A stretch of 64,000 nt of DNA from Heterotrichella gracilis (taxonomy: Eukaryota; Sar; Xanthophyceae; Tribonematales; Xanthonemataceae): assembly GCA_032358255.1 (NCBI GenBank), contig JAULBX010002113.1:1-64000 (forward strand), read 5' to 3'. The stretch's first letter is position 1, and each line of letters begins with the position of its first letter. The position numbers and the translations under genes were made by a program. Positions 1 through 64,000 of the stretch are shown piece after piece. The notes under the pieces are model-generated. The model made no database searches and was not told where the DNA came from. It worked only from the letters and a program-made list of their open reading frames with translations.

Positions 1-330
1 ACGGTTTAGAATGGGTTGCCACAATCTTGCTGTTGAAACGGGCCGGTGGCAGCGCCCAGCAGTGCCTCGCCACTCTCGCCATTGCCCCCACTGTCCAGGT
101 CTGGTTCAGGATGAATTGCATTGGATTTTACATTGCACCCACACGGGCCCTGTACGTGCTCAATTTCCTGCATTATTTTCTGCTGTCTCCAGTATGCGAG
201 ACTTATTTTCTCACTCTACTAGTCATGACATTGTGGACTTAGTGTCCCTAATGTGTGCCCTTCAGGGGCACACAAGGCAATAAGCCGATGACGGCTGGGA
301 CTGCCTTTTGTTTGTTTGTTTGTTTGAATA
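1..330 (+). mobile_element. LINE (non-LTR retrotransposon) 3' fragment
   Basis: A reading frame open from the left edge to the stop at 281-283 encodes a cysteine/histidine-bearing tail. It contains ETGRW, then a CPHCPG / LHWILHC zinc-knuckle-like pattern, then an RAQFPALF segment. This layout is typical of the C-terminus of reverse transcriptases from green-algal LINE-like elements. A (TTTG)4 tract at about 307-326 could be the 3' tail. Only the last part of the element lies in the window, so 5' truncation cannot be judged. The call rests on motif layout alone. Confidence 0.6.
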
Positions 331-793
331 CCGCCTTTCATGGTGAGGGGCGCGAATGGACACCAGCCTCAGAAAAACGCAAGTATTGAAGCAGTCAACC
401 AAGACACTGATGAGGACAACATGCACCTTGCTTGGTCTTCGTGTCCCAGTCCTCAAACAGCCTTGAAATGAAGGGCATTAAAAGGCTTGACAGCATCAAT
501 CCAGGGGTATAAAATAATATTGGGGATTAGAAATTATGCCTGGCGTCCCGAGGGTGACTTTGAGCCGTCACACGCTGATGTTTTAATGGTGCCTGGTGCA
601 TGCATTCCCATTCTCCACCGCGCAAGACGCGATACACATCGACAACCTCTCAATACCCAGGAGTCACACATCGCACCAACCAGCCAGCCCCACCACGCAG
701 CTGCATTCAGCTGGTATTTTCCTGCGAAGATGCCCGCACAAACCACTACAAATAAGTGACCTGGCACCACCCATTGGGACTAGCAACCTCACC
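331..793 (+). promoter_or_regulatory. Upstream region / 5' UTR of the eIF4B-like gene
   Basis: This stretch lies between the LINE tail and the eIF4B-like start. Short open frames on both strands show no recognisable protein. It presumably holds the promoter and 5' leader. I see no clear TATA box or other defined element. Confidence 0.35.
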
Positions 794-3700
794 ATGTCTG
801 CTACTGCTGAAAGGAAGCTGGAGGATGTCTTGAAGCCAACGCTGAGCATTCAGTCATGGGCCGATGAAGAGCCCGAAGAGGATGACTGTACGTGCCGGGT
901 CTCCACCCCACTTTGAGAACCATATCCCGGCTTGTTGTGCGTAATCATCGGCCGTGCTTCACGGCCCATATCTGACACGCCTCCCTGCTGCAGTTGTTAG
1001 GGAGGTATCCCCACCTCGGCCCGCACAGCCATCGGCTGCAGTGCGCGATGCAGCGGCTGCTGCTGCTGCTGCGCTGCCCGAGTACCCGCCCTGGAAGGTC
1101 TACGTTGGAAACCTGCCCAGGAACTGCACTGCGGAGGAAATAGGCGACGTCTTCCGTCCCTTGAAGGTACGGTACGGAACAGCTCGCCAGGAGCTTCCAC
1201 CCTGTGTTCCTGGGTCAGCACTCCAGCGCTGGGTGTCTGTGGTGTGGGTGGGTCACTGCCTTCAGTCAGCAGCTTTCACCCCCGTCTGCTGCAAGCTATG
1301 CCCACAAACCTTGAACCGGTGCATGCCTGCTTAGCCACCTCTTTCCCTTGAGGAGTAAGCTGTCCCAACACCTACATGGGCAGTGACTCATCCTGGCACA
1401 GCTTGCTTCGCCCTGCAGCTCTAACTCAACCCCTTGTGCTTAGGTCGTGCAACTGCACGTCCAGAAATCCTAAACCCTAAACCTCCTTCCTTGTGCCTAG
1501 GTCGTGGACCTGCACGTGCTGAAACACGAGGACACCGGCAACCCCCGAGGCGCCTTTGTGGAGTTTGACACCAAGGAGGACTTGCTGCAGGCGCTGTCAC
1601 GCAATGGATTCGTAAGTACTGGAATTTGTAGCACGTTTGTAAGTTGTACGCCTGGGGGGTCCATGTTAAGTGCACACCCACGTCCCATACGCCCGAATGC
1701 CTGCCTGCTAGGGAGGGGTAAGGCGCACACTAGTGCGGGCCAAAGGGCTCACCATAGAACCAGTACTCGGCCTTACAAATGTTCTAGCAGTACAGCACGA
1801 TTAGCAGACTGTGCATAAGACTCACTTTAAAGCACATGCTTTTTCTGCTGCAGCCAATGCAAGGCCGGCCTCTGAGGGTGGATGTTGCGGCACCCAAGCC
1901 AGGTGCGTGTTCTTGCTGTGCCGCCTTGGCATGCACTCTTGTGTATGACCGGCAACAGTGGCCCGGTAAAAAGTGCTGCGATGACTCATTTTACCGACAC
2001 ACCCACAGGTGGTTCTAGGTCTGGGGGCTTTGGAGGCGGCTACCGGGACAGGGACAGGCGCGGGGGCCCAGATTACGGCGACAGGGGGGGCGACAGGAGA
2101 GGTGAGGCAAAAACACTTGGGGCCAGACCCGCAACCCTGTTTTGGAAACCACTGCCGGGTGGAATGGGTAGCAAGAGGAAAGCGGGGTATGCGGGTATTC
2201 GGCTTGACTGAGACACCCACATTATCCCACAGTGGAGGCAGTGCCAGGCACTTGACATGGGGTACGGCATATCTAGCAATGCTAACCTGGCTACAGAGCT
2301 TGAGTTGCATGCAATGACTTACATGCATGCATATACTGACTTGCACTGCCCACGTTCTCTCCACCGTACCGCACTTTACCCTGCCCAACGCTGTGGATGG
2401 CGCTTTCAGGGGGCAGCAGCTTCGGACCCCCAGGAGGGTTTGATGCAGACAAGCGGGGAGGGTACGGCTTTGACGGCCCACCACGCGAAAGGGGCGATTT
2501 CGACAGGCGGGACGCAAGGTATGAGCACATGGAGAATGTCATGGATCATAGCGCCACCCCTGCCACCTGGCCTGAGAACATGCATTGGGATTTGTGCACA
2601 TCCCTGGTGACCCTCACTGAGCCTCCTCTGGCGCATGCAAATGGGGTCGAGGGTCATGGAAGCACTTTGCATGGCATGGCATATAAAGTAGGCGGAGTAC
2701 ATGCAACAGCCACACAGCTCAACCCCTCCCTCCCATTCTGTAGGGGCTCCAGAGGGTTTGAGGATTCCTACTCTCCCCGTGGCAGAGGATTCAATGACAG
2801 GGGGTCCGACTTTGACGGTGCGCACTCCCTGCACGCACCACCTCAGATCCGATGCCATTGCCGCACCCTGCCATGCAGGGGGTTGCGCTTGCTGCATGGT
2901 GTCCAGCACTGGTCTCCTGGCTGTGTGGGGTTAGCCAGCATTGGCTCACTGGCTGTGTGGGGTCAGTCAGCCCCATTGGTTCTGTTTAGGGTTTAGGGTT
3001 TGAGGTACAGCCCACGGGCAGCCACCCAGCACTGTCCATGTACCATTATGAGCATGAAAAGCCACAAGGTCAATGGTAGTAAATCTTGGGCTGCACGGAT
3101 AGATGCAGGGCATGGGAGGGGAAACAGTTGGCGGGACGCTTGTGCCCTCCTTTTTCCTTGACCAGGGGGCCTGTTTTAGCACAGGCTGCTTGGAAATGTA
3201 ATAATTAATGGGCAATATTAATGGTAAATAATATGTACTCAATTGCTTATCCATTTGTGGCTGCAGGGTATGGCAGGGACCGAGGGCGCCGCGATGGTCC
3301 CTCCGAGTTTGACAGCAGGAGGGGGGGGTCAAGGGAGCGGGACACGTGGGGAGACAGGCGGCCCTCAGGGGGTGAGTCAGGTGGCATACGCTGCGATCCG
3401 CACTTGCAGACGCTGTATATGAACAGCTGAAGCGCCTGGTATATACATGCATTCCAGCAACCTTGGAGAGGGGGGGCGGTCCTTTGTGCCATTCACAAGG
3501 CGCACATCCAGAGGGCAGATCCAGAGGGCAGTAGTTTACGTCAACCGGAGTAGAGCTGTTACAATTTTGCCAGCGCAATGCCTTGCACAATAAAACTGAT
3601 TAATCCATCCTTGCACATAAAAACTGATTAATTTATCCTTGAGAACGACGATTGTCATTGTTTGGCAAGTCGCCATGGTGCTGTAGGCTGGATTTTTGCA

Positions 3701-6700
3701 GTTTGATGGTGCCAGGTATTGCCGCAGGCTGCATCAGCCGTACACGGCGTCTGTGTGTGGAAATGAACCTGTTGGGGTAACCTGCGTCATACGGCACATC
3801 CGACAGCAGCTGGCACTGGTTGCAAGGGCTTTTGTGCATTCCATACACGCATCCCATCTTCACATTCCTCCCCTCTTGCAATGCTCCAATATTCTGCTAT
3901 TATCTCATTCATTGCCTGTCCCTTGGTGCAGGAGGTAACTGGAGGGGTGCCGAAGAGGACCGCCGGGCAATGCCACCACCGCCGCCAAGGGACACCCGCG
4001 GCCTGCCATCATATGCAAGTAAGTAAACTGCGCATCTGCATGCACACGCGCATGAGGCCAGCCATGGGATTATCCACGAGCGAGAATAGTATGTGTTTAT
4101 TCCACTGGCAGCTACTTGGAACACACATCTGCATATCCTGCCAACCACGCACAACCCTTGTACCAATGCCCCGCCAGACCCTACCCAAACACACCTCAAC
4201 CCCTCCCCTGCCACACCACTCAACTCCAAGGACAGCACCTAACACGCTTCAACCACCACATGCAGTTGCCAACCCACTCCCTGGCGACCGCGCACCCGAG
4301 CGCACCCCCGAGCCCGCAGCACCCGCCGAGCGCCCCAAGCTCACCATCCAGCCCCGCAGCGCGGCGCCCGATGGCGATGCGCCCAAGCCCAAGTCCAACC
4401 CCTTTGGCTCCGCGCGGCCTGTGGACACCCAGGCCAAGCTGCGTGAGATTGAGGAGCGCGATCGCAAGCTGAGGGTGAGTGCAGGGCTGTAATCAGAGAT
4501 TTTGTTTCATTTCTTGTTGTGTATTGTCACCCTGTTTTGCACGGATGCAGTGTGCTATGGGCTACAGCATAGGCTGTGGCTTTGCAGGACGACTCCTGAC
4601 ATGGCGCAGAGTTGTCTGCTTGTACAGTTGCAATAAATAAACCCGTCGTGGTGTTGATGCTTTCACTGAAACTGATTTTAGTAAAATTTCTGGTCACCCT
4701 GCGTGTTTCATTCATGGCAGGAGCAACTCCCCTCCTAGTTCGTGCACCTGTCGAGGGGCAGGTAGCAATAATATCATTTGGGTGTTCACAGTTGTGATGT
4801 AATAAAAGCAAGCCCCCCTCCACACAGGAGGAGGATGGCGGCAGCAAGCGCAGGGAGGGAGGCAAGACCAGGTCGCGGGGGGGACCCAGCAGGAGCACAT
4901 CTATGGAGGCAGGCAGCGCAGGGCCAGCCAAGGGCACATCGTTCGAGGGCGCCAGCGTGCCTGCCTCGCCACGCCCCGATGACAAAGCGATGAACGGGCT
5001 GGCTGCGTCGCCTGCGCCTGTGGCGGAGGGGGATGGTGCGGAGAAGGAGGCCGCGGATGCACCCGCTGCGGCTGTGAGTGTGGCTGAGGAGGCGGCCAAG
5101 GTTGAGCCAGTAGCTGAGGCGGAGCCTGCCAAGGAAGAGGAGGCCCCTGGACCCGCAAAGGAGGCGCCAGCAGCAGCTCCAGCAGCACCAGCCAAGCCTG
5201 AACCTAAGGCAGCGCCAGCAGAGGCCAAGCCGGCACCCAAGGCGCAGCCAGAGGCGGAGCAGCATGCAGCTGCAGAGGCACCAAAGCCAGCGCCAGCGGC
5301 GGCACCAGCGCCGGCACCAGCACCGACCCCCGCTGCGTGGGCCAGGCCTTCGCCCGCAGTCATGGCACCTGTGCCCGCAGCTGTCAAGGCCGCTGCACCG
5401 GCTGCAACCACCACAGCACCCGCAGCGCCACCCGCCCCAGCAGCCGCAAAGCCTGCCGCACAGCCTGCACCCACACCCGCAGCACCTGCACCGGCGCCCG
5501 CCGCTGCCAAGCCCGCGGCGCCCGCAAAGCCCGCAGCGCCGGCAGCGCCGCAGCCTGCCGCGTGGACCAAGCCTGCGCCGGCGGTGATGGCGGCCGCACC
5601 GGCGCCTGCGCCTGCGGATGCCAGGCCCACAGCGCCGGCGAAACCCGCGGCGCCCGCACCAGCAAAGCCTGCGGAGCCCACCCCCGATGCGCCCAAGGCT
5701 GCCGCACCCACGGCGCCTGCACCGGCCCAACCCGCAGCGCCTGCAGAGCCCGCACCCGCACCCGCCAAGACGGTGGCCAGCAAGCCTCTTGCGGTCACCG
5801 CGCCCGCGTTCAAACCCACCACCCTCACCGCCACCGCGCCGGAGTTCAAGCCCTCGCCATCCAAGCTGGTGGTGACGGCGCCCGAGTTCAGACCGGCAAG
5901 CGCCAAGGCGGTTCCTGTGGCGGTGCCAGACGCCAAGCCTGCGGCTGCAAAGCCAGTGGCAGCGGCGGCACCCGCTGAGGCCAAACCTGCTGAGGCGAAG
6001 CCTGTGGAGGTTAAGGGTGGGGCTGCCAAGCCTGAGATGGTGGTGCTCAAGGCTGCGCCAGCTGCGGTGGTGAAGCCCGAGCCCAAGGCAGCTGAGCCAG
6101 TGGAGGATGCAGGTGAATGAAATTAGATTTTTGTGAATTTAATTAAGTTATGCTAAATGTGCGCTGGTTGGTGGATTGTGCTGAGTGCCCGGTGCATTGT
6201 GCATGTCGCCTGGTAATTTTATTTTTTCATTTTACTGGTGCTGGGTGCCAGAGTGTGTGTTGTTGTTGCACAACCTACGTGCTATTGGATGGCAGATTTG
6301 AATTGAGAACCTTTTATAGCATCAAAAATAGGTTTCAAGATATTAAATGGCTGCTTTCCATTTCTGCCTCAGGTGGTGAGCCAGTCGTGGAGAAGGAGCG
6401 CAAGCCCGCCTGGAAGCCGCTGCCCACGCCAGTGGTGGTCTCCATCCAGCAGGCAACCCAGGAGGCAGCCACCACAGCTGCGTCACCGACCGCCCCGAGT
6501 GCGGCGCGGGCGCCCCCGCCAGGGCTCGGCCCGGTCGCCACCAGCGGCGACAAACCCGCGGAGGTGTCGGCATCCGCCGACGCCGCGGCGGCTGCACCGC
6601 CGGCGCCCGCGTCGCCGAGCGCGTCGGCATCCAGCGCCAACACTGCCGCGGCGCTGCCGCCGAGCAGCCCTCGCGTGCCTCCCCGGGACGATGAGAGGCC

Positions 6701-8084
6701 CCACGGACATGGCCATGGGAACGGTAATGGGTACAGGGGTATTGGCCGCGGCAGGGGGCGTGGCCGCGCCCCCCCGGGGCTCGAGCGCGAGCATGGTAGG
6801 CACGGCGAGCATGGCGGACGAGGGGAGCATGGTGGGCGAGGCGAGAGGGGGGGTCGCGTCGGCGAGAGGGGAGGCCGCCGCGGCAGGGGAGGGGAGTACC
6901 ATGGCGGCAGGGGAGGGGAGCATGGCGGCAGGAATGGGGAGTTCCATGGCGGGAGGGGAGGGGAGCACGGCGGGCGTGGCGAGGGAGGCGGCCGTGGGGA
7001 GGGAGGGGAGGGCGGTGGCCGTGGCGAGTTTGGCGGGCGGAGAGGGAGGGGTCGGCATGGCGATGGCGAAAGGTGCGCTGGGTTTGGGACAAGGTCTTGG
7101 GGTGCACTTATCAGTGCAGTACAGGGCCTGGGGCTGCGAATTTGCGGCGGTGGTGCGGGGGGGCATTTCTTGTTGCGCGCGAATGGCCCCATGTGCATGC
7201 ATATGCGGGCTGAGGGGTGGCGCAATGTGCATGGTGTGCAGATGGTGGCACATGAGATTTCATGCGATGTGGGCTGTGTGCATTGCTGCACACTCCACGG
7301 CGCAGATGGCGATGTGTGATGTAGTGTGTTGCTTGTCGCAGGGGGAGGGGAGGCAGGGGCCGCGGGCGGGGAGGTCGCCAGGGCGATTGGGTTGAGAAGG
7401 AGGCTGATGGCGGCGGGTGGCAGACGGTGTCGCAGACCCAGGGGGACTTGCGACCACATGCCAGGTAAACCTATGAAACCATGAAATCATAACAGTAGAA
7501 CGCTGACCCCATGTACTAACCCCAGAAAGTCCCATGGATGTAGGGGGCTTGCGGTCACACGCTTGGAAAACTTTTAGACCCTGAACCTGTGCTTACCCAT
7601 GGCCGCACACCAGGGGACAACCACTATCGCGATACCACCAGGATGTGGCATTGTTGTTTGCAGTAGCTGCTAAGTAATGTCCACTGTCGAACTGTAAACC
7701 CCAACTGGCAGGGCAGACTCCAATGTGGCGGAGGCATCCATTAACATTGACTACTTAAATCCTACACCCATGTGGATGCCCTTCCCTGAACCCTACACCA
7801 TGGGCAGGACTGGCCCCAAGGTGACCGAAGCAGCCAACGCGCAAACCCTAATTCCTAACACTAAACCCTAAACCGTAGTACCTGAACCCTACACATGGCC
7901 CCAAGGTGACAGAGACAGCCAGCCCTCAAACTTTTATACCTGAAGTTAAGCCCTAAACCCTAATACCTGAACCCTGCACCTTACCATGTGCAGGCCCGGC
8001 CCCAAGGTGACAGAGGCAGCCAAGCCCATGGAGCCAGCCCCAGCCAAGCAGACCAACATGTTTGACCTGCTGGGGGACGAATGA
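794..8084 (+). CDS. EIF4B: eIF4B-like translation initiation factor with N-terminal RRM
   Basis: Exons: 794-887, 994-1166, 1501-1611, 1854-1902, 2009-2101, 2410-2518, 2744-2817, 3267-3371, 3932-4018, 4266-4474, 4828-6112, 6373-7072, 7342-7464, 7994-8084. All junctions are GT..AG and phases sum to 1100 residues. Landmarks in order match animal eIF4B: an early SWADE motif; PPWKVYVGNLP opening an RRM (RNP2 near residue 67, RNP1 RGAFVEF near 104-110, ending RVDVA); a long D/R/G-rich region built from small exons; RPKLTIQPRS, then NPFGSARPVDT and a charged REIEERDRK segment near residues 320-368. eIF4B stimulates the eIF4A helicase during 40S recruitment. Oddities: about 430 residues of Ala/Pro/Lys-rich repeats (exon 11) and a Gly-Arg-Gly-rich block (exon 12), making it nearly twice the human length. 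The protein ends NMFDLLGDE. ATG 794 is in ACCATGT context. Confidence 0.88.
4903..6112 (+). repeat. Low-complexity Ala/Pro/Lys-rich coding repeat in the eIF4B-like gene
   Basis: Most of exon 11 encodes irregular repeats of APAPA, AKPAAP and (T)APEFKP-like units. It is GC-rich and lacks globular character. The opposite strand is also open for over 500 codons here, a composition artefact of the GCN/CCN codons. The tract is probably disordered and likely to vary in length between strains. Confidence 0.8.
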
Positions 8085-8166
8085 ACGAGGGCTAATCCCC
8101 AAAATTTAAGCCCTAAACCCTAATCTCTACCATGTTTGAACTGCTGGGGGACAAATGAGCGAGGGC
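7803..8166 (+). repeat. Partial copies of the last eIF4B exon, interleaved with telomere-like tracts
   Basis: The core GGCCCCAAGGTGACAGAGGC of the true last exon (7998 onward) also occurs at about 7811 and 7897 inside the preceding intron, with a few substitutions. Another partial copy at 8129-8166 repeats the exon's end, including CTGCTGGGGGAC and the stop region, just past the real stop. CCCTAAA-type motifs separate the copies. They look like decayed local duplications of one exon. Confidence 0.85.
7843..7875 (+). repeat. Interstitial telomere-like tract (CCCTAAA type)
   Basis: Degenerate CCCTAA/CCCTAAA units lie between two decayed copies of the last eIF4B exon. They match the plant-type telomere repeat but are short and imperfect. 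Confidence 0.75.
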
Positions 8167-8999
8167 AAGCAGCAAACGAGGGCTGATGGGGGGAATCACG
8201 CAGGCCGGGTCATTGTGGGTGCTTTGCATATGTCATCGGCTGGGCGCGTGGCTTGTGTAGGGGTTTGGGTTACAATGGGAGGCGAGCAAAACGGGGCTCA
8301 ACACCCAGAGTAGTTACCAACTGGGCACCACTCACTTTGGGACGTTGGGATGATAGTGCGGGGGTCCCATAAACGCATGCAGTTTGTCCATTCAGGTGTC
8401 AATCGCAGCCTGCAGGCAGTTGTCGGCGAGTTGTGGTTGGCAGGGGCGCTGTGCTTGCTTGCTGTCCACGTGTGTATGTTGGCTTGCGGGTGCTTGCCTA
8501 AGAGACATGTGGCGCAGGGACAGTTTTTTCCTTTCGTGTTTTTGCTGCTTTAGGATGTGAAGGGGGTTTGCTCCTGTGCTTGCCAGTGATAGTGGTAATT
8601 GCTGGTGTCAGCGCCGCAATTACTGCCCTTAGCGCCCTTTCAGTGCGTTGCTTGCTGGTGCTTTTCCTGCCTTATAGGTGGCTAGAATAGCAACCATCCC
8701 TTGCTTGCCATTGGTCGCAGTTTTTACTAGGGTGGGCGCCGGTAATTGGTGGCGCTAAGCACCCTGGGAGTGCGAACCTTGCTGATGCGTGTATTGCCTT
8801 GAAATTTTAGGGAGCACCTTGGCGGGACCTATCAGGTGCCTCAGGCTGGCGTTGTATGGTATGCTTGTGGAGACAATCTGGATGGGTGTTGGGATAATCA
8901 TTGAGATTGGCAAGCGGGCTGGGGTTGGGATTGAGCGGCTGTGCAATTGTTGGTGACTCGCCTGGTGGGTGAGCGCTGTCAAATAGTGGCCTGACAGAG

Positions 9000-9004
9000 T
9001 GTAA
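9000..9004 (+). terminator. Candidate poly(A) signal TGTAA for the eIF4B-like gene
   Basis: TGTAA is the usual chlorophyte polyadenylation signal. This copy lies about 915 bases past the stop. Assignment is by position only. Confidence 0.25.
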
Positions 9005-9366
9005 ATCAGCACCGTTGATCATCATGGATGGCATTTCTGAGCCAATAATATTATGTGGCAATGGATTGAGGGCCTCTTTGCTGCTGGGGCATCGTCACGG
9101 CCACTGGCACTGCCAGGGGCTCCAGATTTTCAAAATCATTTAAATTGGGAATTGGGAAGATGGGAGCAGGGCTGACCCTCAGAAGCATGGTCATTATTAC
9201 AACGCCAGGTAGGACCTGGCGCTGAAAGAAGGGAACCTCGCCCAGCCTGGGCGATTGCACACCGTCACGTGCATGTACATACGACAAGGCAGCTCCTAGG
9301 CTAGGCCTGGGTCCAGCTCCTATCAAGCCCAGTCTGCTCTGAGAGCACCTCCTAACAAGCTGAGTC

Positions 9367-9434
9367 AGCTGTCAGACAGCTCAATGAACATTTACAAATC
9401 TAAAGATCCCACACTAGACAGCTAACAAGCTGTC
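9367..9434. repeat. Two adjacent short inverted repeats
   Basis: AGCTGTCAGACAGCT (9367-9381) and GACAGCTAACAAGCTGTC (9417-9434) are near-perfect small palindromes sharing the word AGCTGTC/GACAGCT. Together they can also pair with each other. Their function is unknown. Confidence 0.6.
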
Positions 9435-10280
9435 AGCACCAAGCTGAAAACGCCCTTTACTGTTGGCAGCCTGGGCCAGGCAGAACAATCTATAATAGTC
9501 AGGAACTTTCAGCCGGAGGCTGCAGCATGCATGGAGCACGCTATGATACATGACATCCACTAGAAATCGAAAATGGCAGTCTGCGAAAGCATCACGTGTA
9601 CATGCTGTTGTCATGTGCATGCCTCCACACATATGAAAGCGCTGCGCTCAAGACAGCCATCATGCATGTACAGCCACCAGCAACTGGAAGCGCAACCGAT
9701 GCAATGCAATAGTGTCCAATTTGTGGCAGCATTCACCTTGGTGATGCACCTATCCTAATAAACTGAATACAAGGTAACTGAACAGGCGGCTTGCAATTGC
9801 CCATAGACTGGTGACTGCATGGGGGTGCACTGTAGTACGCATGTTCAATCGAGCTCCTAAAGATGCCTCTGCAGGCACATGGCCATGGCATTCCAACTGC
9901 AGTGCATGCAACCGACTGCAACCCCATGACTTAGACAAATGCAACAGCATTTGCGGTTGGGTGTGTGCTACCTACTAGGATCATACAGACAGAAAGGCAT
10001 TGCTCAATTGGGGATCCCCACAACGGGCACTGTGACAGCCGAAATAGGCGGTGCTCAGCCCCATAGCTTCAAATACCTAGGCCATACACGCTCACCATCA
10101 CTGTTGAGGAGACCTCTGCAATGATGAGCATTTTTATTTTGATCCTCCTCAATATCCATCGTTGTTCACTGCCACCGCAATCAGGATATGGCATAAGCCC
10201 GGTGCTGCGCTTGATACCAAGGCCCTTGCTTGCACTTGAAATTGAACTGAGCATAATCCTGATCCCCTATGGGCTGGTGC

Positions 10281-13200
10281 TCAGCCCCCGATGCCCTTTG
10301 TGGCCAGGTCGTACACGCTGACAAAGATCTCTGCTGTGATGAGCACAATGATGATCCACTCCAGGGTGTCTGACTTTTTGTTCTGCATCATCTCCAGGAA
10401 GTACTTGAGGTTCTCCTGGATCACCTCAAGCTGCAGGGGCACAAAACAGTTTCTCATGGTCCCAAACCCTGTCTCAACACCCTGGAAACCTATTTAGAAA
10501 ACCCCAACACCTACTGAGCCAAAAACCTCTAAAACACCTACCCTGAAGCCTCCAATCCCCCCCTTTGTGCCCAAGTTCTCGAAAGGTCCTTCACCTCCAC
10601 CTCTTCACGCAGGTACTGCCAGACGCAGATACACACCCCCCAGAAACAACTAAAATCCTACACCCACAACCTAAAACCCTAAACCCTATCCTGTAAACCC
10701 TCCAACCCTCACCTTTGTGCCCATGTTCTCAAACCGGTCCTCCACCTCCAGCTCCTCACGCAAATACTCCCAGATCTGCCCATACTGCGCGTGCTTCCAT
10801 GCGGGCGGGTAGCGCTCCAGCAGCTTCAGTTTTGTGATCACGTCTGTAAGTATGACGTTGGTGCGGGCCACCAGCTGCAGCAGCTCGCTCTTGTTGATGT
10901 TCTTCAGCTGCCCCGTCTCCAGCATGTTGCGGTTCATGCTGCAGAACTGCTCAAGCAGGTCGTCGATGTGCCTAAGGGTGAGGCAATCCACTCTCAGACG
11001 ACCGTTAAAATCACCAGTGCCAGTACCAGTACATTTGCGGCGTTAAACCCTTGCACCTCACATGCCATTGTGGTAGTGCAGCCCATGACATACAACGATG
11101 GTAAAACGTACTGTGACGTAAACAGTTACCACATCGTTGTCGTTCACCACATCAACATGGTGGAGCAGACATGCAATCATCACCCACACAGCAGCAATCA
11201 CGACTTACTGTGAATACACATGAAATACGACCCAGTCAGCATCCATCATGACTCATTGCGAGTAAACATCCAGTCACCATTTTTACTTTTATTTTTCCAA
11301 ATCATGACTTACTGTGAGTAGGCATCCAGCGCCACCGAGTGGCCCAGCACTTGCGATATGACCTGCAGGTTGGCCTTGTCCAGGATCTGGAGGGTGATAG
11401 CATCGGGTTCAAGCTCGCTCCACGTCACCAGGTCAGGTTGGATCGTGACTTGAAGATCTGGGCACACAGAAGAGCGATCATGTTAAATCGTGGCTTCGGG
11501 CTTTAGGTCGAACTTACCCTGGCAATGCCCTTATAAGAATAACAATGCTTAGACTGTGCTCGCCGCCAATATCAGTCTCGATGCATACCATCTGAAAGTT
11601 AGCAAAGCTTTTTTATCTGTGAGCTAGGTAAGCTAAGTAAGCTATTTTCTTTTGTAAATTTGTTTTTGAGTCACGTACTTTGCTATTGCGGTTGAGCACC
11701 CCATCGACTGTGTGGTCCTCAACTGCCTCCAACTAGCACCAATGATATTATATACCTCTATTACATAAAAGGAAACAAAATTGTGCTCACCTTCCTTGCT
11801 CTGCCGCTTGTGCGCCGCATCGTCCGTGTGGCTCCTCACTGCCTCCAGGTAGCGTTCCCGCAGCGCCTCATCCGCAACATTGAACAGCACCACCGCGCCG
11901 TACTTGAAGGCAACCATGTAAGGCTCCTTGGGCATGCCCTGCAGGAGAACGCAGTACCAAGGGTCAGGAGTTATGGCAACCATGTAGGGCTCCTTGGGCA
12001 TGCCCTGCGGGAGAATGCAGTACCAAGGGTCAGGAGTTATGGCAACCATGTAGGGCTCCTTGGGCATGCCCTGCGGGAGAATGCAGTACCAAGGGTCAGG
12101 AGTTATGGCAACCATGTAGGGCTCCTTGGGTATGCCCTGCGGGAGAATGCAGTACCAAGGGTCAGGAGTTATGGCAACCATGCAGGGCTCCTTGGGCATG
12201 CCCTGCGGGAGAATGCAGTGACCAGGGGTCAGGGGTATGGCAAGGCAGTGACCAGGGGTTGGATTATAGCAATGTGGTAGCTAGGGGTACATTTACTATG
12301 CGCACTATCCAGGGAACGCCTGACGGTCACTATGCAGCGCATTGTTGAGGGTCTAGGTTTACTGAAACGCTCGACCCTGACCCCGAAACAGGCGCTTTAT
12401 GCATGCTATGCAGGGAGGAGATGCAGCTGTTCCATGCATTCCAACAGGATCGTCAGTACAGTTTCAAGATTTAGGATTTTAGGGTTTTAGGGTTTGGTTA
12501 GTCAAGAGCCGCAGGAACTTACAAAGACTGGGTCATGGTGCTCCACATTGTCTGGCTTGACCACCGTGTCTGACAGCATGATGATCACGCTGTCCCTGGT
12601 CAGTTCGGTCCAGCCGCACCCCTTGAGCGCGTCGTCTATCCGCAGCTCATAGATGTTGATGCTGCTGCCTGCAGGCATAGGGTGCAGGGTTTAGGGGTGC
12701 CATGTTCCATGCTGCTACCTTTGGGGCATAAGGCAGGTGCCATAGTGTCATACTGGGATGGTTCAGTTGGTGTGGTGCAACTGGTACGGTACTGGGCAGG
12801 GCTGAGATATTCCAACTGGTGTGGTGGAAGTGGTATGTTTATAGGGCGGGCTGCCGTGCTGGTTCAGTAGGGTGGGCAGGCGAGGTCTGCTCAGCGCAAC
12901 TGACAGATTAGTGGGTTCTTTCTTCATCTGGCATGGTCATGACGTATGGTGGACTAAACATAAGCCTGCCCAGGCCGGGTTGGGTGGCGCAAAGTGTGTA
13001 AAGGTGAATTGCTTCTCTGGCTGCACTGCACTGTAATACCCAAATCCTAAACCTTAACCTTTAACCATGTGCACGCAGCTCACCAACGTAGAAAGCGTGC
13101 ACTGGAAAACAGATCGTCCTGGGGGCGATTTTCAAGGCTGGCCGGTGCGCAGTCTCCTCGTCCCCTCGCAACTCCTCCTCTAATCGTTGCAGCATCGCCT

Positions 13201-13456
13201 CTGGATCCAGGCTTTGTCTGGGTGCCTGGTATTGCACTGGGTCAAGTGCCAGCTGCGGGTGTGGGTGGTGGGGCAGTGGGGGGCTGACAGGTGGCGCGCT
13301 CGTGAAGCACCTCAGGCTCAGCGCTGCGGCTCGTTGCTGGCATGTGGAGGCTGATGCAAAGCTGGTGGCTGTGATGGGTAGGGAGGCTAGGGCCTGGTTG
13401 GTGGCCAGTTGCTGGAGGCCTTGCCAAGTTGATCGCGAGCTTAGTAATCGCCTCAT
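10281..13456 (-). CDS. RMND1: DUF155 protein, RMND1 / RETARDED ROOT GROWTH type, probably mitochondrial
   Basis: Exons (gene order): 13456-13084, 12668-12523, 11938-11791, 11457-11313, 10971-10713, 10430-10281; 406 residues in one frame. The N-terminus (MRRLLSSRSTWQGLQ...) is Arg/Ser-rich without acids for about 45 residues, like a mitochondrial presequence. The core has MVAFKYGAVVLFN, DLVTWSELEPDAITLQ, HIDDLLEQF and RTNVILTDVITKLKLLER. The C-terminal block ENLKYFLEMMQNKKSDTLEW precedes a hydrophobic helix and SVYDLATKG. This is the DUF155 layout of human RMND1, which supports mitochondrial translation, and of plant RRG. An upstream in-frame ATG would start at 13522; I chose 13456 because the presequence begins there. 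Intron 3 carries an unusual tandem repeat of the exon 3 acceptor. The gene is head-to-head with the MED17-like gene. Confidence 0.87.
10668..10700 (+). repeat. Interstitial telomere-like tract
   Basis: CTAAAACCCTAAACCCTATCC sits in the last intron of the RMND1-like gene, next to the exon 5 donor, which is at 10711-10712. The C-rich strand is the plus strand. Confidence 0.75.
11910..12239 (-). repeat. 66-base tandem repeat (5 copies) containing a 3' splice site and exon start
   Basis: Copies begin at 11910, 11976, 12042, 12108 and 12174, exactly 66 apart. The first copy is the real start of exon 3; the other four lie in the upstream intron. Read on the minus strand, each unit holds an acceptor-like CTGC(A/G)G or CCGCAG, then GGCATGCCCAAGGAGCC, the first bases of the exon. 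The frame stays open through all copies, 22 codons per unit (GMPKEPYMVAITPDPWYC...). Confidence 0.93.
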
Positions 13457-14430
13457 GCTACTTAGGTGTAATCCGGCACCATATGCCGTCCAAATGACAG
13501 GATCCCGCAGGCACTTTGCCAAGCCTAGATTCTGGATACTTTGGGGTATAAGGCCTCCCTTATAAAATGACTCGTCCAGACCCTCAGGAACCGGTGCACA
13601 GCTTGACTATGGTGCCATGCACATGAGTCACAAGACTTCCTGGTATCAGGATGGTCCTCACAGGAATCTCGAGACTACCCAGAGGCCAAGGCACCTAGGG
13701 TTGCTTGCTAAAGGCATGGAAGCACTCCTCACGTGTACGGCCACCACAGAAAACCCCTGAATACGTCACCCACCCATGCATGCATACAGGGATCAATAGC
13801 GGAGCGTCAGAGCGATCGCCCGTACAACAAACTTGGAGGTGCTGGTGCAAACCGTGCGTTGTGTCCCGTTAACCAGCGTTGTGTTGCCTGGACTTGCATA
13901 CGACCGCTTCGTCTTTACCGAGCACAAGGCTTTTGCAGCCGCACCCCCCAGCGTGCCTTGCCAGGCATGCGAGTCTACAGCTTTGAACTCTACGACTCTT
14001 CCTGAACAGCCATGAAACGTGCACTTTTTACAAGTGCCTTTAGCAACCCTTGGCTCTATGCTGTCGTGAAACGTGGGAGTCATTCTGTCGCAACCTCGCA
14101 CAGGCTGACCCAACGATGGTTGCTGCTGTTCAGGTACGTGCATGCAAGGTTGCTGCTGTTCGGTACATACTTGCGAGCTTTGCAGCAACCTCACTTGCTA
14201 TACCTTCAACCAACAAACGCTTGCATTCGTCCGCGGGGAAGCACTTGCAGCTTCATCGCGCATGCATGCATATCCGCCCCTGCATGCATGCATATGACAG
14301 ACCCACTTCCGTCTTCACTGCCCTTATGCCCTTTCGTTTTGCACCAGTGTCGGTTATGTATGCCGTGTGATACCGACGGCCAGCTGGTTCACCCATCGCA
14401 CACCTGCTGGGCCAAGCAACCTTGAAGACT
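13457..14430. promoter_or_regulatory. Shared divergent promoter region, RMND1-like / MED17-like
   Basis: This is a 974-base interval between two divergent starts. It holds CATGCATG-type motifs at 13773-13783 and doubled at 14271-14296. The motif resembles the plant RY element but may be only a genome-wide common word. Short open frames here have no recognisable product. Confidence 0.4.
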
Positions 14431-17400
14431 ATGGCATTCGTGATGGACTTGCAAAGAACCAAGCGAGTGAAGCACATAGACGACAAGGGCAAGGAGGAGT
14501 ACAACGACGACAATGACACGCTCATGCTGCAAGTGGTCGACCAGGTGGCCAGGGTAAGCAGTATTGAATACCAGTATACGGTGGATGGGTAATGGGCTCA
14601 AAAGTATTGCACGCATGGCAATGACACAAACATACACCATATTTCAACCCAGCTGGTTGTGGGTTTTCACCACCGTAGCCAGGCAAACAGCAGCAGTACA
14701 TTGGTTCACACAACCATACCCCTTACAACGCAAGAGGTACCCTTCATACAAGCCATATTATACAAGCTTGCAATGTCGTGCTCCCCCACCGTGCCACACA
14801 CCGTACACCACTCCACACAAAGTGTGATACAATCCAGTGCCGCATGGGCCAACCATACACATACATTGATTGAGACACTGCTGCCAGCTCTGGTTTAGTT
14901 TGGAGCTCGTAACATTGCTGACGCAGGCTGGTGCATGTTGGCGCAGGGGGAGTCGGTTGCAGGCCAAGCAGCGAAGGCTGAAACCACCGCTGTGAAGGGG
15001 GACCAGGGTCCATCTCCAACGGAGGCACTGGAAAAGATACAAACAGCTCGGGTATGGTGGATGTTAGGTCAAGAGGGGTCTAGGAAGTAGGGTTAACAGG
15101 CAGCACAGGTATGGACAGGTTTTGCAGGTTTTGCATTTTGCAGTGGCAGTCACCACGTAAACCCTAAACCTTGCCCATGTCAGTGGACCAACACGGGTAA
15201 GGGTGAAGGGTTTAGGGTTAACAAAAGACAGGTAGGAGCACTCATGACTGTCCACCATCACCTCTGATGCACCCAAGCTGTGCTGTCCCTGCCCAGCCAG
15301 AGGGAATGGGTATGCCCTGACTCGTAAAATGCCATGATTTGATGATCACCATCCTGCACGCATCGCCACTGACGCACACACCATGTGGTGTCCTCCCAGG
15401 GTGAGATCGACGTCATCCTCGACCTGGTCAGCTTTGTGGAGGCGCAGCAGTTCCTGTCTGTGGCCAACGTGCTCAAGCCAAGGGCGTCCCTGGAGGACTT
15501 GACTCGGGAGCAGGCACTCAAAGTCCAGGCAAAGCTGGCGCAGCTGAAGGTAAGGGGTAGCTAGTTGGGGACATGCAGGTACTGAGAACCCTTGCCTAGG
15601 GTGCATTTAACAGCCCATGAGCAGGCGCTCAAAGTGCAGGCAAAGCTGGTGCACTAAAGGTACTGTCGTTGAGTTGGATTGGCCAAAAAGCGCAGGGCCC
15701 ATGCTTGCTGTGAGAAGCCCCCAATGTCTGAAGCTTAAGAACTTTTTGCCTAGGGTCTTGAGCCAACCATGGAAACCCCTGCTCGGTATCCCACTTCGAG
15801 ACTGGAAAAATCCAGGGAATATGCATGCCGGGGCGAGCGGCCCTGGGTGGAAAGCAATTGTTGCCTAGGGTGCAGAGGGACTTTTACCTAGGGTCCCGAG
15901 CCAACCCTAAAAGCACTTGCTCCCGCGTGGGGAATCTGTTCTGCAAGATTGCCCGCTACCCTTCTCCAAGCAGGGGACCCCACGCGCAGATGCTGGAAGA
16001 TGCACCCTGGAAGATGCACCCTGTCCTGCCCAGTGCCAACCCTACAAAACCCTTGCCTAGGGTCATGCCCAACCCTCGAACGCTTGTCTAAACCCTGCAG
16101 GATGCTGGCGAGCGGCTGCGGCGGGGCGAGGCGGCCCTGGCCTCCCAGATCTCCCGCAGCAACACATTCCTTGAGGAGGTGGCCTGCCTCATGCGCAGCT
16201 GGAAGGTGCACAGAGCGCCACCTGGCGCCAGCTGTCGCTTTGTGGTGGACCTGGCGATGGACCAGGCCATGCGGGAGGGGGACGAGGCGCGCGCGCTGGT
16301 GGACGTGCACCAGGTGCGGGTTGGATGTGGGGGTGGGGCGGAAGAAGGGGAGGGTGCCCTGGGGGGCGTGCACCAGGTGGGGGGTGGCACGGAGGAGGGG
16401 GAAGGGGGAGCTGGGGGGATGGGGAGGGAGAGGGAGAGGGTGCACGCTGGTGGATGTGCACCAAGTGGGGGGTGGCGAAGGGGGGAGGGGGGGTTTGGGG
16501 GGGCGTGTGAGCTGGCGCATGTGCGCCAAGTAGGTGGCGCTAGTATTCTTACTCATCTGTCTGCACTGCTTCGTGTGCGCGTGTGCCATTGGTTTGCATG
16601 TGTGACACAATGTTTCGCGTGTGTGTGGGCCTCACAGGCTGTGACCCCTGTGAGCCATGTGGCGGTTGCGTCAGGTTTACCCTGAACCCTAAACCCTGAT
16701 CCTCAGTGCACCAGGCTGACCCCTGTGGGCCATGTGACGGTTGCACCAGCTGACCCTAAACCCTAATCCTCAATGCACCAGCCTGACTCTGTGCCATGTG
16801 GCGGTTGCAGGATGAGAGTGGGCATGCGTACGTGGTCGATGCAGACACGGGGACCGAGGTGCAGGTCGGGGATTTCAAAAAAGGTCAGTCAATGTGCACA
16901 AGGGTATACCATTGTATGTAGTGAACACAGACACTGAAATTATTCACAGCATTAGTATATTCATGATGCAAATAGATTTATTTATGTCCGGAATTAGGGG
17001 ACTGCATCCTGCATTCATTGTGCAAGAAAAAATATATGTTGTTCATACAGAAAATTGGAAAATTGCTTGTTTGGCCTGCAGGCAAGCGAGTGACGGGCCC
17101 CGCCGCCATCCACGCGCGCCTGGTGCAGTGGCAGGATGCGCTGGTGTGGCATGCGCTGGGGGAGCAGGTACAGCGGGAGGTGGTGGCGGACACACCGGCC
17201 AGCTTTGGACACATCACTGCCAAAGAGCTGGTGCTGCAGGTGCGGGTTGCAATAGTTGTAACCCTAAACCCAGCTTGAGCCACGTCGCTGCCAAAGGGCT
17301 GGTGCTGCAGGTGCAGATTGTAATAGTTCATTTGGTTCACATGCATTCCTGCCCGTCCAGCATAATTAGTGGCTTCAAAGAATCATCTGGGATTTTGCTC

Positions 17401-18409
17401 AGCGCAATTGGGAAATTCCAACACGTCTCCATCATCAACACTTTCGGAATACTATTCTTATCTAAAGGAGCAAGAAGAATGATGTCATCTCCTTCCCACC
17501 TGTTCCCTCCCCTCCACTCTCACAGATCCAGCACGCAGAGGGGCCCCCCTTAGCCCCCCTGCGCCCCCTCCTCCTCCAAATGTATCTCACCCACCTCGAG
17601 GAAGCAGCCGCCTCCCCCCTCCCCCCACCCCCCACCCGCGCTCCCCGCCCCGGCATCCTCAGCCAGCTGGCAGCCCTGGTCCAGCAACAAGTGGCGTCAC
17701 ATGCCGCAAGGGGGGTGGCGCACGGCCTGGCAGGTGGTGCGCCAGGTGTCAGCGTGAGGGACATCCACAGCTTCAGGGACCACTCGAGCGCCATCAGGTG
17801 GGGATTATCGCTAATTGGTATTACGTACAACACCCACAGCAAGAAGCGCCATCAAGGGGGATTTAGGTAACTGTTGTGGCAGCATACCTATCCTGAACCC
17901 TCAATACATCGCCCTGTACCCCTGGGATTGTGCAGCGCACACTACCCCAGTCAATCCCTATCTCCGCCGCCCCACCTAGAATCAACACCACCCAGCACAC
18001 AGCGGGCGCCTTGTCCGTATGTGAGGGCAAGACCATAGTGGAACGATACCGGCTACACCCTATACCCTAGACTTAACACCCTACACCTACCCCCCACGCA
18101 CCCCACCCCCTCACCCAATACCTCATTGGATAAGGCAACTTAACCCCTCCCGCCCCACCCAGGATCGACGCCGCCCATCGAGCAGCGGGCGCAGTGTCTG
18201 TTTGCGAGGGCAAGACCATGGTGGAGCGATACCGCCCTCCTGGGGCCCACACAGCGCACAGCACCAACGGTGTCAAGCGAGTGAGCACCAAGGAGCTGGC
18301 GCCTGCTGTGGCGGCTGTGATGGCGGCGCAGGGGCCGGGGGAGGGCGGGACGGGTGGTGCGGGGAAGGTGGTGCATGGGCAAGGGGCGGTGCTGGATGAG
18401 AAGCAATGA
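14431..18409 (+). CDS. MED17: Mediator complex subunit 17-like protein
   Basis: Exons: 14431-14553, 14947-15051, 15400-15549, 16101-16313, 16811-16883, 17082-17239, 17526-17797, 18163-18409; 446 residues. The N-terminal third follows plant MED17: an acidic DDKGKEEYNDDND region, then EIDVILDLVSFVEAQQFLSV, a basic-hydrophobic KVQAKLAQLK helix, and SNTFLEEVACLMRSWKVHR, comparable to the ALIRLQRNWKVKR helix of Arabidopsis MED17. The C-terminal part ends with VSTKELAPAVAAVMA, in the place of the plant subunit's last helix. MED17 is a core head-module scaffold of Mediator, linking activators to RNA polymerase II. This version is shorter than the plant protein (about 650 residues). It was recognised from motif order, so identity is likely but not certain. 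Introns 3, 4, 6 and 7 contain decayed copies of neighbouring exon edges. Confidence 0.72.
15625..15662 (+). repeat. Decayed copy of the MED17 exon 3 end
   Basis: AGCAGGCGCTCAAAGTGCAG and the following bases repeat the last 38 bases of exon 3 (15512-15549), about 110 bases downstream in the intron. The copy has lost a few bases and reads CACTAAAGGTAC at the former donor. Confidence 0.85.
16305..16540 (+). repeat. Serial copies of the MED17 exon 4 donor site
   Basis: The true exon end GGACGTGCACCAG|GTGCGGG at 16301-16320 recurs in the intron as GCGTGCACCAGGTGGGG (about 16364), GATGTGCACCAAGTGGGG (about 16455) and CATGTGCGCCAAGTAGG (about 16518). Decay increases downstream. The intervening sequence is very G-rich. 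Confidence 0.8.
17226..17312 (+). repeat. Direct repeat of the MED17 exon 6 donor flanking a CCCTAAACCC tract
   Basis: GAGCTGGTGCTGCAGGTGCG at the exon 6 end is repeated as GGGCTGGTGCTGCAGGTGCA about 70 bases later. Both copies are followed by an AATAGTT-like word. CCCTAAACCC lies between the copies. Confidence 0.8.
17977..18055 (+). repeat. Decayed copy of the start of the last MED17 exon
   Basis: The stretch around 17977-18052 repeats CACCCAG, the ATCGACGCC-like exon start and GAGGGCAAGACCATAGTGGA from the true exon (18156-18226). It lies about 180 bases upstream in the intron. Confidence 0.82.
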
Positions 18410-20302
18410 TGGTGGCACTAAAGGAGGTGTGCTGGGGGCACAATGTCATCAGCCTAGTCCTGCTAGCTAAGCTTAGGGTTCTGTGCCACATCATCAAGGG
18501 TTCAACCTAACGTTTAGGGTTTGTGGCCTTCCTGCGACATTTGCTGGTGGTGAATCACATGGCGGGCACTCTATGAGGACATTTTAAGTGTGCCCGCAAT
18601 CACTGGTATTCAGGTGATGGTGGCACATGGGGAGGGGCCGGCGCTGTGGTGCACCGCGTTGGCAGGCGCTCCACTTTTTTCAGCGCCGTGTGTGCAACCA
18701 AAGCAGCATTGGCAAGTATTCAAACACATCTGGTGAATAGTGTATATGCAAACAAACGTACAATGTGCCGACACTGCGATGCATTTACTTGTTAGTACTG
18801 CCTCGACAACTGGTGCAGTCTGTGCGTGGTAAGCTTCTCAAGGGGGCTGTGCGTAACTGTGCCGCCTTATGCTCGCCTTGGCGATGGGTTTCTTTCCTCT
18901 TCATGAGGACTGCAGTTCTCAGACTCGTAGCTGTAGTTTTCTCAATACATTATCATCCTCGCAGTGCGGGTAAGAATACACAGTGCATCATTACTGTCAT
19001 GCTTATAGAGATGTAACATGCTCATAGAGATGTAGCAGCCTGCCCATTTGGCTGTGTAAACCCTCTGGGGTTTTTGTGGGTGTTCCTCCCCGTGTTTCCT
19101 TGTGGTGTGTTTCCCGGTGTGGAGTTGATGGGCTGATGATGGCGAAGAATAAAGGCACAACTGTTGGTCGTTTGCCGGGCCTTTTTGTTCTCAGATGGTG
19201 ACTGTTTTCAGCTGTGCCCATGTTGGTACCCATGGGCGCTGAGCCCGCAGAGTGGCAGCGTTCCAGTTTGAAGTGGGCTAGTGCCCCAGCTTAGTTTGTG
19301 TGACTGAAGCCGAAGAGTGCCAGCACCGCTACCTGTGTGACCGAAGCCGAGTAGTGCCGGCACAGCTTCATCAATAAATATGAGTATCACTTGCGTGCAG
19401 TTTGATTGACAGTTACAGTATCTGAGCACAACTGTGCCCCACCATCTCATCATGCCTACCCAGCCAGGTAGATTGCCCGCTTTGGTGCACTTGATGTAAC
19501 AACGAGTTATCGGCAGTACCCCTCTTCACAAGTGGACTGAGTTGTAGCTAATTGCGCACTTGTAGTTAATGGCGCACGACATTACATTTACACCCTCACA
19601 TGGACACATTTCCAGGAGGCAATACCAATCACAAGAGTTGGGACCCACCCGGTGGCAACTTGCATGAACGCAAGTATATGGCTGTGTTAATGGCACACGA
19701 CGCCCAAACCGACGTGTCGGCCCGGCCGTGTTACAACACAGTCTGGTACCTACAATCATTCAATTGCCCCACTGGGGCCGTTTAGGGGTCTTACCAATGT
19801 GGCAATACCCTAGCAAATCATGGCAATGTGCCAACATCACCAGCATCTGAGCAGCCTAGGCCTCACATCCATGTGCTTTGAGAAAGATCCCCAGCGCACT
19901 GGCAGTGCGACATTGTCAAACTGGAGATTGTCAGGGGTGATCAGCCTCAGGGACATTCAGCAAGTTAATCATATGCGCATGAATCAATGCGGCATGATCA
20001 AATCGAATCGGATGGAAGATGCATCATGAACCCCGTGCATGATCCCACAGCGATAATCACGCACGCTTTGATGTAAATGAAACCCGCGCACTGAGACAGC
20101 GCGATGGTCAGGGGAAGGTCACCCATGACCACCCATGCTCACTGAAAATCATCCCATGCGATGGCTTCATGGTATGTCACAATTGGGTATGATCAGCCAT
20201 GCTTTGCGAAGAAGGATCCCACGCACTGCGACAGCGCCACGATGACCTCATTGACCAGCAGCCAGATGACAATCAGGGATGATCAGCCACGATCGGAGAT
20301 GA
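18410..20302. other. Gene-free convergent interval between MED17-like and RMD1-like stops
   Basis: This is 3' UTR and spacer for two convergent genes. Nearest the RMD1-like stop (about 20080-20290) it holds two further decayed copies of that gene's last exon, recognisable from GCACTGCGACAGCGC and GACCAGCAGCCAGATGACAA. A repeat of ACCGAAGCCGAGTAGTGCC-like units lies at about 19305-19365. No gene is supported. Confidence 0.5.
19012..19016 (+). terminator. Candidate poly(A) signal TGTAA for the MED17-like gene
   Basis: TGTAA lies about 600 bases past the stop; a second occurs near 19057. Placement by position only. Confidence 0.25.
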
Positions 20303-23300
20303 TCAGCCGTGCTTTGTGAATATGAACCCCGCGCACTGCGACAGCGCTATGATGACCTCAATGACCAGCAGCCAGATGACAATGAGCTCCAGGCGCGTGG
20401 TGTGGTACTTGTTCTCGTGGCTGCGCAGCATGTTGAGGATCTCCTGGAGGACCTGGGGGGAGGCAGCAATTCGTTACGATAAAAACTTTCAAGGTGAAAT
20501 TAAATGGTTTTTTTATGCACGGTGCGCAGGATGTCGAAGATCTCCTGGAGGACCTGTGGATGGGACAGCAGATTGTTACGATAATTAACAACTTTTCAAG
20601 GTGAAATTAAAGGTTTTTTTCATGCGTTGTGCGCAGCATGTTGACGACCTTTTGGAGGACCTGGGAGGAAGCAAACAGGGACACAACAAAGCGGAGTACA
20701 CTTGTTCACCCACCCCGTCTATGGATGTTCATGAGGGTATTGCCATCCCTTTGCTTTCTCCCTACACCCACTGGCATTGAACGTGCCTACTTGTGTGCCA
20801 GTCAGCACAAACATGCAATAAATGTCATAAATGTCAAATAATATTGATCAAATACTTGCATGCCTCTGTTTGACTACCCAAGAGCAGGCAGTGTAGACTA
20901 TTATTTTATCTATTATGCTTTACGGTTTTATCTAGTATGCTTTACAATTTACAATACTCTTTTATCAATTACTTTATTTTTAATCACCCTTTAATCAATT
21001 TTCTTTTTGCACGCTTATGTCCAGTACCTGGAACCTCTCGTTGAGCACCTCCACCCGTGTCTCCAGCTCCACATACTCGCACACGCGCTTGTACAGACTC
21101 TCCATGGTGTCCGGCGCATTCCAGATGAAATCGGGGGTGTCCAACACCGAAAGCACCAAATTCACCGCGCATTTTAGGATGAAGACCCGCCCGATCAGCT
21201 TGGCGATCTCCTCCGATGACATGTGCACCTCCCCCGTGGTGGCCAGCCTGCTGGGCAGGTACTTGGTGGCTCCCACCAGCTCTGATGCCCGCTCCTCAAA
21301 CACGCTGAGCTTGGTGGACTGGGTGAGGGAGTAGCTGATACTCAACATGGCCTGCGGGGGTGGTGGGTGTGTGTGGTTTGCAGCGGAGTGGGGAAAGAGG
21401 GGGGAAGGTCAGCATTGCCTGCAGGGGAGGGGGGTGGAAGGAGGTAGGTTATTGAGGTGGGGTTGGGTAAGTACTTTGTGGCCCCCACCAGCTCCGATGC
21501 CCGCTCCTCAAACACGCTGACCTTGGTGGACTGAGTAAGTGAGTAGCTGATACTCAACATGGCCTGCGGGAGTTAGAGTTGTGCGTGTGTGGGTTGTGAT
21601 GGTGTGGAGATGGTGGGTGGTGAGGTTTGTGTTGTTGGCATGGGCTCAGGGGATAGGAAGTGGCGGTTTGTGTGAAAGGGGGGGGGGTGTTTGAATATTG
21701 TCTGCAAGTGTGGGGGGTGGGAGGATGGTGTGGGCGTGTGGTGGGGTGGAATATGTGAAATGATATTCTCCCCATGGTTGGCAGGGGTGAATGGTGGTGG
21801 CTGGAAGGGGGTGCGTTTGGGCAAAGAGGTGTGCACAGTGGAAGTTGAAAATGATTATAGGGTTCAGCGCTGCACTTACCAGCACCGAGTTTGCCAGGTG
21901 CGAGCTCATGGTGATGGTGTCATTCTCGATGTGCGGCTTGACCCCCAGCGAGTAGTTATACTGGAACTCGTCGATCTCCACCTTATCCAGGGGCAGGGGG
22001 TCCACTGCACAGACCTTGACGGTGGTGCGCAGCACTTGCTGCTCCTGGGATTGGCTCAATCCCCAGAAGGCCAGGCAGCCGTAGTCGAAGTAGAAGCCGT
22101 GCCCGTAGGCCCCCTCCCCAAACCTGTAGGGCAGGGGGAGAAGTTACGTTGCTGTCTACGGGGACATGATAACACCATGCAGGGCAGGGGGCGGCACAAT
22201 ATATCGTTTGGTGTGTAATGATGGCATGTGCTTTCCTGGTACATTCGCTACGTGTCGAAAACGAAATATTATGATGGCGGCACCATGTTGAGTGGTTTTA
22301 CTCACTAAACCCTTTTGTCCCATCCAGAAGGTGATGTGGTCCTCCATTAAACCCTAAACCCTACATCCCACAACCCCCACACACAATGGTGAACTCCTGG
22401 TGCACCACGTCAGCATAGGCCTCCTCCAGGAATGCGCTGTTGCCCTCGTCCCCCAGGTGCTTGCGCAGCAGATCCAAGCCATAGGTGTCTGCGGTTCACA
22501 TGGCCCCACACACATGGCCGAGCAAACCCTACAACCTACACCCATGGCCAAGCAAACCCTAAACCCTACACCCCACACCCGCCACACTCACGTGAACTCC
22601 TGGTGCACCACATCCGCGTAGGCCTCCTCCAGGAATGTGCTGTTTCCCTGGTCACCCAGGTGCTTGCGCAGCAGATCCAAGTCATAGGTGTCTGCTGTGC
22701 AGTAAATGGTGATGCGACCGCTGGGGGACACCACCTCCGGGGTTGGCGAGGGCTCAAAGTCCTACAAGTGGGTTTAGGGTTAAGGGGTTATGGTTCGTTT
22801 CGCTAGGGCTGGGGTGTTTTGCCTAGGACTGGGGAAATTCTAGGCTCTGCAGAGTAGGGTTATTCGCATGGGCGCCATTGGGTTTAGGGTTTGAGGTGGA
22901 AGGATGTTGCCTCGATGACCATACCTCAAAAGGTAGTTGTCTTTAGATTGTGCTTTTAGGGTTTTAGGGTGTTCCTGCCTGCCGGGTCGCTTGCGTACCT
23001 CGAAGATGGACGTCTGCGCCATGCCCATGGGGAGCGATGACTGGTTGGCGCCATCTGGCAGGGCGACAAACTTCTCTCGGCTCCTTCCAGTGGAGTTAGC
23101 CTGCATAGTGCATAGCATAGAATATAAGACGGCATCGATATGACAAGCACCATGCATGCCAAGTGGGGCATTTTGCACTCTGAAGGAGCACTTCCGGAGC
23201 TAAGCAGAGCAACCAGCGCTGGCGTGCAGGGGTAAAGCGGACAGGCGCATCACAATAGCTCTTTCACTCGCACTCTTTGAAAATAGAAGCTTTGGTTTAT

Positions 23301-23690
23301 GTATGCATGCCTGTCGTAGCCCATGTCTAGGATTGGATTGTACCCCTCACCGTGTGGAAAAAGACACCACATACCGAACCAAGCAACAAAAATCATGAAC
23401 CCGTGGGAAGGAAGACTAGAAAGGAACCACAACCAGCCCTCAAGCAGGAGGGGAGTGGCCCGTACCCTAGGCAACCCTGTCCCACTGTTCCCCATCTGCA
23501 CCAAAATGGAGGGAAAAATAGGGTTTGGCCTGTATGCATGCGCTCATAACCACCGTCCACGCCTTGGCCTAGGTCCTCTAAACCCTAAACCTAACCGTAC
23601 CCTGGGTAGCCTGTCCCAGTTTGCCACCATCTGCTTGGCGAGCTGCCTGTTGAGCTTGCTGGTGGGGTCGAACGGCTGGCGCTCCGCCAT
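20303..23690 (-). CDS. DUF155 protein, yeast RMD1 type
   Basis: Exons (gene order): 23690-23601, 23100-22999, 22761-22592, 22123-21880, 21351-21028, 20452-20303; 359 residues in one frame. The start ATG gives MAERQPFDPTSKLNRQL; no earlier in-frame exon was found. The core shows RITIYCTADTYDLDLLRKHL, GFYFDYGCLAFWGLSQSQEQ, EFQYNYS, LSISYSLTQSTKLSVFEE, LETRVEVLNERFQVLQEILN and the C-terminal helix LELIVIWLLVIEVIIALSQ, in the order of RMD1/Sif-type DUF155 proteins. The molecular role of the family is poorly known; the terminal hydrophobic helix suggests membrane attachment. No presequence is evident, unlike the second DUF155 gene 7 kb away. Introns and the 3' flank contain several decayed copies of its own exons. 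Confidence 0.85.
20521..20676 (-). repeat. Two decayed copies of the last RMD1-like exon start
   Basis: On the plus strand, GTGCGCAGGATGTCGAAGATC (about 20521) and GTGCGCAGCATGTTGACGACC (about 20629) repeat GCTGCGCAGCATGTTGAGGA of the true exon. Each is followed by GGAGGACCT. A 35-base AACTTTCAAGGTGAAATTAAA-like spacer is also duplicated. Confidence 0.82.
21475..21565 (-). repeat. Copy of the RMD1-like exon 5 start inside the upstream intron
   Basis: About 90 bases repeat the beginning of exon 5, encoding LSISYSLTQSTKVSVFEE and SELVGATKYL, and keep the acceptor CCGCAG. They lie 212 bases upstream of the true acceptor. That offset is not a multiple of three, so using this site would need its own donor. 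Confidence 0.88.
22388..22502 (-). repeat. Decayed copy of RMD1-like exon 3
   Basis: About 115 bases repeat the 3' two-thirds of exon 3 (22592-22700). The minus strand would encode TADTYGLDLLRKHLGDEGNS and EEAYADVVHQEF. The GT donor after the exon end is gone in the copy. CCCTAAACCCTA tracts lie on both sides (about 22350 and 22555). Confidence 0.9.
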
Positions 23691-24893
23691 GGCGACCGCC
23701 TGCCGCACCAGGTGGTGGTACTGTGCCAGGTGGAGTGTGTCTCACAAGCTAGCTACGCCCGGGCGGATAGAAAAGTAGTTTTGGGCGCCGACTATCTCAA
23801 TATACAGGTGGTGTTTGTGTGGCACTGACCACCGTGCTGCCTGCTCACGCTAGCCGCCTGGCGAGCAGTGCTTAAACCGACTGGCTGGGAGACAGGCTCC
23901 GGTTTGATTCGAAGTGCACCTTCAGGAGGTGGTGGTTGTGGTGGTTGTATTGCAGCTATGGGGGTTGAAAGCCCAGGCATGCGCATATGCATGCATTGCA
24001 AAACCCTACAACGACAACCGAGGTAACGCCACGAAACAGACGCCAAGGCTGCACGCGTTGTGGATGTGGTACGGACAAGCTTTTGCGTATCAACGCATAG
24101 TAATTGCCCGTACTGTGCGTCTTGCGTCTGGGGTAAACCAATGTTAGCCCATTTTTTGTTTCCTGGGGATGGGTAATCTACCATGCAATCCCACTTGGTG
24201 CAATTTTTGCAGCAGCATTTTTGCAGCAGCATTTTTGAAGTGACTTGCTTTGTGACAGACAAAAGATATTCCTGTCCTATCCTTTGGAGGTTTGTTGCAA
24301 CTTTATTAACCACTGGTTGCGGCATGTTTCAGTCGCACCACAAACCTGTGGTTTTCACAACCAAACAGTGCCCATGTCCAAACAGTGCCCACGTCCAAAC
24401 CAGACATAGTGTTGCCACGATCTCGGTAATGGCCATGTCAAATAGTTCCAACTCCACCCCCTCAGGACAGGCAACAGACTGTACCTAAACGGTTATGCTG
24501 GACCGCGGTCAGCTGAAACCGCTCTGGCACACCCTCCAGCCTAGTGACAGAAAAGAATATGGTGGAAATGGGAAAAGCATCGAAAAGCAGATTACCACCC
24601 CACTGTAGCCATCATGCAAAAGCGTTCACCATGTACCCTGCGTTTATTCAGCGCGTGCATCATTCCTAAACCCTAAGACCCTAAACTCAGACTTAGGCCA
24701 AGTGCCCCGCGACAGGTCAGGCGCACGCCCACACCCCGCCAACGAGCCGTTGCTCACTACACAGAGGACCCGCTGGCACTGCAACTCTAAACCCTAAGCC
24801 CCTCTGCGTTCCCTACGGCAGCCATCAGCCTCTCCCTCAGCTTCACATCCTGGCAGAACCCTAGGGACAAAACCCTAAACCCTAACCCAGCCC
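23691..24893. other. Interval between the RMD1-like start and HERC-like stop
   Basis: This probably holds the RMD1-like promoter and HERC-like 3' UTR. At about 24770-24855, downstream of the HERC stop, lies a decayed copy of the last HERC exon. A repeated GCAGCAGCATTTTTG word occurs at about 24210-24235. No supported gene. Confidence 0.45.
24770..24855 (-). repeat. Decayed copy of the HERC-like last exon, past the stop
   Basis: CCCCTCTGCGTTCCCTACGG and CATCAGCCTCTCCCTCAGCTT repeat 24906-24955 of the true exon (CCCCTCTGCGTTCTCTATGG...). The two are separated by AACCCTAAACCCTAACCC. Confidence 0.87.
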
Positions 24894-27800
24894 TCACTGC
24901 AGCCCGAACCCCTCTGCGTTCTCTATGGCGGTCATCAGCCTCTCTCTGAGCTTGTCCTGGGTGCTGTAGTCAGGCAGCATGAGCACGTTGAAGCAGGTGT
25001 GGGAGGTGGGCAGGCGAGTGGTGTCGGGCGACGCGCGCTGGATGGTGAGGGTCAGCTTGGACAGGCCACCCACGGGCGCCCTGCGGCCAGGTGGGGAAGG
25101 GTGGTTTGTCAGATCGAGGAGGAGGTCGATGTTGTCAGAAAAGAGTCAAAAAGAATGGCGGGATAGCGCCCATGGAACGTGAGTCGAAGCGGCTGTGTGT
25201 GCGAGGTGGGCAGGAGGGTGGTGCGCGGTGATACGGGCTGAGATGGTGAGGGTGTGCTTGGACAGGCCACACATGGGTGCCCTTTGCAGCCAGAAAGGGG
25301 TAGGAGGGGAGTAATCATGGTATGTGGCCAATGCACTGCCTTCCCAGCCCCTGACCCCTTCCCCTGAACCACCATGTTTCACCCTAGGGAGAGGCAGAAT
25401 CATATTTCATAGCATAAAAGACAACATTTCCTGCCGCACCCCACCGCCCCCACCTGTCACAGCCCGATGTGAATGCCAGGAACCGCTTCTTCTCCTCCAG
25501 TGTCATCCCTTGCACCACCTGCCAGAACCACACCACTGCGGGGCTGGTGGCGCTGTAGCCGCCCTCATACCGCGCGCTGGCCTGCAGGGGGAGGGGAGCA
25601 AGGGGGATTGTTAGGGGCCAAAGGTGGTCAGGGTTTAGGGTTTTGGGTTTAGGGTCCAGCGGAGGTGCTACAAGTCCAGGTGCGGCAAGGGTTTGGGTGA
25701 AGAGGTTGTATTCTTTGAGTTTTAGGATTAAAGTGCAGGGTCTCCACCTGGAGCTGCGCAGTATGCCAATTTAACATGGACACGGACTAAGGTTCTGGAA
25801 TTTCAAGGGTAAGGGTTCAAGGTTTAGGGTTTTTTGCCCCACCTGCAGCTGCTCAAAGTCCAGGTGTGGCAGCCCGCACACCAGCAGCTCAAGCTCCTCG
25901 TGGCGGAACAGCTGCATGGCAGGGCCGCCGCACACCTGGAGGAGGGGAAATGTAAAGTTAAATGTATTAAAATACGATACGATATAGATTTAAAAGATAT
26001 AACTGACAGCTGCATGTCGGCGCTGCATGGCAGGGCCACGGCACATCTGAAGGGAGGGGGGGGGGGGTCTATATGGCAAATGCAATGACATACAGTGTTG
26101 ACTACGACTGACTGCCGCATATAGCAACCGCTGCATGGTGGCAAGGGTAACACGATAATAAACTTGTAGTCGTTTTGGTTATCTCATTACCCTTGATGGT
26201 AGCCACTGCACAACTTAGGGGAAGGGGCAAATTGTATGCTGCCTGTTGGGGCTGTGCACATATCATAACCTAAACCCTAAATTCTGCAGGAGCCCTGCCT
26301 GAACTCACAATTGACTTGACATGAGCACATCAATGAGCAAGTGGCTATACACCCCCACAATGCATCTTATTGTAACAAATCAACCAGTCTTACCTGCAGA
26401 AAGCCCTGCCTGAATGCCACAAACTGGCTGGACACCGACTCATCCACCAGCCAGTGGCTGTACAGCTCGACGAATTCCCTCCTATTTTCCGCGGTCACAG
26501 GAATGTCGCGCCCCCCTGGCTTGAGGTCCACCGTGCGCATCTCCCCGAAGAAATCATACTCGACAGAAAATGTGCGCAGGAAAACCGACTCCACGTCGCC
26601 CTCGAAGTCCAACAGCTGCTGCAGGCCCTTGGCCAGTGCAGGGAAGGTGTCCCTTAGGTCCTGCAACATGGAAGAAGGCCCCTCTTAATACTGGTTAGAG
26701 TTTCTGGGGGACAAATGTGAATGGAATACTTGATGAAGACATACAAAACGCATCATAGTAAAGACTAAAAAAGCTGCTGCAGGTTCTCCTTGCGTCAAAC
26801 CAGCACCCTCCTCCCCACCCACATGCCCCAAAAACAGAAAACCCATCCCTACCTTGAATGTGGGCTTAATCCCCAGCAGCTTCTTGTACACCACCGGGGG
26901 CAGGTGCACATCCAAGATGACCCCGTTGTAGATTGCCAATCCCAGTGCTGTGCCCACCAGCTGGAACTCAAGCTCCGCCTCCACACTCAGGTGGTTGAAC
27001 CAATAGGAGCGGGTGTCCTCGCTGCAGGAGTAAGTAAATGAAAGCGGTAGATATTCAAGACATACTTCAATTACTTTTATGGCAGCTGCAGTGGTGTTGG
27101 ACCGATGAAAAACTGAATACAACTATAAGTTAGAGTGGAGTAAACAATAACATGAACACATTAGTCAATCTTGCTTGGCAAGCATGGAATATAATGATTA
27201 AAATACACGCCATTTCCCAAGTACAAGGGTGTTGGTGAAGGTAAAGCCAGAGCAGAATGAACCAGGTCGTTCCCTCGCCTGCCCCCAGCCTTACCTGTAC
27301 GTAAACATGCCGTATGCTGGGTTGAATATCTCCCTCACCAACAGCTGGAAGAACTCCTTGGTCAGGCCACCCTCATCAACGCCCTCCTCAGCCATGCCAG
27401 CAGACACAAAGCGCACCTGGGGAGGGTGTGGGTGTGTGTGGGTGTATGTGTGTGGGTGTGTGGGGGTGGGGACCAAGAAGAAGTCCTACTGAGGTATGCC
27501 AATTTTGTTGTTGGGAGAGGGGAAGGGAGGGGGCACATACACCCCACACCACCCATGGCCGAGGACGAGAAAGGATAGCAGGTCAGGGATGTTTATGGCC
27601 AGGGTCTGGTGGGTGCAATTTGACTCCCAAGGACGGGGTGAATTGAGCGCCAAGCAGCAAATTCTACGACGCCAATCATTACGAGGGGCAATGTCCACCC
27701 CCTTTCCACCCCCCATCCCCCAAACCCTATCCCCTCAACCCCACCCCCCACCGCTCACCTTGAGTGGCTTCTTCAGCTCTTGCTGTGATCGGTGCACCAG

Positions 27801-30800
27801 CTGGCTCATTGTGTCCTGAACCACGTCGCTGCGCCGGATCTGGAGGTCTAGGAAGGCGATGCTGCGCGGGTCTACGCCTCCAAACAGCGCCTGCGCAGGG
27901 GCCAGGAGGGTGGACTCACAATGGCGAGGAAAAATATGTAACAGGTATATACTAGTAACCTGTTATGAGTTTATTTTGAAACGAGGTTTGCACTTGTTTG
28001 CACTATTACTGAACCTGGTCTGCTGCACCTGTGTTTTTGCCATGCACTATGTGCGCCTTGGCCTCAGAATCCAACAACAATGGTACAACACCCACACCAT
28101 CACAACTTTGCAATTCACCAGCACCACCACCACTGCTGGCCGCCCACCCACCCACCTGTAATGAGCTGTTTTGCATGAGCCTGGTCTGCTGCATCTGCGA
28201 CTCCCCGTGCAGTATGCGCGCCTTGGCCTCGGGGTTGAGGATGAATGCAGACTGGCACAGCGACACCAGCGGCTGCACCTTGGCACCTGGGGGTGGCAAA
28301 TGTGCGAACAATTAGACATTGAGTACAGTAAAAGATATACAAATGGACACAGATTGGGACAGAGACATGAGCATCTGGGCACCTAGGGTGGACGAAACAT
28401 TAACAACTCACTGAGTAGAAATGGTTACAGACCAGGCTCTTGTTTTAAATTACCAGGCGCGTTAAGCAAAACACAGGAAGGGGTGACAGGCAAGGGACAG
28501 ATAAAAACAAAAATGCAATACTTTCTTAAAGTGCTTTGACAATGAAGTATAATAATAAAGGCACCTGCGTTTTCTGCTCGTCACCTGTGGGCACAAGGAG
28601 GAGCATATTGGTCACCATGTCATTGCCTACCCGCGATTATTCTTCATAATATCTTCGTTATTTTGCAAGCAATGTAGTACATGCCAGAATCGAATGCGTT
28701 ACACATACACACCTGCCAAATATGATACTCTAACCAGCAAACCTGGAGACGCACTACACGCATCTTGGACGGTCCCAACATTGCATTGCACGCAACCAGC
28801 TTTGCCTCCTAACCCCTAGCCTTGCTACTCTTGTGTTGGTGTTTTGGGCTTGGCTTCAGTTTAGTCCAGCCGCTCCCCATTCCATCCACCTTCACTACGA
28901 AATTGAGGCAAAATCACTCTAACCTTTGGTGGGTTGCTGCCCAACTGCAGCAGTTTTGTTGCAGTTGTTGTTTCAGCCATCCTTCAACCTGGTATGCCTA
29001 CACATGCGGCAGGTTAAGGATGGCAGCATTAACAACTACAGAAACACTGGTGCTGGTGGGCAGTAACCCACAAAAGGGTAAGGAGATCGGCCTTGATCTT
29101 GTAGTGACGGTGGATGGAGTGGAGAGCGGCAGGAAGAAACTGAAGCTTAAGCCCAAAAAGACCAAAAACGAAATGAGCAGCAAGGCCAGCACTATGGAGG
29201 CAAGGCCACACACATTGCTATGAAGTAAAAATGGGAACCAAAATCCCTTTTTTATGATTTTTTGGCACAACAGCAAGGAATCATTCACAAGATATTTTGA
29301 AAGGTTCATCTTGTGTGTTGGCAGCAAATAGTGCACCAAGTGCACACCATGCATAAATGATGTATTTGCACTATTACTATTGCACCCACCTTCTTAGTAC
29401 CCTTCGTCAATACATCGTAGCGAGCCCTACCTCCCCTGCCCACTCTATCCCCTCCACCTGGGAGTTGCCCATGCCTCTTTCAGGGTGCGGCGGGCTCTTC
29501 ATCATCATTCATGTTATTCTACAATAAAACAACATAAATGACGATGAAAAGCCCGCCGCACCCCGAACCTCTCTGTGGCCCCCTGACTACGCCTCTGTGC
29601 GGCCCCTTCCTTTCTTCCTTTCCTAACCCCTCCCCTACCTGTGTTTGCCAGCCTGATCCAGTTGATATACTCCTCAACCAGGTTGGCACGCTCAGACACC
29701 TCGGGGTTGTAGAACTCGGTGAATGGGACCATCTCCCCCGAAGCCAGGTTGGCCTCGTACATCACCCGAAGGAGCTGCGCGGCCACCAGGATGGCCCACT
29801 TGGATTCCCTGTGGGGGGTGAAATACCTTTCTTGATTGAAGAAGAAAAAGGAACTAATTATATGAACAGCCCCAGGATGGCCCTGAAGATGGCCAGGCTG
29901 GCCATCTTCAGGGCTGAGCTGTAATCCCTGTGTGCGCCACGTGGCACCGCAGCGGGCACACCACACCCGCAGCATGCACAAATCAAACAAAACACGCTAC
30001 AATTTCATCGCAACCACGACCGCAACCATTGTTTTGGTGACTACAACCATAGTCAAATCCCAATGGTAGCATCCTCGCAATCACGATGGACGCACCTGCT
30101 CCCTGCCGCGGCGCTGGCTGCCATTCCTGCCATGTGGCGCTGCAGCGGGCGCACCACACGCGCAGCAAACACGTCTGGCGGGAGCTCAGCTAGCCACCCC
30201 GCCAGGGTGGTCTGTGCCTTGGGCGGTAGGGAGGTGACAATCAACGCCAGCTGATACATGACGCCCCTGCAGAGGCCACGGATGGACAGGGGGGTCAACC
30301 ATTGTGATTGAATCGATGTTGTATTCCCATTGATTTATGAATTAAGTAATGAGAACAAAGCTGTAGAAGTTTCATAAAATGAGTTTTCATGCACCAGCTG
30401 AGGGCCTGAATGTGTACGTAAAATTGTAGAAGTCAAGTGCGTGGTGGTCTGCTGTGGCTTAGGTCTGCCTATACACTCTGATCGCCTCGCCATTCACAGG
30501 GTCTAGGGTGTACGGTTTGTCTTTAGGGTATATAGTACCTGCACACGCTGACCGCCTCCCCATTGATGGGGTTTTGCAGCAGTATGAAGATGACCCTGAG
30601 CCAGTGGGGGGTGTCAAGTTCATCCACCCCACCGCCACGCTCCAGGATTTGCCCCATGCCTGCGCACAAAGGTGGATGCGGTTGCAAAACTAAAACGCCA
30701 GGAGGAGGAGGAATCCAGCATGAATGGCAGTGTGCACGGCATGCTTGATAGGGAAGATGCAGTGAAAACCTCACTGAACCCAACACACGCACAATAGGTA

Positions 30801-33800
30801 GTCATGTGTGTGGTCATGTGTGCAACGCGCATTGTGCCAAGTGCAACAGAACGCTCACTGAACCAAAGACATTACTGTACCCAGCCCCCTCACCGTCCAC
30901 CAGCCGCGCGCACGCCGCCCCCAGCACTGCAATGACCCCCCCTTTGTGCACCCTCAGCAGGCGCATACAACTAGATATTAGCCAACACATCCAGTTAGGC
31001 CAGAATCAGGACTACACTCCGCCGCATTAAAACCAACTAAAATTTCCATTCGAAAGTGTAACAATACCCTATCAAACCCGCTCACCGTCCACCAGCCGCG
31101 CGCAGGCCGCCCCCAGCACCGCAATCACCCCCCCCTTGTACATTCGCAACAGGCTCTCATACACCCAGGTGATGGCAGACACATCCAAGCCATGCCCAGG
31201 CTCAGAGCCCTGGCCTCCTGCAACCTGGGCACGCCACCCCCGCCCCTCCGTCCAAGAACCTGAAAGGCCGAAACAGATAAAAACAAATTACTGCGCGGCC
31301 TGCCCTTTAACAAACAAAAACATCTCTCAGCAATGCTGGGGGGAGATAAATTAGTTTTTTTTTTTAATATCAAGTGGAATGAAAAGACAATGCCCACCAT
31401 GTTCCCTACCTGAAAGGCCAGCATCAAGGTTGTTGTGCTTCTGGCGCTTTTCCTGCTGCTGCCCCGTGGGGGAGCTAACCCCCGTGATTTGTGCGGGGAT
31501 GGCAGGGGCGGCATTTTTTCCTTGGGAGAAAAAGTGCAGGAGGAATCCCGGGGATGGGAAAATCGCTTCCACCGCTCGGGTGACTGCCAGGGGCTTGGAG
31601 CGCGAGTCGGGATCTGCTAGTGCACTAGCTATGAGGGTACCCAGGGGGGGGATGGTGAGGGGGAGGAGGGCCCTGCCGTGCACGTCGTGCGCCTCGGGGC
31701 CTGCGCAAGGATTTAGGTATAAGATCTAGAGTTTAGTGTGTAGGCTAGGTATTTGCAAATAGCGCACGTTCCATCCCGTGCATCGTGGCTTGGCAATGCG
31801 TAGTGAATTGACCCATGATGCGTGAGGCTTGGCAAAGTGTCCATGGCAACAACGGTAACTGCTACTGCGTGCACGTTGCATTTCATTTTTTCAGCATTTG
31901 CCCCACCTGGCATGGCCATCGGGCCATCCTCTGGGTGCTGCCTCAGCACAAAGCTGTGATCCCCCAAACCCTAAACCCTAAGCCCACCTGGCATGGCCAT
32001 GTGGCCGTCCGCTGGCTGCTGCAGCAGCGCAAAGCTGTGGTCCCCCGCCGCCACCACCCACACCACAGCCATGGCGGGCAGGCCCTGCACCCGCCGGGGC
32101 CTCAGTTGGCTTTCCACACCCCCATTGGCCAGCTGGCCGTTCTCCCCATTGCCGCATGCCCACACCTCGTGGGTGCCGCTCAGCGCCAGGCTGTGCCTGC
32201 TGCCCGCGCTCACCTGGGGCAGGAATACAATATGTCACTAACTGAAAATAGAGGATAATATACATGTAGAAATTAGTAATCACATTGAAGGCCTTCCTGG
32301 TGCCGCATGCCCACACCTCAGCGCCAGGCTGTGCCTGCTGCCCGCACTCACCTGCAGCAGGATTAAATTGTTGTTGAAAGACAAGAATGGGACACCACAA
32401 CACACATTGCAAGGTAATGTTATTTGATATCAACTATTGTCTATTCCCGCACCTGTTGCAAGCATTCGGCGGTGTGTTTAGGGCTTGCAGACACTAGCCG
32501 CACAAACCTTCCCACATTGCCCCCCCACACCTACACAATGGCATGCCCCCCCCGGATTCGTGGTGCTTACTGGCCAACCAAACACCAGGCCCCCCCTCAA
32601 GTTTGCCACATTTGAAAACAGGTAGAAAACACCCACCTGCACAATTGCATGCTCCTCCAGCGCCTCCACCCTTGCAGGGTTGCACAGGTTGTCACTGGTC
32701 CCCTGCCCCGTCTGACCCCACGTGCCCCTGCCCCAGCTGAACACCTCGCCTCGTTGGCTGACCACCAAGGTGTGGTCGCCACCACAAGACACCTGCTTCA
32801 CTGCACAGGCAGGAAGCTCAGTTGGTCACATATCCATTTGCACTGAGGAGCAAATGTGTGGAGAGGCGTGCCTCTGACGATGCCGGTACCCATCACGTCG
32901 CCTACATCACACTTGGGGACCACATCGTCTTTAGGGATTAGGGCTTAGAACCTTTGACGAGGTATAGTGTTCAGTACCTTTACAGGGTTTGAGGGTTTAG
33001 CACCCTTTTGTGGGTCTAGGGTTCAGTACCGCTCCACCGCTTGCAAACTTTAGGGTTTAGTACCATTGACGCTGGTCAGGCTGCGCACAAGCTCCGCCAC
33101 GTCAACACCATATTGTGAAATTAATAAGTCACATACCTTTAAGGGTTTAGGGTCGAGTACCTTTGACGCTGGCCAGGCTGCGCACAAGCTCCGGCACATC
33201 AACACCATTTATAAAATCAATTAACCACCTACCTTTTAGGGTTTAGGGTTTAGGGTGTAGTACCTTTGACGCTGGCCAGGCTGCGCACAAGCTCCGGCAC
33301 CCCCACATTGTCATAGTGGCCCAGACCCAGCTGGCCATACTTGTTGCGACCCCAGGAAAACAGCCTGCGGTCAACGGTCAGCGCAGCGCAGTGGTTGTCC
33401 CCGCACCCCACCTGCGTCACGCCCACCGCCCACAGGCGCGGGATGGTGGCGGGTATGCTTTGGCTGTGCTTGTCACCCAGGCCTGGTTGGAACACAAGGG
33501 GGGGAAGGGTTCAGGCGTAAGTGGGAGGATGCTATCAGCGCCCCATGGGTGTATGCATGAATTTAGGTTTTTATGATTAAGGAGGTTTAGAGTTCATGGT
33601 GAGCCCTGTGCATTGGTCGTTCCCTCCCATCAGCTGTGTCGCGCCCACCGGCTGCAGGCGAGACATGGTGGCGGGCATGCCCTTCCTGTGCCTGTCAGCC
33701 ACGCTGGTTTGCCACACCAAGAGCGTGTTCAGGTGCAAATCCTCTTTACCTTTAAACCCAAAACCCTGAACCCTGAACCCTAACAGCTCACCTAGAGCGC

Positions 33801-36132
33801 CTGAGGTGCTCTGGCCAAATGCCAGCACCTCCCCACTGGTGGTGAGTGCTAGCGAGTGCGCTTGCCCCGCAGCCACGCGCGCAAAGCTGCGCCCCGCCAC
33901 GCGCTTGACGATCTTGGGCAGGTGGAGGGAGGTGTCGGTGTCGCCATGCCCTGCGTAGCCACATATGATGATATGTAGGGTTTAGATTCAGGGGCTAGGG
34001 TTTAGGGTACCACGTGATCTCAGGGTGGTGCAGGGTGGTGTGGGTGTCGCCATGCCCTGCATGCGCAACCATGTGAGCTTCATTTGGACTCTGTGCGCAT
34101 GCAATGACCCCATTCATGAATTTCTGTGTGCGTGGCACGGCCATGGGCACCTGCATTGAACGCAGCAGTAGGCAATCTGCCGCCACAAGTACAAGTGGCG
34201 CAGGTGCTCCTATGCCCTTCGACGTGATGCATTGGCGCACGTGTGGCTTACATGCAACATGCAGCCCTGTAGCCAAACACAACAGCGCCATTTGCTCCAG
34301 GGCTCACCTAGCTGGCCAGACTCAGAGCTACCCCAGGAGGCCAAGTTCCCGCACTCGCTGGCGGCCAGGACATGGCTGGTGCCACATGGAGTACAAGGAT
34401 AGGGTGCAACTGCGTGATGCATTGACATGCATGAGCTACATGCACGCCATGCAACGCTGCAGCCAACCATGACAACATCACTCTTTGCCTCCTCACCTAA
34501 TTGGCCAGACTCCGAGCTGCCCCATGAGGCCACATTCCCGCACTCAGTGGCAGCTAGGGTGTGGCTGGGGCCGCACGCCACCTGTACCACATTGTATGCA
34601 TCCAGAGCAGCAACCCTGGAAGGCTCCAGCGCCATGTCGCCATCTTTGGTCCCCAGCTGGCCCTCGTCATTCACCCCGCTCATGTACAGCTCTCCGCTGG
34701 CTGCAGGTGTAAGATCAAGAGTTAGGGACTGGGTTTGAGGTGCTGATTTAGGGTTTGGGGTTAGGGTTTTCATCTTTGGCCCCAGCGCTGGCCCTCGCCG
34801 TTCACCCCGCTCATCTACAGCAGCTCCTCGCTGGCTGCAGGGAGATATCAGGGTTTAGGGTTTGGGGACTGGGAGGGTTAGGGTTTTGAATTTGCAACTT
34901 TGGACCACAGCTGGCCATCGTGTTCGTCCCCCTCATGTACAGCTCCCCGCTGGCTGTAGGTGAAGTATCAGGGCTTAAAAATCAGGGGTTTAAGCGTGCT
35001 GGATGAGGGTTTAGGGTTCCATCTATTAACACAGCTCCCCCTCGTATTCAACCCACTAGTGTATGGCTCAACGCTGGCTCCACAACAGAGTTCGAGGAGT
35101 ACGGTGTAGGGTTACCCTGAAACACAAACCGCATGCAAGAGGCTGTAAGGAAGCAGTCCAAGGCAATCTGCAGGACAGCGTACCAGTTCCAAAGGCTGTC
35201 GTAAAGGCGCTCCCTGCTATGTAGCACACACTCTTGGCATCCATCCCGGGGATGAGTTTTGGCAGAAGCACATCCTGGGACTGGCCGTCCCCCAGCTGGC
35301 CAAAGTCATTTCTTCCCCACCCCATCACGTGATACGCCCCCTTGGGTGCACTGCCAAGGCCCAATAGTTGCTGACTCAGTGCTGGGGACGACTCCCCATC
35401 GTTGGCCGTTCTTTCCCCTTGGTGTGCGGTTTCTGCTTGCGGACAGTCATCCTCTTGGCCTGTGGGGTCACCTCGCAACTGACTGTCCTCATGTGGTGGA
35501 TCCATGGCCTCGGGGATTCTGCCCATTGCAACGTCTGGTGCGGACCATGAGCTGGCTTCAAGTGAGGTGGCTTCGTTCCCACGTGTGGGGCTGGAATCTT
35601 CAAAGAAGTCAGACTCGTCCTGAGACTGCATTACCAGGATGGCCGAGGGGGCCCTGGGCGCATCCACTCGGCGGAGGCTGCTGCCTGGGGAGGGCATGAG
35701 GGCCTGTTCCATCTCCTCACTAGTGTCTTCCCCAGTGCCCTGTTGGGCAAACGGGGAGGTCCCCGGCTGCTGGGGATCGGCGGAAAACTCCTCTGCGTCT
35801 GCTGGGTGCGGCGGTGGGTCAAGACCTACTGTAGGGTCTGGGTGGGGCCCTGCGGAACCCTCTGGGAGGGTGTGGCGTGGTGGCCACCCCTCTGTGGCTG
35901 GGGCAGGTGCTGTGGGTATTCCAAGGGGTGGAGGACCCTGTGGGCCTGTGCTGTTCACTGCTGTTGAGGACTCTGTGCCTGTGTTGAGCGCTGCAGGACC
36001 TCCCATGCCTGTGTCTCCTGGAGCAGAGTTGAAGGCCATCTCAACCTCGGGGGAGCCTTGGAGGGAGTGTATTGGGTGGGACACGGGCCCCTGGGACTGG
36101 GCAGACTGGGGGGTGGGCCTGTGCGGGGCCAT
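24894..36132 (-). CDS. HERC-type E3 ubiquitin ligase (RCC1 repeats + HECT domain)
   Basis: Nineteen exons in gene order: 36132-35184, 34700-34497, 33950-33792, 33482-33264, 32800-32637, 32213-31988, 31700-31410, 31259-31086, 30659-30539, 30266-30096, 29808-29639, 28286-28156, 27890-27759, 27416-27295, 27021-26853, 26660-26394, 25935-25843, 25581-25454, 25080-24894; 1358 residues in one frame. Residues 1-270 are acidic, Pro/Ser-rich and probably disordered. RCC1 repeats (about 271-640) show [32 protein letters not shown] and [18 protein letters not shown]-like linker contains SPGF and [15 protein letters not shown] runs from about 994: DLKKPLK-like [50 protein letters not shown], and LPTSHTCFN with the catalytic Cys near 1326. 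It would transfer ubiquitin through a thioester. The largest intron, 28287-29638, holds no recognisable gene. Total length is larger than human small HERCs (about 1050) because of the N-terminus. Confidence 0.93.
25190..25285 (-). repeat. Decayed copy of the start of the last HERC exon
   Basis: The segment repeats GAGGTGGGCAGGAGGGTGGT, GATGGTGAGGGTGTGCTTGG and ACAGGCCACACATGGGTGCC from the true exon at about 25000-25080. It keeps a downstream CTTTGCAG-like position. It lies in the last intron. Confidence 0.82.
28013..28080 (-). repeat. Decayed copy of HERC exon 12 end
   Basis: CCTGGTCTGCTGCACCTGTG and GTGCGCCTTGGCCTCAGAAT repeat 28178-28237 of exon 12, about 160 bases away on the donor side. 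Several substitutions and small indels are visible. Confidence 0.8.
30885..30962 (-). repeat. Copy of HERC exon 8 end
   Basis: CTCACCGTCCACCAGCCGCG and the following 55 bases repeat 31081-31155. The copy would encode [18 protein letters not shown] plus an intact GT donor, so it looks recent. It lies in the next intron, about 195 bases downstream in gene sense. Confidence 0.88.
33000..33263 (-). repeat. Serial copies of the HERC exon 4 donor with TTTAGGG motifs
   Basis: The exon end GACGCTGGCCAGGCTGCGCA (true copy at 33269-33288) recurs at about 33068 and 33165, each with ACAAGCTCCG after it and a GTACC-like donor before it. Shorter remnants (TTTGACGAGG, CAGTACC) extend up to about 32950. GGGTTTAGGG words abut each copy. 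Confidence 0.9.
33236..33257 (-). repeat. Interstitial telomere-like tract (TTTAGGG type)
   Basis: TTTAGGGTTTAGGGTTTAGGG: three perfect units immediately inside the intron, next to the exon 4 donor of the HERC-like gene. It is one of the purest tracts in the window. Confidence 0.9.
34030..34400 (-). repeat. Decayed copies of HERC exon 3 start and exon 2 end in one intron
   Basis: The intron between exons 2 and 3 holds two copies. One at about 34030-34070 repeats the exon 3 start (GTGTCGCCATGCCCTGC). The other at about 34306-34390 repeats the exon 2 end, coding for [18 protein letters not shown] and followed by GTGAGC. The second copy keeps the donor and an open frame. Confidence 0.85.
34799..35080 (-). 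repeat. Three decayed copies of the HERC exon 2 acceptor region
   Basis: The exon 2 beginning (CATGTACAGCTCTCCGCTGGCTGCAG at 34681-34706 on the plus strand) recurs at about 34810-34840, 34933-34960 and 35035-35075. Decay increases with distance from the exon. GGGTTTAGGG-type motifs fall between successive copies. Confidence 0.9.
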
Positions 36133-37335
36133 GGTACCTGTGCAGAGAACTGGTGTTAAACAAGAGTGCCGTGAGTGCACATTAAAGGATTGGGTTGAAG
36201 AATGCTGCGTGCACAACCTGAGTGGCGACTAAAAGCTAGTTCAGGACAGAAAGGGTTGGCACGGCAACTGATCCCTGGCAGAACAGTTGTAACCCAGCTC
36301 AATATTAGCTCCAACAGAACGCAAGTGATAATTGATGCATTCCAGAACTTTCCGCATGCGTGGTCTTTGCCTCACGCCCATGCATGCCGCACCCCCATAT
36401 ACCTTCCCATAACAAAACACCCGCCGGGGACAGTACATTCCCTCCCTATGCACAGAAAAAGTCAATCGCGCGGTGGAACCCACCTGTGGGCTCCTTAGCA
36501 AGCGTTTTTGAGTGTCCGAGTTTATCTTGGTGAGTATGCATTCACAGATGAGCAAGAAGGCCTTTGTATTTGACGTGTAGTGGCAAGGGCTCTGGTGCGG
36601 CAGAACACAGAAGATGTCACGTTCAAGTTCTCAACAACGACCCACGCAAGTATATCAAAGCACACGGCTGCATGAGTAATGCATGCCTATAGCTGGGCAA
36701 TGGTGTGGCATGCGTTTGTGCACATCGGTGAAGTAAAGACAAGCCACGAGTTTCAGAAATCAAGGTGGCGCCACGCTGAACGAGGTAGCTTTGCAACCTC
36801 AACGTAAACCGTGGCGCGTTAACGCAAAGTTTGTAGCCCGGCATGGGATTTTCTGTGAATGCTGCCTAGGATGCAGGTGGATTGACGGATGGAATGCCAA
36901 TCTTGGGCACACCTTCTGGCTGCCAATGCCCACTTCATCCGCACTTTCGCAGTGATCCTGTGCCTGCAGAGGGCTGGCGTAACAGAACACCGACGTACTT
37001 CAAGCGAATAGCCTCCCTCGGTTGATACAGAGGTCAGCAGTAAAGCACTGGATACGTAGTCACACAGTTCACTTATCCACTTGGAACCTGCACAGCAATT
37101 AGACCGTAGACCTATCAAGGGGATGAAAAGGCCATGGCATTGGACCAGCCACAAGCCACGTCACAGGAGTGCACACCACACCCCGCTCGTGTCCCATTTT
37201 AGTGCTGGTAAGCGTCCACGGTGTTGGCTTGAGAAGGCCTTGTGGCTTGAACAACAGCCCACCGGTCGTCTAGCTTTGATGGGGTGTTGACACCAGTGCT
37301 CACATGACATTGATTCCTGCCAAGGCACAGCCATC
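36133..37335. promoter_or_regulatory. Shared divergent promoter region, HERC-like / JMJ21-like
   Basis: This is a 1.2-kb interval between two divergent starts. A CTGCACAG acceptor-like sequence just before the HERC ATG (about 36137-36144) suggests a 5' UTR intron. No protein-coding gene or clear core-promoter motif can be supported. Confidence 0.4.
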
Positions 37336-40300
37336 ATGAGCCACTCCACACCTGTGGTCCACGATACCCGCAGCAAGGGCCTCGGTTACATTGCTGCTTT
37401 GAGTGATGAGCTGCTGGAGCGGATCCTGAAACGCTTGGACCTCAAGTCCATCACCACCCTCAGTACGGTCTCCAAGACTCTCCAGATCTACTGCACCGAG
37501 GAGCCCCTATGGATGTACTTCACCCTCAAGAACAGGGAAACGTTCTTTTCCTTCAAGGCAAGTCTCACGTACCCTCAAACACAAGTGGGCGGTGGTCTCC
37601 GGGCCACCAATGTGACTGACATGTGCAATGCATGCATGCATGTGTGCAGGGGACGTGGCGCAACACGGCGCTGTTCTACAGCGTGAAACCAGCCGTACCG
37701 GTGAAGCAGGCGCTGAGAACCTTCAAAGCACTGCCGCCGCTGGAGGGTTTCTCCTCCATCGAGCTGTACAGGTATGGGTGCTCTCCAAGCAGTTTCCCAG
37801 CACATGCACTGCACTCAAGGTGGGTGCCCAGAAGTCCTCAGCACCGTGTGGGTCGCTCTGAAGTACCCAAAGATCCATCTACTTGTTACATCCGCAGTCC
37901 ATTCGCTTAGTGCCGGACCCAATCAAGCATGCGCAGTCGAACATCTGTGTGCTGCAAGCCACAGTCACCAACTTGGTCCTGAGTAGGCGATGACACCGAA
38001 GCAATACGGAAATGTTTAGGTTGAGAAGAAGACCTAAGACCTACACACCCTGACCCTAAGACATCTAAATCCTAACGGTGGTACCGGAGCAACGTGGAGA
38101 GGATAAGGGAAAAACCCTAAGACCCCTGCACCCTGAAGCCCTAAACCCTAACTGTAGGCGGTGGTACCGGAGCAATGTGGACGTGTCTGGCTTCGTGCCA
38201 CCAAGGGACACGCTTCAGCGAGTTGACAGCTCAGCACTCACTGCCCAGCGCTTTGAGCAGGAGTATGACGAGCCAAAGGTGCCGATAGTGCTGCAGAACG
38301 CACTGAAGACCTGGAAAGGTGCGCCGCATCCACATGGTCTACACAACTTTGAACGCACACCATCTGGATTGGTGACCATGAAGACGTGCAAAAATTGTCC
38401 CCATTTTGGTGAATCATGCTGCTTTCTCGTGTCGTGGTTGCTGCATGCCAGCGATGGGACAGCAGGGCAAAGACTTAATACTGGTTAGGGTTTGGGTTTA
38501 GGTACCAGGGTTTTCATGACTATCCGCACCCCACCGGTGACACTGTTGCACTGCTTTGCAGCCACCGCCTGGAGCGTGCAATCGCTACAGGAGCGCTTTG
38601 GCACCCGGCGCTTCATTGTGGGCAAGCCGACGGGGGGAAGGGTGCGTGGCTACCCACAAACCTAAACCCCTTGATGGAAGGGAGGGCGGGTGCAAGGGAG
38701 GGCGCATCGTTTCTGTAGTAATTCAGTCCTTTCAGTCACACAACCGGTGATAGGATGGGGTGCTTGCAGGACGTCCCTGACGCTGTGGCACCCGTGCATT
38801 GATTTGCACTACCATACCTCAAAACCACTTTGGCAGGCACTGGGAACATGCTTTTAATATTGCATGTGTCTACATATCCAAGCTGTCTTGGCAAGGTAGT
38901 AGCGCTTGTTCCCGTCAACGACCCTAAACCCTAAATACTGCATCGGCATGGCAGTGGCTGTGATGTGCAGGTTCTGATGATGTTTGATCATGTGTGTGCC
39001 AGTGCTGATCATGTTTGACCGTTTTGTGCGCAGGTTCTGATGTGATGATGTTTGATGAGTACGTGGAGTACATGAGGAGGCAGCACGATGTTTAATGAGA
39101 TTCTGATCATGTTTAATCATGTGTGTGCAGGTTTTGATGATGTTTGATGAGTACGTGGAGTACATGAGGAGGCAGCATGATGAGGACCCGCTCTACGTCT
39201 TTGACCCGTAAGGCTCCGCATGCAAACTCTAAACAAAACCCTAAACTAATCCCTAAAGCCTTAAACTGTGTACACGAGGCAGCACAATGAGGACCCGCAC
39301 TGATTCTTTGACCCGTAAAGCCGTACACTGTTTTACGCCCACTTAACTCTTTGACCCGCACAGCCACACATGCAAACATTCAAACCTAAACCCTAAACAG
39401 TAATACGAGCAATCATCATGACGGGAACCCGCTCTACATGTTTTGACTCGCACGGCCTATTTAGGGTTTACGGCCAGCCCCTTTGTACTGCTTTGGGCCC
39501 TGCACGTTGTATCAGCCAGGACAGCAGCCAGATTAGCAGGCACACATGCCTGGCTTGCGCCACACAGCTTTGAATGCAATACATTTGAAGATGTACAGTA
39601 TCTAGCACCATCACTTTGAAGATGTACTATCCATTAATCATTATTATGGCTGTTACCTCACTTACCGCCTGCAGGGACTTTGAGGAGCGTATCCCTGAGA
39701 TGGCGCAGGAGTACCATGTGCCCCACATGTTCAAGCAGGACCTGTTTGGCTGCCTAGGTGAGGCCAAAGACCCTAAACCAAACCCTATTAGTGGTGAGGC
39801 AGTTCCTCTTGGCTGCCACGGTGAAGGCAAGCACAAGTTACTTACCCTTTGCAGAAGTATTGCTTGAAAATTGGCACACTCATGGCGAATGCACTGCCGG
39901 TATATGCAGTGGTACAGTGAGACTTAAAAGCCTACATCCAAAGATGATGAGGGCCAAACCTAAACAGCAAAGTACCCCATTCCCCTTGCAGGTTCCAGGC
40001 GCAACGACTACCGCTGGGTGGTCATTGGCCCACCCCGATCAGGGTCCTCATGGCATGTGGACCCAACAATGACAAGCGCGTGGAACGCTCTGCTGGCAGG
40101 TGGGGTTTAAACCTTAAACTCTAGACCCTGGCACGTGGACCCTATAATGAAGAGTGCGTGGAATGCACTGCTGGCTGCATGGGTCACTATCACCTGTGGC
40201 TGCTGGCTGCCGAGCCCGGGGCCAACTGGCAATGTGTTCTCCTTCGCTTAGAAATTTTTCTAGAGAGTGCACATCCCCCTGCGCTTTTCCTAATTTGTGA

Positions 40301-43300
40301 GGTATCGATGGGTGCAGGAGGTTCACTCTCCAGAACAGGCGCCCTCAGGTGTAGGGCTTAGGGTCTTGGGTTAAGGGCTCCAAGAATGTGCAGCGGGTTG
40401 CAGGTTTGGTTTCAGGTTTCGGGTTTCAAGGATCTGTGTGCCTTGTCGCAGGTCGCAAGCGCTGGGCCCTGTACCCCCCTGGCCAGGTTCCCTCAGGTGT
40501 GACTGTGTACATCCAGCCCAATGGGGATGTGGATATCAAGGGGCCCACCGCGCTCAAGTGGTTCCTGGAGGTGGGTGGGTGGTGGCGGTGGCGGTGGTGG
40601 GTGGTGGTGGGTGGAAGTGGCGCTGAATTGGGTCGCGGAGGGTGCAGGTCTGTACAAGGGATGTGCACAGTCCTTTGTTGGGTGGCATGCTGTTATTGTA
40701 GACTGTCTTACCACTCCACCACTAGTTGTGGTTGTTGTTGTGTTCCCTTTCCTTCCTTTATAATCCTGCCCGCTTGCCCCCCCCCCTCTTCCAGGTGTAC
40801 CCCCACCTCCAGCCCGACCAGCTGCCCATCGAGGTTGTGCAGCAGCCAGGCGAAACCATGTACGTGCCAGGGGGGTGGTGGCACTGCGTGCTCAACTTGG
40901 AGGAAACAGTGGCGGTCACGCAGAACTTCATCTCGGACTCAAACCTGGTGGCGGCGATCCGCCACCTGGCGGAGGGCGCGGGAGTGCATCACGAGGTAGG
41001 CAGAACCAGGGATTTAGTAATATACTAATTTAATTATGCAAGTATACCCATGGTACAGCTTTCTGTGTGATTTGGCGTTCTCAATGTGACAACTCTATTG
41101 TGATGCGTAGTGTCACATTAAACAAGTCACTAAATTCGCAGAAAGGAAAGTCTAGATTAGCATAAAGTATGTAGTGTAGATAGTATTGTAGATAGCTCGA
41201 CAGGTCAATGTTATGTTGCAGGAGGCCACAGCCAGAGACTTCCTGAAGGATGGCAGTGGCGGTGCAGGTGGTGTGGGTGCGGTTGGGGGTCAGCCCCAGC
41301 CCCACGCACCCCGCACCGGCCCCAGGCAGCGCCGGAGCCGCAAGCGCAAGCGCCATGCTGCGGCACAGCAAGGTGAGATTACACTTGCACTTAGTTAAGT
41401 GAGGCTTGCCAGGGCTTGGGGTTGCCACATGCAGTCCTAAACGTGCTAAACCCTTCTGAGGGTTGCTGCTTGTGACAGGGCTGGATGTGATTGAGGAACT
41501 CCCAGATGTAGAGATGCAGGAGGCTGCTGGGGATGGGGTTACTGACAAAGGGGAGGAAACGCTTACCGCCGCAGACCCTATCGAGGGTACCAACAAGGGG
41601 GAGAAAGGGGAGAAAGATGATGAAGAGGAGGAGGAGGAGGACCAGGATGGGTTTGCCAAGGACGACGTGCTGGGAAGGTGGCTGCGGGCGCTGTGGGATG
41701 CCGAGCCGCACCTGCGCGAGAGGATCTGGCAGGCAGCGCGGGAACACACTGAGGTGGAGGTAGGGGGCTGGGCGTAGGGTCGTGTGGGTTGTGGGATGTA
41801 CTCCAGCATGTTCCTGGGCATGTGCCCGCAACCCTGAAAGACTGAGAGCTTTAGCCTTGTTGTTAGAGTTGGTGTGCATAAGGAGTCAAGGTTTACTGCT
41901 CATTGCTTGCTGTTTGATGCCCCCTGCAGGCCTTATCCCTCAGATGTCTTACATGTTGGATAAGGCACATGTGGGGCCTAATGTCTTGGCCATTAACCCT
42001 CTACTGCAAACCCTAAACCCTACAACTCCCCTGCCATTTGTGCCCCCTGCAGGCGTGCAGCAAGCGCCTGGCTCAAGTGTGCGCAGCGCTGGGCCTCCCC
42101 GCCCCTTCTCGTCAGGAGTGCTTCCCCCTTGCAGCGGAGTACTGCACGGTCTTCGTGGTCAAGGGGGCAATCATAAAGTTCTACACCGATGACGTACGTG
42201 CTAGTAGGCGATGGTGTGCTCTGTGTACTGCGTGCCTTGTTTGTTGGTGTCACTCCATCTGGTCGAAATTTGCAATTTGTATTTATGTCACAGGCGATGC
42301 ACGCGCCTTGGGATCAAGGCAGAGGCGTGATTGCATGCGCACTAGACCTCTGCCCCTATTCCATTTCCGCAAAAGGGGGTTATGCGCATTGGCAGTCTCC
42401 TCATATCCCCTCCGATTCCCTCCTTCTCTTGCAGAACGTGGGCAAGGCGCACTCTGGCTTCCGCATTGAGCAGCAGGCGCACCACACCATAGCCGCACAC
42501 GCACCACCCCTTCAAGCCAACACACCCGCGCTGCTTGCCGCGGGATTCGTGGACAGGAGCATCACCGGCGTGGATGCCAACCCCGTGACTTTGACCTACC
42601 TGTCACCCACCTTGCCAGCTGGTGGGGGTGCCCTGGACCCTGTCCCAGCAGGCGGTGGAGGAGTTGTCCCTGGGATTGCAAAAGCAAGTGGGGATGCGCC
42701 CCCTCAAGGTAGGGGGAATAGCCGACTGGGGCTGGAAGGACACCTCTCTCTGTCGTTGAAAGCAAAATGCTCACCTCTTTCTTGACCAATGCGCCTGTCC
42801 AAAGACTGCCTGCGTACTTTGTAGTTTGTTGATGTACATATTTCCACAATCTCAGTACATCAGAATAATTCAAATTGATCTACATAAGTATTTTCGTGGA
42901 TTGCAAATCATTTATCTGCTTTTTTGCCGCTTGCAGCTGCCACGCTGCACAGCCGCGCTGGGATTGAGCACATGGATCTGGCCAATTTAAATCACCATTT
43001 TCATGGATTGCAAATCAGTTATCCGTTTATTTTGCCACCCGCAGCGGCCACGCTGCACAGCCCCGCGGGGATTGAGCACATGGATCTGGCCAAAATAGAC
43101 CTCGAGGCCAAGACGATGCTGCCCTTCATGGCCACCGCCCCCCTCCCGGGCGAGGGGGTGTGCCACTGGCACCGATTCGCCTGGCCCTTGCAGGAGACCA
43201 TGGCCCGCCAGATGGGCCGCCTGCTTGCGCATGTGCACATGATGCCGCTGCCAACCAGGGGGAGCGATGGGGAATCAGGATCTGGGGAGGGGGCGGAGGT

Positions 43301-45226
43301 GGATCCTGGGGATGGGGTGGGCACCCCACTGCCGCTGGCAAGCAAGGGGGCAGGGGGTGGTGATGTGTGCACCATGTGGGGGGACAGGCACGGGGTTGTG
43401 TACGTCTCTCAAGGGGGGGATTTCAGGATCAATGTGGAGCTGGACAAGAGGTCAGGGGGGAGGGGCACCAAGAAGGAGAACGAGGGGGAGGGAGCAGCAG
43501 CCAATCAGGGGCTTGCACATGTGCCAGATGGCGGCGTATCAGCCAATGGCGATGCCACGACAGGGCAGCTTGCAACAGGCGCCTTGGCACCACCCTCGGC
43601 CGATGGCAGTGCTGTAAATGGCACCCAGCCAGGCGCCGCAAACGCCATTGGCCCAGCGGAAAATGGCAGCAGCGATTTGGATGCAGCCGCAGCTAAAAAG
43701 GCTGCCATGGAGTCTGCAATGAACAGGTATTGTTGCGTCAGTCACTGCATTCGGAATGATGGCGTTTAATCTATGATAGAACGTGTGGGTTTTTATAGAT
43801 CAGCCGGTGTAACCTTTTCTCACTGCATGCCATCCCCCAATGGCTGCCGCTGCGCTTGGCCTTCAGATAATGGTTTGGAGCCAGTGAACACCAGTTTTGG
43901 ACCCTGCCTTGCCTCAAATATTCCGCTTTGCACTGGCCTTTCTGTTGCCTCGACAGGTATACCCTCACGCAGGAACCCTAAACCCTAAACCCCAAACCCT
44001 GATTTTTTGCCTTTCCGCCAAGGTTTCTGTGCCCCCCTTTCAGGTATACCCTCACACAGGAGCAGGCCAATGCGGCAAATGTGAGCCCCCCCTGGCGCCC
44101 CTTTGTGGCATTCCTGCGCAAGGCGCGCACCTTCGCCTCCTACACTTACTCCCGAGTATTACCCCCCCGCCTCCTGGACACCCTGGATGCATACCTCCCT
44201 GAAGACCCAGCCACCTTGCTGGCAGGGGAGGTAGCGGCTGGGCAGGGGGGGTATGGTGCGCATTTCGCCCCCTCGTGGCTCCACGGGGACCTCACATGCG
44301 AGAATCTGCTGGTGGAGGGTCCAAATGGGGCCTGTGCTTGCGGCGAGGGCTGTGGGTGCGGGGGTGGGGGTGAGGGTGGGGTAAACGACCGGCAGGAGCC
44401 AACAGGGGGGCTTGTCAGTGGAACACAAGGGGAAGTTGCTGCGACGGGGATCCATAAAGTCCCTGGAATACCTGGAATTGCTGGGATTTCTCAGCAGGTG
44501 GTGGACGCAGCAGCCTCGCATGTGAAGGATCCAGCCCTCCACGTGGCAGACCCAGCAGCCGGGCATGCTTTGGACACATCAGCGGGGCACGCAGTGGATC
44601 CAGCAGGGGTGCATGTGCGGCTCATCGACTTTGGTGACAGTGGTCATGGAGACCCCCTGTACGATTTCGTGGCTGCGGTTGGGCGCACCCTGGAGTGCGA
44701 CAACGCGTCTGTGACAGCGTTCCTTGACTCCTACTTTGCCACAGGTATGGGGTGTAAGGGGGTGTGAGATCTGTGAAGTTATACCTGGATGGCGTAAGCT
44801 GTGCAGGTTGACCGCTGGTTTCGCTGTCCTTCTGGACCACATGTTGCTCTCTTTGCCCCCTGCTGGTGTTGATGCTCGGCAAGCTAAAACACCTCTCTGT
44901 GTTCCACCTGGATTTAGGGTGTAGGGTTTAGGGTATCTTCCATCTGGACTGTCACGTGTGGCTGGATCCCTCCCCCCTTCCATCTTCTGGTTGCGATTGC
45001 CTGCTGTGCCGCAGGGGGTGTGGCGTCGCATTGGCCCGCCAGGGGAGGTCTGCGCCTTTCCTACGTGGCCATGTGCTACAGCCTGCTTCACGACCAGGAC
45101 ATACTGACAGCGGTGTTCAGGTGGCGCCCGGAGCTGTGGGATGCTGCCAGCTGGCGCCAGGTGGAGGAGGGGGTGTGGGGGGGGCTGAAACAGTACGGCA
45201 AGGAGGGCGGGGCAGTAAGGCAGTGA
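37336..45226 (+). CDS. JMJ21: F-box / JmjC / aminoglycoside-phosphotransferase-like protein, JMJ21 type
   Basis: Exons: 37336-37557, 37650-37771, 38158-38318, 38562-38641, 39131-39207, 39675-39757, 39992-40099, 40452-40570, 40795-40995, 41222-41372, 41479-41759, 42053-42193, 42435-42708, 43045-43726, 44044-44744, 45015-45226; 1204 residues in one frame. F-box at about 20-65 ([20 protein letters not shown]). JmjC at about 250-390 with [17 protein letters not shown] (metal-binding HxD), [10 protein letters not shown] and [12 protein letters not shown] (distal His). RRSRKRKRH near 430 is a likely nuclear signal. The C-terminal kinase-like fold has [13 protein letters not shown] (HGDxxxxN, near 982) and [16 protein letters not shown] (near 1096). 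The domain order matches Arabidopsis At1g78280/JMJ21. JmjC proteins of the JMJD6 group are 2-oxoglutarate/Fe(II) oxygenases. Intron 1 has a GC donor. An insert of about 100 residues with Gly/Cys and HAxDPA-like repeats splits the kinase motifs. Confidence 0.92.
37558..37649 (+). other. GC-AG intron
   Basis: Exon 1 of the JMJ21-like gene ends TTCAAG and the intron begins GCAAGT, the consensus of GC-type U2 introns. It ends TGTGCAG. Splicing here joins FFSFK to GTWRNTALF in frame, which fits the family (F-box proteins of this type continue with a G-x-W motif). No GT donor nearby gives the same join. Confidence 0.8.
38078..38180 (+). repeat. Direct repeat of JMJ21 exon 3 start flanking CCCTAA tracts
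   Basis: GGTGGTACCGGAGCAACGTGG at about 38079 repeats the exon 3 start GGTGGTACCGGAGCAATGTGG at 38161. The 60 bases between contain AACCCTAAGACCCC and CCCTAAACCCTAAC. Confidence 0.9.
39034..39460 (+). repeat. Copies of JMJ21 exon 5 on both sides of the exon
   Basis: Upstream, 39034-39092 repeats the acceptor GTGCGCAG and most of the exon, including GATGAGTACGTGGAGTACAT, with a small insertion near its start. Downstream, about 39277-39320 and 39400-39452 repeat the exon's second half (GAGGACCCGC...TTTGACCCGTAA) with rising decay. AAACCCTAAA words separate them. Confidence 0.9.
40125..40185 (+). repeat. Decayed copy of the JMJ21 exon 7 end
   Basis: GGCACGTGGACCCTATAATG, then GTGCGTGGAATGCACTGCTGG, repeats the JmjC-coding exon end at 40051-40100 (TGGCATGTGGACCCAACAATG...). 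It lies inside the next intron and a frameless tail follows. Confidence 0.87.
42892..43092 (+). repeat. Tandem duplication of the JMJ21 exon 14 acceptor (about 108-base period)
   Basis: The intron end TGGATTGCAAATCA...GCAG and the exon start CACGCTGCACAGC...ATGGATCTGGCCA occur twice, about 108 bases apart. The acceptors are at 42934-42936 and 43042-43044. The offset is exactly 36 codons and the frame is open through both copies, so either acceptor is usable. Confidence 0.93.
43945..44062 (+). repeat. Duplicated JMJ21 exon 15 acceptor flanking a telomere-like insert
   Basis: CAGGTATACCCTCACGCAGGA at about 43954 repeats the true exon 15 start CAGGTATACCCTCACACAGGA at 44041. A similar TTTCTGT pyrimidine tract precedes both. 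The first copy breaks off directly into ACCCTAAACCCTAAACCCCA (43974-43993). Confidence 0.92.
43973..44001 (+). repeat. Interstitial telomere-like tract (CCCTAAA type)
   Basis: AACCCTAAACCCTAAACCCC followed by AAACCCTGA. It starts at the breakpoint of an exon-start copy and is one of the clearest tract-duplication junctions. Confidence 0.9.
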
Positions 45227-46050
45227 TACAATTTCATCACCCTCAAAGTATTTCCCTTATCCGCCATCTATTTGAAACGCAACCTACACAAATTGGGGCC
45301 CAGCCCAATAGTACAGTGCTGTCCCTTAACAGCCTGTACCAGTGCCATTGCCGAGGAACGGGGTTGTGTTGCAAACTGTTGAGTGCATGCATGCGTTGCC
45401 TATCTCTTCGCTATATATATGACTCACAATTATATGACCTAGTAGCAGGCCATAACACCAGCCTCCTGTAAACCATGCGTATGCAGTGACCTTGCAGTTC
45501 GTGTTCATGACGCTTCAGGGTTACGCTCCCACCCTGACTGGCCGAGGGGGCTTGAAAGAGCAGGGGTATCCTTGGCAACATTACCAGTCCCCATCCTTCA
45601 GAGGTCGACTTTAGAACCTTTAAAGTAATACTCCTGTTTACAACGTGGTTGCCGCTCTGCTGGCATACTTCATTTTTTGGACCCCAAGGTAAACCCTCTT
45701 GTAGGGTTTTGCAAAAGGTAAACTTTTGAGTGCAGCTAATGCATGCATGCATTGCAAAGTCGCTTTCCCAGTACGTACGCACCTAGTGATGGTCCACTCT
45801 CAAATGACATATCATTGGGAAGCAATCAGACAGTGATCGCATATAGCAATGTGCTGAGCCAAACTTGAGACGGTGATACGGCATATGCATAGACCACGCC
45901 TACAAGGCTACTCGCCCACTTCTACCTACACAAGCACAGTTTCCCGAAGGAAATGTTGTTTAAAGCTTGGAGACAACCCTTCACGGGTTACTTCATGCTT
46001 TGAAAGGTCCTGAGTACGGCAGCTGGCTTTAGTTTTGCAACGGCTGCAGG
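45227..46050. other. Spacer between the JMJ21-like stop and the small membrane protein
   Basis: This holds the JMJ21-like 3' UTR and the promoter of the next gene. GCATGCATGC words occur at about 45385 and 45741. Nothing else is recognisable. Confidence 0.45.
45467..45471 (+). terminator. Candidate poly(A) signal TGTAA for the JMJ21-like gene
   Basis: TGTAA about 240 bases past the stop, a plausible distance for a chlorophyte 3' UTR. Confidence 0.4.
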
Positions 46051-46680
46051 ATGGCAACCCAGTTGATAAACTGCGCACCCCTCACTCGCCACAAGTCCTG
46101 GAACGTGCCCATTAGGCCTGCAAGGCCCTCACTGGGTCAGCAAATCAGTGCCAGCAACCGCCGTCGCCTGCACGTTGCTGCAAACGGCACGCGCAAGAGG
46201 CCTGAGGCGCCCCAGCCTAAAAAGCCTGCACTGTTCGTGAGCGGGGCCGGCCAACGTTGGGAAGAACTGATCCCCAAACACATCCAGCTCGATTTCACAG
46301 AGGTACGCCAACTGCCCTCCTTTCAGAGAACCAACAAGAACAAGCTGCTAGCAATGCCGATACATTTTCACTGCTGCAGGACGAGCCACCGAAAACGTTC
46401 TGGGATAACCTTGTGCACAACTGCCAAGGTATGGACTGTGTCCTTGCGACTCCGTTGTTAGCAAGCATCAACATATTTCGTGAAACCCCAGCTGTGCAAC
46501 AAACCAAACTCTGATTGGGAGGCACATTTCCAGGGGTGGTGGGTGAAGACGTACAAAGAGATTCTGCGCGGGCTTCGCTTCTTTGTTGGAGCCTCAAGCC
46601 TGGTCCTGGTCCTGGTGGCTGCCATAGTAACATACAGGGTCATCCTCCCCATCCTGTTCGAAATGGCTCTTCGCGCCTGA
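46051..46680 (+). CDS. Small predicted organelle-targeted protein with one membrane helix
   Basis: Not recognised. Exon 1 (46051-46302) begins MATQLINCAPLTRHKSWNVP, rich in Arg/Ser/Ala without acids for about 55 residues, like a plastid or mitochondrial transit peptide. It then reads GQRWEELIPKHIQLDFTE. Exon 2 (46380-46428) reads DEPPKTFWDNLVHNCQ. The last coding part ends near 46680 with WWVKTYKEILRGLRFF, then a helix VLVLVAAIVTYRVILPILF and a short tail. The frame across the final junction is unresolved. The obvious acceptor TTCCAG|GGGTGG puts the helix out of frame with exon 2. An acceptor at AGCAAG (about 46466) restores it but leaves an intron of only about 40 bases. Either the intron is very short or the model is wrong here. 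Confidence 0.5.
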
Positions 46681-48010
46681 GGTTGAGCGGGCTGAGCTAG
46701 AGAGCAGGTAAGCCTGCCCAATTCCCTACTGGCCAGATGGTTTTTTTGTTGCAGCTTGGTTAAGCACATCTCTCCACTGGCAGGGACATTTCAGGATCCT
46801 AAGTTCGGACATGTCCCCCCGCAACTGCAGGGAGGCATTGGGACAGAGGCATGCTGGATCTGGGGTAGCAGGTGAATTTGAAGCTAGAGTAGAGCCAGAC
46901 CTTTCCAGCTCAGATACTGCAGGGAGGATGGTAGTTGACGCTCTGCATTTGCGCAAGCCAGCAGTGCATTGAAGAGGCTGCCTCCTGGGCCTCTATGTCG
47001 CTTCCTCATGGAGACTTAAGGGTTATTTCAAGTGGGAACACTAAACCTTTCAGTACAAATTCTCACGCCGCACAGCCAGTTCACAACCCATACACAGGGT
47101 TGGCAACTCTTTGTGTGAGACTCAGTCGTGAACCGATTGCGCAGCGTGAGACTTTGTACTGAAAGGTTTAGTGTTTCCAGTTTAGGTGTGGGGTCTATAC
47201 TTAGTAGTCTATTTAAAATTCTTTTCTTTTTCAGAAGGGAAACGCAGTTTGTGAAAAGTGCTGCCAGAAGGGAAAATGCTGCTTCAGCATTTTGTTGACA
47301 GCATTGTATACAGATTATATTTGTACTATGATAGAAAGTGAAATGTTAATATGCACTTTGCATAGTATGGTCTTGCATAGTGTAGTCGTGGTGCGCTGCT
47401 GCGAGCCAGCCACTGTGGCCCCGTAAAATGTACTCTGCATCTGTGCGTCCCATATATTTCTACCTTTTTCCTGATTCAGAAACTTTCTTTATAATGATAA
47501 AAATTTTGGGCAGCACGATGGGCACTCTTTGTGTGACAGTCAAGTACAGGACCATAGCAGGACGACTTTACTATACCGCCCACCAAACCAAATATAGTTA
47601 ACCCTACGGTTAAGGGGACTGGGCCATAATACAGAGCACATTCTGGCCACAAGATCCACACACCTGCCTATGTCTCAACGCAAGCACCAACCCACCACCT
47701 CAGAAATCAAGTGCCCCTGGTGCGCCTATGCTGTGTTGTGCTCTCGACATGCTTGTGGATTATGGCTTACGCTTGCTGAACACCAAATGCCAGGTGAACA
47801 ATGATTGATTGTCACAGTGTTGCAACATGCCACGATACACAAGCTTTAAGCCACCATCTGAGAAGGTGCAGATGCGGTAACAGGGGGACTGGAAATGGTG
47901 AATACAGAAGTTAAAAAGGCTTGGTCAGACCAACACAGCTGCAACGACATTTACTGCAGCTCAGATTGGCTCTACTTTAACTTCAGCAGTTGACAAGGTT
48001 TCCATATCCA
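46681..48010. other. Gene-free interval containing a hairpin element
   Basis: This lies between the small membrane protein and the CRY-DASH stop (convergent). It holds the inverted repeat at 47034-47178. The rest is A/T-richer than the genes and shows no supported coding region. Confidence 0.5.
47034..47178. repeat. About 145-base inverted repeat / hairpin (foldback element or small-RNA precursor)
   Basis: The left arm 47034-47084 and the right arm (reverse complement of 47128-47178) match at about 44 of 51 positions. The outer 26 bases differ at only one (ACACTAAACCTTTCAGTACA shared). The loop of about 43 bases contains a smaller hairpin, AACCC-ATACACA-GGGTT. No clear target-site duplication flanks it. 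It could be a MITE-like foldback element or a hairpin RNA gene. Confidence 0.85.
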
Positions 48011-51000
48011 TCACCCATACCGCTCAAACAAGCTCTTCTGCACCGCCTTCCCCTTCCTGTCCTTTTTCCATTGCTCCCCTCGTCCCCCCTCGCGCCTTCC
48101 ACCTCTGCCCCCCCCCGCACCCCCATCCCCGCCACCCCCCCTGCTGTACGCCGAGGCAGGGATGGGTACGGGGTAGTCTGTCCCGATGCTCACCCCATAT
48201 TGCTCCTGCTCCGCTCGTGACATCAGCCAGGGCTCGTGTATCCTTGATGCCGGCACCTGCTGCAGCTCTGGAAGCCACGTGCGCAGGTAGTCGCCCTCCA
48301 GGTCGTAGTCCTAGGGGAGAAATACTATGATATAAATAGGAAAACAATAATTATATGAACTTAAAATATTAAATACAGTTACGTGCGCAGGTAGTCACCC
48401 TCCAGGTCGTAGTCCTAGGGGAGAAACATCATATTATGAACATGCAAACCAATAAACATTTACATTCAAATCACTTGATTGGCACAGGGGTTCACACTTT
48501 AGGATTTAGAGTTCACATTGTAATGTTCAGGATATAAGAGTCACGTGGCAGGCCAAGAGCCTCTTGGAAGGCACAGTGCGCTTGGAGGGGAGACGCATCT
48601 GACAGAATTATCGCAGAAGGGACACAAAAAGGGACTAAAAAATATCACAGGGAAAGCAGCTCACGCTCCCACAGCCTAAAGCGACAGTAACGGCCACGCC
48701 TGCTGACCACGCCTGTTTTACCTGGTTTTACCCGACATTCTCTTGTGATATACTATAGTCCTCTGGCTCCCACCTCCCTTCCCCCCATCCACCCACCTTG
48801 GACTGCTTGACCACGTTGAATTTGTTGATCCTCCCCCCGGTCAGGCCTGCGGCAGACACCCAGTTCCCCCAGTTGCTGCACACGTCATAGTCCAGCAGCA
48901 CGCTCTCGAACCAGTCGGCACCCATGCGCCAGTCCAGGCCCAGGTCGAGGGCCAGGTAAGAGGCCACGTTCTGCCTGCCGCGGTTGGACATGAAGCCTGC
49001 ACGGGAGGGCAGGTGTTGGTTTGGAGAAATACATCAATAAATGCTCAAAAAAAAACTACGCAGCCTAGCCTTGACTAGGTTTGTGCGTTAATGATAGAAA
49101 GGAGCAAGGCGCTGCCCCTCCTGTCCACTATTTTCCCGACCATATAAGTTCGTGGTGTAAAAAGTGTGTTTGTGTGTGGGGTGGGTGGGTGGGAGGGGTG
49201 CAAGGACGGGACATGGGGCCTCACTGATGCCACATGCTCTTTTCAGCACCCATATTTAGGTCTTCTCCACTCAACTTAAAGACAGCGCACTAAGCAAAGA
49301 CATGTAGCGCACTCCACCTGATGTGTTCGTCTCCCCCAATTGCCACAGTATCCTAAGCAAGGGTACACAGCGCGCCTACCTGTAGCCTTCAGCTCCCGCA
49401 TGTTGGCGTCAACCAGCGGCATGCCTGTGCGCCCATCCCGCCACCGCTGGAACACGCCCGAGTCCCTGCCCCATGCCTTGCCCCCCCTGCCCGCAGTGCC
49501 CTCCTGGAGGAAGATGCGGTTGCCGTGCTTGAGGGCAAAGAACCTGCGTGCAGAATTGTCCTTTGTTGGTTTGAACGTTGGCAGAACATCAGGCAGTGAC
49601 ATGCCACACAAAATGGACACAAACTCTGCATAAAACATGTAAACAACCCCCATGCGGTGGGGTCGCAATGGGCGCACCTGGCACTCTGCATAAAACATGC
49701 AACCATCAGAGCCTGTCACTGCCCATCTCCCATTTTTCAAGTTATTTCACATAACTTGAAAAATTACAAATATCAGGCAGTGACATGTCGCATGACAACG
49801 TACATGACACAAATTGCGCAGAAGACACGTACACACTAACATACGATTTAGTTTCGATATTTAACTATGTGACACACATGACCGGCCCCCACCATTTGCA
49901 GCACGTGTAACACTAGCCCTGAATCCCCAATATTGTGCACCCACCTTGCCTGGCCGCTACCCCAACCCACCTGAAGTAGTCGCGCCAGATGAGCTCAAAA
50001 ATCACCCAGTAGGTGGACTTGTTCCCTCCCCGCTGGCTCTCATACTTTTTTATCTCGTGGTAGATGGTCCTGGGGGAGATGCAGCCGTGCGCCAGCCAGG
50101 GGGCAAATTTGGTGGAGTAGTCGCCCCCCAACATTCCGTTCCTGGTGTCAAAATAGGTGGCCAGCAGGTCGGTGTCCCACAGGTAGTACTTGAGGCGCTT
50201 GAGGGCAATGCTTTCACCCCCTCGGAAATCCAGCACAGCCTGCAGGGGGTGAAAATATGTGAGGGTAGAGACAAGGGAGGAGCTTTATGGTGTTGGCTTT
50301 GGGCCACAGGAAATCAAGCACAATTTGCAGCATTCCACTTCGCTAATAATCTAGCATTATAATCTCCCTATTTGAGTCCCCCTAGTAACATGGAGACAGT
50401 GTAGGCACGCACATGTACATGTAGCTCCGGCGTGGCGAGTGAGGCCCCTCCCTGAGGCACCACCACATTCAAGTCCTCCACACAGCCGGGGCTGAAGGCG
50501 CGTGACGGGCTGGACCAATCGCGCGGCAGCGGCAGGGTATTGGTGCCAGGTGGCGGCAGCAGGGGGCGCGGCTGGAGGCTAGACTCAACCTGCAGCAACG
50601 AAGGGTTTAGAGTTTGGCTAGGGTTTGTGCAGAGGGTGCCTGCGCCAGGTGGCGGCAACAGGCAGCGCCGCTGTACTCAGGCTGCAGCGGAGAAGGCAGG
50701 TGGGCATGGGCAAGAAAATACACGAAGCCACAGATGTTACAAGAAAGCAAAGTATACAAAAAGCAAAACGCTGTGTATATAATTACTGTTTCTTCACGAG
50801 GGCAGAAGAAGAATAGAACGCGCGCAAAAAGAGGCGGCATAAGAAAGGGGACAGAGATATGCCAAAAACCCAATTTTGTATGTCACCTACCTTGCCCCTG
50901 AAGGGGGTCAACACATCAGGGAGGTCGCTCAAATCAGCCCTGTAGGGCAGGTCGGCCTTGTCATACAGCGTTGGCCCCCACAGCAGCTGAAGCTTGGCCC

Positions 51001-52195
51001 TGCCCTGTATGGCGGACCGCACGTGCTTCTCCACCCGTGTTTCCTCGCTGGTGGCCTCCCCTTGGGCCAGGATGGTGGTGGGGTGGGGCGCTGGGTGGGG
51101 TGGCAGCAGCTCTGCAGGAGCATTATGTGCAGTGAGTCAAATTACAACTACACATATGAGTGCAATTACAGCTGCAACTAAGGCCCACTAATGCAGGAAT
51201 ACCGGGCATCATTACCCGTATAGTGGGTATAAGTACAAGTTCAATCACTTGCATGTCCCCTTGGGCCAGGATGGTGGTGAAATGGGGCGCCAGGTGGGGT
51301 AGTAGCAGCTCTGCAGGGAGTACCACAGAGTGTAATGCTGCTCACGTGTTCTGCATTCCAACAGGGGTGCATATGGGATGATTAGTCTATTCCCATGTGC
51401 TGCAGAGAAGTGCTCCAGCGTGGGTGCATTGTGGTGTGAAATGGCCATGCAAGCATTTTTGTGGTGTACTACTCACATCTGATGCCATGCAAGCTCACCA
51501 GCAATGACATCTTCAGGCTTGCCATTACATATGACCAGGTCGCTGCCGATGGCCCGCAGCCGCTGCTGCAGGTCAAGCACGCACTCCAGCTGGAACTTTG
51601 CTCGGAACGTCCCCGTCTTGGGGTTGCCCCAGGGGGTGGTGGCGAATGCACGGGGATCGAAGCAGTACAAGGGGACCACCTGCCAGAGGAACGGGTAGCT
51701 GAGAGTTTGCTTGCAGAAAGCTACGTGCACCGCGTGGTGGATGTGGCAATAGTGAATTTTGCTGCCATTTACGTTTCGTGCCTGTAAGCGCAAGGCGTGC
51801 ATATGTGTATATAGCCAAATGCACAAGGGCCTTTGCATGTGGTCTAGTAAGTGCCACTCAGGTGATGAGCTCTGTGCCACTGGAGTTTATTGAACTCCAC
51901 TGTTCCATTAGAGTTAGTGCACCACGCCTGCAGCTGTGTGTAGAGCAAAAATGCACAAGGACTGTGCACACTTAGCTGCAGTGCCCCATGCTTGAATCCC
52001 ATGTAGGGCGCACACTTGACTATGTGAGCCCCCTAGGGCATAGGCGCAAGCACGCGCAGCACTCACCTCATTGACTTTGCCACTCTTCACCAGCTGTGCT
52101 GCCTGGTGGAACACGGCATTGTCATGCAGCCGCAGGTCGTTGCGCAGCCACAGCACAAGCCGCTGGCCCCCACCGCTGCCCCCCACTGTGGCCAT
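48011..52195 (-). CDS. CRY-DASH: CRY-DASH cryptochrome / photolyase-family flavoprotein
   Basis: Exons in gene order: 52195-52067, 51679-51499, 51111-50891, 50589-50413 (or 50419), 50239-49971, 49543-49380, 48996-48797, 48310-48011; about 546 residues. Hallmarks: [152 protein letters not shown] and EPWLMS, matching Arabidopsis CRY3 in order. The family binds FAD and an antenna folate and repairs or senses UV/blue light, usually in organelles. The C-tail is Gly/Arg-rich. ATG 52195 follows an open stretch RLCVVASASTGGPRG behind an acceptor (TTGCAG). An upstream exon with a transit peptide is likely (a donor-bearing frame ARAILTRPSLRGWPRQ lies at about 52550-52600), but its start codon was not found. 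Confidence 0.94.
48383..48414 (-). repeat. Copy of the CRY-DASH last exon start
   Basis: GTGCGCAGGTAGTCACCCTC plus CAGGTCGTAGTC and the acceptor CTAGGGGAGAAA repeat 48279-48318 with one substitution in the exon part. The offset is 104 bases, so using the copy as acceptor would shift the frame. Confidence 0.92.
50611..50690 (-). repeat. Decayed copy of CRY-DASH exon 4 start
   Basis: GTGCCTGCGCCAGGTGGCGG and CAGGCTGCAGC repeat 50545-50598 (GTATTGGTGCCAGGTGGCGG...CTCAACCTGCAGC), about 95 bases upstream in gene sense. Confidence 0.8.
51246..51318 (-). repeat. Copy of CRY-DASH exon 3 start
   Basis: CCCCTTGGGCCAGGATGGTG and GTAGCAGCTCTGCAGG repeat 51058-51117, about 200 bases upstream in gene sense. 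The acceptor CTGCAG is retained. Confidence 0.9.
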
Positions 52196-52746
52196 GCCTC
52201 GAGGGCCGCCCGTACTGGCACTCGCCACCACACACAGCCGCTGCAACGGACGGGTGCTGTCAGAAATTATACAAAACTATGATGTTGTGTAATTGATTCC
52301 AAGCTGAGGTGGTGACTATGGGGCCCAGGGAGAGGAGACCTCGTAAGTGCTTGCATTGCTGCATGTATGCCACACGGTGTTGGATGCACAGTACAGCCCT
52401 ACAGTATGGGGGCTGCCAGTTGTGGTGTGTCAAACGTGACACGTATTGCTGGCTTCGCACCGCTCTTGCCACCAACCTTCCTCAGCCTTGCACACCCCTG
52501 GTGTTGTCACCAGTGCATGCATTGCCGCATGGCCACTGACTCACCTGTCGAGGCCACCCTCTCAGGGAAGGGCGGGTGAGGATCGCACGAGCCAGCTTGA
52601 TATAAAGTTCAACGCAGTGACGAACAGCCCCGGCCGTGAACCGTCAGAAGCAAAACAGGTCCTACGGTTTAATAGGTGTCAACTTTTCCAATGTTCAAGT
52701 GGGCGAGCACAGCGAGTGTGGCCAGTCACAGGACGTCCTTTACGCA
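52196..52746. promoter_or_regulatory. Region between CRY-DASH and a possible small divergent gene
   Basis: This probably contains the CRY-DASH 5' exon, 5' UTR and promoter. On the minus strand a GTGAGT donor after CGACAG lies at 52539-52550, preceded by a transit-peptide-like open frame. TATATC-like bases occur at about 52602. Boundaries are not resolved. Confidence 0.4.
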
Positions 52747-53007
52747 ATGGGAGACAAAAAGTATGTGTTCAGAGGAGGTGAACCTGTCCTTCCAACGCAT
52801 TTGCTCCGATTGACACGTCTATGTGTGCTCGACCACAGCCTCAGGTTTGCTCCTTCAGACGCGGAGGAAGGAGAAAATGCCACGTGGTTACAGGCAACCG
52901 AGTACTGCTGCAGTGGGCCAGCACCAGTGGTGCCAGAGAAAAAGAAAAGATTTGTGAAAAGAAGAAAAAGTAACTGGATAAATTTTTGGTTGGTGCCTGT
53001 GCCATGA
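52747..53007 (+). CDS. Hypothetical 86-residue basic protein
   Basis: Not recognised. From ATG 52747 the frame reads MGDKKYVFRGGEPVLPTHLL, RLTRLCVLDHSLRFAPSDAE, then a Lys/Arg-rich block EKKKRFVKRRKSNWINFW and a stop. The non-repetitive, ordinary-looking composition and position head-to-head with CRY-DASH favour a real gene. The frame is also open for 37 codons upstream. No splice sites are needed. Without a homologue it remains tentative. Confidence 0.35.
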   Translation: MGDKKYVFRGGEPVLPTHLLRLTRLCVLDHSLRFAPSDAEEGENATWLQATEYCCSGPAPVVPEKKKRFVKRRKSNWINFWLVPVP

Positions 53008-53673
53008 CGTGAGCCTTTTGAACCTTGAACAGTCGCCACAAGACTGTATTCAGAAATTGCTCAACGTCAACGTTGGCGTCGAGGTCATTGAAAATTTCAA
53101 CATGAGCTAGAAAGCTAATTATTTAAATTGACACGGTATAAATCATCCGTTTAACGTCTAACTCAGCATGTTGCCACAGCAACGGTCAGTGGCTTCAATT
53201 ACCTTTATTTGGCTGGCACTCCTAATATTCTGAACTAGCAAATGAATAACAAAGTTGTTGACCCACTTTGTATCACCCCATCCTGCCCTTCCCACATCAC
53301 GCTATCATCCATCCCAGCCCTCTCATCATTGTCCAACATGGACAGTATCCTCTCCCTTGCACTGGCTAGATCCATTGGTGGCCCCCAACCCACTGGGGCT
53401 CGCCATTGGGCTGGCAGACCGCACCCGGTCCAGATGTGCATGCGTGGCTGGATGCACGAGTGCAGCTGGAGCAGATTACAAAGAGAAAGTAGTAGTAATT
53501 GATCCCAACGTGGCAATGGAATCCCCTTGGCAGAGCGGGTCAACATCTGCCTGTAGAGGTGCTTCTCCCATCGCCTGGAACGAGCCGAAACATGTACCCT
53601 TGCGGTAGGGTTCTCCACTTGCCCAGCGGTGCTCAACAGTGCTCAACACCAGTGTAAACCCCAGTAGGGTATC
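53008..53673. other. Spacer before the VIRILIZER-like stop
   Basis: Probably 3' UTR of the VIRILIZER-like gene plus spacer. TTACA at 53476-53480 (minus-strand TGTAA) lies about 195 bases past the stop. No gene supported. Confidence 0.45.
53476..53480 (-). terminator. Candidate poly(A) signal TGTAA for the VIRILIZER-like gene
   Basis: Minus-strand TGTAA about 195 bases past the stop codon at 53674. Confidence 0.4.
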
Positions 53674-54269
53674 TCACTTGCCCAGCCTCGATTGCAGCAT
53701 AGACATGAGCGCGGGGTTGGTCTCCAGCAGCTTTTGAAGCCTGACGGGGTCCTTAAGCAGGTTCTGCATGGGGCACAAGGGGAAGGTTAAAAGAAAGGAG
53801 GTTCCGCATGGCACAGTCAAGGGCGTGCACAGAGGAGGTTCCACATGGCACACAGGACCCTTGAGCAGGTTGCGCAGGTGTGGGAACACCAATAGAGCAA
53901 CCCTCTGACACAGCCATGGAAGACAAGCTGCTTAGGGTTTAGGGGGTGACAAGGCCATCACGAAGCAAAAGTTGTGCCCATGCCATGCGACACAGCCATT
54001 TACAGGAGCAATTGCACGGGAATAGGACCTTATGGCAGGCGACAGGGCCATGTCAACAAACACAGGAACAGGACCCTGTGGTAGGAGGGCATGTGACAGG
54101 GCCCATGAGGGTTGGCATTAGGGTGTCAAGGCTTTGGGGTTTACTCACCGCCAGCGCATCAGGATTGCCCAGCGCCATTGCCAGCTGGTTGACTGGGGCA
54201 GGCCCAGGCGCGCGGCCACGGCCCATGCCAGGTAGCGCACCCTGAGCCACTGACTGCTGCTGCTGCTGT

Positions 54270-54302
<33 letters not shown>

Positions 54303-57300
54303 GGATGCATCTGTGGTGGTGGCGCATGCTGCTGCTGCTGTTGCTGCAAGTGTGGTGGTGCGACATGGTGCTGCTGTGGCTGTGGCTGTGGCTGTGGCTG
54401 TGGCTGTGGCTGTGGCTGTGGCTGTGGCTGTGGCTGTGGTGGCACCATTTGCTGCTGCTGCTGCTGAGGTGGCGCACCGTGGTGCGGCTGCGGCTGTTGC
54501 TGGGGTGGCACGAACCTCTGGTGCGGGGGCACCATGGCCTGCGGTGGCTGAGAAGCCATACCCTGGGGCGGGTGACCACCAACAGGTGTCTGTTGCATGG
54601 CCGCCCCTGGGATCCCGCCCATCCCCGCATGCATCCCCGCCCCCGGCTGCTCCACGCGGTGCATGGGTCTTGCGTGCATGCCACCGCCAGGTGTCGACAC
54701 CATACCACTGCCAGCTGTTGCCAGCATGCCGCTGCCAGCTGTCGCAAGCACGCCATTGCCAGGTGGCGGCTGCACGCGGCTGCCAGGTGGCGGCGCGTCG
54801 CTGGTGCCGCGGGGGGTGCCCATCGATGGCGCCGGCGGCAGGGTCCCGAAGGACGCTGATCGCGACGGCGGCTGCGTGCGGATCGGCGCCAGCACCGGCG
54901 GCGCCTGTGACGGCGCTTTGCGCTGCGCCGGCTGTGGAGGTGGCTGTGGAGGTGGCTGTGGCTGGCGTGGGGGCGCGGCCAGTGGCGCGTCGGGTTTCGG
55001 CGGCGGGGGTGCGGGCCTGGCGGGTGGCGGCGCCTCCCTTCGCTCGTACTCATCCACATGCTTCGAGCTTGGGCGGCTGCTTGCGCGGTCCATGCGCGCT
55101 CGGGTGGCGGCATCCCGGGGCCGGCTGGGCGCCACCACAGGGGGGAGATCATACCCAGGCGCAGGCTCGGAGGAAGCCATCGGCTCCTCCTTGGGCGGGG
55201 GTTTAGGCTTCTTTGCGGGGGCGTTGCTGACGTCGGCGGCTTTTGTGTCTGAGAACTGCGCGTGGCGGGAGCGCTTTCGGGGCGCGATGCCATCCGGGAG
55301 GGTGGCGGAGGCGCAGGGGGTGTCGGGGTGGGGGGCGGTCTCCCAGCGCTGGGGGGTGCGGCCGAATGGAGGCACCTAGGGGAGGTGGAGGAGGGGGGTG
55401 CTGTCAATGAGGTGTCATGTGGAGCGTTCTGCTAGGGGTAGCAGTGAGGAGCACCCAGTTTTAATTCTTTTTTGCTTGTTTCTGCGGAGCCCAATGGTGT
55501 GCATATTCCCTACGCATGCAGAAATTATATGGGACGTGACAGCTTCCGGTGGAGGTGCCATACATGGCTCAACCCATGGATGGTTCACTGCACGGTGACA
55601 AGGGTCAAAGTTCGCGCCATGGAAGGTGCGCACTAGGGTATATTGGGTCAATACTTGAGCCATGGGTTGTGCAGGATCCCCATGGGGGGGAGTCACGTAC
55701 CGCTTGCGTGGTCGCCCTTGCGCTGATGTTGCGCCAGAAGGTGCGCGTGGGGGGGTCAAAGATCTGGCCCAATGTGCCCCCGTCAAACGGCTCAGTCCTA
55801 CAGGGCAGCAGCAGCAACGTGAGGAGTTGGAGTCTTGGTGGGGTGATGGGTACCCTAGGGTTTGTAAGTGTGACTGGGTGAACTGCATGCGCCATACGGT
55901 ACACCACCCAAGACCACAAATTCCACCCAAACAAATCTGGCCCCAAGAATAATCAGAACGCGCAACACCACCACCACCTACACATCCCACCCCAGGCACT
56001 CCCAACCCTAACATTGAAAACACCTTGCCCCTCATTCCCCACCTTTCGGCGCCAGCCACCCCCTTGAGAGACGTCTGAACAGCTGCTGCAAACTGCCCAG
56101 GTGCGCTAGGTGGCATGTAATGCAAGTCAATCTCTGATTTCTCGTCCCCCTACCTCCACCTTACGCACTCCCAACCCTTATCATAAAAACACCTTGCACC
56201 AGTACCCCCTAACCCCCCCAACCACATCCCCGCCCTACCTTTCGGCGCCAGCCACCCCCTTGAGTGACATCTGCACCGCTGCTGCAAAGCGCTCTGGTGC
56301 GCTGGGTGCCACGTAGTGGGGATCCAGCTCAGCATCCCCCGGTGCGCTGGCTGCTGCTGCTTGAAGCACGTCTGCCACGTCTGCGCAGATATGCTTCATG
56401 GATTCGTCGCCGCTGGCCTGGCCTGTGGGGGTGGGGAGAAGGGGTGGGTGTGCGAGGTTCAGGGGCAATTGCTCGATTCGATTCCACACATTCAGGCCAC
56501 AGGCCCGCGAGATCCACAGCATCAATTTATTCCACAGGCAAAAACTACAACCTTTCCTCTCTTTTTCCCCCAGGCTGTCACATCGACCAAGCAATTTCCT
56601 CCCTGCCCCTCAATATCATACCAACCAAGACCCCACCCTCCCCTCTCAACCCCCACCCACCTTGCTCAAACACGCGCGTGGCGGCCCACTTGAGCGCCCC
56701 CTCGATGTTCACCCTACCACCATCCCCCTCCTCCCCTGCCTGGGAGTGCCACTTGGCGGCGCCTGCACGCAGCGCGGCCTTGCCAGGCCCATGAGACAGC
56801 ATTTGGCGCAGCACCCTGCGCGCGATGTGCGCATTTGCACCCATGCGGGGGACCAAATCCAGGAGGACAGCGACCACCAGGGATGCCTGCGGGGGAAAAT
56901 GGGTGGGGGGGGTGAGGGGATGCCCATGGGAGGAAATGGGAATGGGATGAATGAAACATATGAATTGGAATTACACACAATCCTGGTCAGTGGATTCGAC
57001 AAGATGACAGAAGCATTGTCGCCATTACCACTAGGATCATAGCTAAATTTACTCAATTGGTACCATTCCCACCATACCCCCACCCCCACCCCCACTAAGA
57101 CCAAAACCACCCCCACAACCCCAACCCCACCTCCGCCAGCTGCGGCGTGTCCTGCATCTGGCACTGCTCCTGTGTCAGCCCCGGGTTGAGCGCCACCTCA
57201 GCGTTGCACAACACAGTCACCACCTCCATGGCCATGGTAACAAGCGCAGCGGGCTCGGGCCCCTCCGGCAAGCGCTGCACCAGGCGGGGGGCCAGGCGGG

Positions 57301-60300
57301 AGAGGAGGCTGGCGGCCTTGCCGTCGAGGAATGCGGCCTGTGGGGGTGCAGGTACCGGTGAGGGGTGGTGGGGTGGGGGGTCTTGAGGAACACCACTTGA
57401 TGGGTGATGAGTCTTGAAATGTACATACCATACTCAACATGTGCATGCAATTTTGCACAGATGTATTACCAGGTACGCGACCCATCCCTCCCCACATCAA
57501 ACAACACCCTCATTGTTGGTTGGCACGGAAGGTTGCAAAATTCATCTCTTGCACACCCTCCCTCCCATTCACCACCATCCCCCACCCACCTTCATGGTAG
57601 CCCTGTACGCCAGCGGCACCATCACCTCCAACACCCTGCGCGCCTCCGGCAGCAGCGCGGGGGAGGCGGCTGCGGCCCTCAGGCCATCAAGCACGGGCGC
57701 CGCCACAAACAGGCCCATGCCGCCGCCAAGACCTGCAGAAGGGTTATAGCAAACGTCAATTTGGGTGGAGACAAAGCCCCTCGAGGGCTTTGGCGGCGTG
57801 AAATTGTCGGGGGGCCAAGCGCTATGGAAGGGGTTTGACATTCAAGCACGGGTGCGGCAGCAAACAGCCCATCCCACCGTCATGCTTGGAGGTGCTTGGA
57901 CGCGATATTGTAGTCAACAATGAAGTTTACCGGTGATCTTCGTAGTTAAGAACATACCAATGAAATGAAAACTACTGACAAATGACAACACAAGATGAAA
58001 ATAACTACCCTGCCTGTCATGGCGCCTCGGTGCAGGAAGTACATTCCAAAACCCTACAGTCCAAATTTGACCCTCACCTGCCGCACGTGCCACCAGCCGC
58101 ACCAGCGCCGCCCTCAGCACCCTGCTCTCTGACCCCACCCCCAGGGCCAGCAGCTGCGCAAATGGCTCCCGACTGGCCTCGATGGAGCGAGCCAGGGCTG
58201 CGCGGTAGCGGCGGTGGGAGGGCGGCGGGACGGCACCCTGGCGGCGTGCGGAGCCTGCGGGTGGGGGGGGATGAGGGTGGAGATGTGGGGGGTGGGGTGG
58301 GGTTTGACGCGTGCAGTAGGTGGTGTAGAGTAGTGGGGGAGTGATGATGTGTGAGGGGAGAATCAAGCAGCGTGCAGAGCGACCACAGGGATACACGTCA
58401 CACAAGGTGGCCCCCGCAAAGCAGCTCGTCGGATTCCATCCATCACTTACATACCAAACAAATTAAATGTTGTATACTCCAAGGAAGAAATAACAAAAAT
58501 AAATAATCCACAAGGGCAGCAGCGCCATTACCCATTCCGGGGATCCTCCTACACACACGGGTCAAGTTGCCATAGGTCCCAGGCGCCCCCCACCCACCTG
58601 CGGGCGGCCACTCCGCGGGAAACAGGTCCCCCAGCAGGCACATGGCCGTGAAGGCATCCGCCGGCGACATCATGGCGGGCCCGCCCTCGCCCCCCGCCAC
58701 CCTCCCCCCGCCCAGCAGCGCCTGCACCACATCCGGCGCCCACACATCCGCGTCGATCCAGCACTTGAGCGCCACCGTGACGTGCCGCCGTGCCGCCAGC
58801 AGCGGCGGCGGCGGGCCCGCGACGTTCCCGAGCATCGCGCCCAGCGCCTCGCCCGTAACGCACAGCCCCGCATGGGCTTGAACGAGCGCTTCCAGGCAGC
58901 TGGAGCTGGTGATTTCTGCATTTGCCTGGCTGAGGCGGGCGAGGAAGGCGGACATTGCGGCGGAGGAGGAGAGCATGAGGTCGGCGGCGCGGGATCGGAA
59001 CTGCGCGGCGTCGGCGTCGTCCACCGCGTCCCCCGCCAGCATCATCCAGGACTCGTCGGCGGCGGTGGCGGCCAGCAGGTGCGTGGCGGTGCGCAGCGCG
59101 CGCTCCAGCGTCTGCCGGGGGGACAGAGGGGGTGATTAGGGGTTTGGAAGGAGGGGACGGTGTGCAAGGTGCGCCTGTAGGCCAAACCCCACAACCACAC
59201 TACACATGCGCAAAATTTCCCAAAAATGCGGGACTGAAGCATGGGGGTTTGTGACACCCACCAATTGTCCCAGCCCATGTGAGGGTGACAGCTGTCAAGC
59301 AACAGCTTGAAGCCCAGAGGCCATCCCTCCACTTACCGTGAGAGCGCCGCTCCCAGTGCCCATCACCAGCTCCTGGCCCGCCCCCTCGCCACCCCCGGCG
59401 CGCGCTGCCACCCAATCCAGTGCCGTCAAAACCCCGCTGAGGGTTTCTGTGTCCACCAGCAGCGCAGCGCAGGGCTTGGCCTCAACATCCTTCACGTGCT
59501 TCCTGGCCTTGCCATCCGATGTGGCCAGCAGGGGGGGTAGGCGCTGGTCGAGCAGGGCCAGCAGGGGAGGGAAGGTGGTGGGGCCGCAGGCGGCGGAGGA
59601 GCGGCCCAGGAGCTCTTGCAGCACGGCTGTGGAGTGGTCTGCAACGGGGGTGAAGACGGAGGGTGAAGGGGGGGGGGGGTCAGTGTGCCTAGAGGTATTA
59701 TGCATCTCACTTGTGCAACAAAGTCCACCCATCATAAAAACAACTTCCGCTCAAGAGGGGTGTTTGTGTCCCACTGCCTCAGGTCCTTTATTAAAACATC
59801 AGTACATTTGCTTTACAACAAAAGAATGTATTAAAAGACATAATTATTCTATAACAATGTTATTAATAATTTTAATTACCTCCCAGCAGGCCCTTTGTGT
59901 CCCCCAGCACCGCCTTCGCGGCGGCCCTGATGTCCCCAGCCAAGGGTTTCCAGCGCGCCATCACCGCCAGGTGGCGCTCCCTCAGCAGCTGCAGCAGCAG
60001 CAGGGGGGCGTACAGGCTCTCTGGGCTCCAAACCCCAGCCGGGGTTTCGTCGGCGCCGCCCTTGCCGTGCGCGCATTTCACCACCGCGGCTTGGGCCTGC
60101 AATCCCGGAAGAAGTGCAGGTGAAGAGCGGGTAAGGGCGCGTTCTGGGTGCCAGCTTGGCTTGGCAGGGTAGCATGGCGTACGCCTTACCCCACCAGGGT
60201 TCTGACACGGATCTGGTATCATCTCTGGACCAATGCTTGGACAAACAAAACAGGCTGGGAGGCTGCGAAAAACTGCAGCGCAATTAAAAACGCTGCCTGA

Positions 60301-63300
60301 ATCCTGTATTGACAAACTTAATTCTGGTTTACACTTTCCTTGCACTCACACACCCACCTTGAGCATGCCCACCAGCCTCCCCAGCGCCTCAGGCACCTCA
60401 GCCAGCGCCAGCACCACCACCCGCCCAGTAGTGTCGCCATCCAGCATCTGAGGCACAGGAAAGGGATCAATTAGCGAGTGGGGCGCAGACAGGTGAATAA
60501 GTCAGCGCCTGAAAAAGCCAGCGCATCAAACTCACAAGGGGATCAGTCAGTAAGTGGGGCGCAGACGGGTGAAAAACAGGGTCAGCGTCTGAGGACCCCT
60601 GAGCGACAGAAACATGATGAGAAGCAGTCAGGGCCATTCACCCTAAACCACACGGGGCTACACCCTAAACCATACCTGCACCAGCGTCTGCACAGCCCCA
60701 GCCGCCTCCCTCGACCCTGGCAGGGACTCCACCAGCCCCCGCACGGCCTGGTACCCACGCAGCGCGTCCCGCAGCGCCGCCGCCAGGTCGCTGGCAATAC
60801 CCCGCTTAGGGTTTGGCGCCTCGCTCTGCGATTGGGTGGGGGTGTCTGGGTCCAGCGCTTGTATGATGAGCAGGGTTGAGCGCATGTGGTGGGACAGCAG
60901 GGCGATGCCGGGGCCAGAGGAGAGCAGGACTGTGAAGAGCGCCTTGGCACCTGGAAAAGGGATGGGGTAGCGTTTTGGTGAGTGTATTGTTGAACATTTG
61001 AAGCGTGGGTTATCTTGATGTAGGGTTCGTGGCAGGGTTCAGCCCCTTGACGATCTAGGGTTTAGGGTTTCCCACCGCACCTGTGAGCAGCGGCTGCAGC
61101 AGCGCCACCTCCAGCCCCGGGGCGGTTGTCCCCAGCTCCTTGAGCATATCGCTCTCCTCGAGGTGGCGGCTGTGCATCCCCGGGATGTGCAGCAGGGCGG
61201 CCAGCATTGGCAAAAGCTTGCGCCCCGCCAGCGCATCCAGCACAGCCACGCTGGGCCCTTGGGCAGGGTTTTGGGGGGAGCCTGGGAGGAGATGGGAGAT
61301 GTGAGGAAAGAGAGCATGGGAAACGTCTGGGGTCGATAGGGTGGGCATGCTAGGAATGCGTTGCAGGGTGACCAGGGAAAGCAATTCACACGAGCCGAAC
61401 CCCCACCCCCCACCACCCACCTTCCAGCGCGTCTGCCGCCCCCTCCCCCCCTACTGCCCCTCCCCCCACCACCTCTGCCATCTTGAGCAGCAGCTGACCC
61501 GCCTCCTGCAGCAGCACCGTGGCCTGGCGGGTGTGGGTGGGGGGGTGGCCCACTGCACTGTGGCCGCGCACCACCTGCTCCCCGCACACCTGGAACTGGC
61601 AGGCCAGCTCATAGGCGCGCAGCGTGCGCAGCAGGGGGCGGCCCACTGCGGTCACCTGTGGGTGAGGGGGGAAGCCGGTGAGTGTGTGTGTGTGTGTATG
61701 TGTGGGGCTTGAAACGCCGTGTTGTTGTTCAGCAGAGTTTGGTATAAAGTTTGGGTTTGGGGTTGTGAAGTGGCAAGCAAGCTTGGAGTTTTGGAGGGTG
61801 CGGAGCAAGGGGCGGCCCACGGCGGTCACCTGTTGGTGTGGGGAGGGGGTGGTGTGGGGGAAGGGAGCACCTACGAGATGTTGTAACCTAAAGGGTTTAC
61901 AGTTTAATGTTTGTGAAGTGGCAGGCAAGTTTGCAGGTATGGAGGGTGCAGGGAAGGGTGGGTCTACGGCGGTGGTGGCCTGTAGAAGGGGAGCGGGTGG
62001 TTGTGGTGTTGGCGGAGTATGGGCAGGAAATGGCATAATAGAGTGGTGGATAGGTGAAGTGAATGCTTAATTGGCCATTAATATAGGCAAAGATTTATGC
62101 AGGCAAAGCAACAATTCAGCTGTATGGTATCCTCACAACCCCTTAACCCACCCTGGCTGAACCCCAAAACCCTTGAAGAATCTCAAAACCCTACAAATAG
62201 CCCTGGTTAACCCCCACGCCACCCACCGCCGCAGGCTGCATCTGCAGCAGCGCATCCGCCAGGGCCCCGTAGCATCCCGAGAAGTCGCGGGACCAATCCC
62301 CGGGGCCGGGCAGGCGCTCGCGGATGACAGGTGGCGCATCGCGGGTGGTGCGGGAGGAGGGGCGGGGAGGGGTGTCCTTGGCTTGGGGCCTGCAGGCGTG
62401 GTGGAGCGGGGGTTGTAGTGGGGGATGGGGGGAGAAGGGTGTGGCAAGCATGCAGCACTCAACAATACGACATGACAAGGCATGTCATCCCTTGATGTGT
62501 GCCTGCGGCCCCGTCCTTGCTCTCATCTTTCCTCCCCTTGCACAAACAAACATGAATCTGCAATGAATCACACAAGCAAACGTGAATCTACAATGAATCA
62601 CCCCAAAAAAATCAGAAACCCTTTGTTTCTTACCGTGCCGCGTCCCCCTGGGACCGCTCCGCGTGCCTCCCCCGGGACCCGCTGCGGTGCTCCCCCCTGC
62701 CCTTCTCACGCTCCCCCACTTGCTCCTTTTCCCTCCCAGACCTGCTCCGTCCCCGGTCCCGGTCCCTATCCCGGTCCCTATCCCTATCCCTGCTCCTAGC
62801 CTTTTCACGCTCCTTGCTCTTGCTGCTGTCCCTCTCCCTGTCCTTGTCCTTGGATTTGCTCCTGTGCTCGGAGCTCCTGGCCCTGCGCTCGCTCCTGCCC
62901 TCCTCGTGGCCTCCCCTGCTGCGCTCCCCTGACCTCCCTGCACACACACAGGGAAGAATGGGATAAATGACAGAGTCCAACATCTTGCCAAGCTATGTGC
63001 AGTTAGCCAAACCACAATCTCGAGGAATCCACTGTTGTTAACGACTTGGCCAAGGAAACATACAACTCTTTGATTGACTATATTCAATTTTCACATGGTA
63101 CTCCAAACAACATCGTATGTATTGTACCTGCGCTTGCAGACGCTTTGGCATCGGTGGCTGCATCTGCAAGCGCCTCTGGCAGCCCATCATGTGGTCCAGC
63201 GCCCCCATTGGCTGCCCCAGCCTCGCCAGCAGCTGCATGACAGCATACATGAGCACCAGTCACATGCGAGCCATGATGTTGTGATACTTCATGATCTGGC

Positions 63301-64000
63301 AGGAGTGGTACTTCATGATCCCTCCACCATGCAGACGTGTTTTGTGTCAAGATGTTGCACACGCGTCGGGGCAGTCAGCCTTGCACCGCGTGAACTGCAC
63401 TGATTCCAAACGCATGGACCCAACGAACTATTAACATTAGCAGCCAACGTTCATAGTTCATGGTGCGGTCAGCTGATCCCAGGTGATCCTAAGTGATCTG
63501 AGCAATTGGGATGGTGCAAAGACAGCAGTAAGGTGCAGAAGCGCAAAGGCATGCTCCTACCTTGCTCCCCAGCTGCAGCGCCTTCCTCCCCTTGTGTGCC
63601 CCCCTCCTCCCCCTCCTGATACCCCTCCCCTTCATCGTCCATCCCGTAATCCACCTCCTCCTCATAGTAGGGCTCATCAAAGCCAACCTGCTCCGCCATC
63701 TCCTCCTCAGTGGAATGCTCCCCTGGAACTGCACCCGCCCCTTGATCCCCGGGTGCCGCATTGGCTTCCTCCCCTTGATCGGTGTGCATCGCCTCGGGAT
63801 CAATCCCCTGATCGCCATGGCCCGCCTCAGGATCCTGTTCATACTCCCCCTCAGCACCCTCCCCTTGCTCCCATTCCTGTTCCCCGCCCTCCTCGCCCTG
63901 GCCCTGGTACTCCTCCCCCCCTTCCATCGGCTGGTCCCCTGCTGCATACGCATGCTCCTCCCCTTGCATGGCTTCCTCCCCTTGCAGCTGCTCCTCACCC
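53674..64000 (-). CDS. VIR: VIRILIZER-like subunit of the m6A mRNA methyltransferase complex (5' end outside window)
   Basis: Eighteen exons, gene order: beyond 64000-63561, 62937-62634, 62389-62227, 61655-61421, 61281-61081, 60950-60676, 60447-60358, 60096-59880, 59638-59337, 59111-58598, 58254-58078, 57732-57590, 57337-57131, 56886-56661, 56422-56239, 55797-55701, 55375-54149, 53763-53674; about 1697 residues visible in one frame. The order resembles plant VIRILIZER: a very acidic stretch (EEEVDYGMDDEGEGYQEGEE), an RS/RD-rich block, a long Ala/Leu-rich helical (armadillo-like) region, a disordered Pro/Gln-rich tail and a C-terminal motif LLKDPVRLQKLLETNPALMS then MLQSRLGK. VIR scaffolds the MTA/MTB/FIP37 methyltransferase in the nucleus. 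The N-terminal Vir_N domain would lie beyond 64000 and cannot be checked. Recognition is from layout and the C-terminal motif, so moderate. Confidence 0.68.
54244..54480 (-). repeat. Coding CAG/CAA and CAG-CCA repeats: poly-Gln and (Gln-Pro)n
   Basis: Inside the large VIRILIZER-like exon the minus strand encodes about 16 glutamines in a row, then a Pro/His/Gln stretch, then about 12 Gln-Pro pairs. The nucleotide units are CTG and GGCTGT on the plus strand. The tract is likely disordered and length-polymorphic. Confidence 0.93.
55985..56290 (-). repeat. About 190-base tandem duplication of VIRILIZER exon 15 end and intron
   Basis: TTTCGGCGCCAGCCACCCCC and the following 35 bases occur at 56043 and 56240. 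The flanks CACTCCCAACCCT and AACACCTTGC are also duplicated, so the unit includes intron sequence. Only the right-hand copy continues into the full exon. Confidence 0.88.
57765..57895 (-). repeat. Decayed copy of VIRILIZER exon 12
   Basis: CATTCAAGCACGGGTGCGGC and AACAGCCCATCCCACCG repeat 57687-57725 of the exon (CATCAAGCACGGGCGCCGCC...). The copy lies in the intron upstream in gene sense. Confidence 0.75.
60455..60600 (-). repeat. Tandem repeat in the intron next to VIRILIZER exon 7
   Basis: GGGATCAATTAGCGAGTGGGGCGCAGAC is repeated as GGGATCAGTCAGTAAGTGGGGCGCAGAC about 70 bases later. Both are followed by GGTGAA and a GTCAGCG(C/T)CTGA word. Confidence 0.85.
61595..61995 (-). repeat. Three-copy repeat of VIRILIZER exon 4 start (about 145-base period)
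   Basis: The exon start (GCAGGGGGCGGCCCACTGCG, GTCACCTG at 61631-61658) recurs at about 61805-61833 and, more decayed, at about 61948-61982. Both copies carry upstream GGCAAGC...GGAGGGTGC words that match exon interior. The middle copy keeps an acceptor-like CACCTG. Confidence 0.87.

Follow-up and report, generated by a model that had tools for sequence, protein, structure and literature searches.

Exon-edge duplications and intronic telomere-type tracts in Heterotrichella gracilis: possible scars of end-joining at staggered breaks

The window analysed here, a 64,000-nt stretch of Heterotrichella gracilis DNA, raises the question of why short copies of exon edges lie in the neighbouring introns or past stop codons, often together with telomere-like runs. 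The initial annotation described at least 25 such sites in eight genes. We surveyed 264 kb, consisting of the window and two 100-kb blocks picked by position, using ab initio gene models and, for tract densities, also a second, masked model. The window contains 34 edge loci (32 classed as exon-edge and two as edge against intergenic), and all eight predicted genes are represented, in agreement with the annotation (Table 1). Across the 264 kb, 86 spaced local direct duplications were found: 68 at exon edges, two more at gene ends, seven intron-only, seven exon-internal and two intergenic. Their offsets are mostly 50-225 nt. The exon-edge pattern was confirmed as real and is also present outside the window. 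Duplication rows with a score of at least 20 numbered 151 in the real sequence, and one Markov-shuffled version of it gave none at 16 or above and two at 15. Both 100-N gaps in the 200-kb positional sample sit between duplication copies. Assembly error is unlikely as the source of the whole set because the majority of copies are identical neither to the exon nor to one another.

Table 1. Edge duplications in the 64-kb window. A telomere run was called as an exact run of at least 8 nt in the spacer; the clean forms at 17201 and 31902, with filler between the copies only, were read by eye.
Feature	Positions	Strand	Remarks
Acceptor-edge duplication	1432..1524	+	Copy 1432-1467, real edge 1489-1524, filler tcctaaaccctaaacctcctt between
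Acceptor-edge array, three decaying copies	7797..8023	+	Telomere runs separate copies
Stop-codon edge (8057-8103)	8057..8176	+	Copied past stop at 8131-8176; 13-nt CCCTAAA-type run between
Donor-edge duplication	10585..10774	-	TTTAGGG-type (sense) runs between; spacer also resembles DNA beyond pseudo-copy
66-bp tandem array at acceptor	11909..12243	-	About five copies, in frame within predicted exon
Donor-edge duplication	15508..15653	+	No telomere run
Donor-side duplication	16291..16475	+	Offset 151; no telomere run
Donor-edge duplication, clean form	17201..17328	+	Copies separated by 14-nt filler gtaaccctaaaccc; tract absent past pseudo-copy
Acceptor-edge duplication	17967..18234	+	Offset 183
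Duplication at predicted end of DUF155 gene	20169..20386	-	Spacer only 2 nt
Edge duplication, simple tandem form	20458..20673	-	No spacer
Acceptor-edge duplication, about 181 nt	21252..21652	-	Offset 212
Donor-edge duplication	22364..22701	-	Telomere runs 8 + 15 nt between, one more beyond
Edge at HECT-type gene end (stop edge by eye)	24799..24960	-	16-nt telomere run between
Edge duplication	25041..25283	-	Offset 201; no telomere run
Edge duplication	25911..26053	-	Offset 111; no telomere run
Donor-edge duplication	29936..30167	-	Offset 193; no telomere run
Edge duplication, 94 nt	30869..31154	-	Offset 192; predicted 33-nt exon inside copy
Donor-edge duplication, clean form	31902..32046	-	Filler is 16-nt telomere run + 1 nt; absent beyond pseudo-copy
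Acceptor-edge duplication	32179..32365	-	Offset 138; tiny predicted exon in copy, probably gene-model artefact
Donor-edge array, three copies	33061..33307	-	Each copy followed by gtact + telomere run (12-22 nt)
Acceptor-edge duplication	33910..34076	-	Telomere runs 10 + 13 nt between
Donor-edge duplication, 84 nt	34303..34575	-	Offset 189; spacer matches DNA past pseudo-copy (decayed simple tandem unit)
Acceptor-edge array, three copies	34656..34970	-	With telomere runs
Acceptor-edge duplication	38076..38181	+	Telomere runs 9 + 13 nt
Acceptor-edge duplication, simple tandem form	39005..39182	+	
Donor-edge duplication	39169..39321	+	11-nt run in telomere-like spacer; overlaps 39005..39182, outside the 34
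Donor-edge duplication	40051..40184	+	22-nt decayed telomere-like filler, score 15 (0/100 shuffles as high)
Acceptor-edge duplication, simple tandem form	42881..43093	+	Offset 107
Acceptor-edge duplication, photolyase/cryptochrome-type gene	48277..48471	-	
Acceptor-edge duplication	50545..50673	-	Telomere runs 9 + 8 nt between
Acceptor-edge duplication	51057..51317	-	Offset 199; spacer single-copy in genome
Edge duplication	56037..56318	-	Offset 196
Edge duplication, simple tandem form	60436..60592	-	
Edge duplication	61621..61843	-	Offset 174; spacer matches DNA past pseudo-copy

A preference for edges over exon interiors and intergenic DNA, as had been anticipated, was found with 40-nt probes compared with nearby noncoding DNA. 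A copy was present for 50 of 601 exon-edge probes and 3 of 636 exon-interior probes; 43 of 45 edge-probe matches lay towards the adjacent intron, and 41 of these 43 were no more than 200 nt away. The same probes gave no inverted copies (0/601 and 0/636; 0/1237 in total). Against noncoding DNA within 300 nt, matches were obtained for 48 of 600 exon-edge, 57 of 2025 intron-interior (26 of the 57 inside edge-duplication loci) and 18 of 2078 intergenic probes.

The exon-edge copies are dead and decay neutrally. The mismatch between copy and real exon is 0.091, 0.077 and 0.165 at codon positions 1, 2 and 3, a twofold contrast as expected if only the copy decays at positions 1 and 2. The previously noted increase of decay with distance from the exon is present as a pattern, and it reads as one-sided neutral decay, since constraint acts on the real exon alone. 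Past the junction, the copy is closer to the adjacent intron in 35 of 44 cases and to the joined exon in 6, with 3 ties; a match of at least 8/10 was found with the adjacent intron in 19 cases and with the joined exon in none. The copies derive from unspliced sequence.

Internal telomere-type runs are far above same-composition controls. Runs of at least 9 nt number 149 in introns and 14 in intergenic DNA of the 264 kb, against means of 7.7 and 3.7 in 19 control units. Genome-wide, exact telomere 21-mers number 428 + 406, and the reversed word 0. Tract density per 10 kb is 14.4 in introns and 1.64 in intergenic DNA (10.7 vs 2.3 with the masked model), and 40 further tract sites fell in introns (36) or predicted exons (4; tract masked for prediction), with none in intergenic DNA. 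Within 45 nt of a junction the density is 22.3 per 10 kb, vs 8.0 at 45-100 nt (masked model, 15.0 vs 7.9). Tracts also occur deeper in introns, the junction-near excess over 45-100 nt being only 2.8-fold (1.9-fold with the masked model). Tracts lie at 61 of 666 splice edges and within 45 nt upstream of none of 47 predicted starts (p = 0.026, examined post hoc); the five found in the 800 nt preceding 44 genes are each at least 189 nt away. They are commoner in the 3' part of genes (33/254 vs 26/358; p = 0.025, likewise examined post hoc).

The tracts are associated with the duplications. A direct duplication flanks 50 of 105 intron tract clusters (48%) and 263 of 1585 points matched for distance to junction (odds ratio 4.6, p = 1.6e-12), so that the association first proposed persists after distance matching; the other 55 clusters are not flanked by one at the threshold used. 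At the 40 further sites, 18 tracts are flanked in this manner, vs 47 of 916 control points. Two of the three outcomes named beforehand as contrary to the pattern, no edge excess and no telomere association, were tested and neither was found. The claim that telomere words accompany many copies holds for 13 of the 34 window loci and for 26 of the 68 exon-edge loci in 264 kb, but the other 42 of these 68 have no run in the spacer.

In 25 unambiguous telomere events, the tract lies only between the copies in 16 and also beyond the pseudo-copy in 9; by spacer comparison, 10 of 23 telomere events have a spacer that is matched by DNA on the far side of the pseudo-copy. Every unit carries a tract in several arrays (33061-33307 in the window; C13 5622, 88286 and 92777). 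Only 2 of 29 tested run-free spacers of at least 14 nt are telomere-like. Among 23 non-telomere spacers, 10 match the sequence past the pseudo-copy (p <= 0.05), and these are therefore decayed simple tandem units. On the sense strand, donor fillers comprise eight C-type and eight G-type runs, and acceptor fillers eight C-type and no G-type. Similarly, tract coverage 10-30 nt upstream of acceptors is 2-3% for C-type and at most 0.1% for G-type. The telomere phase at tract ends is non-random (210 tracts; chi-square p = 7e-4 for starts and 3e-9 for ends), and selection against certain words near splice sites could be partly behind this.

We consider it reasonably probable that the duplications arose as scars when staggered breaks were repaired by mutagenic end-joining, to which telomerase sometimes adds filler. 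Double-strand breaks with staggered ends, or nicks paired across the two strands, would leave overhangs spanning part of a coding exon; if both overhangs were filled in before joining, the overhang would be duplicated (X A Y to X A f A Y). In more than a third of the events that can be seen, telomerase would have extended a 3' end first, which would make f a short TTTAGGG or CCCTAAA run. A duplication wholly within an exon would destroy the protein and be lost, as would a TTTAG adjoining an acceptor. One across a splice edge or a stop would leave one good edge and survive as dead intron or 3'-flank sequence, and later rounds of ordinary tandem duplication could copy a unit together with its tract. 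The earlier reading as break-repair scars gains from the copy-run-copy anatomy, the exclusively direct orientation, the two filler orientations at donors and the tract-end phase; its clustering of breaks at borders is weakened, because part of the pattern at borders reflects survival. Most events show no trace of telomerase, since 42 of the 68 loci are free of runs, and where each unit carries a tract (9/25 outer run; 10/23 spacer match) it may predate and favour the duplication. Moreover, if breaks were random, duplications in intergenic DNA and within introns alone would be expected, and both are nearly missing.

This bias was modelled with the unit length set to the full offset, uniform viable placement and the first gene model only. 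The predicted shares are 0.27 intron-only, 0.29 edge and 0.43 intergenic. The expected edge share of genic events is 0.52 rather than 0.28, because units near 100 and 190 nt have limited room inside an intron. Of noncoding duplications of equal age, 59-74% would be detectable; therefore, 37-47 intron-only and 60-75 intergenic duplications are expected for the observed 68 edge events. Only 8 and 1 were observed (the second intergenic locus, with an offset of 270, is outside the size range of the model). Part of the edge bias is accounted for by the loss of duplications within exons, by unit geometry and by slower decay, since exon-derived copies are recognisable for longer than noncoding ones. 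Biased retention at borders, the alternative raised at the outset, probably holds in part, through the purging of in-exon duplications and the longer visibility of copies, but an exon bias remains after modelling: units containing coding exon are in excess about 5-fold over intron-only and at least 30-fold over intergenic ones. Breaks at the junction itself are not required, and the target may be coding exons in their entirety. We tentatively suggest that coding exons are preferred for staggered breaks over introns, untranslated flanks and intergenic DNA, with an exon-specific feature causing the breaks, telomerase vying for the open ends and the scars that survive making introns longer; we hold this for possible, with the balance somewhat against it. 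Candidate features would be an exon mark, nucleosomes phased on exons, or a hybrid with spliced RNA that ends where the splice junctions lie. The absence of tracts at start edges and their 3' excess lend faint support to coding exons as the target.

The same counts bear on whether ordinary tandem duplication occurs everywhere, with the edge pattern arising from survival, unit geometry and longer visibility, and the telomere runs being a separate microsatellite-like intron feature. The near absence of copied exon-interior sequence (3/636) is as expected under purging, the copies decay neutrally, and the 10 of 23 non-telomere spacers are decayed simple tandem units; however, the deficit of intron-only and intergenic duplications (first gene model only), and the greater density of telomere runs near junctions and in introns, independent of exon conservation, leave this account disfavoured and rather unlikely. 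About as doubtful is the reverse order of events, in which tracts inserted near splice sites without duplication, or kept as a splicing aid, are fragile and promote tandem duplication. The arrays with a tract in every unit, the outer tracts in 9 of 25 events and the fragility of interstitial telomere repeats, as far as it is covered in the review PMC6410037, are in its favour, but it does not explain the tracts confined between copies in 16 of 25 events, the 42 duplications without any tract, or the 8:8 orientation at donors, which is not what a splicing function would give.

The core word of the plant telo-box is AAACCCTA, and the most frequent telomere word here, AAACCCT, is this core. C-type runs are found 10-50 nt upstream of acceptors, in a possible branch-point zone. 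Functional telo-boxes or intronic splicing elements are nonetheless very improbable: the 149 intronic runs stand against the near absence of tracts at starts and upstream of genes, donors show no strand preference and the flanking copies are dead. The telo-box, as presented in the part of PMC10167121 that concerns it, is a regulatory promoter element, whereas the tracts here are mainly intronic and do not have a promoter or 5' leader location. Least credible of all is intron birth from introner elements or AGGT tandem duplication, although the copies hold splice sites and lie in introns. Comparison among 334 introns gave 14 blast rows (neighbouring introns of one gene, a small repeat common to four introns and one 29-nt match), and no intron families beyond the local duplications and this small repeat. 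Register-locked donor-acceptor similarity is rare (score of at least 12 in 5 of 331 introns vs 0.5 expected); three of the five belong to the C13 arrays, and the introns as a set do not show the in-register copies of AGGT-type gain.

End-joining at staggered breaks has parallels elsewhere. In plants, tandem duplications with filler, seen in natural insertions in rice and with paired nicks, are attributed to patch or paired-nick breaks. We know of no exon-edge concentration or telomere filler among them. Small tandem duplications by fill-in end-joining have been described, in which, according to the relevant part of PMC8355091, both overhangs are filled and the telomere-end complex CST helps, with Pol alpha-primase, at 3' overhangs. 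The copies here are likewise direct, local, short and head-to-tail, with filler in some. Unlike the duplications in that account, in which telomeric filler is not met, telomere filler is frequent here and the events are concentrated on coding-exon edges. In mammals, short interstitial telomeric sequences (ITS) are described, in the sections of PMC2246262 and PMC7215372 that treat them, as inserted at double-strand breaks; as here, the runs are internal and sometimes lie between direct target duplications, and they are read as telomerase in break repair. The plain duplication class given there is 4.6% in rodents, 16% in primates and 4.5% in horse (plus a 3% complex class), and the intron share is random (31% in human). 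In contrast to these figures, 48% of intron clusters here have a direct duplication, and the intron-rich, intergenic-poor tracts depart from the random insertion expected of short ITS.

A search for CTC1 (CTC1_2) gave no match, and neither did the same search in controls. The genome encodes a telomerase RNA-binding domain (C626) and Ku (C771, C380). If the 264 kb is representative, exon-edge duplications in the 68.5-Mb genome would number roughly ten to twenty thousand, and intron telomere runs would reach tens of thousands. Such a closely spaced natural archive of repaired breaks, in which each scar has its own clock in the decayed copy of the exon and many also bear a mark of telomerase, would make the origin sites of tandem-duplication breaks, the frequency with which telomerase rivals end-joining at internal breaks and the lengthening of introns testable in one organism. 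The 8:0 orientation at acceptors would give a natural gauge of selection against cryptic AG.

Duplication of exon edges in this genome is a real and strong pattern. At a score of 20, we obtained 57 duplication rows in the window and 49 and 45 in 100-kb blocks (100001–200000) of two further contigs, C2 and C13, respectively, and one shuffled version of the sequence gave 0 rows. The window covers positions 1–64000 of contig C23; the two blocks were picked solely by position from the same assembly of 68.5 Mb in 903 contigs. Judged by its telomere-type word, splice sites, and gene content, the genome may be that of a green alga. Genes were predicted by a purpose-written, self-trained hidden Markov gene finder, which gave 47 genes, 334 introns with a median length of 294 nt, 380 exons with a median length of 153 nt, and the splice consensus AG↓GT(G/A)nG at donors and TGCAG↓G at acceptors. 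The eight genes predicted in the window translate without internal stops, a property built into the model within exons. Of four scanned proteins, two contain DUF155, one is of the photolyase type, and one combines an F-box with JmjC. A second model, used as a check, had the telomere words masked and a single common noncoding model; it agreed with the first at 85–98% of positions.

Rows whose ungapped spacer was 5 nt or longer, 119 in all, were merged into 86 loci, one per place. Under the first model, 68 loci are exon-edge, 2 edge/intergenic, 7 intron-only, 7 exon-internal, and 2 intergenic; the masked model gives 62 edge, 11 intron, 8 exon, 4 edge/intergenic, and 1 intergenic. A predicted intron lies inside a copy in 66 of the 68 exon-edge loci, and two are gene ends. 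Edges also predominate among the loci with an identity of at least 0.9 (26 edge, 2 intron, 1 exon, and 1 intergenic). The copies are direct and local, and matches of edge probes were directed toward the adjacent intron in 43 of 45 cases. Copies were found for 3 of 636 exon-interior probes, two of them in a single 66-bp array. Inverted copies were found for none of 601 edge probes and none of the 636 interior probes. The edge excess persists in C2 and C13 with the window left out. The copying of exon edges proposed in the initial annotation is therefore borne out.

Several individual features are collected in the table. The 200-kb positional sample has two 100-N assembly gaps, and both fall between exon-edge copies; therefore, the assembly may have collapsed or broken long edge arrays, which would then be undercounted. 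Each unit of the 66-bp array has a CAG acceptor-like end, and the array may therefore be alternatively spliced or lengthen the protein. The doubled peptides are either artefacts of the gene models or duplications that have become part of the coding sequence.

Coordinates of individual features in the window and the C13 block
Sequence	Positions	Feature	Details
Window	10281-13456	DUF155 (RMND1/Sif2-type) gene	same strand as the next DUF155 gene; one predicted gene between
Window	20303-23690	DUF155 (RMND1/Sif2-type) gene	
Window	11909-12243	66-bp (22-codon) tandem repeat	~5 copies, in frame, DUF155 gene
Window	21252-21652, 30869-31154	doubled peptides in predicted proteins at edge duplications	e.g. 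LSISYSLTQSTK twice; an 11-residue peptide twice
Window	54254-54526	low-complexity coding sequence	(GCTGTG)11 and CTG repeats; minus-strand reading gives glutamine and proline runs
C13 block	4811-4938	spacer with 100-N gap	locus L019
C13 block	88334-88469	spacer with 100-N gap	locus L027

The copies themselves are dead. At the 56 exon-edge loci with an unambiguous real and dead copy, mismatches per site between exon and copy were 0.091, 0.077, and 0.165 at codon positions 1, 2, and 3, as expected when nothing constrains the copy and the exon can change freely only at position 3. This test rules out functional copies and gene conversion. The increase of decay with distance from the exon, claimed in the initial annotation, holds as an appearance and is explained by dead copies lying beside a real exon. 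The copies were derived from unspliced sequence. An earlier test of an mRNA source with 311 exon-exon probes had given 43 matches, 17 of which were labelled spanning. In a direct test of 44 copies, the sequence past the junction matched the intron better in 35, the joined exon in 6, and both equally in 3, and the joined exon never matched at 8 or more of 10 positions (0/44); spliced mRNA is thereby ruled out as the source. Introners or repeated intron families, as well as intron birth in register, were rejected.

Geometry accounts for the edge bias only in part. Our placement model used the full unit length of each event and all placements that do not break a coding exon of the first gene model. 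Head-to-tail arrays with spacers below 5 nt, which are outside the 86 loci, were added back at offsets (copy-to-copy distances) of at least 45, and offsets above 260 were excluded. The model predicts shares of 0.27 for intron-only, 0.29 for edge, and 0.43 for intergenic events. Among genic events alone, the edge share should be 0.28 if the visible copy length is used and 0.52 if the full unit length is used; the latter was adopted. Equally old noncoding duplications were detected in 243 of 330 simulated cases, and in 98 of 165 with more indels. Per 68 edge events, ~37–47 intron-only and 60–75 intergenic events were expected, compared with 8 and 1 observed; a second intergenic locus, at an offset of 270, is beyond the size range used. 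Therefore, under the first model, units with a coding exon are favored ~five-fold over introns; the factor over intergenic DNA, estimated from few events, is roughly thirty to sixty. The masked model, with less intergenic DNA (64.8 kb compared with 85.3 kb) and its 11 intron-only loci, would lower both factors. GC content was rejected as the driver at edges because no trend was seen across exon-edge GC quartiles. Exon-specific CpG depletion, considered as a sign of exon methylation, found no support (observed/expected 0.62 in exons, 0.46 in introns, and 0.57 in intergenic DNA).

The link to telomere words (TTTAGGG or CCCTAAA) is real. Exact runs of at least 9 nt number 149 in introns, 14 in intergenic DNA, and 7 in exons under the first model, compared with averages of 7.7, 3.7, and 1.7 for 19 control units matched in composition. 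The masked model gives 129, 15, and 26, of which the exon count is probably inflated because reading frames run through masked letters without meeting a stop. The intron excess persists in C2 and C13 with the window left out. Tracts are most frequent 10–30 nt 3′ of donors and 10–50 nt 5′ of acceptors. Gene flanks are intermediate in density, since in the masked model the 28.6 kb lying no more than 400 nt from a gene hold 12 runs and the 36.2 kb of intergenic DNA farther out hold 3. Within 800 nt past the stops of 44 genes there are 12 runs, the closest at 16, 32, 95, and 107 nt. A flanking duplication was found at 50 of 105 tract clusters compared with 263 of 1585 points matched for junction distance, which confirms the proposed association of tracts with copies.

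We also inspected 40 further tract sites of 1 kb each from 34 contigs. They were hand-picked for contig spread from the 200 places that were listed out of 396 and 1004 matches; one is on the same contig as the window, past the window end. The tract was in an intron at 36 sites, in a predicted exon at 4, and in intergenic DNA at none. Duplications flanked 18 sites (with an exon inside in 15), compared with 47 of 916 random points. Non-exon sites lay a median of 53.5 nt from the nearest exon, compared with 197 nt for random points in noncoding DNA. Neither exon-edge GC nor exon length had a visible influence on tract frequency, and deep-intron tracts favor GC-richer DNA (2, 17, 15, and 28 by quartile). 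Two post hoc observations are marginal: start edges carried no tract (0/47), and the 3′ part of genes is richer in tracts.

Spacers fall into two classes. Those with a telomere run were significantly telomere-like in 25 of 26 cases, and those without in 2 of 29 (control 4/150). Spacers as repeats were rejected, since both that were searched are single-copy in the genome. Offsets have modes at ~105 and ~190 nt with a dip at 120–140. The shorter mode holds the telomere class (median 106) and the spacer-free class (median 102.5), and the longer the non-telomere class (median 185.5; 22 of 30 within 150–225). The longer mode is close to a nucleosome repeat length. The spacer matches DNA past the dead copy in 10 of 23 non-telomere cases; therefore, many long-offset loci are decayed simple tandem units, and the seemingly short intron part of non-telomere copies is largely decay of longer units. 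In telomere events, the intron part is short because masking cut the alignment. The idea that copies end 5–12 nt inside the intron was thus given up, as partly decay and partly masking. Among 25 telomere events, including one stop edge, the run lies solely between the copies in 16, which fits insertion in the same event, and also past the dead copy in 9, which fits later duplication of a tract-holding unit.

End-joining scars with filler from telomerase are the best reading of the pattern. Tract boundaries are non-random in telomere phase, and the genome encodes a telomerase RNA-binding domain and Ku. Two studies ascribe the short interstitial telomere sequences of mammals to the action of telomerase at breaks; plain target duplication is seen at 4.6%, 16%, and 4.5% of loci, and the share in introns is random (PMC2246262, PMC7215372). 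Small tandem duplications by fill-in end-joining require the telomere complex CST at 3′ overhangs (PMC8355091), and one interstitial telomere band of ~200 bp is mentioned for Chlamydomonas (PMC6549138). Among the matches listed from the open-access literature (titles and abstract starts), none described an alga in which telomere tracts cluster at exon borders or in introns. What remains strange is that the events involve coding exons and largely spare intergenic and deep intron DNA.

If telomerase can extend the ends on both sides of a break, fillers of both orientations are expected. On the sense strand of 24 telomere-bearing loci, CCCTAAA-type and TTTAGGG-type fillers were found 8 times each at donors, and 8 and 0 times at acceptors. 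The TTTAGGG form is expected to be lost beside acceptors, because its TTTAG would serve there as a false splice acceptor. The last 45 nt before acceptors in the introns of the window, C2, and C13 contain 3 TTTAGGG and 27 CCCTAAA words on the sense strand, a scarcity that may serve as a natural readout of selection against cryptic AG.
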